Translations under genes and position numbers: made by a program
Notes under the pieces: model-generated
The model's input: the letters and a program-made list of their open reading frames with translations, nothing else
Databases searched by the model: none
Told to the model about the DNA's origin: nothing
Assembly: GCA_922989275.2 (NCBI GenBank)
Contig: OV277871.1
Span: forward strand, 4,960,001 to 5,024,000
Origin: Gari tellinella
Taxonomy: Eukaryota; Mollusca; Bivalvia; Cardiida; Psammobiidae
Reading direction: 5' to 3'
Length of the DNA: 64,000 bases
Shown here: positions 1 through 64,000 of the stretch, piece by piece
How positions within the stretch are numbered: position 1 is the first letter of the stretch
Layout of the letters: each line of letters starts with the position of its first letter

Positions 1-799
1 GAAAATACCCGGAATTATTTTTGTCTTGGAACTAGGTGTGACACATGATTTCTAGCTAATTTGTGGTCAATAAATTCATTGCTGACATTAAAATTGCCTT
101 TAGACGGTGTTGGATAGGTCAAATTATCAAATTCTAATCAATTGCCACTATATGGTATTGATAAAATGAAAAACAGTGTCGACATATATTATTGTCACAT
201 AACTTCATGTTAAAATAACATATTGTACCAACAGATTTGTCATTAAAGCATCTTTATTGTAATATGACTGTCCATGGTCATGCCTTGAGGGCATACAGCC
301 AGCATAATCTTTCATGTGGCAATTCTCCAGATAAGCGAAGGGCACATGCTGTTGAAACATGTACAAATCTTGGTGTTGAAATGGGTCCTTTATGGACTGT
401 TTACTTTGCCAGTATCGCATAAATACTCAACAACCCATGCCATACATGTTGTCTCAGTTCATTGAGTCATCTAACCGGGCAAGGAATTGAAGTCATCCGT
501 ACAGCCATATAACAACATAAACCAATGCCAGTCACAAGGTATGGTAGTCGATCAGCCCGTCTTCATGTTTGAAAAGAAACTTCAATAGTAATATCCGCAG
601 ACAGAACACGGTAAGGCCCTTGCTCATCCCTTCATTGGCAGCCATTACATTTGCAAACTAAAATGCGTGCATCAGAAACAAGCAAGAAACACATTATTTC
701 TATTATGCCAAAAATGCTACAGACAAACTGTCATCTGACGGGTGGATTAAACATGTACCACCAGCCACATGTAGAATACTGCTAAAAACTGAATCTTCT
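1..799. other. no supportable gene; unassigned sequence
   Basis: Two overlapping 60-70 codon open frames on opposite strands at 205-422 show no motif I recognise. The rest is unique-looking AT-rich sequence. Confidence 0.4.
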
Positions 800-1130
800 G
801 ATTCTTCTATATAGAAGCGGTTGATTCACAAATACCATGAGTCTTCATATGATACTATTTCTAGTATTTTATAAACCTGTCAATCCACCTCCGCCATGTG
901 GAAATACGCGCGAAAAGAAACATATCTGTCGGGATTGCGTAACGTCGTGCGACGTCGTGGCGCGACCGCCAATAGGTCGCGCGTCGTTACGTCATATACA
1001 TATAAACATGTTTGAGAATCAGAGTTGTAGTTAGAGTTAACGAAGAAGATTGTGAATTAAAGAGTAAAGATTTGGAGAAGTTTCAGAGTCATCATTCACC
1101 CGACATTTTGGTGCCGTGACCAGGATGAAC
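800..1130 (+). mobile_element. LTR-retrotransposon remnant, possibly BEL/Pao-like, with primer-binding-like site
   Basis: The segment contains a TATAAA-like box near 1000, a GC-rich promoter-like stretch (895-985) and an end ...CACCCGACA at 1105. This is followed at once by TTTTGGTGCCGTGACC (1106-1121), the kind of sequence found directly after the 5' LTR of BEL/Pao elements. No gag or pol reading frame follows and no matching 3' LTR was found, so this is at best a decayed end. The left boundary is a guess. Confidence 0.35.
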
Positions 1131-2082
1131 ACGATTACGTATCATGTACATATTAAAATATGTCGATCAGTGTGTACCTCAGAAAATAACCCAACGCATG
1201 TATAAGGATAAGGGCGTTTGAAAAACAATACTAGACATATATGTACAATAAATAGCGTCCTGGGTTACAAAAACATTATAATTTCATTCATTTGAATGTG
1301 ATAACTCTAATAGATGCCTTTGAAGATCTTAGAAATATTTTTAATGGAAAGCAATGGTAAACTGCTGTATTTAGATACGTCAACACATACCCTAGGTTAA
1401 ATTATTTGGAATGCAACTAAATATAAATTTTCTAAACAAACATACATGTGGTTACACTATCAACAGTTAAAGTGACGTTGTTCAAGAATTTTTTGTCTGA
1501 ACCATGTTACTTTGCGTTCACCGTCTACAACGCCAATCCAGATTCTGCCATTAACGATGTGATCGTCCTAGATTCCTCCATCCGTCCATATAGCTTGGTC
1601 TGTACAGGTATCGACTCTGGCCACATGTTCAAGGCCACAAGTACACAAGGGGATGGGGCTATCTTCATATTGGTAAACATATGTGAGTCAAGTGCAGGGC
1701 CTTATTATAGCCACATGTTCCCTTCTGTGTCTGAGCCACGTTGAAACGTAATTGGAAGTGGCCAACCCAATATTACTTTCAAGCAATTCTGGATGCAGGT
1801 CCAATGAGTATATCCTAACCAAATAAAGGTCTACCTATACACTTACCCTAACGGAGAAAGTGCTTATGAATCACTGGGGCCAGAATAAATGATTTGACTG
1901 TCCCGTAGATCTGGACACTTGCAGACCGCTGAGGTGTTCGACGAAACGTTTCGTATTGATTACATGGCTCCAATGCCAAACCAAACAACAAGACATTCTC
2001 TTAAATGAACAAACCAATGAAGATCAAGACAATATAGAAGATTTAATTAGTTAACATAGAAAAATAGTCAGTGAGCTTACTG

Positions 2083-3440
2083 TAGCCGGGAAAAAATCGG
2101 GAAATCGACGTTAGAAACTTCTAGTTTCATATGAGCTCACCCCGTTCCTTTGGCACCATTCAATCTAGATGGTAACATGAAGAAAACTACAAAATTCGCA
2201 ACATTGCCTAGGTTTGAAGAAAGGTAGAAATAAAGCAGCTTGACAAAAAAGAACACCCAGGGCTTTTAGTCATTGACTTGATGTTGCTTAGGATGATATG
2301 CACCAAAAGGTCTGATTGTAAAACATTTGGTGATGTTTCTAAGAAACTTGCATCAGTAGTTTTAGGCGTGGCACTCAAATATACAGCTCTGATTGGGGAT
2401 AACTACCAGTATGAAAAATCTATCAAGTCCGGAGAAAGGACGAGGCACTGGCATGTAGAGATGCAGGAAATAAGAAATCAGACAACGAAAACGCCCATAT
2501 CAAGGCAAATAGCAAAGTTACTTTAAAATCCTGTCAACAAGGTCGACAATATCAAGGCAGATTTAGTTTTTAGAGAATTGACTGATCAGTTTGAAAATTA
2601 ATTACCAGATGATATGACTGTATTTATCGGTGGCGGTTTCAAAGACACAGATAAAGCAGTAAAAGTACTGAGAAACACTTGTGAAAGTGTAGAAGAACTA
2701 CGGTCTGACCATGAGGATGCAAACTCTAGAATGATTCCACATATAGATTTCGTCGTGAGAGAGCTCCATGTTACAAATATTGTTCTGTGGATTCCGAAGT
2801 GGCAGAACTTTGTCAAAGAATAGCATTATCAAATATTCAGACGCCAAATAAAACGTTTTATTCATATACACGACAAAAGCATCAGACCTTGGAGAAACAT
2901 TTTCAAATGTTTGCCGGTCATACATGCGTTGAGGGTTGTGCCTCTAATAGTGCATTTTATGGAATGAGGAAGAAACGTTGGAGCACCATTGTCACGAATA
3001 GTGTAATTGCTTGAAGGACATGGAGAAGTTGGAGAGGACCCAGTAGACATATCAATACGTGCAACATAAGCTGCGACACAGGCAGTGTCTGTTTATACAG
3101 CGACATGCTAGAAGAAAACATTGGTAGTGTCGAACATTTACGAAGAGAAATAACTACAAACGTACCAGTCTTTTATCTGGAAATCAGCCACAAAGCAATA
3201 CCTCAAACTATCATTCCCAGTTACCGCTAGTTTGGGCACCGTTGGAAATAATCACCTGGTTCTGATTAAAATGACAAAATACATTCTGCAATAATTGGTT
3301 TCAAAAGATGCGCATGCAAAAGCTATTGCTCATCGAGGCGATGCAAATGCCAAAAGGAAAATGTGCAGCCAACTGACGCATGTGCTGGCGATGACGATAT
3401 ATGTGAAAACAGGGTTGGTTGTGCTCATGTAAATAGTGAA
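2083..3440 (+). pseudogene. broken copy of a multicopy invertebrate gene family with a Cys-rich tail
   Basis: In one frame, 2083-2823 reads through stops near 2524 and 2599 and encodes blocks resembling a large uncharacterised cnidarian/mollusc family: VSYELTPFLW, VIDLMLLR, ALIGDNYQYEKSIKSGER, GGGFKDTDKAVKV and SDHEDANSRMIPHIDFVV (intact members have an E-E-A-D-T-R-like core here). After a frame change near 2787 it reads DSEVAELCQRIALSN and GCASNSAFYGMRKKRW, corresponding to the G-C-D-T-T-S-A-F block. Around 3305-3420 a Cys cluster CACKSYCSSRRCKCQKENVQ follows, like a CXC tail. Stops and frame changes show that it is dead. I do not know the family's function; intact copies may be mobile. Confidence 0.6.
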
Positions 3441-4310
3441 GGAGACGACCAGTAGGCTATGAAATATGTGACAAAACATTCAAGCCATCATGATGGAATT
3501 TGGAGCATAGAAATTACCCAATGCTCGACCGGCAGAGTGGCACATTTCCAGCATCGCAAACCGGACACTTACACATTGTAATTCACACCATACACACTAG
3601 TGAACTACAGTAAAATAAAAATAAACACTACAAAATATTCATTAACGTACGTCAGTTTGCGTCAGTCAGACGAAAATGAAATGTCATTCGATTCAGATGA
3701 ACACAATATAGTAAAAAGAAAGGTACGCTAGCATACATGACACATATGAGCGACATGGCTATAAGATACATGTATGAATGATATTAACAATAATTATGTA
3801 GCAAGATATCAATTGTGATAACTTTTAGCAGACGTCAAATTTTGAAAAAAATAACTAACTAGTACTCAACTACTCTGATACATATGCTGCTGATTTGCCT
3901 TCTAACCAACTCGCTAAATACACAATGCCCATCTGCATGACCATATTTTGAAAATAATACGTAAACGGCAAAAAATCCTAACGTAATGCAGTTGAATTTA
4001 ATCATTCAAACTCGGAATAGTTAATGTGAGGAATGATTCAACTGGCGTTACGATACACTAGAATTATATATGACGGTTCTGTGTAGATCTATTAAAATGT
4101 TTAAATGATATTTGGCAATTTATCTATTCAACTTAAACAAAGAGGAGCCTGCTCAAACAAACGAGACATCGCAGACGATACGAATACCCTCGCTCAGTTT
4201 ATTGATACTTACGATGGCATTTTAAAAGGGGTGATTTCTGTGAATATGTGTGTGAAGTTTCGTGGTAAAGGAATATACTTCGAAAAAAATGAGTTACATA
4301 CATATGCACA
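3441..4310. other. unassigned AT-rich sequence
   Basis: No gene, hairpin or tandem structure stands out. A short open frame at 4105-4371 runs into the AGGTCA repeat and is not a plausible gene. Confidence 0.4.
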
Positions 4311-4314
4311 TACA

Positions 4315-4915
4315 CACATTTTGGAATTGAGGTCAAAGGTCAAGGTCAAAGTCAAAGTGACCTTGAAGTAGTACTCAACATCCCGCCATCTCATTATGTA
4401 TTAACACACCAAATTTGCTTTTCCTTGCTGATACGGTAGAAAAGATATACTCCAGACAAGGTTTTTAAAAAGAATTGAGGTCAAAGGTCAAGGTCACAGT
4501 AAAGTAAAAGTAGTACACGACACTCCGCAATCCCAAAGTGTACTCACACAACAAATTTGCTATTCCTAGCTAATATTGTAATGGAAATATACTCAGGACA
4601 AAATGAGTTACATATATACAAGCATACACACATTTTACAATTGAGGTGAAAGGTCAAGGTCAATGTCACAGTGACCTTAAAGTAGTACGTGGCACTCCGC
4701 CTTCTCATGATGTTCTTACACACTAAATTAACTATTTCTAGCTAATACGTTACAGAAGATATGCTCCGGACAAGCTTTTTTAAAAAAGTGAGGTCAAAGG
4801 TCAAGGTCAAGGTCGCAGTGACCTCAATTTAGAACGTGACACTGCGCCATCCCAAGATGTATTCACACAACAAATTTGGTGTCCTTAGCTAAATTGGTAA
4901 CGGAAATATACAAGT
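4315..4915 (+). repeat. tandem repeat, about 150-165 bp unit, with AGGTCA half-site runs
   Basis: Four units begin near 4329, 4477, 4644 and 4790, each opening with GAGGTCAAAGGTCAAGGTCA followed by AGTGACCTTGAA-like sequence, then ACACACCAAATTTGC and AGAAATATACTCC. The AGGTCAAAGGTCA core is a direct repeat with one-base spacing. Confidence 0.8.
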
Positions 4916-5124
4916 AGTGTTAAAATACAATATAATTGTGGCGAAAATTGAATAATTGAAGGTCAGAGTTATCGCCCTTGTAAAAATGTCCCTGACCACT
5001 TTCAGCCTTGGCATCCGGCCTTTCCAAACTCGGGAAGGTCTATACTATTCAAATATACCATTAGAAATTTTCTGCATCTCCGCTTGCAAATCATTGTTAT
5101 TTAAGGGTCTTTTGAGAGTTGGCG

Positions 5125-5304
5125 CCCTCACTATTAATTATTAGGGTGTTTACGATAGGTGACCGCTTAAAGCAAGGTGGCAGTGAAACAGAAAGCTCCT
5201 TTAGGAGCTTTCTGTTTCACTGTCACCTTGCTTTTAGCTGTCACCTGTCTATTATAGTATCAATAAGCCTTCGTTTTAGTGGTCGTAATAGCGAGGTTTT
5301 ACTG
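5125..5304. mobile_element. family G hairpin MITE (pogo-like), left end decayed
   Basis: The right end TGGTCGTAATAGCGAGG...TTTTACTG matches the family G terminal repeat; the left end is degraded. The core is a palindrome with arms TTAAAGCAAGGTG...GAAAGCTCC around TTTAGG (about 5168-5238). Confidence 0.6.
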
Positions 5305-5377
5305 TAGTTCCATTTCATACAGCATTCTTCCTCTTACAGTACACCAGATATGTCACAGCTGAAACATAATCATTATA

Positions 5378-5572
5378 CAGTAAAACCTCACTATTACGAC
5401 CATTAAATTCTAGTCTAAATTATTAGGTGTTTACATCAGGTGACTGCTTAAAGCAAGGTGACAGTAAAACAGGAGTTTTCTGTTTTACTGTCATCTTGCT
5501 TTAAACTGTCACCTGTTTTTTATACAATCAATTAGCTTTCATTTTAGTGGTCATAATAGAGAGGTTTTACTG
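5378..5572. mobile_element. family G hairpin MITE, complete
   Basis: A 195-bp element with ends CAGTAAAACCTCACTATTAC and its inverse (GAGAGGTTTTACTG). TTAAAGCAAGGTGACAGTAA opens the hairpin. CAGT ends with TA flanks suggest a Tc1/mariner-pogo type MITE. Confidence 0.8.
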
Positions 5573-5582
5573 AACAACTTAA

Positions 5583-5975
5583 CGCTTTACTCTATAGATA
5601 CACATTTTGGCGCATTTAATTAATTCCTCCACTGAAGAAAACAGTTCCATTCTATACAGTAATGAAAATGTAAGCTTTAACCCTTTACCCCATAGCCTGT
5701 TTCTAGTTTTGAAAATAGGTGACTACTTAAAGCAAGTTGAAAGTAAATCAGAATGTGCCATATGGCGCATTCTGCTTTACTTTCAGTCTGCTTTAAGCTA
5801 TTACCTGCTAGAATAAGGAAAGTATTAAATATAACACATATTCATAAAGGTATATATAGGAACTATTTTCTTCAGCGGATGAATAAAATGCAAGTGCTAA
5901 AAGTCGCTTCTATAACTTATAAGGCAAAGGGTTAAGTGGGCACCTGTCTAGAAAGCGAAACAGGCTATGGAGTAA
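5583..5975. mobile_element. family A MITE shell with a second element replacing its hairpin
   Basis: The left part (CTTTACTCTATAGATACAC...CAGTAATGAAAATGTAAGC) and right part (GTGGGCACCTGTC...GGCTATGGAGTAAAGG) are the two flanks of a family A element. Its own hairpin is missing, and a full family A copy (5677-5935) sits between the two TTAA motifs that normally bound the hairpin. Confidence 0.6.
5677..5935 (-). mobile_element. family A hairpin MITE, nested
   Basis: TTAACCCTTTACCCCATAGC at the left and GGCAAAGGGTTAA at the right, 259 bp, with the hairpin near 5729-5795. TTAA is duplicated on both sides. Confidence 0.75.
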
Positions 5976-6389
5976 AGGATTTATTGCAACTTAATTCTCT
6001 CAAAGATCTAAATAAAGTAGAAGCTGTGTCTGTAAGATACATAATGATGTCCCCTGGTTGTGTGCACATATTTGCAAAAAATCAAAAACATCAATAGATC
6101 ATAATTATAATTCTTTGAACAAGAGGGACTGAAGGCCCTGATATCACTCACCTGCTATAATGAAGCCTGATAGCTTTACCTTTGAATTTAACCCATTTTA
6201 TTCTAAATCCATTCAAATTTGAAGTACAGCATTTAAACAACATTGGAATATGAATTACTCTAGTATAGTAGAGTACATCAAGGGCAGATAACTAGAGCCT
6301 AAATAATACTGAAATGAAGCATTTTCTAGCATTTCAAAGTATAGCAAGGGCAGATAACTCTTGCCACAATGGTTAGATTTCAACAATAA

Positions 6390-6835
6390 TTGCACTCCCT
6401 CGAGAACTTATAGCTATATACATTGTGTGCAAGTATAATTAAAATCCATTGAAAACTGTAGTTGCAAGAGTCATAATCGTACTCATCCAAACTCTTATGG
6501 TAATATACAATCTGAGCAAATTGAAGAAAGATTGGGATAAAAATTGTGGCCTCTACAGAGTAAACATTGTTAAATATGGCATTTTCAGCAATTCAAAGGT
6601 AGATAACTCTTGATCTATTGGATCGATTTCAACCATAATGAAACTCATCCGAACTCTTATAGTTATATACAATCTACACAAGTTTGAGAAAGATTAGATT
6701 AAAAGTGTGGCCTCTAGAGTGTAAACACTGTTAAATAGGGCGTTTTCAGCAATTCAAAGGTAGATAACTCTTGACCTTCAACCATAATCAAACTCATCCA
6801 ATCTCTTATGGTAATATACTATCTGAGCAAGTTAA
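6390..6835. repeat. tandem repeat, about 165-180 bp unit (left part of a split array)
   Basis: About three units share TTTCAGCAATTCAAAGGTAG, ATAACTCTTGACC, AACTCTTATGGTAATATAC and GTGGCCTCTAGAGTGTAAAC. The same array resumes at 13715-14080, so the block between was inserted into it. Confidence 0.75.
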
Positions 6836-7699
6836 ACAAGAGCCGTATACGGCCCTAAATCGCTCACCTGGAACAACTGAAATAAGCGTAAAATAAATGG
6901 GATAGCTGAGAAATTATGACAATAGGATTTAGCCAATCACTGAGTATATGCCAAGGGCAATGATTTGAACAATATTGACAGCAAACATTTAAGAAAACAA
7001 TTTAGTAAAAATTTAGACGGACGAAACAAGATTTTTTAAAATTTAATGAAACGATCGTTCTTTTAGCTCTTGTGACCTAGATATGCAACAGACCGGAACC
7101 ATTTGAACAAAATTGGTAATGTACCTCTCGAAGTCACACCATGCCAAGTATCAAAGCTCTGGAAATCTTAGTTTCAGGAAAAGATGTTTGAAGTTTCACT
7201 ATATAACTCTACGTAAAACTGTGACTCCCGGGGTAGGGTTATTTTTTATCCAAGGGACATAATTTGAAAAACTTTGATAGAGTACCAGTAGATGATGCTT
7301 TGTGCCAAATATCTAAGCTCAGTGTACTGCGGTTTCAGACAAGAAGATTTTTAAAGTTTTTATTGAAGCGATCTGTTTTTAGCTCCTGTGACCTAGATAT
7401 GCAATGGACTGGAACCATTTAAACAAGAGCGTGTCCCAGTTACACGAATGCCCCCGATGATACAGGGAGGGGAATCCAGACTATCAAACGTAAAAGTTAG
7501 AGAGCTGAAACTGTAGTGGAGCGCCATTTTGAGGACTTCAAGGGCCATTACTCCAAAGGGCCTAGCATAAATTGGTGCCGCTGGTTATCCAAATTGGTCT
7601 CCATTTTATGTCAACAAACATTTTCAGAAAGTTTGGTGATGATCAGATGAAAAGCAATGTGTTTGTGAAACACAAATGCCCCCAGCCAGCATCATGTTC

Positions 7700-9610
7700 T
7701 GTAATGTAATGCTTATTTGCAAAAGTAGGTCAAAAGTCATGGTCGTAGGGTAAATGAAACATTGGCATGGTTGGAGAAGTCTTAACACAAGAAACCTATA
7801 AAGTATGGAAGCTCTAGGCCTACTGGTTCAAATGTTATAGGCGTATAAAGATTTATACAAATAAAGGTCAAAGGTCAAGGTCACAAGGGCAAAAAACGTA
7901 GGTATGGTTGGAAAGGTCTTGACACAAGAAATATATAAACAAAATATGAAAGCCGTAGGCCTACTGGTGCAAATGTTATAGCCATTTAAAGATTTCAACA
8001 AAAGTAGGTCAAATGTCAAGGTCACAAGGTCAAAAAGTTTTGTATGGTTAGAAAGGGAAAACACATGTCAAGTATAAAAGGCCAAGGTGCAAAAATGCAA
8101 AAGTTCTATCCAAGGTTAAGGTTTTTGGTTAAAGTTTGATTAAATAGGTCAAAGATCGAGGTCAAGGTCACATGGTCAAAGATGTTGGTATGGTTGGAAA
8201 GGTCTTGACACAAGAAATATACATACAAAATATTAAAGCCCTGGGCCAACTGGTGCAAATGTTATAGCCATTTAAAGATTTTTACAAAAGTCTGTCAAAT
8301 GTCAAGGTCACAAGGTCAAAAAGTTTTGTATGGTTGGAAAGGTCTTGCCATGAAGAATACACATGCCAAGTATAAAAGGCCCAGGTTCAAAAATGCAAAA
8401 GTTATAGCCAATGTTAATGTTTTTGGTTAAAGTTTGATTAAATAGGTCAACGGTGAAGGTCAAGGTCACATGGTCAAAGATATTGGTATGGTAGGAAAGG
8501 TCTTGACACAAAACATATACATACAAAATATTAAAGCCCTATGCTAACTGGTGCAAATGTTATAGCAATTTAAAGATTTTTACAAAAGAAGGTCAAATGT
8601 CAAGGTCAAAAAGTTGTGTATGGTTGGAAAGGTCTTGCCATGAGGAATACACATGCCAAGTATAAAATGCCCAGGTGCAAAAATGCAAAAGTTATAGCCA
8701 AGGTTAAGGTTTTTGGTTAAAGTTTGATTAAATAGGTCAAAGGTCAAGGTCAAGGTCGCATGGTCAAAGATGTTGGTATGGTTGGAAAGGTCTTGACACA
8801 AGAAATATACATACAAAATATGAAAGCCCTGGGCCTACTGGTTCAAATGTTATAGCCATTTAAAGATTTTTACAAAAGAAGGTCAAATTTCAAGGTCAAG
8901 GTCAAAAAGTTTTATATGGTTGGAAAGGTCTTGCCATGAGGAATACACATGCAAAGTATAAAAGGCCCAGGTGCAAAAATGCAAAAGTTATAGCCAAGGT
9001 TAAGGTTTTTGGTTAAAGTTTGATTAAATAGGTCAAATGTCAAGGTCAAGGTCCCATGGTCAAAGATGTTGGTATGGTTGGAAAGGTCTTGACACAAGAA
9101 ATATACATACAAAATATGAAAGCCATGTGCCTACTGGTTCAAATGTTATAGCCATTTAAAGATTTTTACAAAAGTAGGTCAAATTTCAAGGTCAAGGTCA
9201 CAAGGTCAAAAAGTTTTATATGGTTGGAAAGGTCTTGCCATGAGGAATACACATGCAAAGTATAAAAGGCCCAGGTGTAAAAATGCAAAAGTTATAGCCA
9301 AGGTTAAGGTTTTTGGTTAAAGTTTGATTAAATAGGTCAAAGGTCAAGGTCACATGGTCAAAGATGTTGGTATGGTTGGAAAGGTCTTGACAAAAGAAAT
9401 ATGCATACAAAATATGAAAGCCCTGGGCCTACTGGTGCAAATGTTATAGCCATTTAAAGATTTTTACAAAAGTAGGTCAAATGTCAAGGTCAAGGTCACA
9501 AGGTCAAAAAGGTTTGTATGGATGGAAAGGTCTTGATACAGGGAAGACACATGCCAAGTATAAAAGGTCCAGGTACAAAAATGCAAGAGTTATAGCCAAG
9601 GTTAAGGTTT
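7700..9610 (-). repeat. tandem array, about 300-bp unit, rich in AGGTCA half sites
   Basis: Units recur about every 290-300 bp (8282, 8581, 8870, 9168, 9467). Each holds two sub-blocks with TAGGTCAAAGGTCAAGGTCA, GTATGGTTGGAAAGGTCTTG and GCAAATGTTATAGCCATTTA. Open frames of 60-78 codons on the minus strand are by-products: each unit repeats the same peptide and none has a start in a sensible context. Confidence 0.85.
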
Positions 9611-9615
9611 TTGGC

Positions 9616-9655
9616 ACAGACAGACGGACAGACGGATGGACAGACGGACGGACGT
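9616..9655. repeat. CAGACGGACGG simple repeat
   Basis: Runs of GACGGACA/GACGGACG, also at 9799-9825, 10468-10480 and 11860-11890. Such runs often sit near the ends of mollusc repeat units. Confidence 0.8.
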
Positions 9656-9831
9656 TCTCACAGTTGGACATTTGTTGGGTATATTTTTTGTTTAAAAATA
9701 CCCAACAGTACACTAAAATACCCAACAATAACAATAGGGCAATCACGGAATGAATGGAATCTATTGTTCTCCCTACCCAACAAAGGACCTTTCGTGCTCT
9801 CAGACGGACGGATGGACGGACGGACGTGCCA

Positions 9832-9986
9832 CCGAAATGGGTTAGAGGGCCTTTTCTTTTGTTATTTTCTTTTGTTTGAATAACGGGCCACGGCCCCTTA
9901 TTCTATTGTTACGGAATGAACTCTATTGTCTTCTTTTGTTATGTTTACCGTTATCTGGCCAGAAAAGGCCCTCTAACCCATTTCGG
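9832..9986. repeat. inverted repeat, 25-bp arms
   Basis: The arms are CCGAAATGGGTTAGAGGGCC+TTTTC at the left and the exact inverse (GAAAAGGCCCTC...CATTTCGG) at the right, separated by about 100 bp. Probably a foldback MITE nested in the larger element. Confidence 0.7.
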
Positions 9987-10053
9987 TTGTGCGAACCAAC
10001 AGACATGACAAAAACTATATGCCCCCGAATCGTAGATTCTGGGGGCATAAAAA

Positions 10054-12900
10054 TATTGGTAAAGTACCTCTAGAAGTGTCACAATGCCAAATATCTAAGC
10101 TCTTGCCCCGTTAGTTTCAGAGAAGAAGATTTTTGAAATTTCACTATATAACTCTATGTAACTTTGTGACCCTGGGGCGGGGTCATTTTTGAACCCAAGG
10201 ACATAATTTGAAAAACTTTGATAGAGGACCAGTAGATGATGCTTTGTGCCAAATATCTAAGCTCAGAGTACTGCGGTTTCAGACAAGAAGATTTTTAAAG
10301 TTTTTATTGAAGCGATCTATTTTTAGCTCCTGTGACCTAGATATGCAACGGACTGGAACCATTTCAACAACCTTCAAAGAGGACTATATAAGGATCATTT
10401 CTGGTAAGTTTGGTAAAAATCTGACAGGTAGTTTAGGAGAAGATGTCGTTTAAAGAAATTGTTGACGACGGACGGACGACGAGGGACACAGCACGATCAG
10501 AAAATATGGCAATGATATAAATAGTGCTAATGAAGGGTCACTTAAACAATATTCATTCAAAATATTATTGAATTCAGACAATGGTTTCAGAGAAGCAATT
10601 GTTTTTTAAAAAATTCCATTACAAGTCTATGTACAAGAGCCGTATACGGCCCTAATCGCTCACCTCGGACAGTTGATGTTAATGTAACATATCTTGGAAA
10701 GCTGAGAAATTATGACAATATGATTGTGCCAATTGCTGATTTGATGATGCTGAGTGCAGAATAGCTAAGCTTAGGGTACTGTAGTTTAAGAGAAGATTTT
10801 TTAAGCTTTTTATTAAAAAAATCTATTTTTAGCTCCTGTGACCTAAATATGCAACGGATCGGAACCATTTGAACAATATTGGTAAAGTATACCTCTAGAA
10901 GTTACACTATGCCAACTATCAAAGCTCTAGCTATATTAGTTTCAGAGAAGAAGAGGTTTGAAGATTTCACTGTATAACTCTATGTAAATTTGTGACCCCC
11001 AGGGCGGGGTCATATTTGACCCCAGGGGCATAATTTGAACAATCTTGATAGAGGAACTAAAGATGATGCTTTGTGCCAAATATCTAAGCTCAGGGTACTG
11101 TGGTTTCAGAGAAGAAGATTTTTTTTTAAATTTTAATTGAAAAAAAATTCTATTTTTAGCTCCTGTGACCTAGATATGCAACGGACCAGAACCATTTGAA
11201 CAATATCGGTAAAGTACCTCTAGAAGTTACACCATGCAAAATATCAAAGCTCTAGCTATATTAATTTCAGAGAAGAAGAGGTTTGAAGATTTCACTATAT
11301 AACTCTTTGTAAATTTATGACCCCCAGGGCGGGGTCATTTTTGACCCCAGGGACATAATTTGAACAATCTTAATAGAGGATCTGTAGATGATGCTTTGTG
11401 CAAAATTTCTAAGCTCAGGGTACTGTGGTTTCAGAGGAGAAGATTTTTTAAGTTTTAATCGAAAAAATCTATTTTTAGCTCCTGTGACCTAGATTTGAAA
11501 CGGACCGGAAACATTTGAACAATATTGGTAAAGTACCTCTAGAAGTTACACCATGCCAAATATCAAAGCTCTAGCTATATTAACCCCAGGGACATAATTT
11601 GAACAATCTTGATAGAGGACCTATAGATGATGCTTTGTGCCAAATATCTAAGCTCAGGGTACTGTGGTTTCAGAGAAGAAGATTTTTTAAGTTTTTATTG
11701 AAACAATCTATTTTTAGCTCCTGTGACCTAGATATGCAACGGACCGGAAACATTTGAACAACTGTCAAAGAGGACCATATAAGGATCATTTCTACCAAGT
11801 TAGTAAAAATTCATCCAGTGGTTTCGGAGGAGATGTCGTTAAGAAATTGTTGACGACGAACGGACGAACGAACGAACGACGGACGGACAAACGAACGACG
11901 ACGGACATAGCACAATCAGAATAGCTGATAAGCCCCGGGGCAGGGCCATTTTTGACCATTTTGACCAATTTTGGTAGAGGACCATAAGGCAAAGCTAGAT
12001 GCCAAATATAAAAGGTCTGGGGCTTACGGTTTCAAAGAAGATTTTTTAAAGGTTTTCCTATGTAAAACTGATAAGCCCTGGGGCGGGTCCATTTTTGACA
12101 CAGGGGTCATGATTTGAACAATTTTGGTAGAGGACAGTAAGGCAAAGCTAGTTGCCAAATATAAAAGGTCTGGACCTTATGGTTTCAGAGAAGAAGATTT
12201 TTAAAGGTTTTCCTATATAAGTCTATGTAAAATTGATAAGCCCTGGGGCGGGTCCATTTTTGACACAGGGGTCATGATTTGAACAATTTTGGTAGAGGAC
12301 AGTAAGGCAAAGCTAGATGCCAAATATAAAAGGTCTGGACCTTATGGTTTCAGAGAAGAAGATTTTTAAAGGTTTTCCTATATAAGTCTATGTAAAATTG
12401 ATAAGCCCTGGGGCGGGTCCATTTTTGACACAGGGGTCATGATTTGAACAATTTGGTAGAGGACCATAAGGCAAAGCTAGATGCCAAATATAAAAGGTCT
12501 GGACCTTATGGTTTGAGAGAAGAAGATTTATAAATGTTGTCCTATATAAGTCTATGTAAAATTGATAAGCCCCGGGGCGGGTCCATTTTTGACACAGGTG
12601 TCATGATTTGAACAATTTTGGTAGAGGACCATAAGGCAAAGCTAGATGCCAAATATAAAAGGTCTGGGCCTTAGGGTTTCAGAGAAGAAGATTTTTAAAG
12701 GTTTTCCTATATAAGTCTATGTAAAACTGATAAGCCCCATGGCAGAGCCATTTTTTACCCTGGGGTCATGATTTGAACAATTTTTGTAGAGGACCACAAA
12801 GTAAAGCTAGATGTCTTATATATTAGGTCTGGGCCTTACGGTTTCAGAGAAGAAGATTTTTAAAGGTTTTCCTATATAAGTCTATGTAAAACTGATGATG
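10054..12900 (+). repeat. tandem arrays, about 160-350 bp units
   Basis: The first array (to about 11900) repeats TTAGCTCCTGTGACCTAGAT, GGAACCATTTGAACAATATT, AAGTACCTCTAGAAGTTACA and TGATGCTTTGTGCCAAATAT. The second (about 11930-12900) is a 160-bp unit with ATAAGCCCTGGGGCGGGTCC, GTAGAGGACCATAAGGCAAA and GGTTTCAGAGAAGAAGATTT, present about six times. A second copy of the CAAGAGCCGTATACGGCCC start occurs at 10634, so nesting is multi-layered. Confidence 0.8.
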
Positions 12901-13049
12901 GAAGTACGGAAATTGACCACGCCCTCTGGCTGCCATGTTTTTTGACGGATCAAAATTCTTTGAACAAGTTTGAAAGTATATTAATTGAGAAACATTTTGG
13001 TGAAAACCAAATTGAAATCGGACCAGTCGTTCTTGAGAAGAAGATTTTT

Positions 13050-13493
13050 TAAAAAGACCTACAACGACTACGTAGAAATGACAGAGCAATGGCCCGCTGG
13101 ATCTGCGGAGTCAAACCTGACAACGGAGTCGACACTGACACGCTGTATGGTAAACTAGGGATACCAGAAGTCACGGCATCACTGAGAGCCAGACGTCTGA
13201 GGTGGTATGGGCATGTTGAGCGTGCCACTTCTTGCACCAACTCAATCACGAAGATGGCCATTCCTGGTGCCAGAGGTAGAGGGAGACCAAGAAAATCGAG
13301 GTCAGACTGTGTTAAGGATGACTTGCACACCTGTGGCACGGGAGCCACAGACCCACAGAACAGAGGAGCGTGGAAATCAGGGGTTAGACGCTCTAGCCGC
13401 CTACCCCAGCTACTGGGACTAATCCCGCAGCAGATGACAAATAAACTCAGGATCAAGTCAAGTCAATTAAGCATGGTTGCCATGGCAACATGA
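13050..13493 (+). pseudogene. 3' tail of a LINE (RTE/craft-like) reverse-transcriptase ORF
   Basis: An uninterrupted 148-codon frame reads DLQRLRRNDRAMARWICGVK, ASLRARRLRWYGHVERATS and GARGRGRPRKSRSDCVKDDL, ending at TGA. W-x-C-G-V, LRW-x-GHV-x-R and GRGRPRK-x-W/S-DCV are the C-terminal signature of RTE/craft-type LINE polyproteins after the polymerase domain. The polymerase itself is missing, so this is a 5'-truncated insertion. It is flanked by repeat sequence on both sides (GCCATGGCAAC follows, as at 40371). It has no start codon of its own in a convincing context. Confidence 0.75.
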
Positions 13494-13714
13494 CCGATTG
13501 CCCCACCCACTTTTTTTAACAATTTTTAAAGCTCACAACTACAGTATGTATTTGACCAAGTTTGGTTAAAATTGGGCCATTGGTTTCAGAGAAGAAGTTG
13601 TTTGAAAGAAATTGTGAACGGACGACACTGACACCAACACCGACACCGACGTACGATGGACGGCGACCGATCACAATAGCTCACCTTGAGCACTTTGTGC
13701 TCAGGTGAGCTAAA

Positions 13715-14145
13715 AATTGTGGCCTCTAGAGTGTAAACATTGTTAAATATGGCATTTTCAGCAATTCAAAGGTAGATAACTTGATTTGTTTATCCGATTT
13801 CAACCATAATCAAACTCATTTGAACTCTTATGGTTATATACAATCTTAGCGAGTTTGAGAAAGATTAGATTAAAATTGTGCCCTCTAGAGTGTAAACACT
13901 GTTAAATATGGCGTTTTCAGCAATTCAAAGGTAGATAACTCTTGACCCATTAGTCTGATTTCAACCATAATCGAACTCATTCAAACTCTTATACTTATAT
14001 ACAATCTAAGCAAGTTACAGAAAGATTGGATTTAAATTGTGGCCTCTAGAGTGTAAACACTAAAATTGTTGATGACGGACGACGAACAACAGACATTCAA
14101 GGATTGCAAAAGCTCACCCTGAGCTAGCTCAGGTGAGCTAAAAAC
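13715..14145. repeat. right part of the split 170-bp array, plus another terminal hairpin
   Basis: Resumes the array of 6390-6835 (GTGGCCTCTAGAGTGTAAAC, TTTCAGCAATTCAAAGGTAG). It ends with a GACGACGAAC run and a hairpin AGCTCACCCTGAGCTAGCTC...AGGTGAGCTA at 14104-14142, like the Helitron-like 3' ends. Confidence 0.7.
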
Positions 14146-14161
14146 ACTAGGGTTTAATCGG

Positions 14162-14415
14162 TTAACCCATTACCCCATGGCCAGTTTCTAGTTTTGAAAA
14201 CAAGTTACTACTTAAAGCAGGTTGAAAGTAAAGCAGAATGCAACTCAAGGCACATTCTGCCTGCTATACTTTCAGCCTGCTTTAAGCCATCACCTACACA
14301 AATGTAGAAAATATTTCTTATGATACATAATCATGACTGTATAAATTGGACGTATGTTCTTCAGTGGAGTAATAAAACTGGTGTAAAAAGGCGTATTTAT
14401 GTGGGAATCGGTTAA
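14162..14415 (-). mobile_element. family A hairpin MITE, complete
   Basis: TTAACCCATTACCCCATGG at the left, ...GGGAATCGGTTAA at the right, 254 bp. The hairpin near 14213-14287 has extra bases in its right arm. This reverse orientation has the GTTTCTAGTTTTGAA end on the left. Confidence 0.85.
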
Positions 14416-15018
14416 ATAAAGAACAAGCAAGCCATAATTCTCTTGAAGTTGTGTATTCTCATAGCCAATGTACATGTCTCTGGGTGGAGGACACAGATTG
14501 TATTCCTTTTGTTGTTGTTGTTTTCTTTCACTGTTACAATGCAGTAATAGCTGTAATATATACAGTCTCTTCACAAGAAACATTGACAAAAAAGGTGATT
14601 TTAAAACAGCTGTAATAACCAACTCGAGAATTGTGAAAATACTATAAACAGTTACATGTACATGTATTGTGTAATAGGGTCTGTACCACTCTACAATAAG
14701 TCTTGCTTGTAAATGTTTACACTGTTCCTCTCTATAATAAGTCTTGCTGTAAATGTTTAAACTCAGGGACGCACATACAAATATACGTCCCTGTTACACT
14801 GTACCTCTCAACAATAAGTCTTGCTGTGAATGTGACCACTCCAAAGAACAGTTCTATAAATAGAATTTTCAAAAGTTCTTTTCAAAACAGGGTCAGAGTG
14901 TCAAACAGTTTAGATCCTGATGAGACACCATGTTACGCGGAGTCTCATCAAGATCCAAACTGTTACTGTGGCACATGTATCCACCGCTAGCATGCAAAGA
15001 GTTAAAGCAAATAAATAT

Positions 15019-15195
15019 ACAGTATGGCCCCTATATTAAGACCACACAAAAAAGTTAGGTGTTCCATGTTTAAAGCAGAAAGCTGCTTAAAGCAAGATGA
15101 AAATAAAGCAGAAATTTACTTTCATCTTGCTTTGAGCTGCTCCATGTCTTCAGAAAATACTATTTGTAGTGGCTGTAATAGAGTGGTTTTACTTT
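15019..15195. mobile_element. family G-like MITE, diverged
   Basis: CAGTATGGCCCCTATATTAA at the left, GGCTGTAATAGAGTGGTTTTAC at the right, and a core TTAAAGCAAGATGAAAATAA hairpin. A second partial hairpin (CAGAAAGCTCC/GAGCTTTCTG) follows to 15256. Confidence 0.5.
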
Positions 15196-15296
15196 ACAGC
15201 AGAAAGCTCCTGTATGAGCTTTCTGCATTACTTCCATCCTGCTTACAGCAGTATACTGATATAAATGCCAAAACAAGACTTCTACAGTGTAGCCCA

Positions 15297-15547
15297 TTAA
15301 CTCTTTGAACCCTAGTCCCGCATATAGACATTCTTTTCAAGCAGTGTACATGTGAATAGTACACCTGTCCTATGCAAACAGTGAAGACCCAGATCAGAGG
15401 GCTCCGAAAGGAGCCCTCTGATCTGGGTCTTCACTGTTTGTAATAATGCCAAACATTGACAAAAACAACTCTTGAAAGTCAGAAATGGGCTAGACTAAAA
15501 TGGAAACTGGAATTGTCCATTTAAAGTTTTAGGGAGGAAAGAGTTAA
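15297..15547 (-). mobile_element. family D hairpin MITE, complete
   Basis: 251 bp bounded by TTAACTCTTTGAACCCTAGT and TTTTAGGGAGGAAAGAGTTAA. The central palindrome (about 15385-15440) is AACAGTGAAGACCCAGATCA-GAGGGCTCC / GGAGCCCTC... with perfect arms of about 30 bp. Confidence 0.85.
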
Positions 15548-15955
15548 AGAGTAGGATTTACCGTACTGACTGTCTGAAACATAGAAATGAACAACACATG
15601 TGCTCATTTACATACATTTACCATATTAGGTAAAAGCGGTGTGGTCTAGTATGCAAATAGGCCTTGGTCTATAATTATGTAACTTAGCATGACAAAACAA
15701 AACATAATTATATTTGACAATGTAAATATTTATGCCATTTGTGGAGTCAAAATATCACATTGACAAAGCAGCGCACATGTATGTAAATAAAATAGAACTA
15801 ACTGTTTTTACTGCAACAAAAAAATGCAAAAATTAATCTGAACCAAGGTGGGTAGAATGCTTGAATTACAAGAAAAACTTTTGAAGGCAGCAAAAAAAAA
15901 ACAATTTTGATCATGCCTAGTCACCTACTTGCCAGATTAGGATCTGAACTTATTG

Positions 15956-16212
15956 TAACCCTTTACCCCATAGCCTGTATCCAGTTTTGAAGACAGATGG
16001 CCACTTCAAGCAGGTTCTGCTCTACTTTCAGCCTGCTTTAAGCTACCATCTGCTAGGATATTAGATTGGAAATCTATCCTAGCAGATAGAAGCTTAAAGC
16101 AGGTTAAAAACAAAGCAGAATGCGCCTGTAGTGGCATTCTGCTTTACTTTCAATTTGGTTCAAGTAGTCACCTGTCTTTAAAAGTAGAAACAGACTATGG
16201 GGTAAAGGAATA
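15956..16212. mobile_element. head-to-head fusion of two family A copies
   Basis: Both outer ends are the same family A end (CCTTTACCCCATAGCCTGT and its inverse). Both halves carry a hairpin segment, and the centre is a palindrome GATTGGAAATC / TATCCTAGCAGAT. The normal AAATACGCC end is absent. Confidence 0.65.
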
Positions 16213-16667
16213 ACATAAGTTTAAAAAATAAATATTTGTAATTTGTAATCTTCCAAAAACAAAATGATCAGAGGGAAGTATTCTTGAACTCCTAAACATG
16301 TGCATTCAATATAAATATACATTGTACATGTATATATTATAACTGTCGGAGAAAAATTCCTCTTTTTCTTCAAATTTTGACTCGTCTAAAAATAATTTTA
16401 ACCTTATACTCTATTTGAGTTATGGAGATAGTTTTGGCAATAAATAAGACATGTTTTACTAGTACTGAAAATAGTATTTAAAATATTTATTACAGATTCA
16501 TTTCTGATATTGAACCACCCATTTTGACATTCATTTGTAAATTAAACATTAAGAAATACTACATATATTGGCATACTTAAACAATCACAAAAAAATTCTA
16601 TTTTGACCGATGGTTTGGTAAAGAGTGGTACCTCTCTTAAGTAACTTTAAAATATCTCAATGTGGGA

Positions 16668-16790
16668 CTTGAAGACAGGTGGCAGCCAAATGCAGGGTAA
16701 AAATAATGCAGAAAGCTCCTATTCTATAAAGTAGCTTTCTGCATTACTTTTGTCCAGCATTAAAAAGCTATCTAGCCTTTAATTATTTCA
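16668..16790. repeat. hairpin element, G/A-type core
   Basis: GACAGGTGGCAGCCAAATGC opens a hairpin with arms AATGCAGAAAGCTCCTA and GTAGCTTTCTGCATT. No clear terminal repeats are left. Confidence 0.5.
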
Positions 16791-17007
16791 CTGCTAACGG
16801 TGCCAAAAGGCAACTTTGCACACAGTTTGGATCCTGACCAGACGCCCCATCAAAAATACGGTGTCTGATCAGGATCCAAACTGTTTGATACTCATATTGA
16901 CATTTCTTCAGTCAAAACAGCCCAAAATCTGACTTTGTAAATGCAGACAATATTTTGGCGACAATAGGGTTACAGCAGATGATAAAGCTTGGCTGTAAAA
17001 GAGTTAA
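16785..17007. mobile_element. family E-like hairpin MITE
   Basis: CACAGTTTGGATCCTGACCA...TGATCAGGATCCAAACTGTTTG hairpin at 16820-16890, ending AAAAGAGTTAA at 17007. The left end is decayed. Confidence 0.6.
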
Positions 17008-17255
17008 CCCATTACCCCATAGCCTGTTTCTAGTTTTGAAGATAGATGACCACTTAAAGCAGGTTGAAAGTAAAGCAGAATGCACCTTAAGGTGCATTCT
17101 GCTTTACTTTCAGCCTGCTTTAAGCTATCATCTGCTAAGATTTACAAAATATTTCTTATTGTTTGTTTTAATGGCTGTAAAATTTGGAACTTTTTTCATC
17201 AGTGGATGAATAAATTCAATGTGTTAAAAGGCGCTTCTATGGGGGAAAGGGTTAA
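17004..17255 (-). mobile_element. family A hairpin MITE, complete
   Basis: 252 bp, TTAACCCATTACCCCATAGC to GGGGGAAAGGGTTAA. The hairpin of 17055-17123 has arms meeting at GCACC-TTAA-GGTGC. It shares its left TTAA with the preceding family E copy. Confidence 0.9.
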
Positions 17256-17433
17256 ATTAAAGATCCACATTGTTCCTTATAGGTTAGTCACTTGTGACAG
17301 GTTTACAGATAACTGTGCTATTGAACATTATGTTTATTTTGTCAAATTGTGAAATAAATGTTTACAACAGGATTTTGCTGCATACATACTGGACACTCAA
17401 TCTTCACTGCTTTTTACTCATGTTTCCAAGCCT

Positions 17434-17679
17434 TTAACCCTTTTCTCCCTGATATTTCAATTGATGAATTCCAGTTCCCAATTCAGTCTAGTCCATTTTT
17501 TACTACTTAGGTTGTTGTTGTTGTTTTTTGGTCATTGCAATATGACATAGTCAGAGAACACCCAATCAGAAGCCATCTGATCTGGTTCTTCACTGTTTGC
17601 ATTTAGGACAAGCATACTTTTCACAGGTACAGAGTTCGCAAAGGACGCTTGTATGCTTGACTAGGGTTCAAAGGGTTAA
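17434..17679 (+). mobile_element. family D MITE with hairpin arm lost
   Basis: TTAACCCTTTTCTCCCTGAT at the left and GACTAGGGTTCAAAGGGTTAA at the right. Only the ATCAGAAGCCATCTGATCTG part of the hairpin remains. Confidence 0.75.
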
Positions 17680-17908
17680 GTTTGGCTGTTATAATTTTAC
17701 ATCTTTTGGCAATTTGTTTTACTTAAAATAACATTACAATATTTATTTTCACAATTCCCGATTTGGTGACGACCCTCTGATGACTAGTTATTTATAGTAC
17801 AGTCAAACATGGTTCAGTTTCCATTTAAAAAATGTGCCACGGTTACCCTGTCCAACAGCTGACAGTTTAGCTCCTCCTGGATCAACCTTCACAGCTTTTC
17901 CCCCAACA

Positions 17909-18148
17909 TTAACCAATTACCCCATAGATACTCCTTTTGACAACTCTGAATTATTCCTCCAATAAAAAAAAAATCCACTTTTTCCAGTCATGATCATGTA
18001 CCGAAAGGAATATTTTCTATATCGTAGCAGATTGTAGCTTAAAGCAGGCTGATAGTAAAGCAGAACGCACCTTAAGGTGCATTCTGCTTTACTTTCAACC
18101 TGCTTTAAGTGGTCATCTATCTTCAATACTTAAGGGGTAATGGGTTAA
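17909..18148 (+). mobile_element. family A hairpin MITE, complete
   Basis: TTAACCAATTACCCCATAGA to GGGGTAATGGGTTAA, 240 bp. The hairpin near 18035-18110 is CAGGCTGATAG...CTTTCAACCTG. Confidence 0.85.
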
Positions 18149-18573
18149 ACAGCCACCTGCCTTAACAGAGCTCCATGCACCTTCATCAAACGGTTGCTCA
18201 ACGCTGGTTCAACTATAGCAAGCACATACAACTTAAACAGACCTTCCTCGCAAAAATTGATAAAATACACTTTAATACATTTCATAGTTCATATATATAT
18301 ATTCATATGTATATTTATATTTATATATATAATATATATTTTTTTCACAGTATTGTTTATAATAAACATTTATACACATACAGAGTCTAAAGATTAAAGT
18401 CATACCTTATCACATCACCAAAGCTTTAAGGAGGTGGAGACAGAAACAGAACCACTAAATGTATGTACATAACAATGGCTTTAAAGAGTCCAAGGTAAAT
18501 ACGTTACACACACTAATGCCAAAAAATAGACCACCAGATCAGATGAGTAATCAAATACATGTACCAACTTCCT

Positions 18574-18727
18574 TATGTCTTTGCCAAACCCTATGTTGTC
18601 ACTACTCATTAGAATCGTCTCTTCGAGACGATTCTAATGAGTAGTGACAACATAGAGTTTGGTGGGAAACATAAAATGAGAATATGTTGGAAATGTAGAG
18701 TTTACTCGCTCTTATCTGGAGACCTAT
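18574..18727. mobile_element. family F hairpin MITE, left end lost
   Basis: A perfect palindrome TCACTACTCATTAGAATCGT-CTCTTCGAG-ACGATTC... (about 18597-18650), then AAATGAG and a right end CTCTTATCTGGAGACCT. Confidence 0.7.
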
Positions 18728-19261
18728 ACACGTAGAAACAAACCCCATAACCCACCAGTCATAAGTATACCCCCTTCTGTACATTCATGTTTTCTATAAC
18801 GCTCACTCTCTCTCACGTTTTTTAAGAATAAAAGGACAATAAATGTAAACAATTTGATTGAAATTTGTGGATATTTTACTAAGCTAATATAACAAAGTTT
18901 TTAAAATGGTAAATCTAGTAATATCAATGTTAAGCTGCCTCTCAAAAGACGATTAATTGGTATGCTTACAGAAAGGTGACAGCTTAATGCAGGGCAAAAG
19001 TAATGCAGAAAGCTCTCGGTATGAATTTTCAGCATTATTCTCTCCTTAAATGAAGCAATAACCTGTCTTTAAGATATCTCCAAGCTTCTCCATTAAGTGG
19101 TCACTGAACACCAATACTACTGTACAAAGACAAAATCTGTATGGCAAGAATTCTCCAATAACATTTTTACATCTGGCCTTGGCATATTTATACTGTAAAA
19201 CTCTGCTATGACCACCGCTCAACAGACACCGTCAATACGATTTAACAAAATAGATGGTAGC

Positions 19262-19665
19262 TTAACCCATCACCCAATAGATACGGTATGGCTTTTTACA
19301 CTTTAATTTATTCCTTCACTAAAGGAAATAGTTCTATTTTATTAGTCATATGAAAGCAACTTAACCCTTTACCTGATAACCTATTTCTAGTACCTAAGAT
19401 ATGTGACTACTTAAAGCAGGTTGAAAGTAAAGCAGAATGCGCCTTAGGGCGCATTCTGCTTTACTTTCAGCCTGCTTTAAGCTATCATGTGCTATAATGT
19501 AGAAAATATTCCCTATCATACATATTCATTACTGATTAAATCGGAACTATTTTCTTCAGCGGATGAATAAATCATATCCGCTAAAAGTCGCTTCTATGGG
19601 GGAAAGGGTTAAGTAATATTTCCTATATCATAAGTAAAGATGGTTGCTTAAAGCAGGCTGATAGT
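19262..19665. mobile_element. family A copy interrupted by a second family A copy, then joined to family D
   Basis: The outer left flank TTAACCCATCACCCAATAGA...AGTCATATGAAAGCAAC and right flank GTAATATTTCCTATATC...GCTTAAAGCAGGCTGATAGT surround the inner copy. The outer hairpin then stops abruptly at family D sequence (AGACCCTGTTCAGAGGGCTC). Confidence 0.65.
19361..19612 (-). mobile_element. family A hairpin MITE, nested
   Basis: 252 bp, TTAACCCTTTACCTGATAAC to GGGGGAAAGGGTTAA. Hairpin GCGCC-TTAGG-GCGC near 19435-19450. TTAA is duplicated on both sides within the outer copy. Confidence 0.85.
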
Positions 19666-20066
19666 ATAGACCCTGTTCAGAGGGCTCCTACATGAGCCCT
19701 TTGATCTGAGTCTCCCCTGTTTGCATAGGACAAAATTTCAGTGTTTGTAAATGAAGTGTATACACGTTACTAGGGGTTAAAGAGTTAGCCAAGGGTGACA
19801 GTACAACAGAAAGCTCCGCAAGGAACATTTTACTCTACTTTCAACCTGTTTTATGCTACAATATATATATTATTATGAACACGACAAATTGGGTCTTCTC
19901 TCGAGCGGTTGTTTTAGCAGGGTTCTACTGTTCTCTACTCCTTCAGTACACAAAATAAGTCATTAACAATAGCAATAAAAGTGCTAAATTATTCCACCAC
20001 AATTTAAAAGTCATCCAGGTGGATACCATTTGATACACAGTCCTACATGCATTGAGCTCTTTAACA

Positions 20067-20076
20067 ATGACAAGTT

Positions 20077-20109
<33 letters not shown>

Positions 20110-20110
20110 G
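20067..20110. repeat. (GT)n microsatellite
   Basis: About 20 GT dinucleotides after GTTGTGTGAGTGTG. A second AT-type run lies at 18290-18345. Confidence 0.9.
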
Positions 20111-20155
20111 TCTCTAACCTCAGGGCTGCCATTTCTCCGGATTTTTTTTCTAGTA

Positions 20156-20281
20156 CATGGTAGCTTAAAGCAGGCTGAAAGTAAAGCAGAATGCGCCTGA
20201 AGGCGTATTCTGCTTTACTTTCAGCCTGCTTTAAGTAGTCATGTATCAACAAAACTAGAAACAGGCGATGGGGTGAAGGTA
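20156..20281 (+). mobile_element. family A hairpin MITE, left part lost
   Basis: TAGCTTAAAGCAGGCTGAAA...CTTTCAGCCTGCTTTAAGTA hairpin, then AACTAGAAACAGGCGATGGG. This is the one copy whose stem lacks the usual C/T mismatch. Confidence 0.7.
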
Positions 20282-20537
20282 CGATTCGTAAAATCGCAAT
20301 TGAAAAATGCAAATTTGGAAATCTTAGGTTTTTTATGTCAACTTATGGCAGCCCTGTAACCTATTCGCTGAATGCTTAAGTAACTCATGCACGCCTGAAA
20401 CTTTAAATGGACTATTCCAGTTACCAATAAAGTCGACTTTTAACAAAATATTTCTAAATGACAAACGGTGTAGACCCTAATCAGAGGGCTCCTTAAGGAT
20501 GGGGCAGGTTGACTCATTCCCCCCTGAATCTTTTAAC

Positions 20538-21084
20538 TCATTCCTCACTGAAACTTTTAATGATCAATTTCAATTTCCAATTAAGTCCAGTCCATTTTTT
20601 ATTATTTAGGGTTGATTAAACAGTATACTGCAAAACTACAAACAGTGTTGACCCTGATCAGAAGGCTATTTAAGGAGCCTTCTGATCAGGGTATACACTG
20701 TTTGCAAAGGACAAGTATACTCTTCACATGTACACTGTTTGTTTATGACGAGTATAATCATTTCTAGGGATGAATTTGTTAATGGATAGTTCTAATTAAG
20801 TCTAGCCCATTCTTGTTGACTTAATTCAAGATATTCACACCTGAAACTTCAAATAGACCATTCCAGTTGCCACTTAAGTCTAGTTCATTTTTCACTATCT
20901 AGGGTTGTTTTTATACTAATGCAAAATGCCAAACAGTGCAGACCCTGATCAGAGGGCTCCTACAAGAGGGCTCGTGAAGGAGGCCTCTGTTCTTGGCATA
21001 CTGTTTGCATGGGACATGTATACTCTTAACAGGTACACTGTTTGTAAAGGTTTTGTATATGCTTCACTTGGGTTCAATTGGTTA
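20538..21084. mobile_element. two family D MITEs in tandem
   Basis: The first (20538-20781) holds a palindrome AAACAGTGTTGACCCTGATC-AGAAGGCTATTTAAGGAGCC... The second (about 20840-21084) holds a degraded palindrome and ends GGGTTCAATTGGTTAA. Confidence 0.65.
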
Positions 21085-21375
21085 ACTACCTTAGATAACA
21101 AACATATTAACAATTCCACTTTTAATGTTCACCCTCAGCGTAACATTCATATGGATTCAATTTTTGTTTGTACATTAAAACCCCCAAAATTTACACAAAT
21201 ATCATATTATCAAAGTCTTTAAATCATCCCTTCAACAGTATGTAGACTCTATATACGGCATTATATGTCTCTTCCCAACTGCAAAGTGGTTGTGACTTTT
21301 ATCAGAAAATATCAACTTCAGAAAACATCCAATACAACATCATTCTCTTGGCCTGAACACTTGTTTACACCCCCA

Positions 21376-21621
21376 TTAACCCTTCCCCACCACAGACGCG
21401 CCTTTTAGCAGATTCACTTCATTCCTCCAATGAAGAAAATAGTTCCAATTTAAACAGTCATGAAGATGTACCATAAGAATTCTTTTCTAAATCCTAGCAG
21501 AAGATAGCTTAAAGCAGGTTAAAAGTAAAGCAGAATGCGCCTTAAGGCGCATTCTGTTTTACTTTCAACTTGTTTTAAGTGGTCACCTGTCTTCAAAACT
21601 AGAAACAGGCTATAGGGTTAA
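21376..21621 (+). mobile_element. family A hairpin MITE, complete
   Basis: TTAACCCTTCCCCACCACAG to CAGGCTATAGGGTTAA. The hairpin arms meet at GCGCC-TTAA-GGCGC. Its right TTAA is also the left TTAA of the next copy. Confidence 0.85.
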
Positions 21622-21881
21622 CTCTTTACCTCATAGAATGTTTCTAGTTTTTAAGAAATGTGACAGCTTAAAGCAGGTTGAAAGTTAAGCAGAATGTGCC
21701 TTAAATTCAAGCACATTCTTCTTTACTTTAGACCAGCTTTAAGCTATAATCTGCTAAGAAATACAAACTATTTCTTATGGTGCATATTAATTACTTAATA
21801 TGGAGGAAGTATTTTCTATGGTGGAGGAATAAAGTAAAGGCGTAAAAAGGCGTATTTATGGGGTAATGGGTAAAGGGTTAA
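21618..21881 (-). mobile_element. family A hairpin MITE, complete, abutting the previous one
   Basis: TTAACTCTTTACCTCATAGA to GGGTAAAGGGTTAA, opposite orientation to its neighbour, sharing one TTAA. Confidence 0.8.
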
Positions 21882-22166
21882 GCAAGTCTACATGCCAAGA
21901 GAAAGCTGTGGTATGTGATTAAAGTTAAACTCTGTCAAAGCCGAGTTTTAAAATGGAAGTTTTTCATTTTCTAATTAAAGACCAATTGACTCTTGAGTGG
22001 GTTGTCTCTGAACTATTTTACAGTATGGCAAACAGTGTAGACCCTGACAGAAATACAGCTAACTAGGTTAATCTTGACACTGCCTTTTAAAACAAGTAAC
22101 GCCCAAGTCCTATGTCTGTGCTATGATGAAGAAGACATTATTTTTTCTCCAATAAACACAGATGTG

Positions 22167-22418
22167 TTAACCCATTACCCCATCGCCTGTTTCTAGTTTT
22201 GAAAACATGTGACCACTTAAAGCAGGTTGAAAGTAAAGCAGAATGCGCCTTAAGGCGCATTCTGCTTTACTTTCAGCCTGCTTTAAGCTACCATCTACTA
22301 GGAAATAGAATATATTTCTTTTGTTGCAGGTTCATTATAGTTCATATTGGAATTATTTTCTTTAGTGGATAAATAAATTAGAGGCGTAAAAAGGCGTATT
22401 TATCGTGTAATGGGTTAA
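22167..22418 (-). mobile_element. family A hairpin MITE, complete
   Basis: TTAACCCATTACCCCATCGC to CGTGTAATGGGTTAA, 252 bp. The hairpin at 22216-22287 is perfect except for the family's T/C mismatch. Confidence 0.9.
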
Positions 22419-22439
22419 AACAGTTGTGTCCGTTGCAAG

Positions 22440-22620
22440 CAATTAGGAGCCAGATCAGACACTGGGTATCTAGGCATCTGATCAGGCTCCAAACTGTTTT
22501 CCAGTCCTATCTTCATTAACCCTCTGAACACCATGGACCTGTTTAAAATATACAGTGAGGTCTCAGATCAGAGGGCTCCTATAGGAGCCCTATGATCAGG
22601 GTCTGCACTGTTGTCCAATT
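22440..22620. repeat. family E-type and D-type hairpin remnants
   Basis: GGAGCCAGATCAGACACTGG...CATCTGATCAGGCTCCAAAC (22448-22498), then CAGATCAGAGGGCTCCTATA-GGAGCCC... (22563-22612). Confidence 0.6.
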
Positions 22621-23235
22621 AAGACCAGTGTTTATTAAACTACTCAGAGTTCCAAGTAGACTTGTTCATCTTTTGGTAATTTAAAGATTCACAAGGGAAT
22701 CCAATAACCTGCAAGAGTTACTTAGCATGGAAAAATACCATCTTCTCCACTGTATGCCTAGGTAAGACAAAAATCAATTAAAAATAAATTAAAACTCATT
22801 CATTACTAACTTATAAAATATGACTACACTAGAACAATGAAATTACTGGCCTATCATTTTGCACAGTGTACATTCTAGAAATTATCAATCCAATTCGGAC
22901 CAACACTAATAAATAAAAAACAATTCATTACAGATTCCTCAACAAAGCTTCATTCTTAACAGAAACAAAAAATCAGAAATTAATTCAGCATTTCTTGATC
23001 ATGCAAATGTTATACAAAAGAAATAAAATCACATAGTTGCTAGAACAAAAAAAAAATCGAAGTTGATCACTGAAAAATTTATTATGCAGGCTGTCGGTAC
23101 AGTCAGACTTGTGTTAAGCAATCAAGAAACAGTGTATTGAAACATTTCAATCAGTGTAGACCTAAATCAGCTATGAGATTTGGTGTAGAGTGTATAAACC
23201 CATTTTATGTGTGATACACTTACAGGTGTAACTCT

Positions 23236-23310
23236 AGGCAAACAGTTTTGATCTCAGATCAGACCCCACATTGTGGGACCTGATCTGAGATCAAAACTGT
23301 TTGCAGCTAA
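23236..23310. repeat. perfect family E-type hairpin
   Basis: GCAAACAGTTTTGATCTCAG... with arms meeting at GGGACCTGATCTGAGATC. About 28-bp arms. Confidence 0.7.
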
Positions 23311-23702
23311 GTCAATATTCTATCAGAAACTGCTAAAATATTTTGCAAATATTTGAGTTATACCTGCTGCAGACGACATTTTAAAATGGCCACCAAATAT
23401 TACAATGGGTTAAGACCGTTACCCGCTTGGTCTTCGCATTTTGCAATGTTCAAAAGTCCTGCCCCTAAAAGCCCAGTTCAATTTGCATCCACTGTGGATA
23501 TGGACATATTTTTATTTCCTTCAAATTAGCCTAACAGTAAATCAAACTTTCTGTGTACATGTACATTGCCAGTACCTTCAGTACTCTGATTGATTAAATT
23601 TAAAACGGTTATTTGGACAGCAGTACTAACCCTCCTTCTGTTTATACAAGAAGCTTCTTGAACATTATCCCTTCTCCTGTCATTAGCATATATTGACACT
23701 TT

Positions 23703-23773
23703 TAGAAAACAGTGTAGACCCAGATCAGGCAGCTCCTGAAGGAGCTGCCTGATCTGGGTCTGCACTGTTTTCT
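23703..23773. repeat. family D-type hairpin
   Basis: GAAAACAGTGTAGACCCAGA-TCAGGCAGCTCCTGAAGGAGC... with a 32-bp near-perfect stem. Confidence 0.7.
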
Positions 23774-24083
23774 TATAGGGTATGGACTATTAACTGTTTC
23801 AATACTGATTAACCCTTGGATATACTAAACAAGGAATATTGTATTGAAACATTCCAATCAGTGTCGACCTAAATCAGCTACTCTTTCTTGAGGAAATATT
23901 TCCTTGTTTTATTAGACATTGTAATAGTTGAGAATAAGTGGGCGGAGTTTTGCATTATGAATATTCAGCCGGAGAAGGGTTAAAGAGAATCCTAGACAAT
24001 TTTTGCTAATGATATTTATCATCCGTAGCAATTCTTAAAGTCAATTTATCGGACAAAGTCTTTATTCGGTAGTATCAAGGAGT

Positions 24084-24155
24084 GTCAAATAGTCGGATTC
24101 CGTATGAGATGCCAAATTACCTGGCATCTCATATGGATTCCAACTGCCTGCAGTA
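24084..24155. repeat. family E-type hairpin
   Basis: TCGGATTCCGTATGAGATGC-CAAATTACC-TGGCATCTCATATGG. The right arm continues ATTCCAACTGCCTGC. Confidence 0.6.
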
Positions 24156-24401
24156 TGTACCTTAAAGTCACTACAGGTTTGCCTTGCCAATGCCTAGTAA
24201 ATAAAAACACAACATAAAAGTCTTTAGGAGTTATCACTGTGTCAACTAATTTGTGATGAATGGTGCAAAATATGAATGCATTAAGCAACCACCTGTCTCT
24301 ACAGTGCCCTATGCCTTTTTGCAAAGTAAGAAGCCCTTCACTGACAAGACTCAATGCACTAACAGTTTTTTAGATGTGGTATTCAAATAGCTCATGTCAG
24401 T

Positions 24402-24654
24402 TTAACCAAGTACTCCATAAATATACCTTTTTACGCCTTTAATTTATTCCTTCACTGAAGAAAATAGTTGCACTTTTATGCAGTCATGAATATGCACCAT
24501 CAGAAAAAGTTTCTATATCTTAGTGGATGGTAGCTTAAAGTATGCAGAAAGTAAAGCAGAATGCGCCTTAAGGCGCATTCTGCTTTACTTTCAACCTGCT
24601 TTAAGTACTCTCTCGTCTTTAAAACTAGAAACAGGTTATGAGGTAAGGGATCAA
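24402..24654 (+). mobile_element. family A hairpin MITE
   Basis: TTAACCAAGTACTCCATAAA to AACAGGTTATGAGGTAAGGG. Hairpin AAAGTAAAGCAGAATGCGCC-TTAA-GGCGC... Confidence 0.8.
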
Positions 24655-24699
24655 ATAGATACCTGTCCTCAAAACTGGAAACATGCCATTGGAAAAGGG

Positions 24700-24945
24700 T
24701 TAACCCTTTACCCCATAAATACGACTTTTCGCGCCTTTAATTTATTCCTCTACTGAAGAAATAGTTCCAGTTTATACAGTCATGAATATGTACCATAATA
24801 AATATTTTCTGTTTCCTAAAAGATTGTAGCTTAAAGCAGGCTGAAAGTAAAGCAGAATGCGCCAACAGGCGCATTCTGCTTTACTTTCAACCTGCTTTAA
24901 GTGGTCACCTGTCTTTAAAACTAGAAACAGGCTATGGGGTAATAC
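24700..24945 (+). mobile_element. family A hairpin MITE
   Basis: TTAACCCTTTACCCCATAAA to CAGGCTATGGGGTAATAC. The right TTAA has mutated. The loop is CAAC. Confidence 0.8.
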
Positions 24946-25420
24946 ATTACTAAGTAGTGAAACAGTTAATAGTTTATATCATTACAAGAGTGCATAACCC
25001 ACTATTTTTCAACCCTTTAGTCCATCATGCATCATCTAAACCACATGTTACATGATTGCCAATTAGAGTTGTTGCCAAGCGACAATTCTAATAGGTTATC
25101 ACATCATTTGAGTTTGGTTGAGGCATAAGGATTTTAGCTTGTATCTTGTAGCTTTTATCTGGAGTCGTGTCATATGGGCCTGAAAGGTGATTCACTTAAC
25201 GCAATCATACTTGCAACATTTAGCTCAGACCATCCAATATGGAAGCACACGAGTTTGGCAATAGAAAGGACTAAAAATCTGTCCGGCATAAAAACTCATA
25301 AAAACAGTGCACAACTCAAAATTACTGGCATTTAACTTACATAAATAAGAACAAAATCTCCATAATGTTTCTATGGTAACAAAAATAGCTAAGTTAATGT
25401 GTCATTTTTAGATATATAGT

Positions 25421-25820
25421 CAGTAAACCCTCTCTATTACAAGCACAACATTGTATTAATTACTAGAGGTTTAAGGCAGGTGGCTGCTTAACCCATTCCC
25501 CCATAAATACGCCTTTGAATAGTTCCAATTTATACAGTTAAGAATAAGTTCTATAAGAAAGATTTTCTCTGTATTCTAGCAGATGGTAGTTTAAAGAAGG
25601 CTGAAAGTAAAGCAGAATGTGCCGTAAGGCACATTCTGCTTTACTTTCAACCTGCTTTAAGTGGACAGGCTATTGGGTAATGGGTTAAAGCAAGGTGAAA
25701 GTAAAACAGAAGCTTTCTGTTTTACTTTCGCCATGCTTTAAGCTGTCATATGTCTTTCATACCATCAATTAATCTTCCTTTTACCTTACTTTTAGTGGTC
25801 GTAATAGAGTGTTCTCACTG
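25421..25820. mobile_element. family G MITE split by a family A insertion
   Basis: CAGTAAACCCTCTCTATTAC at the left, GTCGTAATAGAGTGTTCTCACTG at the right. Removing 25488-25684 restores an intact 200-bp family G element whose hairpin begins GCTTAAAGCAAGGTGAAAGT. Confidence 0.85.
25488..25688 (+). mobile_element. family A MITE inserted at the stem-base TTAA of family G
   Basis: TTAACCCATTCCCCCATAAA to TTGGGTAATGGGTTAA, flanked by GGTGGCTGC and AGCAAGGTG. TTAA is present at both ends. Confidence 0.9.
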
Positions 25821-25838
25821 TATAATGTGGTTCCATTT

Positions 25839-26091
25839 TTAACCCTTTCCCACATAGAAGCGCCTTTTAGCGCATTAAGTTTATTCAATTCACTGAAGAA
25901 AATAGTTCTAATTTATACAGTCATAAATATGTATCATAAGAACTATTTTCTATATTCTAGCAGATGATAGCTTAAAGCAGGCTGAAAGTAAAGCAGAATG
26001 CGCCTTAAGGCGCATTCTGCTTTACTTTTAACCTGCTTTAAGAGGACACCTATATTCAATATTAGAAACAGGCTATGTGGGAAAGGGTTAA
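25839..26091 (+). mobile_element. family A hairpin MITE, GCGCC-end subtype
   Basis: TTAACCCTTTCCCACATAGA to GGCTATGTGGGAAAGGGTTAA, 253 bp. The terminal repeat subtype CTTTCCC(C)ATAGAAGCGCC differs from the ATTACCCCATAAATACGCC subtype. Confidence 0.9.
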
Positions 26092-26373
26092 ACAACAAAA
26101 AAGAAAGGTATTCTTCCTTTCAAACAATGTAGACCTGTACTCAAGACCGTTGCAAACAGTTTGGATCCAGATCAGGTCAAACTAAACATAGACCCTGATC
26201 TAGATCTAAACTGTTGCGTTTCTCTAAATATACAAAAGAATGAATCAATTTCAGAAAATTTAGCAGACTCCTTTTTTAGCAGACAACAATTAGTATAGAA
26301 ACGGTTACCACAGTCTAATAGTTGTGTCTCTTCTTGCCAACAAGCAAGCCTTTATTCATTTATGGTCATCGTT

Positions 26374-26790
26374 TAACCCATTATTCCATTAACCCTTTCC
26401 TCCCCGACACCTCAAATAGACAATTCTGGTTTTCAATTTAGTCTAGTCCATTTTTGACATTTTAGGGTCTATTTTTACAATATATGTCAAAATGGTAAAC
26501 AGTGTAGACCCTGATTAGAGGGCTCCTTAAGGAGCCCTCTAATCAGGGTCTACACTGTTTGCAAAGGACAAGTGTACTCCTCACAGGTAGGCTGTTTGCA
26601 AATGACGCATAATGATATGCGTGACTAGGGGTCAACAAGTTAATATATCTTTTTACACCTGTAATTTATTCCTTCCCTGAAGAAAATAGTTCTATTTTAT
26701 ATAGTCATGAATATAAATCATAGAATTAAAATATTTACTATATCCTAGAAGATGGTACTTTAAAGTATGCTGAAAGTAAAGCAGAATGCA
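26374..26790 (+). mobile_element. family A copy split near its left end by family D
   Basis: TTAACCCATTATTCCA precedes the D insertion and TATATCTTTTTACACCTGTA follows it. The hairpin then begins (AAGTATGCTGAAAGTAAAGC) but breaks at GAATGCA into more family D sequence (to about 26965). Confidence 0.65.
26389..26643 (+). mobile_element. family D hairpin MITE, nested in family A
   Basis: 255 bp, TTAACCCTTTCCTCCCCGAC to GACTAGGGGTCAACAAGTTAA. Central palindrome GACCCTGATTAGAGGGCTCC-TTAA-GGAGCC... with TTAA in its loop. Confidence 0.88.
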
Positions 26791-26983
26791 ATCAAGTTTA
26801 GTCAATTGTTTTTACTATTTAGGGTTGTCTTTTACAAAATATTTCAAAATGACAAACAGCCCAGAGCTTGATAAGAGGGCCCCAGGAACCCGCTGATCGG
26901 GTTCTGCATTGTTTGCATAGGCCAAGTGTAATCTTCACACATACACTGTTTGTCTTTAGACTAAAAAGTGTATTAACTTAATG

Positions 26984-27235
26984 ACCCCATAGCCTATTTA
27001 TAGTATATAAGATAGTTAACCAATTTAAGCAGGTTGAAAGTAAAGCAAAATGCACCTTAAGGTGCATTCTGCAATACATTCAGCCTGCTTTAAGCTACCA
27101 TCTGCTCGGATAGCTACCATCTGCTAGGAATTAGAAGAACAAAATTATGGTTCATATTCATGACTATATAAAGGGAAACTATTTTCTTCAGTGAAGGTGT
27201 TTTTATGGGATAATGGCTGAAAGAAATAAGTGCAA
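26984..27235 (-). mobile_element. family A hairpin MITE, diverged
   Basis: TTAATGACCCCATAGCCTAT to TTTATGGGATAATGGC. The hairpin is GCACC-TTAA-GGTGC, and a short stretch around CTACCATCTGCT is duplicated. Confidence 0.7.
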
Positions 27236-27486
27236 TGTAAATAAATGCATCTTTACTTTTATTAGATCATCCAAGGTCCCTTTTCATTGTGAATCTTGGT
27301 TAGAAACTGTTTTCGCAGTTGCTTTATTAAATGTACTTTGTATCACTATACTAGAATGTCTTTCATGATCTTATGACTGAAAAAAATGAAAATAAAGACA
27401 GGTTGTTGCTTATAAAGCAGGCTGGAAGTAAAGCAGAATCTTCCTTGGGGAGCTTTCTGCTTTTCTTTGAGTCTACTTTAAGCATC

Positions 27487-27640
27487 CAGGTTCCAAGGCT
27501 ATAAAAACTCTGAGTTGAGTCTGAGATTGTTTTAAAGCATTTGATTGGTCAGATTTGAGCAAAAGCTTAAATCTGACCAATCAATATTTTGAGAACGATC
27601 TCAGATTCAACTAAAACACTTTATAACCTTGGGACTAGCC
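27487..27640. repeat. long imperfect palindrome
   Basis: The arms CCAAGGCTATAAAAACTCTG and AGTTGAGTCTGAGATTGTTT pair with the inverse at 27580-27637 (GATCTCAGATTCAACT, CTTTATAACCTTGG). The inner arms GATTGGTCAGATTT / AAATCTGACCAATC pair around GAGCAAAAGCTT. A different family from the others. Confidence 0.7.
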
Positions 27641-27882
27641 TAGGGTGCAGAAACAGATTTCCTATTGCTCTTAATCGGATCCTTCTGCCTGGATATAGTA
27701 AATATTTCATATGTTGAACATTCATAATGTATCATATGCAACTATTTCCTTCTGTGGAGGAATTAATTAATGGCATAAAATTGGAGTAATAGGTTAACAA
27801 ATAACTGTAAGAATATCATGACACAACTAAGTACTGTAATCTGCCATTGAATAATGTAACACCTAAGTGTCCAAAACCTCTG

Positions 27883-28125
27883 TTAACCCATAAATACACC
27901 TTTTTACGTCTATCATTTATTCCTTCATAGAAGAAATAGTCCCACTTTAAACAGTCGAGAATATATTACATGAAAAATATTTTCTATATTCTAGCAGATT
28001 ATAGCTTAAAGCAGGCTGAAAATAAAGCAGAATGCGCCTTTAGGTGCATTCTGCTTTACTTTCAACCTGCTTTAAGTGATCACCTGTCTTCAATATTAGA
28101 AACAGGCTATGGGGTAATGGGTTAA
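27883..28125 (+). mobile_element. family A hairpin MITE, complete
   Basis: TTAACCCATAAATACACC (about 8 bp deleted in its terminal repeat) to CTATGGGGTAATGGGTTAA. Shares its right TTAA with the next copy. Confidence 0.85.
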
Positions 28126-28379
28126 CCCATTACCCCATAACCTGTATCTAGTTTTGAAGACAGGTAACTACTTTAAGCAGGTTCCAAGTAAAGCAAAATT
28201 TGTCCGAAGGCGCATTCTGCTTTACTTTCAGTCTGCTTTAAGTTATCATCTGCTAGGATAAAACAAACATTGCTTCTGGTGCTAATTTAGTTTTACACCT
28301 GTATAAATTGAACTATCTTTTTTCAGTGGAGGAATAAATTAAAGGCATTTAAATGAATATTTATGAAGTAATGGGTTAA
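28122..28379 (-). mobile_element. family A hairpin MITE, complete, abutting
   Basis: TTAACCCATTACCCCATAAC to GAAGTAATGGGTTAA, opposite orientation, sharing one TTAA with the left neighbour. Confidence 0.88.
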
Positions 28380-28782
28380 AGTAGAGGCAATAATAAAATG
28401 AAATGAAACATGAAATTCAGATCTTTTATCTGGTCCAAACACCAAAGGGTTACATGCAAGATGATTGAAACAAAACATTTAAATGTTGTCATTCACTTAA
28501 AAGAAAACATATTGCACAAATTCCTTCAAAATTCCATATATATTTCTGCCAACTCTGACCCCGATTTAAATATGAACAAATATCAATGAAGGTTTGAATA
28601 AAAATTTGTATGTACATCAAATAAACCTGTTGTCAATAAATTCAAACTTAATTGAAAGGGAAGCAACTACATGAGTTTATGTATCAGACCCTCACCCCCT
28701 GTTATCTCCCTTTAAAACAAACCACATTCAGTTACAGGCAAATTGAATCCGTTTTCCATTGGCAAGATACTTCATTTAACTA

Positions 28783-28975
28783 CAGTAAAACCTCTCCATT
28801 ACGACCACAACATTGAGTTCATTATTAGGTGTTTAAGACAGGTGACTGCTTACAGCAAGGTGACAGTAAAACAGAAAGCTCCTTTAGGAGCTTTTTGTTT
28901 TACTGTCACCATGCTTTAACCTTTCACCTGTCTTTTATACAATCAATTAGCCGTCGTAATAGAGAGGTTTTACTG
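28783..28975. mobile_element. family G hairpin MITE, complete
   Basis: CAGTAAAACCTCTCCATTAC to its inverse GAGAGGTTTTACTG, 193 bp, with TA directly outside both ends. Hairpin core AAAGCTCC-TTTAGG-AGCTTT. Confidence 0.9.
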
Positions 28976-29086
28976 TACAAGTAAAACGAGGTATATTAAC
29001 ACTGATCCTATAACCCCCAAAAAGATGGCTCATTTTAATAGCTACTGACAAGAGGCATAACTCATTCAGGACTGAAATGATATTAT

Positions 29087-29284
29087 CAGGGCTCCAAATA
29101 AGGGGAGTATTTCAAAAACTAAAATCTTTATTTCTCTATTAAACCCTATGGTGTCACTACTCATTAGAATTGTCTCTTTGAGACAATTCTAATGAGTAGT
29201 AACACCATATGATTTGGTGCTGAAATAAGAGAGAAAACATTTGATTTGATTTGTTCAGTTTACTCACTCTCATCTGGAGCCCTG
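29087..29284. mobile_element. family F hairpin MITE, complete
   Basis: CAGGGCTCCAAATAAGGGG to CTCATCTGGAGCCCTG, 198 bp. Central palindrome TACTCATTAGAATTGTCTCT-TTGAG-ACAATTC... Confidence 0.88.
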
Positions 29285-29511
29285 AATTATATATGATTTC
29301 TTAAAGAAATTTAAATAATGTTTGTGTACTATTAAAGAAGGCTTTAGTATTAATATCAACTACATATGATTTGATAATATGAATTTTCTCTTATTTTGAC
29401 CGTGTCTGCAACTATGTCCCTCCAAATTTTGGCAATTGTTGCAAATACAAATTGTATAAAGGCTTATTTCCATGAGGCCTATTCCTTGATACTTTCAGCA
29501 AATCCTTCCAC

Positions 29512-29752
29512 TTAATCCATTACTCTATAAAAATGCCTTTTTATGCCTCTAATTATTTCTACACAAAAGAAAGAAGTCCTCGCCCCCTTTAGGAAGTCCT
29601 GAACATAAAATCAAGATTTTTCAAGATGGTAGCTTAACTCAGATTTAAAGTAACACAGAATCCTCCTTTAGGAGCATTCTGATTTAAATTCAACTTGCTT
29701 TAAGTGGTCAGCTGTCTTCAAAACCAGAAACAGGCTATGGGGTAAAGGTTAA
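29512..29752 (+). mobile_element. family A hairpin MITE
   Basis: TTAATCCATTACTCTATAAA to GGCTATGGGGTAAAGGTTAA. The hairpin is diverged (AGAATCCTCC-TTTAGG-AGCATTCT). Confidence 0.75.
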
Positions 29753-29977
29753 ACACATTGAAAGAATTTACTATCAATTAAACAGTTTTAAACAGACAAT
29801 GCCCTGTTTGCACATATACCTAATTTCTTGTTTATAATAACTAAATGAGTAGAGCCAGATGAGACGCCACATTTTGCAGCATCTCATCTGGGCCTACAAA
29901 TATACAGGTAAATACCTCACACAAATCACCTTAAGTCCATGTTTGGCATGTTACCATATCAACAAGCTATTCTTATT

Positions 29978-30229
29978 TTAACCCATTACCCCATAAATAT
30001 GCCTTTTTACGCCTCTAATTTATTCCTCCACTGAAGAAAATATGTCAAATTTATTCAGTCATGAATATGTATCATAAGAATTAATTTCTATATTCTGGCA
30101 AAAAGTAGCTCAAAGCAGGCTGAAAGTAAAGCAGAATGTGCCTTAAGGCGCATTCTGCAATACTTTCTACCTGCTTTAAGTGGTCACCTATCTGCAAAAC
30201 TAGAAACAAGCTATGGGATAATGGGTTAA
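29978..30229 (+). mobile_element. family A hairpin MITE, complete
   Basis: TTAACCCATTACCCCATAAA to CTATGGGATAATGGGTTAA, 252 bp, with TTAA in the loop. Confidence 0.9.
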
Positions 30230-30502
30230 TCCGTGTTACTTTATCCACTTCCCTAATGATGAAACTCACTGTCTGAGCTATTTCATCTTATCCGGCCTTT
30301 CCACCTCTGGCAGTGTTTTATCATAAATATACAATACATGACCACTACCAAATCTATATGTAGCCTTACAAATCACAAAATAAAGTTGGTTTCAAAAGTT
30401 GTGCAAATTCAAAATGGTTGCTAGCTATCAATAAATGAAATTTGTTATGTCAACATAGTCCAATCTTCAGTGATCATTCGAAAGTCTGGACGATTGGCTG
30501 CA

Positions 30503-30753
30503 TTAACCATTACCCAATAGTAACACCTTTTTACACTTTTGATTTATTCCTCCACCAAAGAAAATAGTTCCATTTTATACAGTCATGAATATGAACCTTC
30601 AAAACTATTTTCTATATCCTAGTAGATGGTAGCTTAAATTAGGCTGGAAGTAAAGCAGAAAGCACTTTAAGGCACATTCTGTTTTACCAACAACCTGCTG
30701 TAAGTGGTTACCTGTCTTCACAACTAGATAAAGGTTATGGGGTAAAGGGTTAA
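30503..30753 (+). mobile_element. family A hairpin MITE
   Basis: TTAACCATTACCCAATAGTA to GGTTATGGGGTAAAGGGTTAA. The stem is partly degraded. Confidence 0.8.
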
Positions 30754-30829
30754 AGATTAACAGTTATTTCCATTAGGCGTCAAAAGGCGTTTCTATAGGG
30801 GGGAAAAGGTTATGAAATCTGGCCCCAAC

Positions 30830-31016
30830 TCAAAAGCTCATAGAGTCATAAATATGTACCAAAAGAAATATCTAATATATTCTAGCAGCTGATAGCTTAA
30901 AGCAGGCTGAAAGTAAAGCAGAATGCGCCTTAAGGCGCATTCTGCTTTACTTTCAACCTGCTTTAAGTAGTCACCTGTTTTCAGAACTCGAGACAGTCTA
31001 TGGGGTAATGGGTTAA
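30830..31016 (+). mobile_element. family A hairpin MITE, left end truncated
   Basis: AGTCATAAATATGTACC...AGCAGGCTGAAAGTAAAGCA hairpin with loop TTAA, ending AGTCTATGGGGTAATGGGTTAA. Confidence 0.8.
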
Positions 31017-31620
31017 CCATGGATCTAAGTATTAGATGGGCATCTTGAGTGGACTACTGTCAAATCATCAGACAGATAACTAACAACGCAGTTTGAAGCA
31101 CAGCATTCTCTCAACAAATCTAAAGATAAAAAGTATGACTTTGACATGAGAGCTGAACAATAAAAATAAACGTGACAGTACACTTCTAAACACAATTATC
31201 ACTGTTCATGTGTGGTTTTGATTCAGCTTCACACAATTAACATCGTAAAATACAAAAATATAATATTTTCAACTTGTCCGAGCCTACATTTTGACAAATC
31301 TAAGCTCTGCCACATTGAATTCCAACAACAAGTATATCTGCTCTTTTTTTCCACCACATGACTTATGGCCATATGCACACACATAGACTGACAAGCCATT
31401 AATAATAATACATGAACAAATGCTAGAAAATAGTTTTTATTTTCCTATACTGTCGCACACTAACGTTTTGTCATTACACTAAGCTAAATAACACTGTATG
31501 AGTTTGTTTTTTGGTTGTACAACAGAGAAAATAAAATATGATGGTATGGCTAAACAGTTTCTTGATTCAAAAGCGCGCCATGAAGATCAACAACAAATCA
31601 ATATATAGCACTATACTATG
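31017..31620. other. no repeat or gene recognised
   Basis: Ordinary AT-rich sequence beyond the probable FNDC3 3' end. It carries a minus-strand AATAAA candidate near 31436-31442. Confidence 0.4.
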
Positions 31621-32104
31621 TCGTTTAACCCTTTCCTCCATGGCCAGAAGTGCAATACCACACGTATTCCATGGATATATAACAGATATGGTCCAGTAAT
31701 GTCCAGCTACTACGACCACTCAAAATAAGATTTTTTTTCAGCATTTAAGACAGGTTTTTGCTTAAAGCAGGATAAATGTAAACCAGAAAGCTCCAATAGG
31801 AGCTTTCTGCTTTACATTCATCCTGATTTAAGACGATATCTGTCTTTTATAAATTTAGTGAGTATAGGCGTCGAAGGCGCTTATGTGGAGGAATAGGTTA
31901 AGGGGTTTAATAAAATTCTGTGGAGGAAAGGGTTAAAAAGGCCTGTGCCAGCACAGACGACAAGTTTTCTTTCATGAAATCAGAACACAAGAGATAATGT
32001 ATAAAGATTAAAATAAGACAAAAAAAAAAGAAGCTATGAACGAAAAAAAAAAAGGAGAAAAAAATCACAACAATATTTCATTCCTCCTTCAGTTTAAGAT
32101 TGTG
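31430..32104 (-). other. FNDC3: probable FNDC3 3' untranslated region
   Basis: Sequence after the stop codon, read leftward, is AT-rich with A/T homopolymers at 32015-32070. It then enters a family A/G-like hairpin element (about 31624-31936). The nearest AATAAA on the minus strand that I see is near 31436-31442. The true poly(A) site is not determined. Confidence 0.3.
31624..31936. mobile_element. mixed family A/G element
   Basis: TTAACCCTTTCCTCCATGG and TGGAGGAAAGGGTTAA ends enclose a G-like segment (CTACGACCACTCAAAATAAG) and a hairpin GCTTAAAGCAGGATAAATGT...CATCCTGATTTAAG. An internal TGTGGAGGAATAGGTTAA repeats the right end. Confidence 0.55.
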
Positions 32105-32446
32105 TCATGATTCATCATGTCGTCCTGTGTTGCCAGACGTGTACGAGATAAACTGGTCCGCTACGAAGGCGAACAGTACTCCCACCAACACAAGCCCCAC
32201 AACTACAATGGCTGCCACTTGCCGATCTGTCAGCTGCTTGGGTTCCACAACTTTACTATCTTGTACTTGTGCTAACACTGGCTTTATAGGCTCCGGACTT
32301 AAAGTACAGAAACCGTGACCAGGGCTATACGCCCCAACCAGCTCCGTATCATCACTAGAGAGACGGATTGCACAAACCCGTACTTGATAGTCTGTTTTAC
32401 ACTGGAGATTCTCTAAATGAAACGATGTGTTACCTCCCTTGTACAT
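32105..32446 (-). CDS. FNDC3: FNDC3 terminal exon: end of FN3 9, membrane anchor, stop
   Basis: Starts at TTTTTCAG|ATG and encodes MYKGGNTSFHLENLQCKTDY, then QVRVCAIRLS. A polar linker follows, then QLTDRQ and a hydrophobic run AAIVVVGLVLVGVLFAFV. It ends with DQFISYTSGNTGRHDES and TGA. The L(S/T)D-x-Q lead-in to the helix is shared with vertebrate FNDC3A. The 13-residue polar tail fits a C-terminally anchored protein. Confidence 0.93.
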   Translation of the reverse strand: MYKGGNTSFHLENLQCKTDYQVRVCAIRLSSDDTELVGAYSPGHGFCTLSPEPIKPVLAQVQDSKVVEPKQLTDRQVAAIVVVGLVLVGVLFAFVADQFISYTSGNTGRHDES

Positions 32447-35400
32447 CTGAAAAACATAAAGAAATTTAATCCATTACTCCGTAAATATGCCTTTTTATGC
32501 TTTTAATTTTGTGGAGATTCCCTAAACTATTGCACTCATATACTTATTTCTTCAGTAAAACTGCTATCACTCTTAAACTTTGTGGAGATTCTTTTAACTA
32601 TTATAATCATATACTTATTCCTTCAGTAAAACTGCTTTCAATCTTAAATTTTGTGGTGAAAGGACTACTCATTCATCATAGAGCCCTTTAATCCATACTC
32701 ACGAATTATAGAATAGGTGTAGTAAGAAATATTTTCTATTTCAAACAGGAAGTAGCCTGAAGCAGGCTGAAAGTAAAGCAGAATGTGCCTCATGACGCAT
32801 TCTGCTTTACTTTCAACCTGCTTTAAGAGGTTAACTACGAACCTTCAATACTAGAGACAGGCTATGGAGTAAAGGGATAATTAAGTGATATCCTTGCTGT
32901 ACCTGTTTATACTCGTGATCTCTACACTGTAACTGCAGCTGGTATATGATTCGGTCTTCACCCAGGGGGCGCACTGACTGCCAGTCAATGGAACAGCTGG
33001 TGAGTTTAAGGTGGTCAATCTTGGGGGCTGAAATATAAACAAAATTTATGTAATATGATACAAGTATAGATGTTATATGTATGCCTCTTTCTTTATTCAA
33101 TGTGGTATCATAAAGTCAAAACGGACTGCTACAAAAAGAACAAAACTATTCAACCAATTACATTTCAAAATGACAAACAGTGTAGACCCTGATCAGAGGG
33201 CTCCTTAATCCATAAATATGCCTTTTTACACCTTTTATTTATGTCTCCACTAAAGAAAACAGTTCCACTTTATACAGTAATGAATGTGCAACAGATGAAA
33301 TATTTTCTATATTCTAGCAGATGGTAGCTTAAAGCAGGCTAAAAGTAAAGCAGAATGCGCCTTCAGGCACATTCTCCTTTATTTTCAACATATTTTTAGA
33401 GATCATCCGTCTTGAAATCTAGAACCAGGCTATGAGGTAATGATTTAAGGAGCCCTCTGATCAGGGTCTACAGAGACAAGTGTACTCTTCACAGGTAAAC
33501 TGTTTGTAAATGACGAGTTTACTGGTCCCTAGGGTTGAAAGTGTTAACTATATAAGGACAGTGATGGTAATTACCCCGTAAAGCAGGTGGTGGGGCCTTG
33601 GTCGTGGTAAACGTGTAGGTTTCAGAGTATGGTCCACTTCCAGCATCATTACTGGCATATATTCGGAAGTCGTAGCTCGTCAGCTCCGTCAGTCTATTCA
33701 CCTTGCATGTAAATGCCTGGCCCTTATACACCTCCTGGAAACTGAAGTAACAAAAACAAGCAAGTGTCACAACCACTCCAATTCAAGGTTAACCCATTAC
33801 TCCATAAATACACCTTTTTACGCCTATAATTTATTCCTCCGCAGAAGAAAATAGTTCCAATTTACGCAGTCAAGAATATGCACTATAAGAAATATTTTCT
33901 ATTTCCTAGCAGGTAGTAGCTTAAAGCAGGCTAAAAGTAAAGCTAAATGCGCCTTAAGGTGCATTCTGTTTACTTTTAGTCTGCTTTAAGCGGTCACTTG
34001 TCGTCAAAACTAGAATCAGGCTATAATGGGCTAATGGACGCTTGGTCTAGATTTTCATTTTCATTTAATTTTTTATAGAAATTCCTGTTAGCAAACAGTG
34101 CAAGTCCAGATCAAATGCTGCATTATGCGGCATCTGATAAGAGTCTGCTCTGTTTGCCTCTGTCCAATTTATGGGATGCTAGGCACAAATGAGTTAAGAG
34201 TGTTTATCCTCAGATTAAAAATGCATTCTACTAAAATAAATTAATTCATATAAAATATATCTCAAATGAGTATAACAAGCTGCTTCTGAATGTCATCGGC
34301 CATTTGTTTTCACAGAATAAGAAAGATATCTTAACCCGTTACCCTATAAATATGCCTTTTTATGCCTTTAATTTATTACTCTACTGAAGAAAATAGCTCC
34401 AATTTATACTGTTATAAATAAGAATCATAAGAAATAGTTTCTATATTTTAGCAGATAATAGTGTAAAGCAGGCTGTAAGTAAAGCAGAATGTGCCTTAAG
34501 GCAACCTGCTTTAAGTGGTCAACTATCCACTGTTTTCCTGAGAAATAAGCATAAGATGAGACAAACGTATCGCGACATGAAATACTGCAAGCCAGTAAAA
34601 TTCTGAAAGTTTTATGAGGAAACACTACAGTAGTGATGGTCTAGTCTTGACTCTATTAGCTCATTCATCACGCAGAGCTCCAGATAAGAGGGAGTAAACT
34701 GAACAAATTCAGCGTTTTCTCACTCATTTCACCACAAAATCCTATGGTGTTACTACTCATTAGAATCGTCTCGAAGAGACGATTATAATGAGTAGTGACA
34801 CCATAGGGTTTAATGTAGAAATAAAGGTTTTAGTTTCTGAAATACTCCCTTTATCTGGAGCCCTGATCACAGCCAGACAATAACTGTCCTAGCCAGGGTT
34901 ACTTACTTGCCGTCCTCTCGATCCATCTCTAGTGTGTAGGTGATGAGATCTGTATTACGCCCCTCGCCCCATTTTAACTTGATCCCATTTGGCGAGGACC
35001 CATAACACTCTAATTTTGGTGGGCTTGGGGGTAATGCCCGTGTGGTGAATTTGACAGGAGAACTAAAGGCACCAACTCCTATTCCATTCATAGCCTGTAT
35101 ACGGGCTCTAGAGAAACGAAAACAAGGAACAAATTCATAACATATACTCTATTAGTTAAACAGTTTCTTCACAGTGTACATGAGGATTTCTTCCCGGCTG
35201 AGGTAAATAATGTTGCCCGAGCCGTTACATGATTTTACCAGCCGGGAAGAAATCCTCATGTACACTGTGAAGAAACTGTATAACGAATTTATTATACTGC
35301 AAAGTTTTCACTGTTCAAACGAAATATTTTGGAATTTGTCGTGTACAGCGCTCATTATAAACTAAAAAATATTCGCGCCAAAGCAGATAACGTTGAGCGT

Positions 35401-38400
35401 AATAACGTCATGTCGTCACGTCTGATAGTTGTTGTTCAAAAGAAAAATGGGCATACTCGGCATACTTCGACGTCAAACTTTCCCAGAAATAATGCAACTG
35501 TTGAATGATCCAAACACCGATTGGTTCTTAGCCGAAATGGACTTAAAACAGAGGATGCACGATTGAATGCACTCAATCCTGTCGAGCAATCGGCCATCTT
35601 ATTTTCTGCAAATCAACACTTAGGGACCTGTCAGCCAATGAAAACAGCTGCATTTCTATGTACCCTGTCAGCTCACAGGGTACATTGGATTATGTCCAGC
35701 GCTCGTTGACCAATGAAAAGTAAGGAATTTACTTTGCAGTATAATAAAAACTTTGGTATAGCGAACTCGCATAAGTAAAATCTACTTGTATTTCTACTGT
35801 TACATTTCATTACATTAAACTCTCTTTCCGGTAAGTCGAACATATCCTTATTTTCAAAGTTTGAACGTGGCTAAGCCAGGGGTTTAACTTTGTAATATAG
35901 ATATGGTTGACTAAAGTGAGTTCAAGTTCCACTGAAGCTAATATTATTTTCAGTTTTACCCCTTTTTTCACTGCCATGATGTCATCTGCTTTAAACAATT
36001 GTCTTCTGCTTTTATTTATTTATAAATACTAACAAATGTTGCACTTTTTCTTTCAATCTCACACTAAGTTACTGTTCAATAAAGAATCATTACTTTCTTC
36101 AAAGAGATGTGCATGGTATCTACAGTAATATAAAACGAAAGTAACGCAGAAAGCTAAATACTAACCTTTTGCATTACTTATGTTCAGCATTTAATTGTCA
36201 CCTGTTGTAAAGATTAACCATGCAACAGCTGAATATAGTTTTATCCTGACAGGTGGACGCTTCACCCATTACCCCATAAATATGCCTTTTTACACCTTTA
36301 ATTTATTCCTCCACTGAAGAAAATAGATCCACTTTAAACAGCAACATATTAAATAAAAAATATTTTTTATATTCTTGCAGATTATAGCTTTAAGCAGACT
36401 GAAAGTAAAGCAGAATGAAGGCATATTCTGCTTAACTTTCAACCTGCTTTAGGTGGTCACCTATCTTCAATACTAGAAAGAGGCTATGGGGTTATGGGTT
36501 AAGCAACCATCTGGCATCTGGCTTAACCCCTAGAATCCTAGTCAGGCATATATGCATCTTTTGCAAACAGTGTGCCTGTGAAAAATACCTTTGTCCTATG
36601 GAAACAGTGAAGACCCAGATCAGAGGATAGGAGCCAACTGATCAGGGTCTGAATTGTTGTACATTGTAAAACTGCAAATTGATATTGTCAAAAGTGGACT
36701 TGACTAAATTGAAAACCGGAAGTGTCCATTTGAAGTTTGAGGGAAGAAAGGGTTAAATACTGAAAACAAGCAAGCTATTGGGGGAAAGGGCTTTCTACCA
36801 TAATGATCCTAAGTAATGGGACAGACAGGCCTGAGAAAACAGTGTATACCCTGATCAGACTGAACCTGAGTGAGCATTCTGATCAGGGTATACACTGTTT
36901 GCCATTTAGTTTGCACATTTTGAACAAATTACTGTGGTAAAAGCATTTTTTTCCCCAATTTTATGATAATAACAGCAAGTGTGTAGTTACACTTGGTGTC
37001 CCAACTTTTAGGATTTTTATGGTAATTCAGAGCTCCAGATAAGGATAGTATTTCAAAAAGTAAAATCTTTATTTCTACATTAAACCCTATGGTGTTACTA
37101 CTCATTAGAATCGTCACGAAGAGACGATTCTAATGAATAGCAATACCATAGGATTTGGTGCTGAAATAAGAAAATGTTACATTTGTTCAGTTTACTCCCT
37201 CTTATCTGGAGCCCTAGGTATATATTTGTTGTTTTACCTGTATGTGGTCTCTGGTGTTAAATCCTCCACTGTGTACTCGGTGACGGCACTGATTGTGATC
37301 AACTGTTTTTCACCTCCTATGTCTATATTATAAGCGTAAATTTCACTGCCATTATCATGAGGTTCTCTCCACTGCAGAAGAACACTATTAGCAGTGGCTG
37401 TAGCCTTAATGGAGACGACTGACGAGGGGCTAGAGGGCGGGGTTAAGCAGGTGGCCACGGGGCTATATAACCCCGCCCCTGCACTGTTAATTGCCTGGAC
37501 CCTAAAGGAGTAAGAGGTGGCTGGATTGAGACCCCTGACCTCGTAACTTGTGTTTGGACCATAATACAGCTGAAAAGAAAGAGACAAGATCTTCGTTATA
37601 TAAATAAACAAATTGGCAAAGAGCAAAGCATTCTAAGGAATTATTCATCTTGCTGCAGGGCTCCAGATAAGAGGGAGTAAACTGAACTAATCCAACATTT
37701 TCTCGTTTATTTTAGCACCAAACCCTATGGTGTTACTACTCACTATGCAAAAAGTGAAGTCCCTGATCAGAGGGCTCCTGCAGGAGCCCTCTGATCAGGG
37801 ACTTCGCTGTTTGTCATTTCGAAATTTATTACCAAAAAGAACCCTAAATAGTCTAAAATGGACCAGCCTTTATTGCACACTGGAATTGTCCATTATAAGT
37901 TTCAGGGGATAATGAGTTAATGTAGAGAATTAGTACCTGGGAGAAGACTTGGTCTGACTGTAACTGCCACTCCAGCCTATAGTCTGTGATTGTAGCACCA
38001 TTGTTGACTGGCCCCTCCCACGTCACCAAGGCACTGTGGGCCGACCGACATGTACATACTGGCATCTTAGGAGGGTCTGGCACCCCAGCTCCACTCACAA
38101 CTTCCAGGGGCTCCGACCACGGACCACCCTATTGTCACCAAATAAAAACATTGTAAACAGTATTCTTGATCCAATAAATACATTGTAAAAAGTATTCTTG
38201 ATCCAATAAATACATTGTAAACAGTATTCTTGATCCAATAAATACATTGTAAACAGTATTCTTGATCCAATAAATACATTGTAAACAGTATTCTTGATCT
38301 TGTATTAACCCATTTCTCCATAGCCTGTTTCTAGTTTTGAAGACAGGTAACCACTTTACTGTAAGCAGGTTGAAAGTAAAGCACATTCTGACTTACTTTC

Positions 38401-41400
38401 AGCCTGGTTTAAGCTACCATCTGCTAGAAAAAAACTGAAAATATTTCTTATTAATTGACTTATAACTTACAACGTATACCAACGTGCTGCTAACTTATAC
38501 AAAACGTACTTAATAATGGCTTATTTACAAGTAACCTGTGTGAATGATCCCATAACTTACCTACAATGTACGAAACGTATACAGTGCGTATGCGGAACTT
38601 ATTGACCATATGCCAGCCATACATTGAGATTTTGTGCATGCACAAAAAAATTCGACAAACTCAGCATACAACAACATATGCCAGCGTAGTTCAATGTGCT
38701 GTTAGCGTATACAAAACGTACTTATAACTTACCCGACGTTAACCAGAGTATGCCCAACGTATTAGCAAATATTTTATACGTTTGGCATACACTGGCTAAA
38801 ACGTTGTAATGTGACTACCCCATTAAGCACATTCTGCTTCACTTTCAGCCTGCTTTAAGCTACCACCTGCTAGAATATTGGTAACAATTCTTATGAACTA
38901 TTTTCTCCAGTTGAGGCATAAATTGGTGGCATAAAAAGATGTACAGTCAAACTTTGATTTCTCAAACTCACTTAACTTGAACTATCCGATATTTCGACAC
39001 ATGAACAGCATTATTTCATGCTCGATTAAGTCAAACATACCCATTTTTTAACGTTAAAACATTGCATAGTCACGTTTTAACTTTGAAATACGGGTATGTT
39101 CGGCTTAACCCATTAACTCATAAGCGATAAACAATTCTCAATGCTTATCTCAATAGAAGCTAGTTAAATAAAGTGTGTCAAAATGAGTTAGTATGAGGCT
39201 ATTGCGCAATGAGTCAAAATGAGTCAGTATGGCTTAATGGGTTAACCGAGTTCAAGATATCGATGTTCAACTGTATTTATACATGTAGAATAATGGTTGA
39301 AGCAAGGTCCTGGTAGGGGTTGTTACAAACTTACCCCTATTCTGTTAAGGGCTCTGACTTGGAAGAGGTAGGGTCTCCCTGGCGACAGTCCAGCCACGAT
39401 GCAGTCAAGGTCACGACCTTTGTACACTTCCTTGCTTGTGTTATCAGGCAGGATCATCTGTACGGCAAACTCGTTCACCTGAGCCCCACCATTGTATTCT
39501 GGGTAGGCTATAAAACAAACATACACAACTCAATATACAGTCAAACTTCGATATCTCGAACTCGCTTAACTTGAACTATTCGATAGTTCAACAATACCCA
39601 TATTTCATAGTTAAAACGTGGCTAAGCCACGTTTTAACTTTGAAATACGGGTATGTTCGACTTAACCGAGTTCAAGATATCGAAGTTGGACAGTATATAC
39701 AAAACTTCCCCCACTATTGTAATTCTGGGTATGGTAAGAAACAAAGAAATACAAGAATTCCCCACCACTGTTTCGTCCTTGAAAGTACACGTGTGCAATA
39801 CCACTTTTCAGTCCATTTTTTCACCAGGGCTCCCGATAAGAGGGAGTAAACTGAATAAATCCAACATTTTGGCAATCAATTAAGCATCAAATCCTATGGT
39901 ATGACTACTCATTAGAATCGTCTTGAAGAGACGATTCTAATGAGTAGTTACACCATAGGGTTTAATCCAAAAATAAAGATTTTAGTTTTTTAAAATACTC
40001 CCATTATCTCGAGCTCTGTTCACTATTTCAGGATGTTTTTTTCAACTGTATAACAACAATGCAAATAGTGCAGACTGATTAGATGGCTCCTTTACAAAAT
40101 TACCACTAAGGCTATATCAGTTTGATATGGTGACATGAACCAATAGCTATGGCGGAAAGGGTTGCTCTTAGAATGCTAGCGGTGAAACCATGATTACCGT
40201 TGCAAACAGTTTGGATCCAGATGAGATGCCGCATTATGCGGCGTCTCATCAGGAACCAAACTGTTTGACACTCTGACACTGTTTTGAAAAGAAATTTTGA
40301 AGATTTCTATATTCAGAACAGAAAAAGACAACAACTGTTGCAAAAGAAAACTAGATATAGTGCACCGCTGCCATGGCAACAAGACCATTGGCCCCCACCC
40401 ACTTTATTTGAACAACTTTTGAAACTCAAACCAACAGCATGTATGTGACCTAGTTTGGTTACACTGAGGCTATTGGTTTCAGTGAAGAAGTCGTTTGTTG
40501 ACAGACGGACGGATGGACACCCGACAGAGCAGTATCACAATAGCTCACCTTGAGCTCTTTGTGCTCGTGTGAGCTAAAAATACACAGCATACAAAGGGTT
40601 AAACAACCCATTCTATAACTGTTTCACATATACAAGACATACAGTAAAACCTCTCTATCACGACCACATTATTGTGTTAACTATCAGGTGTTTAAGGCAG
40701 GTGGCTCTTAAAGCAAAGTGAATGTAAAACAGAAAGATCCTTTAAATAGGAGCTTTTTGTTTTACATTCATGTTGCTTTAACCCATTACCCAATAAATAC
40801 ACCTTTTTATGACTTTTAATTTATTATTACACTGAAGAAAATAGTTCCACATTATACAGTCATGAGTGTGTATCATCAGAAATATTTTCTATATTTTAGC
40901 ACATACCCGGTTATAGCTTAAAGCAGGCTGAAATTAAAGCAGAATGCGCCTTAAGGAACACTGCTTTAATTTCAACCTGCTTTAAGTCGTTATCTGTCTT
41001 CAAAACTAGAAACAGGTTATAGGGTAATAGGTTAGGCTGCCATGTGTCTTTTATGCAATCAATTAGCCTTCTTTTTAGTAGTCGTAATAGAGAGGGTTGA
41101 CTGTACTTCAAACTGACAAGCTTCATAGTTTGATGATAAGTGAGGGTTTGAACTTACACCAACGTAAATGTAACAAGGTTGCCTTGGGTTTGCCCTGGAG
41201 TTTGGGCGCTGAACACTGTCCTGGTGGTACCCCCTGGGTCGTCGCTACACACACTTCTGACATCTGCATGTACAAACATAAAGTATCATAATTATATAGT
41301 GCAACCTACTTAACCCATTACTCCATAAATATGCATTTATTTTTATGCCTTTAATTTATTGCTTCACTGAAGAAAATAGTTCCACTTTATTAAGTCATGA

Positions 41401-44400
41401 AATTTGCACCTTATAAAATAGTTACTAACAGAGGGTAGCTTAAAGCAGGCTGAAAGTAAAGCAGAATGTGCCTTAAGTCACATTCTGCTTACTTTCAACA
41501 CGCTTTAAGTGATTACCGGTCTTCAGAAATAGAAACCGGCTATGGAGTAATGGATTAAACTAAAGTATAATTGATCACAATGAATGTTTAACATAGTATA
41601 CCTTAGGCTAAGCAGTTACTAAAATAATACTGAATTGGCTATCTTTAACCCATTACCCTTTAAATATGCCTTTTTACGCCTTATTCATCCAAGGAATATA
41701 GTTCCACTTTACAGAGTCATGAATATGTACCATTAGAAATATTTTCTAAATTCTTTCTAACATTTTTTTGCTTTTTAAAGCAGGTTGAAAGAAAAGCAGA
41801 ATGCGCTTTAAGGCGCATTCTGCTTTACTTTCAACCAGCTTTAAGTAGCAAATTGTTATCAAAACTAGAAACAGGCTATGGGGTAATGCAGGACAAAAGC
41901 ATTGTCACTTGGCATTTCATCTGGATTCAAACTGCTTGTAAAGATAATCATGAGCATGCAAATATTTCAGCTGCACAAAGTCTTCAAAAGTCTTCTTTTC
42001 AAGATCATGTAACGAAATTTCATTATACATCGCTCCCTCAGTACAACGGCCCTCCAAACAACGACTCCCTCCTTACAACGACCCCTACCGCAGTTTCCCT
42101 AAACAAGACAATTATGTCCAACCTTTTCATGGCTGCAATACCGTTTGCTTAAATTTGTCATCTGCTGTTTTTCTCAAAGTTACATATTGAACATATCGAC
42201 AGAAAAAAGCTTAATGACTAGTGACAAACAGCTTGAATCCAGACCATACGCCGCGTAACACGGCGTCTGATCTGGATTCAAGCTGTTCTGTTTGCAAATA
42301 TAAACCAATTTCCCTCCCTATAACGACTCCCTCCGAACAACGCACACATTGTTTTGTCCCCCATTGGGTGTTGTTGTAGAGAGGGAGCACTGTATAAATA
42401 TACATTTTGTAGCATCAACTAGGCACAGATCCATCAAAATTGCTCATTACTACTTCAAAGAGTAAAAAAAATTCATAAAAATTTATATCCCAGAACAACA
42501 GAGTTAGCTTAGGTAATTACCAGATAATAAAACAGCATGGACCAACAAGTGGTTTTTTTTTCGGTTTTTTTATCAACAAGAGCAATTAAAAGTCTGACAA
42601 GCCCATAAACTTGCAATATTCCATGAAATTACCCAACATTTGTGAAACTCATCAACAGCTGTAAACAAATACACTCAATGAAAATTGTTCAGTGTTTAAC
42701 CTTGAAGATGATTACACTATTTACTATAGGTATTAACCCATTACCCCGTAAATACACTTTTTTACCCCTTTAATTTATTCCTTCACTGAAGAAAAAAGTT
42801 CCATTTTATACAGTTATAGATATGGACAATTATTATTATACCAGATTTATTTAGCGCTCTTATGACACAGGGGTTGTGCGTTGAAAAGCACTTATAAGAA
42901 ATATAGTCTATATTCTAGCAGATGATAGCTTTAAGCAGGCTGAAAGTAAAGCAGAATGCGCCTTTAAGGCGCATTCTGCTTTACTTTCAACCTGCTTTAA
43001 GTGGTGCCCTGTCTTTCAAACTAGAAACAGGCTATGGGGTAATGGGTTAATTAACAGGGATCCAGATAAGAGGGAGTAAACTCAACAAATCCAACATTTT
43101 CTCACTTATTTCAACACCAAGTCCTATGGTTTTACTACTCATTAGAATCGTCTCAAAGAGATGATTCTAATGAGTAGTGACACCATAGAGTTTAATGCAG
43201 AAACAAAGGTTTTAGTTTCTGAAATACTCCCCTTATCCGGAACCCTGATTATCATGAAAAGAGTTGAACATAGGAAATAATCCTTGATTTGCAGTGGGAT
43301 AATAAAGTGGAAACAAAGTTTCATCTTTCCCACAAAACGTGCTTATGCTAAAACTATTATTTTCATAGAAAAAATGTTTGGAGCCAGATAAGACACAGGG
43401 TAACCCAATGTCTAATCAGGCTTCAATCTGTTTGCCGCATTTTGTTTGCGTTTAACCCATAACCTCATAAATACAACTTTTTACGCATTTAGTTTATTTC
43501 TCCATTGAGGAAAATAGGTCCCAATTTATACAGTTATGAATATGTATGATAAGAACTATTTTCTATATTCTAGTAGATGGTAGCTTAAAGCAGGCTGAAA
43601 GTAAAGCAGAATGCACCTTAAGGTGCATTCTGCTTTACTTTCAACCTGCTTTAAGTGAACATCTTTCTTTAAAACTATAAACAGGCTATGGGTATGGGGT
43701 AATGGGTTAAACGGGAAAGAGTAACATCTTTTCTGCTGTAGATTATTTTGAATGTACCTCACTGCGTCCCCCTGCACTGACGGCAGCCACACGGACGTGG
43801 TACGTATGTCCTGGCTGCAGTCTATCACATGTGTGCTCCCGATCTGAACCCTCATACATAGTCTCATAACCTGCAATAACACAAATACACGTCTGTCTAT
43901 AATGTCTGTTATTACAAGTACTATCATAATGAAGTCAAGATGATCAAAATATTGATCATACATGCATATGAAATTATACATGACCAAAATGTTAACTCTT
44001 TGCATGCTAGTGGCGTATATATCTGCCACAGTGATTACCTTTGCAAATAGTTTGGATCCAGTTGAGACGCCGCATAATGCAGCGTCTCATCAGGATCCAA
44101 ACTGTTTGCCATTCTGACCCTATATTTAAAAGAAGTTTTGAAAAATTCAAATTTTAGAACATCAGCAGACGACAATTGTTGCAGACGAAAAAATTACACA
44201 GCATGCAAAGAGTTCAAGTACCAACTTTCTTGACTACTCTCTGGGACCTTGATACTTTTAAGGAGAACTTGTTTTGCCATGTGTAGACTGTAGAGTGTTG
44301 TTTCTCAAATTTTTAATAAGTAAAATATATCATAAGATTCAAAGGGTTTTTTAAAAAAAAATTTAATTCTGCCAAATATATTTTTTAAAGATATTTCTTG

Positions 44401-47400
44401 TTTTTAGTTGTAATAATTATGGTTAAAAGCATAATATAGAACTTAAACATGCAAACAGACCTCCAAGTACAGTTGACTATTTAACCCATTACCCCAATAA
44501 ATACGCCTTTTGACAACTTCTTTAGATTTTTTTTTCTTATGGTTCATTTTCAAGACTGTATAAATTGGAACTATTTTCTTCAATGGAGGAATAAATCAAA
44601 TGTGGTAAAAAGCGCTTCTATGAGGGAAAGGGTTCAGCAGTCTTTGGAGGTCTCCTTGCATGCTGGAGTGTGTTACATCAAGTTTGTAACAAAACATACA
44701 TAGTATTGAGAAACAATATATATAATACCTGATCCTTTCATGACAGCGTGAAAATGACAGAAATTCAAACATTAATTTGATATTAATAAATGTGTACAGT
44801 ACAATAAAGCTAAATACTGTTGTAGCATACAAAATGGGGACCGATTAAATGGAATAAAAGACGATCAAATGGAGTAAAAGCAAACCTACAGTGTATTATT
44901 GTTATCTTATACAATATTTTCAGGTAAAATCTTCAATGTGACTATTTTCTTTCATATTTACAGAAACAAGGTTAAAGTGGCATTAACTCTTTGCATGCTA
45001 GCAAGGGAATCGTGATTATCTGTGCAAACAGTTTGGATCCTGATGAGACCCTGCCTAACACGTTTGACAGTCTGACCCTGTTTTAAAAGAAAATTTGAAA
45101 ATCCTATTTTTAGAACAGTAGCAGATGACAATTGTTGCAGACGATAAAGATTACCCAGCATGAAATGAGTTAAGTTTAGATATGATCATACGTCAAGTAA
45201 AATCTCCTTCATAGTAACTGTTCATGCCGTAACCTATTCCTAAAGGAAAAATCTTTTTTTATGTTTCAGCCCCATCCTAATAAGCCAATAATCAGAAAAA
45301 GTAAAATTAAACTTGGCAGACTGCTGCTTAAAGCAGACTGAAAGTAAAGCAGAAACTTGCTGGGAGCTTTCTGCTTTACTTTAACCCTTTACCTAATAGC
45401 CTGTTTCTAGTTATGAAGACAGGTGACCACTTAAAACAGATTGAAAGTAAAGCAGAATGTGCCTTAAGGCACATTCTGCTTTACTTTCAGCCTGTTTTAA
45501 GCTACCAACAGCTAGGATGTAGAAAATATGTCTTATGATATTTGTTCATGACTGTATAAATTTGAACTATTTTCTTCAGTGGAGGAATAAATTAAACACG
45601 CTTAAAGCCGCTTGTATCAGGGAAAGGGTTAAGCCTGCTTTAAGTAACCACCTTTATTCACTGAAGGAATTAGCATAGCTATGTAGGAAATGGTTTTATA
45701 ACATTCTTTACAGGCTAATGTTTTCTGTATAAACAGATGCTGCAGATAAAGTCTAATGCCAAGTTTTATGAGACATCTCACTGTTCTGATGTCATCATAG
45801 CAGTAAGAGAAGAAGTGACATTTACATAAACTTCCCCTCATCTACGTCTAGACACACAAGTATTTCACATTTACAGCGCTTGTCCATTCAGTATCAGCAA
45901 AACACTCTATTTTATATTAACACCAGGGCTCCAGATAAGAGGGAGTAAACTGAACCAATTCAACATTTTCTCAATCATTTTAGCATCAAATCCTATGGTG
46001 TAACTACTCATTAGAATCGTCTCTTTGAGACGATTCTAATGAGTAGTGACACCATAGGGTTTAAAGCAGAAATAAAGATTTCAGTTTTTGAAATACCCCC
46101 CTTATCTGGAGCTCTGTCACATTACCCCATAGCCTGTTTCTAGTTTTGAAAACATGTGATCACTTAAAGTAGGTTGAAAGTAAAGCAGAATGCGCCTTAG
46201 GGCGCATTCTGCTTACTTTCAACCTGCTTTAAGCTACCATCTGCTAGAATATACAAAATATTTCTCACACTGCATACTCATGACTATAAATTTAAACCAT
46301 TTTATTCAGTGAAAGAATAAATTAAAGGCGTATTTATGGGGTAATGGGTTAAGTACTAAATAATTGTAGCAATGTGAAGATCTCTTAAGCCAGATGACTG
46401 CTTAGTGAAGGATAGAAATAATGTAGGTGCTTTTTGCATTACATTTATTCTGCATCAAGCTACCACCTGCACTTAAGACTACTAATACATCTTCTGCTAT
46501 ATCTATTAATACAAGATTTACCCTTTACCCCGTAGCATGTTTCTACTTTTGAAGACTGGTGACCACTTAAGGCAGGTTGAAAGTAAAGCAGAATGTGCCT
46601 TAAGGTGCATTCTGCTGGACATTCAGACTGCTTTTAGCTACCATCTGCTAGGATATAGAAAATATTATGTATGGTGAATATTGGTGGACCAATTTGAAAA
46701 TTGGTCTGTAACCAAATCTGTTATCCACAATAAATCAGAGCTCCATATAAGGGGAGTATTTCAAAAACTGAAATCTTTATTTCTGCATTAAACCCTATAG
46801 TGTCACTACTCATTAGAATCGTCTCGAAGAGACGATTCTAATGAGTAGTAACACCATACGATTTGATGCTGAAATGAGTGAGAAAATATTGGATTTCTCC
46901 AGTTTACTCCCTCTTATCTGGAGCCCTGATAAATAAAGTCATTATTATTATTATATTCCTGACTGTATAAAGTTGAACTATTTTTATCAGTGGAGGAATA
47001 AATTAAAGGTATATTAATGGGGTTATGGGTCAACGGAATAAATTAAAGGTATATTTTTGGGGCAACGGAGTAAGGGGCTGACAACCTAGTGACCCAGCAC
47101 AGACAATCATAGAAGTAGAACAGACAATTTTATTAGCAGCCACTATGAACATTCTTCGGGGTATGATCTACCGATGGTTAATGTCACTTGAAATGCTAAA
47201 TGTCAGGTCATGGAATACTAGCCTAATTTAATATCTGACACATTCATTTGCAAAGAATTTCCATTAGCAAAGGATATGAATGGCAAATTTAAATTATTCC
47301 AGTGGCATCTGCAAACAGATTGGACTCTGATCCAACACTGAGGGATTCTAGTGTCTGATCAGGACCATCTTTGTAAACCAGGGCTTCAGATAAAGGGGAT

Positions 47401-50400
47401 ACAGTGCTCCCTCCCTACAACGGCCCTCCGAACAACGACTCCCTCCTTACAACAACATTTGCCGCTCTTCCCAAGACAATTATGTCTAATGCTTGCACTG
47501 CTGCAATATTGTCTGCTTAAAATTGATACCTGCTTTTTTTCTTACATAAATGACATTTTGACAGAAAACACATAATTACGAGATACAAACAGCTTGAATC
47601 CAGATCAGGCGATTCAGGCTGTTTGCAAATGTAGCCAAGTTCCCTCCCTATAACCATTCCCTCCGAACACATGGGATGTCGTTGTAGAGAGGGAGCACTG
47701 TATTTTGAAAATTTAAAATCTTAATGCCTGCTTAAAACCCTATGGTGTCACTACTCATTAGAATCGTCTAGAAGAAACAATTCTAATGAGTAGTCACACC
47801 ATAAGGTTTGGTTTATACATAAAGGAGAAACTGATGAAAATATCTAGTTTTACTCCCTCTAATCTGGAGCCCTGTAAACTGGATCATATTTCTTGAAATA
47901 ATAATGATAAGGTGGTGGTGGAGGAGAGGGGTGTGCGGGGCATTTGAAGCAATTGACAATATTTCAGTCTCCAAACAGTTAAAATAATTACAAAAACTTG
48001 ATGATATAATCAAGGTGCCATGGATAGTTTAAATAACATGCAATCCACACCAATATACCCCCTAATAAAATTGTACTCAACGTCATATTAGCATGTTTAC
48101 ACCCTTTAACCCTTTGAATGTAGTAGGATTATCATTTGCTTCAAAGTCGTTAGAAGGTCTCAAATAACTTTAACCCTTTCCGTTATAGTTTGTTTCTAGT
48201 ATTGAAGTCATATGGTAGCTTAAAGCAGGCAGAAAGTAAAGCAGAATGCTGCTTACTTTTAGTCTGCTTCAACCCATTACCCCATAAATACACCTTTTTA
48301 TGCCTTTTATGCTTTTTATACAGAAGAAAATATTTCAAATTTATACTGTCATGAACATGTACCATAATAATAATTTTCTAAATCCTAGCAGATGGTAGCT
48401 TAAAGAAGGCTGAAAGTAAAGCAGAATGCTCAAGGAGCATTCTGCTATACTTTCAACCTGCTTTAAGTGGTCACCTGTTTTCAAAAATTTGAAACAGGCT
48501 ATTGGGTAAAGGGTTAAGCTACCATCTGGTAGGATATAGGAAATATTTGTACCTTTTCCATCATCCAATTCAACGATATACTTGGTGATCTCTGAGCCAC
48601 CGTCATCACGAGGTGGATCTGCAAAATAACAAGTCAATAAGAGAAACTGAGAGATGAGAATCTAAAGAGTACAATGTCAGTAACAGACATAAACAGAAAC
48701 TGCTACGTATTGCCCTGCACTACGATGACATAACTGTTTAACGTGTTAGCCCTTTCCCCCATAGAAGCACCTTTTAGCGCATTCAGTTTATTTCTTACGC
48801 TGGAGGAAATAGTTCCAAATTTACAGTCATTAATATGTATCATCAGAAATATTTTCTTTATTCTAGCAGATGGTGACTTAAAGCAGGCTGAAAATAAAGA
48901 ATGCACCGTAAGGCGCATTCTGCCGCTAAAGGCCCACTTACTTTCAGCCTTCTTTAAGAAGTCACTCATTTTCAAAACTACAAACAGGCTATGGATTTTT
49001 TGGTCAACTTATATTGTGTGACTACAGTTCAAAAGGATAAACAAAAAGTTTATTTCAAATATTTAAATTCCCACAAGTAGAATCGATACCTACCCCATGT
49101 CACTCTGAACACATGGGCGTGGACCTTGCCTTTGATTTGTGGTTTTCCCGGTGGCTCTGGTTTGGCTGGTAATGTTCGGCAGGATAAAATCTCACTCCAT
49201 TTACTGCTTCCCTCGTCATTCTTCGCCGCTAACTGTTCAACAGAAAAATTAGCAGGAATCATATTAATGTTATGTGTAGTACAAATAACATACAGTCGAA
49301 CTTTGATATCTCAAACTCCCTTACCTTGAACTACCTGATATTTCGATACATGAATCACATTACATCATGCTCGGTTATGTAGAACAAACCCACGTTTTAA
49401 AGTTAAAACGTTGCTTAACCACATATTAACTTTGAAATACGGGCATGATCGACATAAGCGTGGTCGAGATATCGAAGTTCGACTGTATGTCTCTTTATTC
49501 CTTGTACGGATTCTTATAAAAGAAGAATTAAAAAAAAATTTTCTAGACATTTTCTCTTTTTGATTCCATCAATTCCTGTGACGAGTAGACTTGTTGATTT
49601 TAATACAGTTGAACTTAACTATTTTTTCTAAAATTCAATTTCATTATTTCAAAATCCCACAAGTCGACATCTGTATTTCAAAGTTAAAACGTGGCTAAGT
49701 CACGTTTTAACTTTGAATTACTGATATATTGGACATAACTCTTTACCCTATAGCTTGTTTCTAGTTTTGAAGACATGTGACAACTTAAAATCAGGTTGAA
49801 AGTAAAGCAGAATGCACCTTAAGGCGCATTCTGCTTTACTTTCAATCTGATTAAAGCTACCATCTGTTAGGATATACAAACTATTTCTTATGGTGCATAA
49901 TGACGACTGTATAATGTGGAACTTATTTCTTCAGTGAAGGAAATAAATTAAATGCATAAAAAGGTGTATTAATGGGGGGATGGGTTGAAAGAGTTCATGA
50001 TGAAGCTTATGCGGGACTATAAACCTCAGCAGAAACAACAACAACAACACAACAGAGTTAATGATATGGAAGTTTGGCTGTATTTGGAATACTGCCGTTA
50101 TCTGGAGCTATGCTGTAAGACATTGCCAACTAACTACAAACAGATCAAAGAGCTCCAATTCTTCTCTAATTAACTCAATTATCACCCTAGCGGTGAAACC
50201 ATGATAACCTTTGCAAACATTTTGGATCCTGATGAGACGCCGCGTAACGCGGCGTCTCATCAGGATCCAAACTGTCTGACACTAAAAACCCGTTTTGAAT
50301 TATTATTTTTTTTAAATTCTATTTTTAGAACAATTGCAGATGATAATTGTTGCAGATGAAAAAATAATTACCCAGCATGCAAAGAGTATGAATATGCATA

Positions 50401-53400
50401 TGTCTTCTTCAAAAGCTTTTATTAAAATAGAGTTCTTTTATTCCTAGTTATCATAATTCTTTAACAGCCAAAGGATTTGTACAGCTAGTTCTTTTACCAT
50501 TACAATTGCAGGGACAAAGCATGTGCACCATCTGTTAACACTGAATACCAAGATCAGATGGTTTCCTAAAGGAGCCCTCATATCAGGGTCTGCAGTGTTC
50601 CTCATTCTAAATAACATGCCATACTTTGTGAAAACTTTGGGTAACCAACCTTTTTAGTTCATTTCTCACTATAAAGGTTATTTTTGTCAATGTACTGCAG
50701 TATGGCAAACAGTGCATACCTTAAGCCCATGGTACCTTTGATTTATGTCTTTCTGTTTGCATAGGACAAGTGCATTCTTCACAAGAACACTGTTTGCAAA
50801 GGACACATATATGCCTGGCTAAAGTTCAAAGGATTAAACTCCACAACACCCCACGCCAGAACCTAGACAGTAGCTTAGCCAGCTACAATTTCAATTGAAC
50901 CAACAGTACAGGTAGTCCGGTATGTAATATAGCTTTCAACATAGCCAGAATACAGTAAAACCTCTCTATTACGACCACTTAAACGAAGGCTAATTAATTG
51001 TATAAAAGGCAAGTGACAGCTTAAAGCAAGGTGAATGTAAAACAGAAAGCTCCTAAAGGAGCTTTCTGTTTTACGTTCACCTTGCTTTAAGCAGTCACCT
51101 GCCTGGAACACCTGATAATTAACAGAATTTAAGTGTCGTAATAGAGAGGTTTTAATGTACCAATCTTGTTCAAAGTAAGCAAAGCCTATTACACCAAAAG
51201 GTTTTTATCTCCCCTACCCAGACCTGTCTGACAACAGGGGTCACCACAGGTCAAAGTAAACAATCTTGAAGCATCTGTTTTCAATAAGCATGAAGCTAGC
51301 CAATATTCCCGATATCAACCATGGTCTAGATCAAACAGACTGTGTGTGGGCTTCAAAACTACCATACATGTAGATTGTAATTTTTCTAAATACAGTAAAA
51401 CCTCTCTATTGCGATCATTGCAGAAGAAAATGGCATTTTAGGCAGGTGGTTGCTCAAAGCAAGATAAAAGTAAAGCAGAAAGCTCCACTAGAAGTTTCCT
51501 GCTTTCCTTTTTTCATGCTTTAAGCCGACACCTGTCTTAAATACCGTCTTTTGGACTTACTTTCAGTGATTGTTATAGAGATTTTTTTACTGTATCCACT
51601 ATACAAACATGACTGTTATAAAATACAGTCACACCTCTGATTAGCTTCCATTCAATGTTCAGAAAAGCTGGCTGCCATGTGCAATACAAAGGTAATGCAG
51701 AAAGCTTCTAAGGGAGCATCTTTAATTATCATGTCCCCCACCCTCCTCCCTCCCTAAAACCATATTTATATGGGGGAGACTTATAGTCAGAGTTGTCTGT
51801 CTGTCCGTCAAACATTTTGTCTGGAAGATAACTCCTGTTTTGCTGATTCTGTTGAAATGAAATTTCATTATAATTATGGAAAGAGTTTGATATTGAGAGG
51901 AAATGCAGCTGTAACTTTGGCATCAATATTTTTAGAGTTATTCCCATTTGTCATATTTTCTTGTCTGCAAAATGCTATTATCAAAGTATCAAAAGTGAGA
52001 GTTCAAATGACAACTTACCCTAAATTTGTATTCGGTGTTTTTCTGCAAATGACCTATTCTATATGACAATAATGGTCCATTATACACAGGAATAAACCCA
52101 TGACCCTGAAAATAAACAATAGCAATGGAATAACATGGCTCCATGGATAAGGGGAGTATTTCAAAAACTAAAATCTATATTTCTAAATTAAACCTGATGG
52201 TGTCACTACTCATTAGAATCGTCTCTTCGAGACGATTCTAATGAGTACAACACCATAGGATTTGATGCTGAAATGGGTGAGGAAATGTTAGATTTGTTCA
52301 ATTTACTCCCTCTTATCTGGAGACCTGAAATAAGTGTCAAAGTACTTAGTAACAATACAAAGCTAAACTAACAATGTTTCATTTTATATTTTTACATAAC
52401 ACTGAGTAAAAACTGTGCTTATTACAAACCAAGTGGTCGCTTAACTCATAGACTGCTGAAAACTTCAAATGGTCAATTCCATTGTCAAACTAGGTTCAGT
52501 CCATTCTTAACCGATTGGTGTTGTTTTTACAATACATGCAAAATGACAAACAGTTTAGACCCTAATCAGACAGCTTTAGAAAACCTCTGATCTGGGTTTT
52601 GATTTGTTTGCTAAAGTCTGTTTCTGCCATCTATGGGCCAATGTTCCACCTACACAATGCCTTACTCTTACTATTGACAAAGTTCTCTGCTTCTTTCTGA
52701 TGCCCATTGTTAAGCACCGATACATTGAACCTCGGTTTATAAAGTCTCATCCGAAGGACTTGGTCCGGCAGGGATCAAAATCATGACCCTTGTTATTGTA
52801 GTTGAGCGCATTATGACTGGACCACGTCCACGGGTACCTCTGATCTGGGTCCATACCGTTAACATCAGACAAAGTATACCGTTTGTAAAGGGTGCTATAT
52901 GCATCATTAGGATTCAATGGATAACAGTGTATTACCTATCTTGACAGTATTACAAATGTAGCCATGTTATAACACATACACGATCTTGACAGTATTAATG
53001 CAGAGACTTAAAAGCCAGAGATACACGACTCCCTTATTTTCCTTCTTTCCCCATATAACAGGTGTCCGTTGAGAGGCAGTGACGTATGTCGATGCGGTCA
53101 CGTGACCAGCACAGGTAATGACAGCGTCGTGATAATGGGAAAAAATACACATATCGACCAGTTGACTTATAAATATTGACTTTCTTTCGTTTTTATACAA
53201 TATTTTGTGATACTAATCGAGTGAAACCAAAATATGAGTTGTGGATTAAACCGAGAAAGTGTATTCCTGGCTCAAAGGAAGATACGTTGCTGCGTGGTTG
53301 CTGGTAAGTTCCAAAAAAATGAAGATCGATTCAATATCGTCTTGCCGTAAACGCTTAAAACTTCAGTATGAACATTCAAACATGGATAAGAATGAATTAT

Positions 53401-56400
53401 CCATGTAGTTCAAACTAAGATACAGTTTTGGCAAAATATTCATGTCAATCTGTCCACGCATTTTGCTATCAATTAAATTTTATTGAGGCCACCAACTGGT
53501 GCTTCGATTGAAGATCGATGCAATATCGTCTTGCCGTAAACGCTTAAACTTCAGTTTGAACATTCAAACATGAATAAGAATGGGTTGTCCATGTAGCTCA
53601 TATTAAAATACAGTTATGGCGAAATTTTCATGTCAATTTGTCCACGCATTTTGCTATAAATTAAATTTTATTGAGGCCACCCACTGGTACTTCGATTGAA
53701 GATCGATGCAATATCGCCTTACCGTAAACGCTTAAACAGCAGTTTGAACATTCAAACATGAATAAGAATGGGTTGTCCATGTAGCTCATATTAAAATACA
53801 GTTATGGCGAAATTTTCATGTCAATTTGTCCACGCATTTTGCTATAAATTAAATTTTATTGAGGCCACCCACTGGTACTTCGATTGAAGATCGATGCAAT
53901 ATCGCCTTGCCGTAAACGCTTAAACAGCAGTTTGAACATTCAAACATGAATAAGAATGGGTTGTCTATGTAGCTCATATTAAGATACAGTTATGGCGAAA
54001 TTTTCATGTCAATCTGTCCACGCATTTTGCTATAAATTAAATTTTCATGAGGCCACCCATGGGTCCATTCACACCTTCGTGCAAACTGCTGTCACTTTTC
54101 ATTGAATCGGCATTTTCCAAACACTAATTAACGTGTGTGCGGTGCACAGAGGGGTTAATTGATGCTCGGACTTTATTCTTATTATTCTTTTGTGTTAAAC
54201 CTCGAAAAAGAGGCTTCTTTAAGGAATGTTTGTATTGTAAAATAACTGTAGACCGTATTAACGCAGCAACTGATAAGTAATTCCAAATATCGACTATTTT
54301 CCCGATCGTCGCTAAAGCTTATATAACTCGCGATGACCTGTTCTCGCGAAATCTCGCTCAACGGTCTCGTATGTATAAATCATTCGAGTCGTGTATCTCT
54401 GGCTTTTAAGTCTCTGATTAATGCAACCATCTTGTTACATGTACAGAATCTTGGTATTATTACGAAGGCAGTCATCTTGTTACATTTACAGAATCTTGAC
54501 AGTATTTACAAATGCAGCCATCTTGTTACACTTACAGACAACTGGTCTTCCACCTGTAGCAGGAAGTCGTCATCATTTGGTCGCTTTATCCAGGATATCA
54601 CAAGATCTGTCACATGTCTCTCACCCAACATTGGTGGGTCAGGCTGGGAGGGGGCTGAACCACTCGTACAAAACGTCACCGCTTCACTGTACTCACTGAA
54701 AACAACAAATACAATACTGAAACACTTTTTGCTCATCTACCGGTATATCGATGGAGGTACATTATTCATTATAATATAAAAACTTGACTTATCTCCTCCT
54801 CTAAGCATGTATGGGTAACAAAACTTTTTTGAAAACAGTGTAGACCCAGATCAGACAGCTCCTAAAGGAGCAATCTGATAAGGGTCTGCCCTATTTCCTT
54901 GTAGGATATGTCATGAATCTGGACTCTTTCCTGGGGAAATTTTTCCTTATTTCATTAGTTGATGTAAAAGTTCAGGTGATAGACAGTGAGCAGAGTTTAA
55001 TGTGAGAATCTGAGAAAGTTTAAGTTTTTAAACAGTTAACTTTGGTTACTCTTGTCTGTTCTGGATCTAGTATGTTTGCAACTCAACTCACAACTCAAGT
55101 GAGAATCTAACCCATTACTCCAAAAATACAACTTTTTATCATACCTATTCATACACTAATAAAATTAGTCCTTACAGCCATGAAGTTCTGTATATGACTT
55201 ATGGATGTTATTTTAAATACTGTTTAAGACAGAAGCTTAAAGCAGGCTGAAAGTTAAGCAGAATGCACCTTAAGGCGCATTCTGCTTAACTTTCAACCTG
55301 CTTTAAGTGGCCACCTGTTATCAAAACTAGAAACAGGCTATGGGGTAATGGGTTAATTTGATGACATAAATACAGCATTCAAAGACTCCTTTCTGTTTCA
55401 GTCTTCTTCTGTTTTTGAAACAGACCCACAATTGGTTTAGTCTACATACCTTTTGCCGGAGTTATTGATTGCGGCTAATCGGAAGGTGTATTTGGTTGAA
55501 GCAGTAAGCTTTGGTATTCTGTATTGTTTCTGTGGGCCATTGTAGACCTCTACATAAGTGCCGGTAGTGTCGCCAGTCTCATACTCCAGGACATAGGCCG
55601 AGATCTTAGAACCATTCTCACACGGAGCCTGCAAGATACAAGAAGATTTATTTAACGTTGGATACAATATAACAGTAAACATTAGCTGTAACAACTTTTT
55701 TCCGACAAACACAATTATAATATAAACAAGAGTAAAAAGGCTGTAAAATAGAAGGACTGTAAAAGAAAGGGTTTACATATACCGTGGCTGCAAGCTAGGC
55801 ATACAAACTATTTAGGTTGTTTTGTTTTTGCAATAAGGGAAAATTAAGGGCTCAAGATAAGCGCGCATCAACCACTTATTTCCAACGCTTTCTCATTAAT
55901 TCAGGGCTTCAGATAAGAGGGAGTAAACTGAACAAATCCAACATTTTCTTGTTCATTTCAGCACCAAATCCTATGGTGTTACTACTCATTAAATCATCTG
56001 ATTAAAAATGATTCTAAAGAGTAGTAACACCATAGGGTTTAATGCAGAAATAAAGAGTTTAGTTTCTGAAATACTCCCCATATCTGGAGCTCTGTTAACC
56101 TTCAACAAATTGTATGCTGTTAACTACTCATTAGAATCATTGCAAAGTGACAATTGTAAAGAGCAGTCACATCACAGGGTTTGGGTGGAGGCATAGGGCT
56201 TTAAGCTTTTGAAAATTGACTCGCCTTATCTGGAGCTCTGTTGTTAGTGTACTGATATACATGTACATGCAAGATCGTATGGGAAAACAAGAGGGACAAT
56301 TAGTGCTAGGATATACATGAAAGATATCAATACAAGGAATGAAAGATATTGCGCAATCAATATAACCCTTTGCTAAATGCTGGACAAAACCACTGGACAA

Positions 56401-59400
56401 AACCCTTTGCTAAATGCTGAACAAAACCCTTTGCTAAATGCTGGACAAAACCCTTTGCTAAATGCTGAACAAAACCCTTTGCTAAATGCTGGACAAAACC
56501 CTTTGCTAAATGCTGGACAAAACCCTTTGCTAAATACTGGACAAAACCCTTTGCTAGATGCTGGACAAAACCCTTTGCTAAATGCTGGACAAAACCCTTT
56601 GCTAAATACTGGACAAAACCCTTTGCTAGATGCTGGACAAAACCCTTTGCTAAATGCTGGACAAAAGCAATGCGGAAAGCTGCTTTTAATTTTCATTACA
56701 TTACTATGTCCCCCATTAATAAGAGTTTTCCATGCTTCTGGTTCAGCTTGTAATATGTTCTGGTTCTTTTTTTCCTGTTTGTTTGTTTTGAATATTACAG
56801 AAAAATATGAGTAAAACAAACCTTGCAGACCCTGATCATAGGGGTCCTTCAGGAGCTCTACAATCAGGGTCTACACTGTTTGAAAAATAAATCGGTACAT
56901 CTACTGGTTTCAAGCAGAGAAAGGAGAAAGCACCCTATATATCGATTACAAACCAAAAATCATGGTGGAAGTATTTAGTCAAAGGTCATCAAGGGTCTAA
57001 CAGCCAAATGGGAGTATTCATGTAATGTCAACCTAGTTTTAAACCACTTCTTTCCATGCTATGTATCCGAAGAAAACATGCTTGTCTTATCCCCCGATAT
57101 TTCTTGATAAAATCTGTTTTAGATGCTTTTTTAAACACTGGCATCAACTTTTAAAATCTCTCTTGCGTAAATATGAAAAACACATGTTCCAAAGAATTTA
57201 GGGTCCTTTTGTAACCCTTTATATGAGAAGGATTTCTTTTACCAAAAATTGTGCACAATGTAAACATAGATCATGTGACTCCTGTGAACGGTTTGTTATT
57301 TCAGATACTATTTAGCATTACAAAATGTATTTCTTGACAAATGATGCAAAATTTATTATTGACATAATGAGGAAAGATGTGAAAATACAGCTTTATATTG
57401 GTAAATAACCCTGATAAAATCTAGCCAGATTTCAGCCCACTGCATCAGTTTACAATCTGATTTGCACAAAAGCCATCACCACTAATGGGACTTTTCCTTA
57501 ACTCTTTGCATGCCGGGTAATTGTTTTGGTCTGAAACAATTGTCGTCTGCTACTGTTCTAAAATTAGCATTTTCAAAATTTCTTTTAAATTGAGGGACAG
57601 AATGGCAAACAGTTTGGATCCTGATGAGATGCAGCGTTACGCTGCGTCTCATCTGGATCTGTATTGTTTGCAAAGGTAATCACTGTCCGCCACTAGCATT
57701 CAGAGTTAATGCATTGTAAATCAAACTTAATGCTTTCTGCCTAATGTTAACGTTTTACTCAACAACATGTTTCTGGTATTGAAGATAGGTGACCACTTAA
57801 AGCAGGTTGAAAGTAAAGCAGATGACCACTTAAAACAAGTTGAAAGTAAAGCAGATGATCACTTAAAGCAGGTTGAAAGTAAAGCAGAATGTGCCTTAAG
57901 GCACATTCTGCTTTACTTTCAGCCAGCTTTAAGCTTCCATTTATTAGCATTTACAAAATATTTTTTATGGTGCTTATTCATGACTGTAGAAATTGGAACT
58001 TGTTGTTTCAGTGGAGGAATAAATTAAAAGCGTAAAAATGTTCATCTATGAAGCAATGGGTTAAACCCATTTTGCGTAACCAATCGATAGGTGATGCATG
58101 GTCAAAGACAAATGCATCGTTGGTCAATAAGATAAGTGGCAGCAGGACAAACAGTAATCCAGGAAGCTCCTTTAAGAGCTTTCTGCAATATCTTTGACCC
58201 CTGCATTAAGCAGCTCATGGCTTGTATTTCCTACACAGATTTACAGGATTGTCAATTAAACATTTATCTCATAGCCTGTTTCTAGTTCTGGAGACAGGTA
58301 GCTGATCAAAGCAGGTTAAAGTAAAGCATAATGCTCATAAAGGAACTTTCTTTAACCCATTACCGCATAACCTGTTTCTAGTTTTGAAGACATGTGACCA
58401 CTTAAAGCAGGTTTAAAGTAAAGCAGAATGTGCCTTAAGGCACATTCTGCTTTACTTTCAGCCTGCTTTAAGCTTCAATCCACTAGAATATACAAAATAT
58501 TTCTTATGGTTCATATTCATGACTGTTTAAAATTGAACTATTTTTTTTAATTGAAGAATAAATTAAAGGCGTATAAAGGCGTATTTATGGGGTAATGGGT
58601 TAAGCTACCATCTTAAAAGACACTGGAAATGCCTTCTATGTTTTACATGCGAGTACTTCCTACATGTAGGTACTACTTTTCCTTAGTGTAGAAATAATCA
58701 GAGGCATAAAAAGGTGTATTTATGGAGTAATGGGTTAAGCTAGTGGTACACAAAGGTGAGACAGTCAATAGGCGTGTTTATATATTTATTATATTTATCT
58801 GTATGCCTGGTTATAACTGAATTCATCAACTGTGACTATCAGTTTGTAAGATTTTATCACTAACTGCATGCCTGCATCGCCTGTTTTCAGAAAATACATG
58901 CACATGCAAGTTCGAACTAAGACTCACTTCCAGCGCTAAGTGTGTAAGTTATTGAGATTTCAACAACTAAACCTTTCCCCTTATTGTATTCCTTGTTTAA
59001 AGCAGACTGTAAATAAAGCAGCAATTGTTGCTTTACTTTCATCCTGCTTTAAAAAGTTTTTAGCATGTTCATATGTTTCTTTAGACTTTCGATGCATACA
59101 CCACAGATGATTTGAAAGTTCTGCAGGCAACAACTTGAAACCCTACAATATTTCAGTAATATTAGTGTTTGAAAGATCTTTGCAAAAAACTAACGCAAAA
59201 AATAAGATTCTGAGCTTTTTTCGGAAGAAGTGTGCACTTTTGTGTATAAGTAGGTTAACCCATATTGGAAGGGGGCCTAGTACATGTACATGTATATTAA
59301 TCCATTGCAAACAGTTCAGACCCTAATCAGAGGGTTCCGAAACTTTCAAATAGTTTTATGACAACTCCATCAAGACTTTATGTGAACTGGTAATTTATCA

Positions 59401-62400
59401 GAAAATTGAAGAGTCAGTTTAAGACTTCAGAATTTTAAGGGTTAAAGAAGTAAAGTTCAGTTTTTATTGGTTACAAAAACTTACATTAATTGCTGTAAGC
59501 TTCCCAGATGTATTTTCTTAATTGAATTAGACAATATCTGACTAAGGGGCTAGATACAGTGAGCCTGGTGTCTAGCTGCCACTCAAAAAAGGGATTCCAG
59601 TGTATAGTCTTGACCCATTACGTCATAGATACACCGTTAACCCTTTTGTAACCCCCTGGAACCTCAAATGGACAATTCTAGTTTTCAATTTAGTCCAGTC
59701 CATTTTTTACTTTTTACGGTTGATTTTTACAATATATGTCAATATGGCAAACAGTGTAGACCCTGATCAGAGGACAAGCATACTCCTCACAGGTAGGCTG
59801 TTTGCAAATGATGCATATATGCGTGACTAGGGTTCACAGAGTTAATTCATTCATTCACTACAGAAAATACTTCCACTTTATACAGTCATATGAATATGTG
59901 CCGTAAGAAATATTTTCTATATATATCCTAGCAGATGGTAGCTTAAAGCAGAATGCACCTTTAGGAAGACACATTCAGGGCCTCATGATCAGAAAAGGGG
60001 AGCATTTAGAAAACTAAAATCTGTATGTCTACATAAAACCCTATGGTGTGACTACTCATTAGAATCATTTCATCCAGTCTGAAAGCGACAATGTTGGATT
60101 TGTTCAGTTTACTCCCTCTTACACGGAATGCTGGTTAAAGACTTTATGAGCTGAAGCACTATAAGATTATTGTGCACGCTTGATTTTTACAGCTTCATAT
60201 CAATATGATTCTTCTTTGAAAATCAATCTTCCACAGAGTATTTCCATATGTACTTATCTCTTACCCTGCTAGCGGCGGATATATCTGCCACAGTAATTAC
60301 ATTTGTGAACAGATTGGATCCAGATGAGATGCCGTGTAACCCAGCATCTCATCAGCATATAATACAAACTGTTCGACACTCTAACCCTGTTTTTAAAATA
60401 AATTTAGAAAATTCTACTTTTAGAAAAGTAGCAGATGACAATTGTTGCAGACGGAAAAAATTACCCAGCATGCAAAGAGATAATCCTACCAATACTTAGC
60501 CCTTATCATGCAGAATTTGAATACAGATTCTTTTGATCTGGAAAATGACGTATTTATACAAACATTTGCCGGTTGTATTCAAAAGTGTAACAAACAGCGC
60601 AGACCCTAATCTGGTCTCCTTTAGGAGCAGTCTGATCAGGGTCTACACTGTTTGCAAAGGATGTACATGTACATGTATTATATTGTTTCTATCTTCAGTT
60701 AATAAAAGCTATTTGCTTCAAATGTGCTCTCTACTAAAAAAAAATATCATCCTATAACCAACTTCTGAAACTACAATCAAGCTGACAATTAGTTTGGATC
60801 CAAATCAGATGTCAAGTTACTTGGCATCTGATCTGGATTCAAACTGTTTGCAAAAAAATCGCAATCACTCTAACTTACATTCCACTTAAGGGCGAGTGAG
60901 GTTTTATTTTTCTGTTGCAGTTTTGGGGCTTGAGGTTGTTCTGGTTCACACTGAGTTGTTTTAAAGCTGATCGCCTCCGTTGGTGTCCCCCTCAGATCAT
61001 CCAGTATTGTACAAACCCTGTAAACATAACAAAATACATTAACCCATTACCCCATAAATACACCTTTTTTAGCCTTTAATTTATTCCTCTACTGAAGAAA
61101 ATTGTTCCATTTTATACAGTCATGAGTATATTTCTTAAGAAATATTTTCTTTATCCTAGCAGATTAAAGTTTAAAGCAGGTTGGAAGTAAAGCAGAATGC
61201 ACCTTAACTCTTTCCTCCCTGAAACTTTAAACGGACAATTCCAGTTTCCATTTAATTCTCGTCCATTTCTGACTTTAAGGGTTGTTTTTGTCAATGTTTG
61301 GCATTATGACAAACAGTGAACACCCTGATCAGAGGGCTCCTTAGGAGCCCTCTGATCTGGGTCTTCACCGTTTGCATAGGACAAGTGTACTATTTACATG
61401 TTCACTGTTTGCAAAGGACGCCAATATGCGGGACTAGGGTTCAAAAGGTTAAGGCGCATTCTGCTTTACTTTCAACTTGCTTTAATTGGTCACATGTCTT
61501 CAACACTAGAAACAGGTTATGGGACAATGGGTTAATCCATTACTCCATACTCGTCATAAACAAAACTTGTTCCCTCGAAGAGTACCTTTGTCCTATGTCA
61601 ACAGCGTAGACCCTGCAGGACCCCCCTGATCAGCTCTGATCAGGGTCTACACTGTTTGTCATTTTGCAATTTATTGTTTAAATTAACCCTTTGTAGTCAG
61701 AAGTTAACTATGCCTAAATGGAAATTGGAATTGTCTATTAAAAGTTTCAGGGGTGAATGAGTTAAGAAATAATAAATTCATATAAGTGTTTTATCGTGCA
61801 ATCTAACACGGGTAGTCGTTGAAATGCTTGTAATTAGGTCACTTGGCCTACGGCCTCGTGATTAAATTACTATGCAAGTCACCTCCTACCCGTGTTGGAT
61901 TTGCACGATAAAACACTGGTATGAATTTATTATTTCAATTCTAACACTTCAATTTAACCACAATTTGCACCGATGCAAGGGCGCTTCATTTCTTGGGGTA
62001 TGCATTTTCGAAGCCATATAACGTCAGTAATGGCACATTTTAGTCGTTACAGCGCATGCGTGTTTTATTGAGAATTCAAACACAGTTGCTTCCTTTTTTG
62101 TTTATATAAGGGTGTGCGCGAGTTGTGTTTGAATTAAATATTACGCAAAAAAAAGATCTGAAACAATATGATATACTTACTTCAAATAATATTCTGTTGC
62201 AGGCTTCAGATCTTTTAATGTTATTTCTGTTGCGTCCCCACTGAAATCAAAGAAGAGAATGAGAGTATAATACCTGTGGGCTAATTCTGTTATACAGTGA
62301 AGACGCGCTATTGTCACCACTCAAATACAGCCTCATTGTCAGTTTTTGCTTGGCCTTGATGAAAGAAAGCAAGCCAGACAGACAATAAGGTATCAATGGA

Positions 62401-63144
62401 GGCCATGCCATTCTTTTTTTTATTTAACTACAACATTGCACGTTTGTTTTAACCCTTTCCCCGATGGAAGCGCCTTTTAGCGCATATAATTTATTCCTTC
62501 ACTGAAGAAAATAGGTCCAATTTAATAAGTCATGAATATGTATAAAAAGAAGAATTTTCCATATTCTAGCAGATTGAAGCTTAAAGCAGGCTGAAAGTAA
62601 AGCAGAATGCGCCTTAAGGCTTTACTTTCAACCTACTTTAAGTGGTCACCTTTCTTCAATACTAGAAATATGCTAAGGGGTAAAGGGTTAATAATATTGT
62701 ATACCTTCATTTAACCCATTACTCCATAAATTTGCTTTTTTACACCTTTTATTTATTCCTCCATTGAAGAAAATAGTTCCAATTCAAACAGCCATGAATA
62801 TGTATCATCAGAAATACTTTCTATATCCTAGCAGATGGTAGCTTAAAGCAGGCTGAAAGTAAAGCAAGATGCGCCTTCAATGCGCATTCTGCTTTACTTT
62901 CAACCTGCTTTAAAGTGGTCACCTGTCTTCAAACTAGAAACATGCTATTGGGTAATGGGTTAAAAATGGCAAAACAAACTGCTCTTTCTTCCTACCTATA
63001 TACAAGTTTATATTTGCCGTCCCTGCCCTTTTCACACAAAAGCAGCTCATAGTTGAACTCTGCCGGACTGATAATGTATTCCTTGGCGTCTAGTTCAGGG
63101 GGAGATAATTGAATCAGGGCACTCCGTGACTCTATGTCCGTTAC
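32105..63144 (-). CDS. FNDC3: FNDC3-family protein (FNDC3A/FNDC3B-like), partial, 17 exons
   Basis: Coding segments on the minus strand, in order: 63144-62996, 62240-62181, 61017-60879, 55628-55450, 54695-54536, 52105-52019, 49232-49094, 48618-48553, 43870-43758, 41263-41158, 39507-39335, 38128-37937, 37569-37238, 35107-34907, 33741-33575, 33027-32903, 32446-32105. They total 2730 nt, 909 codons plus TGA; every junction is GT-AG and every phase matches. The protein has nine fibronectin III domains (roughly residues 1-92, 93-186, 189-280, 281-377, 378-471, 473-568, 570-656, 658-748, 755-849) and one membrane helix near 873-896 with a 13-residue tail, as in vertebrate FNDC3A/B, tail-anchored proteins reported at ER/Golgi membranes and implicated in cell adhesion. 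Repeated EVYKG/VYNG, YxFRVxA and WxPPxDxGG motifs mark the domains. The family is usually about 1200 residues, so the N-terminal proline-rich part lies beyond the right edge. A versus B cannot be assigned. Confidence 0.93.
32467..32880 (+). mobile_element. family A MITE with an internal ~75-bp duplication, FNDC3 last intron
   Basis: TTAATCCATTACTCCGTAAA to GGCTATGGAGTAAAGGGATAA. The arm has a segment repeated about twice (TTTGTGGAGATTC, CATATACTTATT, TTCAGTAAAACTGCT). Its end lies 22 bp from the exon p donor. Confidence 0.75.
32903..33027 (-). CDS. FNDC3: FNDC3 exon p: FN3 domain 9, first half
   Basis: Encodes (A)PKIDHLKLTSCSIDWQSVRP, then GEDRIIYQLQLQCRDHEYKQ. The APKI start after PPPALR is a FNDC3 signature. 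TATTTCAG acceptor, CAG|GTACAG donor, phase 0 out. Confidence 0.9.
33165..33547. mobile_element. family D MITE split by family A
   Basis: AACAGTGTAGACCCTGATCA-GAGGGCTCC at the left and GGAGCCCTCTGATCAGGGTC at the right are the two hairpin arms. Between them, at the loop TTAA, sits 33205-33448. The right end is TAGGGTTGAAAGTGTTAA. Confidence 0.8.
33205..33448 (+). mobile_element. family A MITE inserted in the loop of family D
   Basis: TTAATCCATAAATATGCC to CAGGCTATGAGGTAATGATTTAA. TTAA at both junctions. Confidence 0.85.
33575..33741 (-). CDS. FNDC3: FNDC3 exon o: FN3 domain 8
   Basis: Encodes (N)FQEVYKGQAFTCKVNRLTE, FRIYASNDAGSGPYSE and TFTTTKAPPPAL. The acceptor CTTCAG|TTTCC is the one that keeps phase; the internal TTCCAG seven bases on would not. 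Donor GG|GTAATT, phase 1 out. Confidence 0.9.
33789..34036 (+). mobile_element. family A hairpin MITE
   Basis: TTAACCCATTACTCCATAAA to CAGGCTATAATGGGCTAA. The stem is imperfect. Confidence 0.75.
34332..34530 (+). mobile_element. family A MITE with right stem arm mostly deleted
   Basis: TTAACCCGTTACCCTATAAA, then AGCAGGCTGTAAGTAAAGCA-GAATGTGCC-TTAAGGC-AACCTGCTTTAA. About 25 bases of the returning arm are missing. Confidence 0.7.
34673..34865. mobile_element. family F hairpin MITE, complete
   Basis: CAGAGCTCCAGATAAGAGGG to CTTTATCTGGAGCCCTG, 193 bp, ATCAC-like flanks on both sides. Ends 41 bp before the exon n donor. Confidence 0.88.
34907..35107 (-). CDS. FNDC3: FNDC3 exon n: end of FN3 7, start of FN3 8
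   Basis: Encodes RARIQAMNGIGVGAFSSPVK, then LPPSPPKLECYG and IKLKWGEGRN. The LKWGEG block is conserved in FNDC3A. CTCTAG acceptor, AA|GTAAGT donor, phase 2 in and out. Confidence 0.92.
35161..35278. repeat. perfect 40-bp inverted repeat
   Basis: The left arm 35161-35200 begins CAGTTTCTTCACAGTG and the right arm 35239-35278 is its exact inverse. The 38-bp loop contains GTTGCCCGAGCCGTTAC. In FNDC3 intron 13. Confidence 0.85.
35288..35748. mobile_element. non-autonomous element with perfect 18-bp terminal inverted repeats
   Basis: TTTATTATACTGCAAAGT at the left and its exact inverse at 35731-35748, 461 bp. It contains CRE/GC-like motifs (AACGTCATGTCGTCACG) and an internal hairpin TGTACCCTGTCAGC-TCACAGGGTACA. 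No coding frame of note. Confidence 0.65.
36260..36502 (+). mobile_element. family A hairpin MITE, left TTAA mutated
   Basis: TTCACCCATTACCCCATAAA to CTATGGGGTTATGGGTTAA. Confidence 0.82.
36523..36756 (-). mobile_element. family D MITE
   Basis: TTAACCCCTAGAATCCTAGT to TTTGAGGGAAGAAAGGGTTAA. Hairpin GACCCAGATCAGAGGAT...CTGATCAGGGTC. Confidence 0.8.
36834..36904. repeat. family D-type hairpin
   Basis: AACAGTGTATACCCTGATCA-GACTGAACCTGAGTGAGCATTC-TGATCAGGGTATACACTGTT. Confidence 0.7.
37028..37215. mobile_element. family F hairpin MITE
   Basis: CAGAGCTCCAGATAAGGATA to TCTTATCTGGAGCCCT. The core TTAGAATCGTCACGAAGAGACGATTC carries one extra base in a stem. Ends 22 bp from the exon m donor. Confidence 0.85.
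37238..37569 (-). CDS. FNDC3: FNDC3 exon m: end of FN3 6, most of FN3 7
   Basis: A 332-nt exon, second in length only to the terminal one. Encodes LYYGPNTSYEVRGLNPATSY, FRVQAINSAGAG and VATCLTPPSSP ending domain 6, then SVLLQWREPHDNGSEI and YNIDIGG of domain 7 to PETTY. TTTTCAG acceptor, AG|GTAAAA donor, phase 2 out. Confidence 0.93.
37656..37920. mobile_element. chimera of half a family F and half a family D element
   Basis: CAGGGCTCCAGATAAGAGGG...CTATGGTGTTACTACTCA is the left half of F. It switches at 37740 to a D hairpin GTCCCTGATCAGAGGGCTCC-TGCA-GGAGCCC... and a D right end TTTCAGGGGATAATGAGTTAA. Confidence 0.7.
37937..38128 (-). CDS. FNDC3: FNDC3 exon l: end of FN3 5, start of FN3 6
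   Basis: Encodes GGPWSEPLEVVSGAGVPDPP, then KMPVCTCRSAHSALVTWEGP and YRLEWQLQ, 64 codons in phase 0. Acceptor GACAATAG (weak pyrimidine tract), donor CAG|GTACTA. The CRSA and TDYRLEW blocks match FNDC3 domain 6. Confidence 0.88.
38147..38302. repeat. 32-bp minisatellite, about 5 copies
   Basis: The unit is ATTGTAAACAGTATTCTTGA followed by TCCAATAAATAC. The array starts 18 bp after the exon l acceptor. Confidence 0.9.
38306..38445 (-). mobile_element. family A copy, broken
   Basis: TTAACCCATTTCTCCATAGC, then a hairpin with deletions and TATTTCTTATTAATTGAC. A second family A right part is at 38823-38943, so the segment between (38450-38815, with recurring ACGTAT/CTTATA motifs) may be an insertion. 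Confidence 0.55.
38944..39273. mobile_element. family H MITE (pogo-like) split by a TTAA element
   Basis: CAGTCAAACTTTGATTTCTC at the left and GATATCGATGTTCAACTG at the right. The core AAAACATTGCATAGTCACGTTTTAAC is palindromic. Flanked by TA. Confidence 0.75.
39105..39245. mobile_element. 141-bp TTAA element nested in family H
   Basis: TTAACCCATTAACTCATAAG to AGTATGGCTTAATGGGTTAA, inserted at CGGC-TTAA-CCGAG. Short, no hairpin; AAAATGAGTTAGTATG and AAAATGAGTCAGTATG repeat inside. Confidence 0.75.
39335..39507 (-). CDS. FNDC3: FNDC3 exon k: FN3 domain 5
   Basis: Encodes (S)YPEYNGGAQVNEFAVQM, then SKEVYKGRDLDCIVAGLSPG and LFQVRALNRIG. TTTTATAG acceptor, GGG|GTAAGT donor, phase 0 out. A clear FN3 core with the EVYKG motif. 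Confidence 0.92.
39538..39693. mobile_element. family H MITE, complete
   Basis: CAGTCAAACTTCGATATCTC to GAGTTCAAGATATCGAAG plus TTGGACAG. Core GTTAAAACGTGGCTAAGCCA-CGTTTTAAC. Begins 31 bp from the exon k acceptor. Confidence 0.85.
39825..40018. mobile_element. family F hairpin MITE with a 5-bp target duplication
   Basis: CAGGGCTCCCGATAAGAGGG to CATTATCTCGAGCTCTG, 194 bp. TTCAC is present directly on both sides (39820-39824 and 40019-40023). Confidence 0.88.
40150..40360. mobile_element. family E hairpin MITE
   Basis: GCGGTGAAACCATGATTACC, hairpin AAACAGTTTGGATCCAGATG-AGATGCCGCATTATGCGGCGTCTC..., then AACAACTGTTGCA. Confidence 0.7.
40361..40580 (+). repeat. Helitron-like 3' end fragment
   Basis: GCCATGGCAAC, GTTTCAGTGAAGAAG, a GACGG run and a terminal hairpin AGCTCACCTTGAGCTC...TGAGCTAAAAA, as at 13660-13714. 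Confidence 0.65.
40642..41103. mobile_element. family G MITE split by family A
   Basis: CAGTAAAACCTCTCTATCAC at the left, GTCGTAATAGAGAGGGTTGACTG at the right. The insertion is at the far stem-base TTAA (TTGCT-TTAA...GCTGCCATG). Confidence 0.85.
40778..41035 (+). mobile_element. family A MITE inserted at the second stem-base TTAA of family G
   Basis: TTAACCCATTACCCAATAAA to GGTTATAGGGTAATAGGTTAG. The right target copy has mutated from TTAA to TTAG. Confidence 0.85.
41158..41263 (-). CDS. FNDC3: FNDC3 exon j: FN3 4/5 boundary
   Basis: Encodes MSEVCVATTQGVPPGQCSAP, then KLQGKPKATLLHLRW, closing domain 4 and opening domain 5. The acceptor ACATGCAG|ATG gives phase 0; a nearby TGTCAG would break the frame. 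The donor is GGT|GTAAGT; using the alternative GTGTAA two bases earlier would also break it. Confidence 0.88.
41310..41558 (+). mobile_element. family A hairpin MITE, complete
   Basis: TTAACCCATTACTCCATAAA to CGGCTATGGAGTAATGGATTAA. Confidence 0.85.
41645..41887 (+). mobile_element. family A hairpin MITE, right tip lost
   Basis: TTAACCCATTACCCTTTAAA to AACAGGCTATGGGGTAATG. Both stem arms are intact. Confidence 0.8.
42028..42392. mobile_element. family I MITE (pogo-like) with an E-type hairpin
   Basis: CATCGCTCCCTCAGTACAAC at the left and GTTGTAGAGAGGGAGCACTG at the right. The core hairpin AACAGCTTGAATCCAGACCA-TACGCCG... pairs with CGGCGTCTGATCTGGATTCA. Confidence 0.75.
42733..43050 (+). mobile_element. 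family A MITE with ~60-bp internal insertion
   Basis: TTAACCCATTACCCCGTAAA to CTATGGGGTAATGGGTTAA. An extra segment TTATTATACCAGATTTATTT...GAAAAGCACTTATAAG lies at 42833-42898. Confidence 0.85.
43055..43247. mobile_element. family F hairpin MITE, complete
   Basis: CAGGGATCCAGATAAGAGGG to CCTTATCCGGAACCCTG, adjacent to the previous family A element. Confidence 0.88.
43452..43710 (+). mobile_element. family A hairpin MITE, complete
   Basis: TTAACCCATAACCTCATAAA to GGGTATGGGGTAATGGGTTAA. Ends 47 bp from the exon i donor. Confidence 0.9.
43758..43870 (-). CDS. FNDC3: FNDC3 exon i: FN3 domain 4, second half
   Basis: Encodes YETMYEGSDREHTCDRLQPG, then TYHVRVAAVSAGGRSE. The REHxCDRLxPG block is characteristic of FNDC3. 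ATTGCAG acceptor, GAG|GTACAT donor, phase 1 in and 0 out. Confidence 0.92.
43992..44216. mobile_element. family E hairpin MITE, complete
   Basis: TTAACTCTTTGCATGCTAGT to CAGCATGCAAAGAGTTCA. Hairpin AATAGTTTGGATCCAGTTGA-GACGCCGC...GCAGCGTCTCATCAGGATCC. Confidence 0.85.
44480..44636. mobile_element. family A copy lacking its hairpin
   Basis: TTAACCCATTACCCCAATAA to GAGGGAAAGGGTTCA, 157 bp; arms only. The two ends look like the same terminal type, so it may be a deletion product. Confidence 0.65.
44983..45173. mobile_element. family E copy with deleted right stem
   Basis: TTAACTCTTTGCATGCTAGC to CAGCATGAAATGAGTTAA. AACAGTTTGGATCCTGATGA-GACCC remains but the returning arm is gone. Confidence 0.8.
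45325..45660. mobile_element. hairpin element split in its right arm by family A
   Basis: TTAAAGCAGACTGAAAGTAA...GGGAGCTTTCTGCTTTACT at the left; GCCTGCTTTAAGTAACCACC at the right. Confidence 0.7.
45381..45632 (-). mobile_element. family A hairpin MITE, nested
   Basis: 252 bp, TTAACCCTTTACCTAATAGC to GTATCAGGGAAAGGGTTAA, with TTAA on both sides of the split stem arm. Confidence 0.88.
45924..46116. mobile_element. family F hairpin MITE, complete
   Basis: CAGGGCTCCAGATAAGAGGG to CCTTATCTGGAGCTCTG. Stem TCATTAGAATCGTCTCT-TTGAG-ACG... Confidence 0.88.
46119..46352 (-). mobile_element. family A hairpin MITE, left TTAA lost
   Basis: CATTACCCCATAGCCTGTTT to TATGGGGTAATGGGTTAA, directly next to family F. 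Confidence 0.85.
46520..47040 (-). mobile_element. family A copy interrupted by family F
   Basis: CCTTTACCCCGTAGCATGTT and its hairpin lie at the left. The far end (GACTGTATAAAGTTGAACTA...GGGGTTATGGGTCAA) resumes after the F element at 46736-46928. Confidence 0.65.
46736..46928. mobile_element. family F hairpin MITE, target ATAAAT
   Basis: CAGAGCTCCATATAAGGGGA to CTTATCTGGAGCCCTG. ATAAAT immediately flanks both ends. Confidence 0.88.
47379..47874. mobile_element. family F MITE split by family I; TAAAC target duplication
   Basis: CAGGGCTTCAGATAAAGGGG at the left and TCTAATCTGGAGCCCTG at the right. TAAAC lies directly outside both ends. Confidence 0.85.
47402..47700. mobile_element. family I MITE inserted at TA of family F
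   Basis: CAGTGCTCCCTCCCTACAAC to its inverse GTTGTAGAGAGGGAGCACTG, with TA on both sides where unsplit F elements have a single TA (GGGGAGTATTTC). Confidence 0.88.
48178..48552 (-). mobile_element. family A copy in reverse, split at its stem base and running to the exon h donor
   Basis: CTTTCCGTTATAGTTTGTTT and hairpin AGCAGGCAGAAAGTAAAGCA...AGTCTGCTTCA at the left. After the nested copy, GCTACCATCTGGTAGGATAT-AGGAAATATTTGTAC reaches the FNDC3 exon boundary. Confidence 0.65.
48269..48517 (+). mobile_element. family A hairpin MITE, nested
   Basis: TTCAACCCATTACCCCATAA to GGCTATTGGGTAAAGGGTTAA. The right target copy is TTAA; the left has decayed to TTCAA. Confidence 0.85.
48553..48618 (-). CDS. 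FNDC3: FNDC3 exon h: 66-nt exon of FN3 domain 4
   Basis: Encodes (D)PPRDDGGSEITKYIVELDDG, the W-x-P-P-x-D-x-GG strand of domain 4. TTTGCAG acceptor. The donor is G|GTACAAATATTT, and the intron from about its fifth base matches a family A transposon read in reverse. Confidence 0.9.
48747..48997 (+). mobile_element. family A hairpin MITE, decayed ends
   Basis: GTTAGCCCTTTCCCCCATAG to CTACAAACAGGCTATGG. The stem is interrupted (extra GCTAAAGGCCCA). Confidence 0.75.
49094..49232 (-). CDS. FNDC3: FNDC3 exon g: end of FN3 3, start of FN3 4
   Basis: Encodes LAAKNDEGSSKWSEILSCRT (end of domain 3) and then PEPPGKPQIKGKVHAHVFRV, opening domain 4. GTTGAACAG acceptor; GTAGGT donor after one base of a split Asp codon. 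Confidence 0.92.
49293..49485. mobile_element. family H MITE, complete
   Basis: CAGTCGAACTTTGATATCTC to GAGATATCGAAGTTCGACTG, 193 bp, TA on both sides, stem GTTAAAACGTTGC... Confidence 0.88.
49606..49987. mobile_element. truncated family H fused to a family A copy
   Basis: CAGTTGAACTTAACTA...GTTAAAACGTGGCTAAGTCA-CGTTTTAAC, then at about 49735 family A (ACTCTTTACCCTATAGCTTG) to GGGGGGATGGGTTGAA. Confidence 0.7.
50170..50389. mobile_element. family E hairpin MITE, complete
   Basis: TTAACTCAATTATCACCCTA to CAGCATGCAAAGAGTATG. The stem TTTTGGATCCTGATGAGACG-CCGCGTAACGCGG-CGTCTC... is nearly perfect. Confidence 0.85.
50530..50840. repeat. family D remnants
   Basis: ATCAGATGGTTTCCTAAAGG-AGCCCTC and, to the right, ACAAGTGCATTCTTCACAAG plus CTAAAGTTCAAAGGATTAA. 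Confidence 0.55.
50953..51157. mobile_element. family G hairpin MITE, complete
   Basis: CAGTAAAACCTCTCTATTAC to GTCGTAATAGAGAGGTTTTA. Stem TTAAAGCAAGGTGAATGTAA...CCTAAAGG loop. Confidence 0.88.
51393..51592. mobile_element. family G hairpin MITE, complete
   Basis: CAGTAAAACCTCTCTATTGC to GTTATAGAGATTTTTTTACTG, TA on both sides, 200 bp. Confidence 0.85.
52019..52105 (-). CDS. FNDC3: FNDC3 exon f: FN3 domain 3
   Basis: An 87-nt, 29-codon exon, phase 0 in and out, encoding GHGFIPVYNG followed by YRIGHLQKNTEYKFR. ATTTTCAG acceptor and AGG|GTAAGT donor. GYGF-x-P-x-YxG is a recognisable FNDC3 block. Confidence 0.9.
52134..52327. mobile_element. family F hairpin MITE
   Basis: CATGGCTCCATGGATAAGGG to CTTATCTGGAGACCTG. 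Starts 29 bp from the exon f acceptor. Confidence 0.85.
52530..52625. repeat. family D-type hairpin remnant
   Basis: AACAGTTTAGACCCTAATCA-GACAGC...CTGATCTGGGTTTTGATTTG. Confidence 0.5.
52695..52835 (-). repeat. possible tRNA-derived SINE remnant
   Basis: Read on the minus strand, the segment ends in GGTCATGATTTTGATCCCTG, resembling a decayed internal B box. TGGTCCAGTCATAATGCGCT upstream of it resembles an A-box region. No foldable intact tRNA. Confidence 0.3.
53001..54416. mobile_element. 1.4-kb DNA transposon with 31-bp perfect TIRs and an internal satellite
   Basis: CAGAGACTTAAAAGCCAGAG+ATACACGACTC at 53001-53031 and its exact inverse at 54386-54416, with ATTAATG duplicated outside both ends (52994-53000 and 54417-54423). 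Inside is a tandem array of about 188-bp units (53319, 53510, 53697, 53885). No transposase frame, so it is non-autonomous. Architecture resembles bivalve elements of the Pearl/BIV160 kind; that link is inference. Confidence 0.85.
53319..54060. repeat. 188-bp tandem repeat, four units
   Basis: Unit landmarks: GAAGATCGATGCAATATCGC, CCGTAAACGCTTAAAC, CATGAATAAGAATGGGTTGT, CATGTCAATTTGTCCACGCA and TTTATTGAGGCCACCCACTG. The middle two are nearly identical. Confidence 0.9.
54536..54695 (-). CDS. FNDC3: FNDC3 exon e: FN3 2/3 boundary
   Basis: Encodes (S)EYSEAVTFCTSGSAPSQP, ending domain 2, then the first strands of domain 3 through LLQVEDQLS. TTTTCAG acceptor; donor TCT|GTAAGTG. The donor lies at the edge of a 45-bp minisatellite whose other copies carry donor-like sequences. 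Confidence 0.9.
54832..54900. repeat. family D-type hairpin
   Basis: AACAGTGTAGACCCAGATCA-GACAGCTCCTAAAGGAGCAATC-TGATAAGGGTCTGCC. Confidence 0.65.
55107..55356 (+). mobile_element. family A hairpin MITE, complete
   Basis: CTAACCCATTACTCCAAAAA to CTATGGGGTAATGGGTTAA. Stem with GTTAAGCAGAATGCACC-TTAA-GGCGC. Confidence 0.88.
55450..55628 (-). CDS. FNDC3: FNDC3 exon d: FN3 domain 2
   Basis: Encodes APCENGSKISAYVLEYETG, then YVEVYNGPQKQYRIPKL and KYTFRLAAINNSGK, a nearly complete second half of FN3 domain 2. CTTGCAG acceptor and GTATGT donor, phase 2 out. The NGSKI and GPQKQ blocks are conserved in vertebrate FNDC3. Confidence 0.92.
55902..56094. mobile_element. family F hairpin MITE
   Basis: CAGGGCTTCAGATAAGAGGG to CATATCTGGAGCTCTG. 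A related decayed copy follows (56100-56240: TACTCATTAGAATCATTGC...). Confidence 0.85.
56365..56664. repeat. 24-bp minisatellite, about 12 copies
   Basis: The unit is AAAACCCTTTGCTAAATGCT followed by GGAC, with a few point variants (GAAC, AATACT, AGATGCT). The 24-base period keeps frames open on both strands as 8-residue repeats (GQNPLLNA on plus, SKGFCPAF on minus). Confidence 0.95.
56821..56885. repeat. family D-type hairpin
   Basis: GCAGACCCTGATCATAGGGG-TCCTTCAGGAGC-TCTACAATCAGGGTCTAC. Confidence 0.6.
57498..57709. mobile_element. family E hairpin MITE, complete
   Basis: TTAACTCTTTGCATGCCGGG to CACTAGCATTCAGAGTTAA. Stem AAACAGTTTGGATCCTGATG-AGATGCAGCGTTACGCTGC... Confidence 0.88.
57750..58064 (-). 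mobile_element. family A MITE with its left stem arm tripled
   Basis: The 36-bp segment GACCACTTAAAGCAGGTTGA-AAGTAAAGCAGAT occurs three times in a row before a single returning arm. The right end is AGCAATGGGTTAA. Confidence 0.85.
58258..58738 (-). mobile_element. family A copy split by a second family A copy
   Basis: TATCTCATAGCCTGTTTCTA and a short hairpin arm at the left; GCTACCATCTTAAAAG and TATTTATGGAGTAATGGGTTAA at the right. Confidence 0.75.
58352..58603 (-). mobile_element. family A hairpin MITE, nested, complete
   Basis: 252 bp, TTAACCCATTACCGCATAAC to GGGGTAATGGGTTAA, TTAA on both sides. Confidence 0.9.
58740..59600. other. mostly unassigned intron sequence
   Basis: Contains one short hairpin (AGCAGACTGTAAATAAAGCA-GCAATTG-TTGCTTTACTTTCATCCTGC, 58999-59052) and a fragment of family D (59305-59340). 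No exon. Confidence 0.5.
59610..59965 (+). mobile_element. family A copy split by family D and truncated by family F
   Basis: CCATTACGTCATAGATACAC at the left; TTCATTCATTCACTACAGAA...GGTAGCTTAAAGCAGAATGC at the right, where it runs into family F (about 59970-60133). Confidence 0.65.
59637..59845 (+). mobile_element. family D MITE nested in the arm of family A
   Basis: TTAACCCTTTTGTAACCCCC to GACTAGGGTTCACAGAGTTAA. The right stem arm is missing. Confidence 0.8.
60262..60483. mobile_element. family E hairpin MITE
   Basis: TTACCCTGCTAGCGGCGGAT to CAGCATGCAAAGAGATAA. Stem GATTGGATCCAGATGAGATG-CCG... Confidence 0.75.
60590..60660. repeat. family D-type hairpin
   Basis: AACAGCGCAGACCCTAATCT-GGTCTCCTTTAGGAGCAG-TCTGATCAGGGTCTACACTG. 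Confidence 0.65.
60783..60852. repeat. family E-type hairpin near the exon c donor
   Basis: AGTTTGGATCCAAATCAGAT-GTCAAGTTACTTGGC-ATCTGATCTGGATTCAAACT, ending 26 bp before the donor. Confidence 0.7.
60879..61017 (-). CDS. FNDC3: FNDC3 exon c: end of FN3 1, start of FN3 2
   Basis: Encodes VCTILDDLRGTPTEA, the last strand of domain 1 including a KGTPSEA-like block typical of the family, then EPEQPQAPKL and SLALKW opening domain 2. TTTACAG acceptor, GTAAGT donor, phase 0 out. Confidence 0.9.
61039..61535 (+). mobile_element. family A MITE with family D inserted exactly in its loop
   Basis: TTAACCCATTACCCCATAAA to GGTTATGGGACAATGGGTTAA. Stem arms GTAAAGCAGAATGCACC and GGCGCATTCTGCTTTAC are separated by the D copy. 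Confidence 0.9.
61204..61452 (+). mobile_element. family D hairpin MITE, nested, complete
   Basis: 249 bp, TTAACTCTTTCCTCCCTGAA to GACTAGGGTTCAAAAGGTTAA. Own stem CCCTGATCAGAGGGCTCC-TTA-GGAGCCC... Confidence 0.92.
61586..61764. mobile_element. family D MITE, left end lost
   Basis: AACAGCGTAGACCCTGCAGG...CTGATCAGGGTCTACACTGT, then GTTTCAGGGGTGAATGAGTTAA. Confidence 0.7.
61766..61936. repeat. 50-bp-arm palindrome (foldback element)
   Basis: GAAATAATAAATTCATATAA-GTGTTTTATCGTGCAATC...CACGGGTAG pairs with CTACCCGTGTTGG...CACTGGTATGAATTTATTATTTC. The loop holds GGCCTACGGCC. GC content and loop differ from every other family here. Confidence 0.8.
62181..62240 (-). CDS. FNDC3: FNDC3 exon b: FN3 domain 1, middle
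   Basis: A 60-nt exon between a GATTTCAG acceptor and a GTAAGT donor. It encodes GDATEITLKDLKPATEYYLK, the standard L-x-P-x-T-x-Y core of a fibronectin III domain. Phases 2 in, 2 out. Confidence 0.9.
62449..62691 (+). mobile_element. family A hairpin MITE, GCGCC-end subtype
   Basis: TTAACCCTTTCCCCGATGGA to TAAGGGGTAAAGGGTTAA. About 13 bp of the right arm (GCGCATTCTGC) is deleted. Confidence 0.85.
62711..62963 (+). mobile_element. family A hairpin MITE, complete
   Basis: TTAACCCATTACTCCATAAA to GCTATTGGGTAATGGGTTAA, 253 bp. Ends 32 bp from the exon a donor. Confidence 0.9.
62996..63144 (-). CDS. FNDC3: FNDC3 exon a: start of FN3 domain 1
   Basis: Begins in phase 0 after a TTCCAG acceptor with VTDIESRSALIQLSPP, the first strand of FN3 domain 1, and ends in phase 2 at AG|GTAGG. 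It encodes KYKLVY, which continues as SGDATEI in the next exon. It is the most 5' exon visible; nothing exon-like was found between it and 64000. Confidence 0.9.
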
Positions 63145-63284
63145 CTGGAACAAACACAAAATATGGATGTCAATCACAGAAAATGTTAATTATTTGCCAT
63201 AGGACATTTAATTTTAACATGTGTGAACTTTTCATCTACAGTTAGAAGTATTAATCGTCTATATCCAATTGTGTTTAAACAATT

Positions 63285-63445
63285 TCCTCCAAGAAACTTC
63301 AAATTCACAATTCTAGTTTCCCTGGTCAGAGGACTCCTTTAGGAGCCCTCTAATCTGGGTCTTCACTATTTGCATAAGAAAAGTGTACTCTTCACAGGTA
63401 CACTGTTTCTAAAGGATGCATTTATGTGACTAGGTTTCAAAGATT
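63285..63445 (+). mobile_element. family D MITE, decayed ends
   Basis: TTTCCTCCAAGAAACTTCAA, stem GGTCAGAGGACTCC-TTTAGG-AGCCCTCTAATC, then GTGACTAGGTTTCAAAG. A G-like hairpin (AAAGCTCCTTTAAGAGCTTT) follows at 63470-63530. Confidence 0.65.
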
Positions 63446-63720
63446 TTAGGAAGTATAGTGCTTATTTAAGCAAGATGAAAGTAAAGCAGAAAGCTCCTTT
63501 AAGAGCTTTCTTCTGTACTGCCATCTTTCTTTCAGCTGCCAAATACATTGAACAGCATAATATAGATAAAATGGAAAACATGTCAAATAGTGCTTATGCA
63601 GAGGTTCCATGGGCAACTTTCTGCATTCCTGTTGAACTGCATTAAGCTACTGAGTATCAATAATCATACAAGTTTACATTTGATAAAACAAAGCTAGGCT
63701 TACAGCTTCAGCTGCAATAC

Positions 63721-63899
63721 CTGGGCACCAGATAAGGGGAGTATTTCAAAAACTAAAATCTTTATTTCTGCATTAAACCCTATGGTGTTACTACTCTTCG
63801 AGACGATTCTAATGAGTAGTAGCACCATAGGATTTGGTGCTGAAATGAGTGAGAAAATGTTGGAGATGTTCAGTTAACTCCCCATTATCTGGAGCCCTG
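63721..63899. mobile_element. family F hairpin MITE with CAATAC target duplication
   Basis: CTGGGCACCAGATAAGGGGA to CATTATCTGGAGCCCTG. CAATAC lies at 63715-63720 and 63900-63905. Part of the left core arm (CATTAGAATCG) is deleted. Confidence 0.85.
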
Positions 63900-64000
63900 C
63901 AATACATTACTATACTTATCTATCCATTCTAATACTATAGTGTAAATTTTAAATATAACATCTACTTGAATTAATGTCTACAAGAAATCCAGATATAACA

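Follow-up and report, generated by a model that had tools for sequence, protein, structure and literature searches.

The piggyBac MITEs mPok1 and mPok2 of Pokey in Daphnia are short TTAA elements with tips similar to those of an autonomous piggyBac of the same genome (PMC4912750), and CCCTT, CCCAT, CCCTC and CACTA are described as piggyBac tip motifs found with TTAA (PMC10813416). Kolobok elements also have TTAA as their target, with 5'-RR termini beside it (PMC9587614, PMC6004289), and the Kolobok T2-MITEs of Xenopus reach high copy number with AG or RR termini (PMC6004289). A published MITE that adopted and amplified a foreign module is MER6; the chimeric mariner MITE MER6/MER6A carries a SINE V domain (PMC6887750).

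The window analysed here is a stretch of 64,000 bases (C16:4960001-5024000) in a genome of 1.6 Gb and 80 contigs. Its commonest element, family A, is like mPok1 and mPok2 a short TTAA element with tips similar to those of an autonomous piggyBac of its own genome. It differs from them (PMC4912750) in its near-perfect central hairpin, which a TA-target family carries as well. Like MER6, it is non-autonomous and would have amplified a module of an unrelated transposon; in MER6 a TA element carries a SINE domain as its module (PMC6887750), whereas here a palindrome is common to TTAA elements, TA elements and a piggyBac. TTAA target and high copy number are features in common with the Xenopus T2-MITEs (PMC6004289), but the AG or RR termini are absent from A. 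No description of a core common to a TTAA and a TA MITE was found in the open-licence PMC papers; passages of two of them, on bivalve transposons (PMC10294476) and on hAT MITEs in cod (PMC12368964), have no bearing on the core.

MITE families of the window

A strict palindrome scan of the window gave 71 near-perfect palindromes, whereas two Markov controls yielded 0 each. Of the 71, 51 contain a core of type A, G or D. Consensus sequences served to delimit six MITE families: A (252 bp), D (250 bp), D' (225 bp), G (210 bp), F (193 bp) and H (163 bp). They comprise 157 segments and cover 24,132 of the 64,000 bases (Table 1). A, D and D' have TTAA ends, G and H have CAGT tips at TA, and F has a 6-bp target duplication. 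All six are short and non-coding, with inverted ends and many copies, near-full copies of H and D' being few. The preliminary description had reported many hairpin MITE families, and these counts agree with it. Its figure of at least seven comes down to six delimited families, with E and I not set apart. Two more foldbacks are readings by eye only: a simple one at 27488-27640 with CCAAGG-type ends, beside an A/G-type core whose flanks match no family, and a long one at 61771-61930 (AAATAATAAATTCATA...TATGAATTTATTATTT), outside the delimited families.

The same six families occupy 31,149 of 200,000 bases in twenty 10-kb stretches elsewhere in the genome, taken at round coordinates of our choice. 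Thus the window is rich in these elements, yet the families are widespread. The sample holds 30 near-full A copies, from which a crude extrapolation gives approximately 240,000 genome-wide.

A single design of spacer arms around a central hairpin had been proposed for all families. The hairpins were found as described, but the arms are of two kinds. G and H are palindromic along their arms (arm similarity reached in 0 of 2000 shuffles). Outside the core and tips, no similarity between the arms was seen for A (1590 of 2000 shuffles), D (1031) and D' (749); the value for F, 223 of 2000, places it with neither kind. Given the asymmetric arms of A and D, the hairpin in these two families looks like a module placed within an asymmetric element.

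No transposase was found among the 20 window ORFs scanned with Pfam, as the preliminary description had stated for the window. Scanning the window with Rfam at the gathering threshold and for tRNAs returned 0 hits, and pattern scans of viral contigs and genome contigs gave 0 matches. Exons with fibronectin type III (fn3) domains are scattered on the minus strand over 32108-55772, and so the bulk of the window is probably intronic. Three of the scanned ORFs match Pfam fn3, one of them under the curated cut-off. When one fn3 exon was compared with solved structures, titin ranked first and FNDC3A fifth; we infer that the gene carrying these exons is FNDC3-like. A protein search with an fn3 exon gave 16 matches, all without a name or loosely named. 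By eye, 32108-32473 reads as a probable transmembrane tail. A tandem repeat lies at 56360-56870, and its frames give GQNPLLNA and FVQHLAK repeats.

Table 1. Elements and composite structures located in the window (window positions).
Type	Position	Strand	Remarks
A	5677..5935	-	
A	14162..14415	-	
A	17004..17255	-	
A	17909..18148	+	
A	19361..19612	-	nested within another A
A	21376..21621	+	TTAA in common with A at 21618
A	21618..21881	-	adjoins A at 21376
A	22167..22418	-	
A	24402..24654	+	
A	24700..24943	+	
A	25839..26091	+	piggyBac-type; tips CCCTTTCCCACATAGAAGCG and CCCTTTCCCACATAGCC, each best match to PB1 tips
A	27883..28125	+	adjoins A at 28122 via shared TTAA
A	28122..28379	-	adjoins A at 27883
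A	29512..29752	+	old copy, 74% to consensus; G-like hairpin centre (GGAGC, TTTA)
A	29978..30229	+	
A	30503..30753	+	
A	33789..34037	+	
A	36261..36502	+	
A	41310..41558	+	
A	41645..41888	+	
A	43452..43710	+	
A	45381..45632	-	inside core of A/G-type element
A	46120..46352	-	
A	48271..48517	+	nested within another A
A	48746..49007	+	
A	49736..49986	-	
A	55108..55356	+	
A	58352..58603	-	inside core of another A
A	61039..61535	+	split at central TTAA by D (61204-61452)
A	62449..62691	+	
A	62711..62963	+	
D	15297..15547	-	TTAA
D	17434..17679	+	
D	20533..20782	+	nested within D
D	20821..21085	+	
D	26389..26643	+	nested within A
D	33170..33547	+	left arm not detected; split at central TTAA by A (33205-33448)
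D	36523..36756	-	
D	59637..59845	+	
D'	43992..44214	-	core D-like; left arm without significant similarity to D
D'	44983..45173	-	
D'	60254..60483	-	
G	5376..5574	-	CAGT tips; core module in common with A
G	15018..15196	-	old, 64% to consensus
G	25421..25822	.	interrupted by A (25488-25688) at core-arm TTAA
G	28781..28977	-	
G	40640..41105	.	interrupted by A (40778-41034) at core-arm TTAA
G	50951..51159	+	
G	51391..51594	-	old, 71% to consensus
H	39534..39697	+	CAGTCAAACTTCGATATCTCG tips, TA
F	18527..18726	-	ends decayed
F	29087..29284	-	CAGGGCTCC tips
F	34673..34865	+	
F	37028..37216	-	
F	39825..40018	+	
F	43055..43247	+	
F	45924..46116	+	
F	46736..46928	-	exact 6-bp duplication ATAAAT
F	52134..52327	-	
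F	55902..56094	+	
F	63721..63899	-	exact 6-bp duplication CAATAC
Core chimera	19638..19723	.	A core outer arm joined to inner D core
TTAA-ended hybrid	31625..31901	.	A-like tips around a left end (CAGTAATG..) and core of G type, with the G right arm truncated; candidate core-capture trace

Family A and the autonomous piggyBac PB1

Family A is present in the window as 68 segments, of which 33 are near full length, and both core arms are found in 42 elements. Among arm matches that reach the model tip, a selection that favours TTAA-bearing copies because the models end in TTAA, an exact TTAA stands at 34/41 left and 32/39 right tips; the density of TTAA is 0.0113 per position. It is followed by CCCAT or CCCTT at 32/41 left and 31/39 right tips. 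TTAA target duplication, as in piggyBac, is seen both in these tip counts and in the empty sites of nested copies, which are restored across TTAA, and the 5' tip motif is of the CCC type. The earlier reading of A as inserting at TTAA with piggyBac-type tips is thus borne out.

The same change in both core arms at CpG positions was found in 13/42 A elements (permuted mean 5.5, 0 of 5000). At non-CpG core positions there was no clear excess of symmetric changes (4 compared with 1.96; 648 of 5000). Because the CpG changes follow subfamilies and the other positions are without clear excess, we make no claim of correction between arms.

The genome search listed 86 piggyBac transposase matches. One element, PB1, measures 4,379 bp from TTAA to TTAA and has two copies, on C3 and C4, which are 98.8% alike over a 4,394-column alignment and have different flanks. 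Its open frame of 499 or 500 aa matches PF13843 (E 7e-100) and, among solved structures, piggyBat and piggyBac-type transposases (E 1e-47 and 2e-41). On C4, PB1 lies within an A element, at its core-arm TTAA. A D-like TTAA element at 944-1144 of the PB1 locus L001 lies inside PB1, and the true left end of PB1 is further out. Such an element of approximately 200 bp, next to the transposase gene, occurs in two piggyBac lineages (L001:944-1144 and L031:1657-1855). A second piggyBac, at L003, L005 and L006, has uninterrupted frames of 616-633 aa and tips TTAACCCTTTCGGCGCCA.

The tips of PB1 are TTAACCCTTTCCCACATAGCC (left) and TTAACCCTTTCCCACATGGAAGCG (right). Either A end consensus can be aligned with the right end of the L001 copy (1 of 500 shuffles in both cases). 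When the window tips with intact TTAA were compared with PB1, 30/32 A right tips were nearer the PB1 left tip, with 1 nearer the right and 1 tie; 14/34 A left tips were nearer the PB1 right tip, with 7 nearer the left and 13 ties. The tip polarity is clear for one end and weak for the other. In a comparison of consensus tips, the score of the A right tip against the PB1 left end was equalled by 2 of 200 Markov sequences, and that of the A left tip against the PB1 right end by 20 of 200, which is not significant. The left-end link to PB1 therefore depends on a single subfamily. Of the A left tips, the one that scores best by 22-position count, at 25839, agrees with the PB1 right tip at 32/37 positions; it was compared among 14 tips preselected for starting TTAACCCTTTCC, and past those letters it agrees at 20/25. 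PB1 thus combines a transposase with tips similar to those of A, the left-tip match being weak at consensus level. As the tips resemble the PB1 ends, we conclude that family A is a non-autonomous relative of PB1, whose enzyme probably supplies the A transposase.

A palindromic core common to A and G

The consensus cores of A and G form a palindrome of approximately 96 bp in which 40/48 and 35/44 positions are identical, counted from the centre along each arm. Beyond the core, 13 (11 with the other G arm) and 7 of the next 30 positions are identical, and the ends of the two families are unrelated. Compared over a 34-bp core arm, the two families score 22 (z 11-14, 0 of 300 shuffles). The copy-by-copy similarity profile drops to background past the module. 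The claim that one core occurs across different ends therefore holds for A and G. Among the six families, the only other core-sharing pair is D and D', both with TTAA; D, F and H have no detectable core in common with A or G.

Inside PB1 the A/G module occurs twice, in diverged copies that are 79% alike. For the first copy, 0 of 200 Markov sequences equalled the A score on one strand and 2 of 200 on the other; the G score was equalled by 1 and 0 of 200. For the second, the figures are 0 and 1 of 300 (G) and 5 of 300 (A). The related piggyBac L031 has a stretch similar to the module. The sequences around the PB1 core copies resemble neither the arms of G (minimum over 8 tests 30 of 200) nor the spacer of A (85 and 148 of 200), and PB1 thus offers no direct evidence that a G was inserted there. 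The outer limits of the module (CAGGTGAC..GTCACCTG) are alike in PB1, A, G and 20/143 core loci whose flanks match no family.

Core type follows end type. At five diagnostic positions, 0/89 window half-cores with an identified A or G end carry three or more of the other type, 23 further window half-cores without an identified end standing outside the 89. In the 200-kb sample, core type agrees with the end in 41/42 paired cores with an identified end. Core trees group A and G apart, with weak support from few columns. In a core tree with SH-aLRT values of 84-92 and a midpoint root for drawing only, the core at 31625 and two old G cores fall between young G and A. Since core types follow ends, we read the core sharing as an old capture. 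Of the modular cores first proposed, what stands is one core common to differently ended families, and what does not is free exchange. The comparison of end and core trees suggested in the preliminary description shows nearly complete agreement inside each family; at the deeper level, between A and G, the agreement breaks down.

Two single-copy hybrids combine parts of A and G. In the element at 31625-31901, shuffle tests relate the right end to the A left end (1/1000) and the left tip to the A right end (4/1000), while the left arm and the start of the right arm further in are related to G (0/1000 and 3/1000). The second hybrid, L027:8432-8704, is bounded by a CAGT end and, opposite to it, an A end. 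Both look like traces of capture.

Families D and D'

An exact TTAA stands at 10/11 and 12/13 D tips (arm matches reaching the tip). The left tips begin with CTCAT, CCCTT or CTCTT, the right tips are more varied, and the hairpin centres vary as well. D and D' have the outer part of the core in common and similar right ends. Between the left arm of A and the right arm of D there is a single weak match (4 of 300). No partner of D was noticed among 12 piggyBac loci fetched, several of which were read short of both ends, and the loci read contained no autonomous parent of D, D' or F. A protein search with the frame through the D core gave no candidate. D-type cores in TGATCNGGNTCNAAACTGTTTG style (14899-14964 and others) differ in their inner centres and flanks. 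The D-type core at 54833 reads by eye as NSVDPDQTAP in one frame. SVDPDQ-type peptides are found in mollusc junk proteins; no mention of such strings was found in the open-licence PMC papers.

Families G, H and F

Long-TIR palindromic MITEs of the Tc1-mariner and pogo type have CAGT tips and a TA target and are palindromic to the centre. G and H resemble them, and the centre of G is additionally found in a piggyBac-type MITE. G has both the TA target duplication and the CAGT tips, TA adjoining 12/15 of its tips (arm matches reaching the tip). The G tips (CAGTAAAACCTC) were absent from the eight DDE_1 loci read (L036-L043), out of 150 matches listed, which are 150 of 486 candidates scored. A partner of H was found at L038, where a DDE_1 (pogo) open frame of 555 aa lies with H-like tips at 309 and 3102 and with pieces 77-93% alike to H.

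Family F has a 6-bp target duplication. The match at this length is 0.70, compared with 0.33 in mismatched pairs, and other lengths are near the control; the count uses 10/11 near-complete copies, the one with decayed ends (18527-18726) being left out. An 8-bp target duplication is typical of hAT elements. F does not show it, the match at 8 bp being 0.33 against 0.35 in the control.

Nesting

Joining the flanks of each TTAA element and checking for a host restored across TTAA showed that 10/44 in the window lie inside another family member; two further pairs adjoin at a shared TTAA. Two of the ten are at a central TTAA: at 33205 an A interrupts a D, and at 61204 a D interrupts an A. This reciprocal nesting had been noted before, and both cases are exact TTAA insertions whose joined flanks restore the host. 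In the window, 380/722 TTAA sites (53%) are in MITE sequence; in the 200-kb sample, 1/28 TTAA elements is nested and 421/2111 TTAA sites are inside MITEs. The nested counts are lower bounds, as decayed hosts escape the test, and present TTAA sites are only an approximation of those available when the elements inserted. No excess of nesting is seen, since the nested share is below the share of TTAA sites in MITEs in both window and sample. The A consensus has TTAA at both ends, at the hairpin centre and in each core arm, and TTAA is the commonest hairpin centre (20/42 A cores), so mutual nesting is expected from the sites themselves. A special attraction of insertions to hairpins was also considered. 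Seven of the 10 nested elements lie in host cores, but 3/4 internal A and 2/5 G consensus TTAA sites are in the core, and with sites so concentrated no special attraction is needed. Mutual insertion had been taken as a system-like signal. The counts speak against it: nesting is a matter of TTAA targets in a MITE-dense genome, and no system is needed.

Proposed origin of family A

We consider it likely that the window holds ordinary cut-and-paste MITEs with at least three kinds of target (TTAA, TA and 6-bp), that A is a relative of PB1 and that a G-type core was captured once, long ago. The hairpin of A is separate from its tips: this module of approximately 96 bp is also central to G, the CAGT/TA (pogo-like) family, and persists in degenerate form in PB1. 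A G-type palindrome would have sat within a piggyBac-ended element, and a deletion that retained the piggyBac tips and the palindrome and dropped the G tips would have founded A. A and G would have diverged afterwards, leaving few hybrids, and the PB1 transposase would move A. The hybrids and the old A copy with a G-like centre fit a single old capture, in which a piggyBac-ended element took up a G-type palindrome and gave rise to A.

The core might instead be mobile or selected by itself, having been inserted independently in PB1, G and others, with A inheriting it from piggyBac. We regard this as possible but doubtful. The largely similar module with its like outer limits in PB1, A, G and the 20 loci, the pair of copies in PB1 and the similar stretch in L031 speak for it; no target duplication was demonstrated around a bare module, though, and the 20 loci, diverged in most cases, may be decayed remains of A or G. 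A related idea, which we think unlikely, is that the core is a portable hairpin domain comparable to SINE central domains, taken up by piggyBac, TTAA and TA MITEs and aiding their amplification. It is improbable that the window represents a living modular system with constant exchange of hairpin cores between families. The two hybrids and the A/D core chimera at 19638-19723 speak for such exchange, but the half-cores and paired cores follow their ends, the A cores cluster together, and D, F and H are without a detectable A/G core.

Membership of the TTAA families in Kolobok, which had been thought possible, is very improbable. TTAA is the Kolobok target too (PMC6004289, PMC9587614), but the A tips are mostly CCCAT or CCCTT where Kolobok has 5'-RR, and an intact piggyBac bears similar tips. 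Hardly any weight can be given to a likeness of the A and G cores by chance or by convergence of simple hairpins. Both are AT-rich palindromes, and the arms of one palindrome are not independent. Against this stand the core-arm score, which no shuffle reached, the fall of the copy-by-copy profile to background outside the module, and the finding that only D and D' are otherwise similar.

The birth of MITE families is seldom visible. Under the capture reading of family A, one genome here contains the tips, the shared core, a likely helper that is still intact, hybrids and a candidate intermediate, which makes this a testable case of a transposon family founded through the capture of a hairpin from a different kind of transposon. 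If the portable-domain reading were true, one hairpin would drive MITE bursts under several transposases. The elements also lend themselves to the question of whether amplification is aided by a central hairpin.
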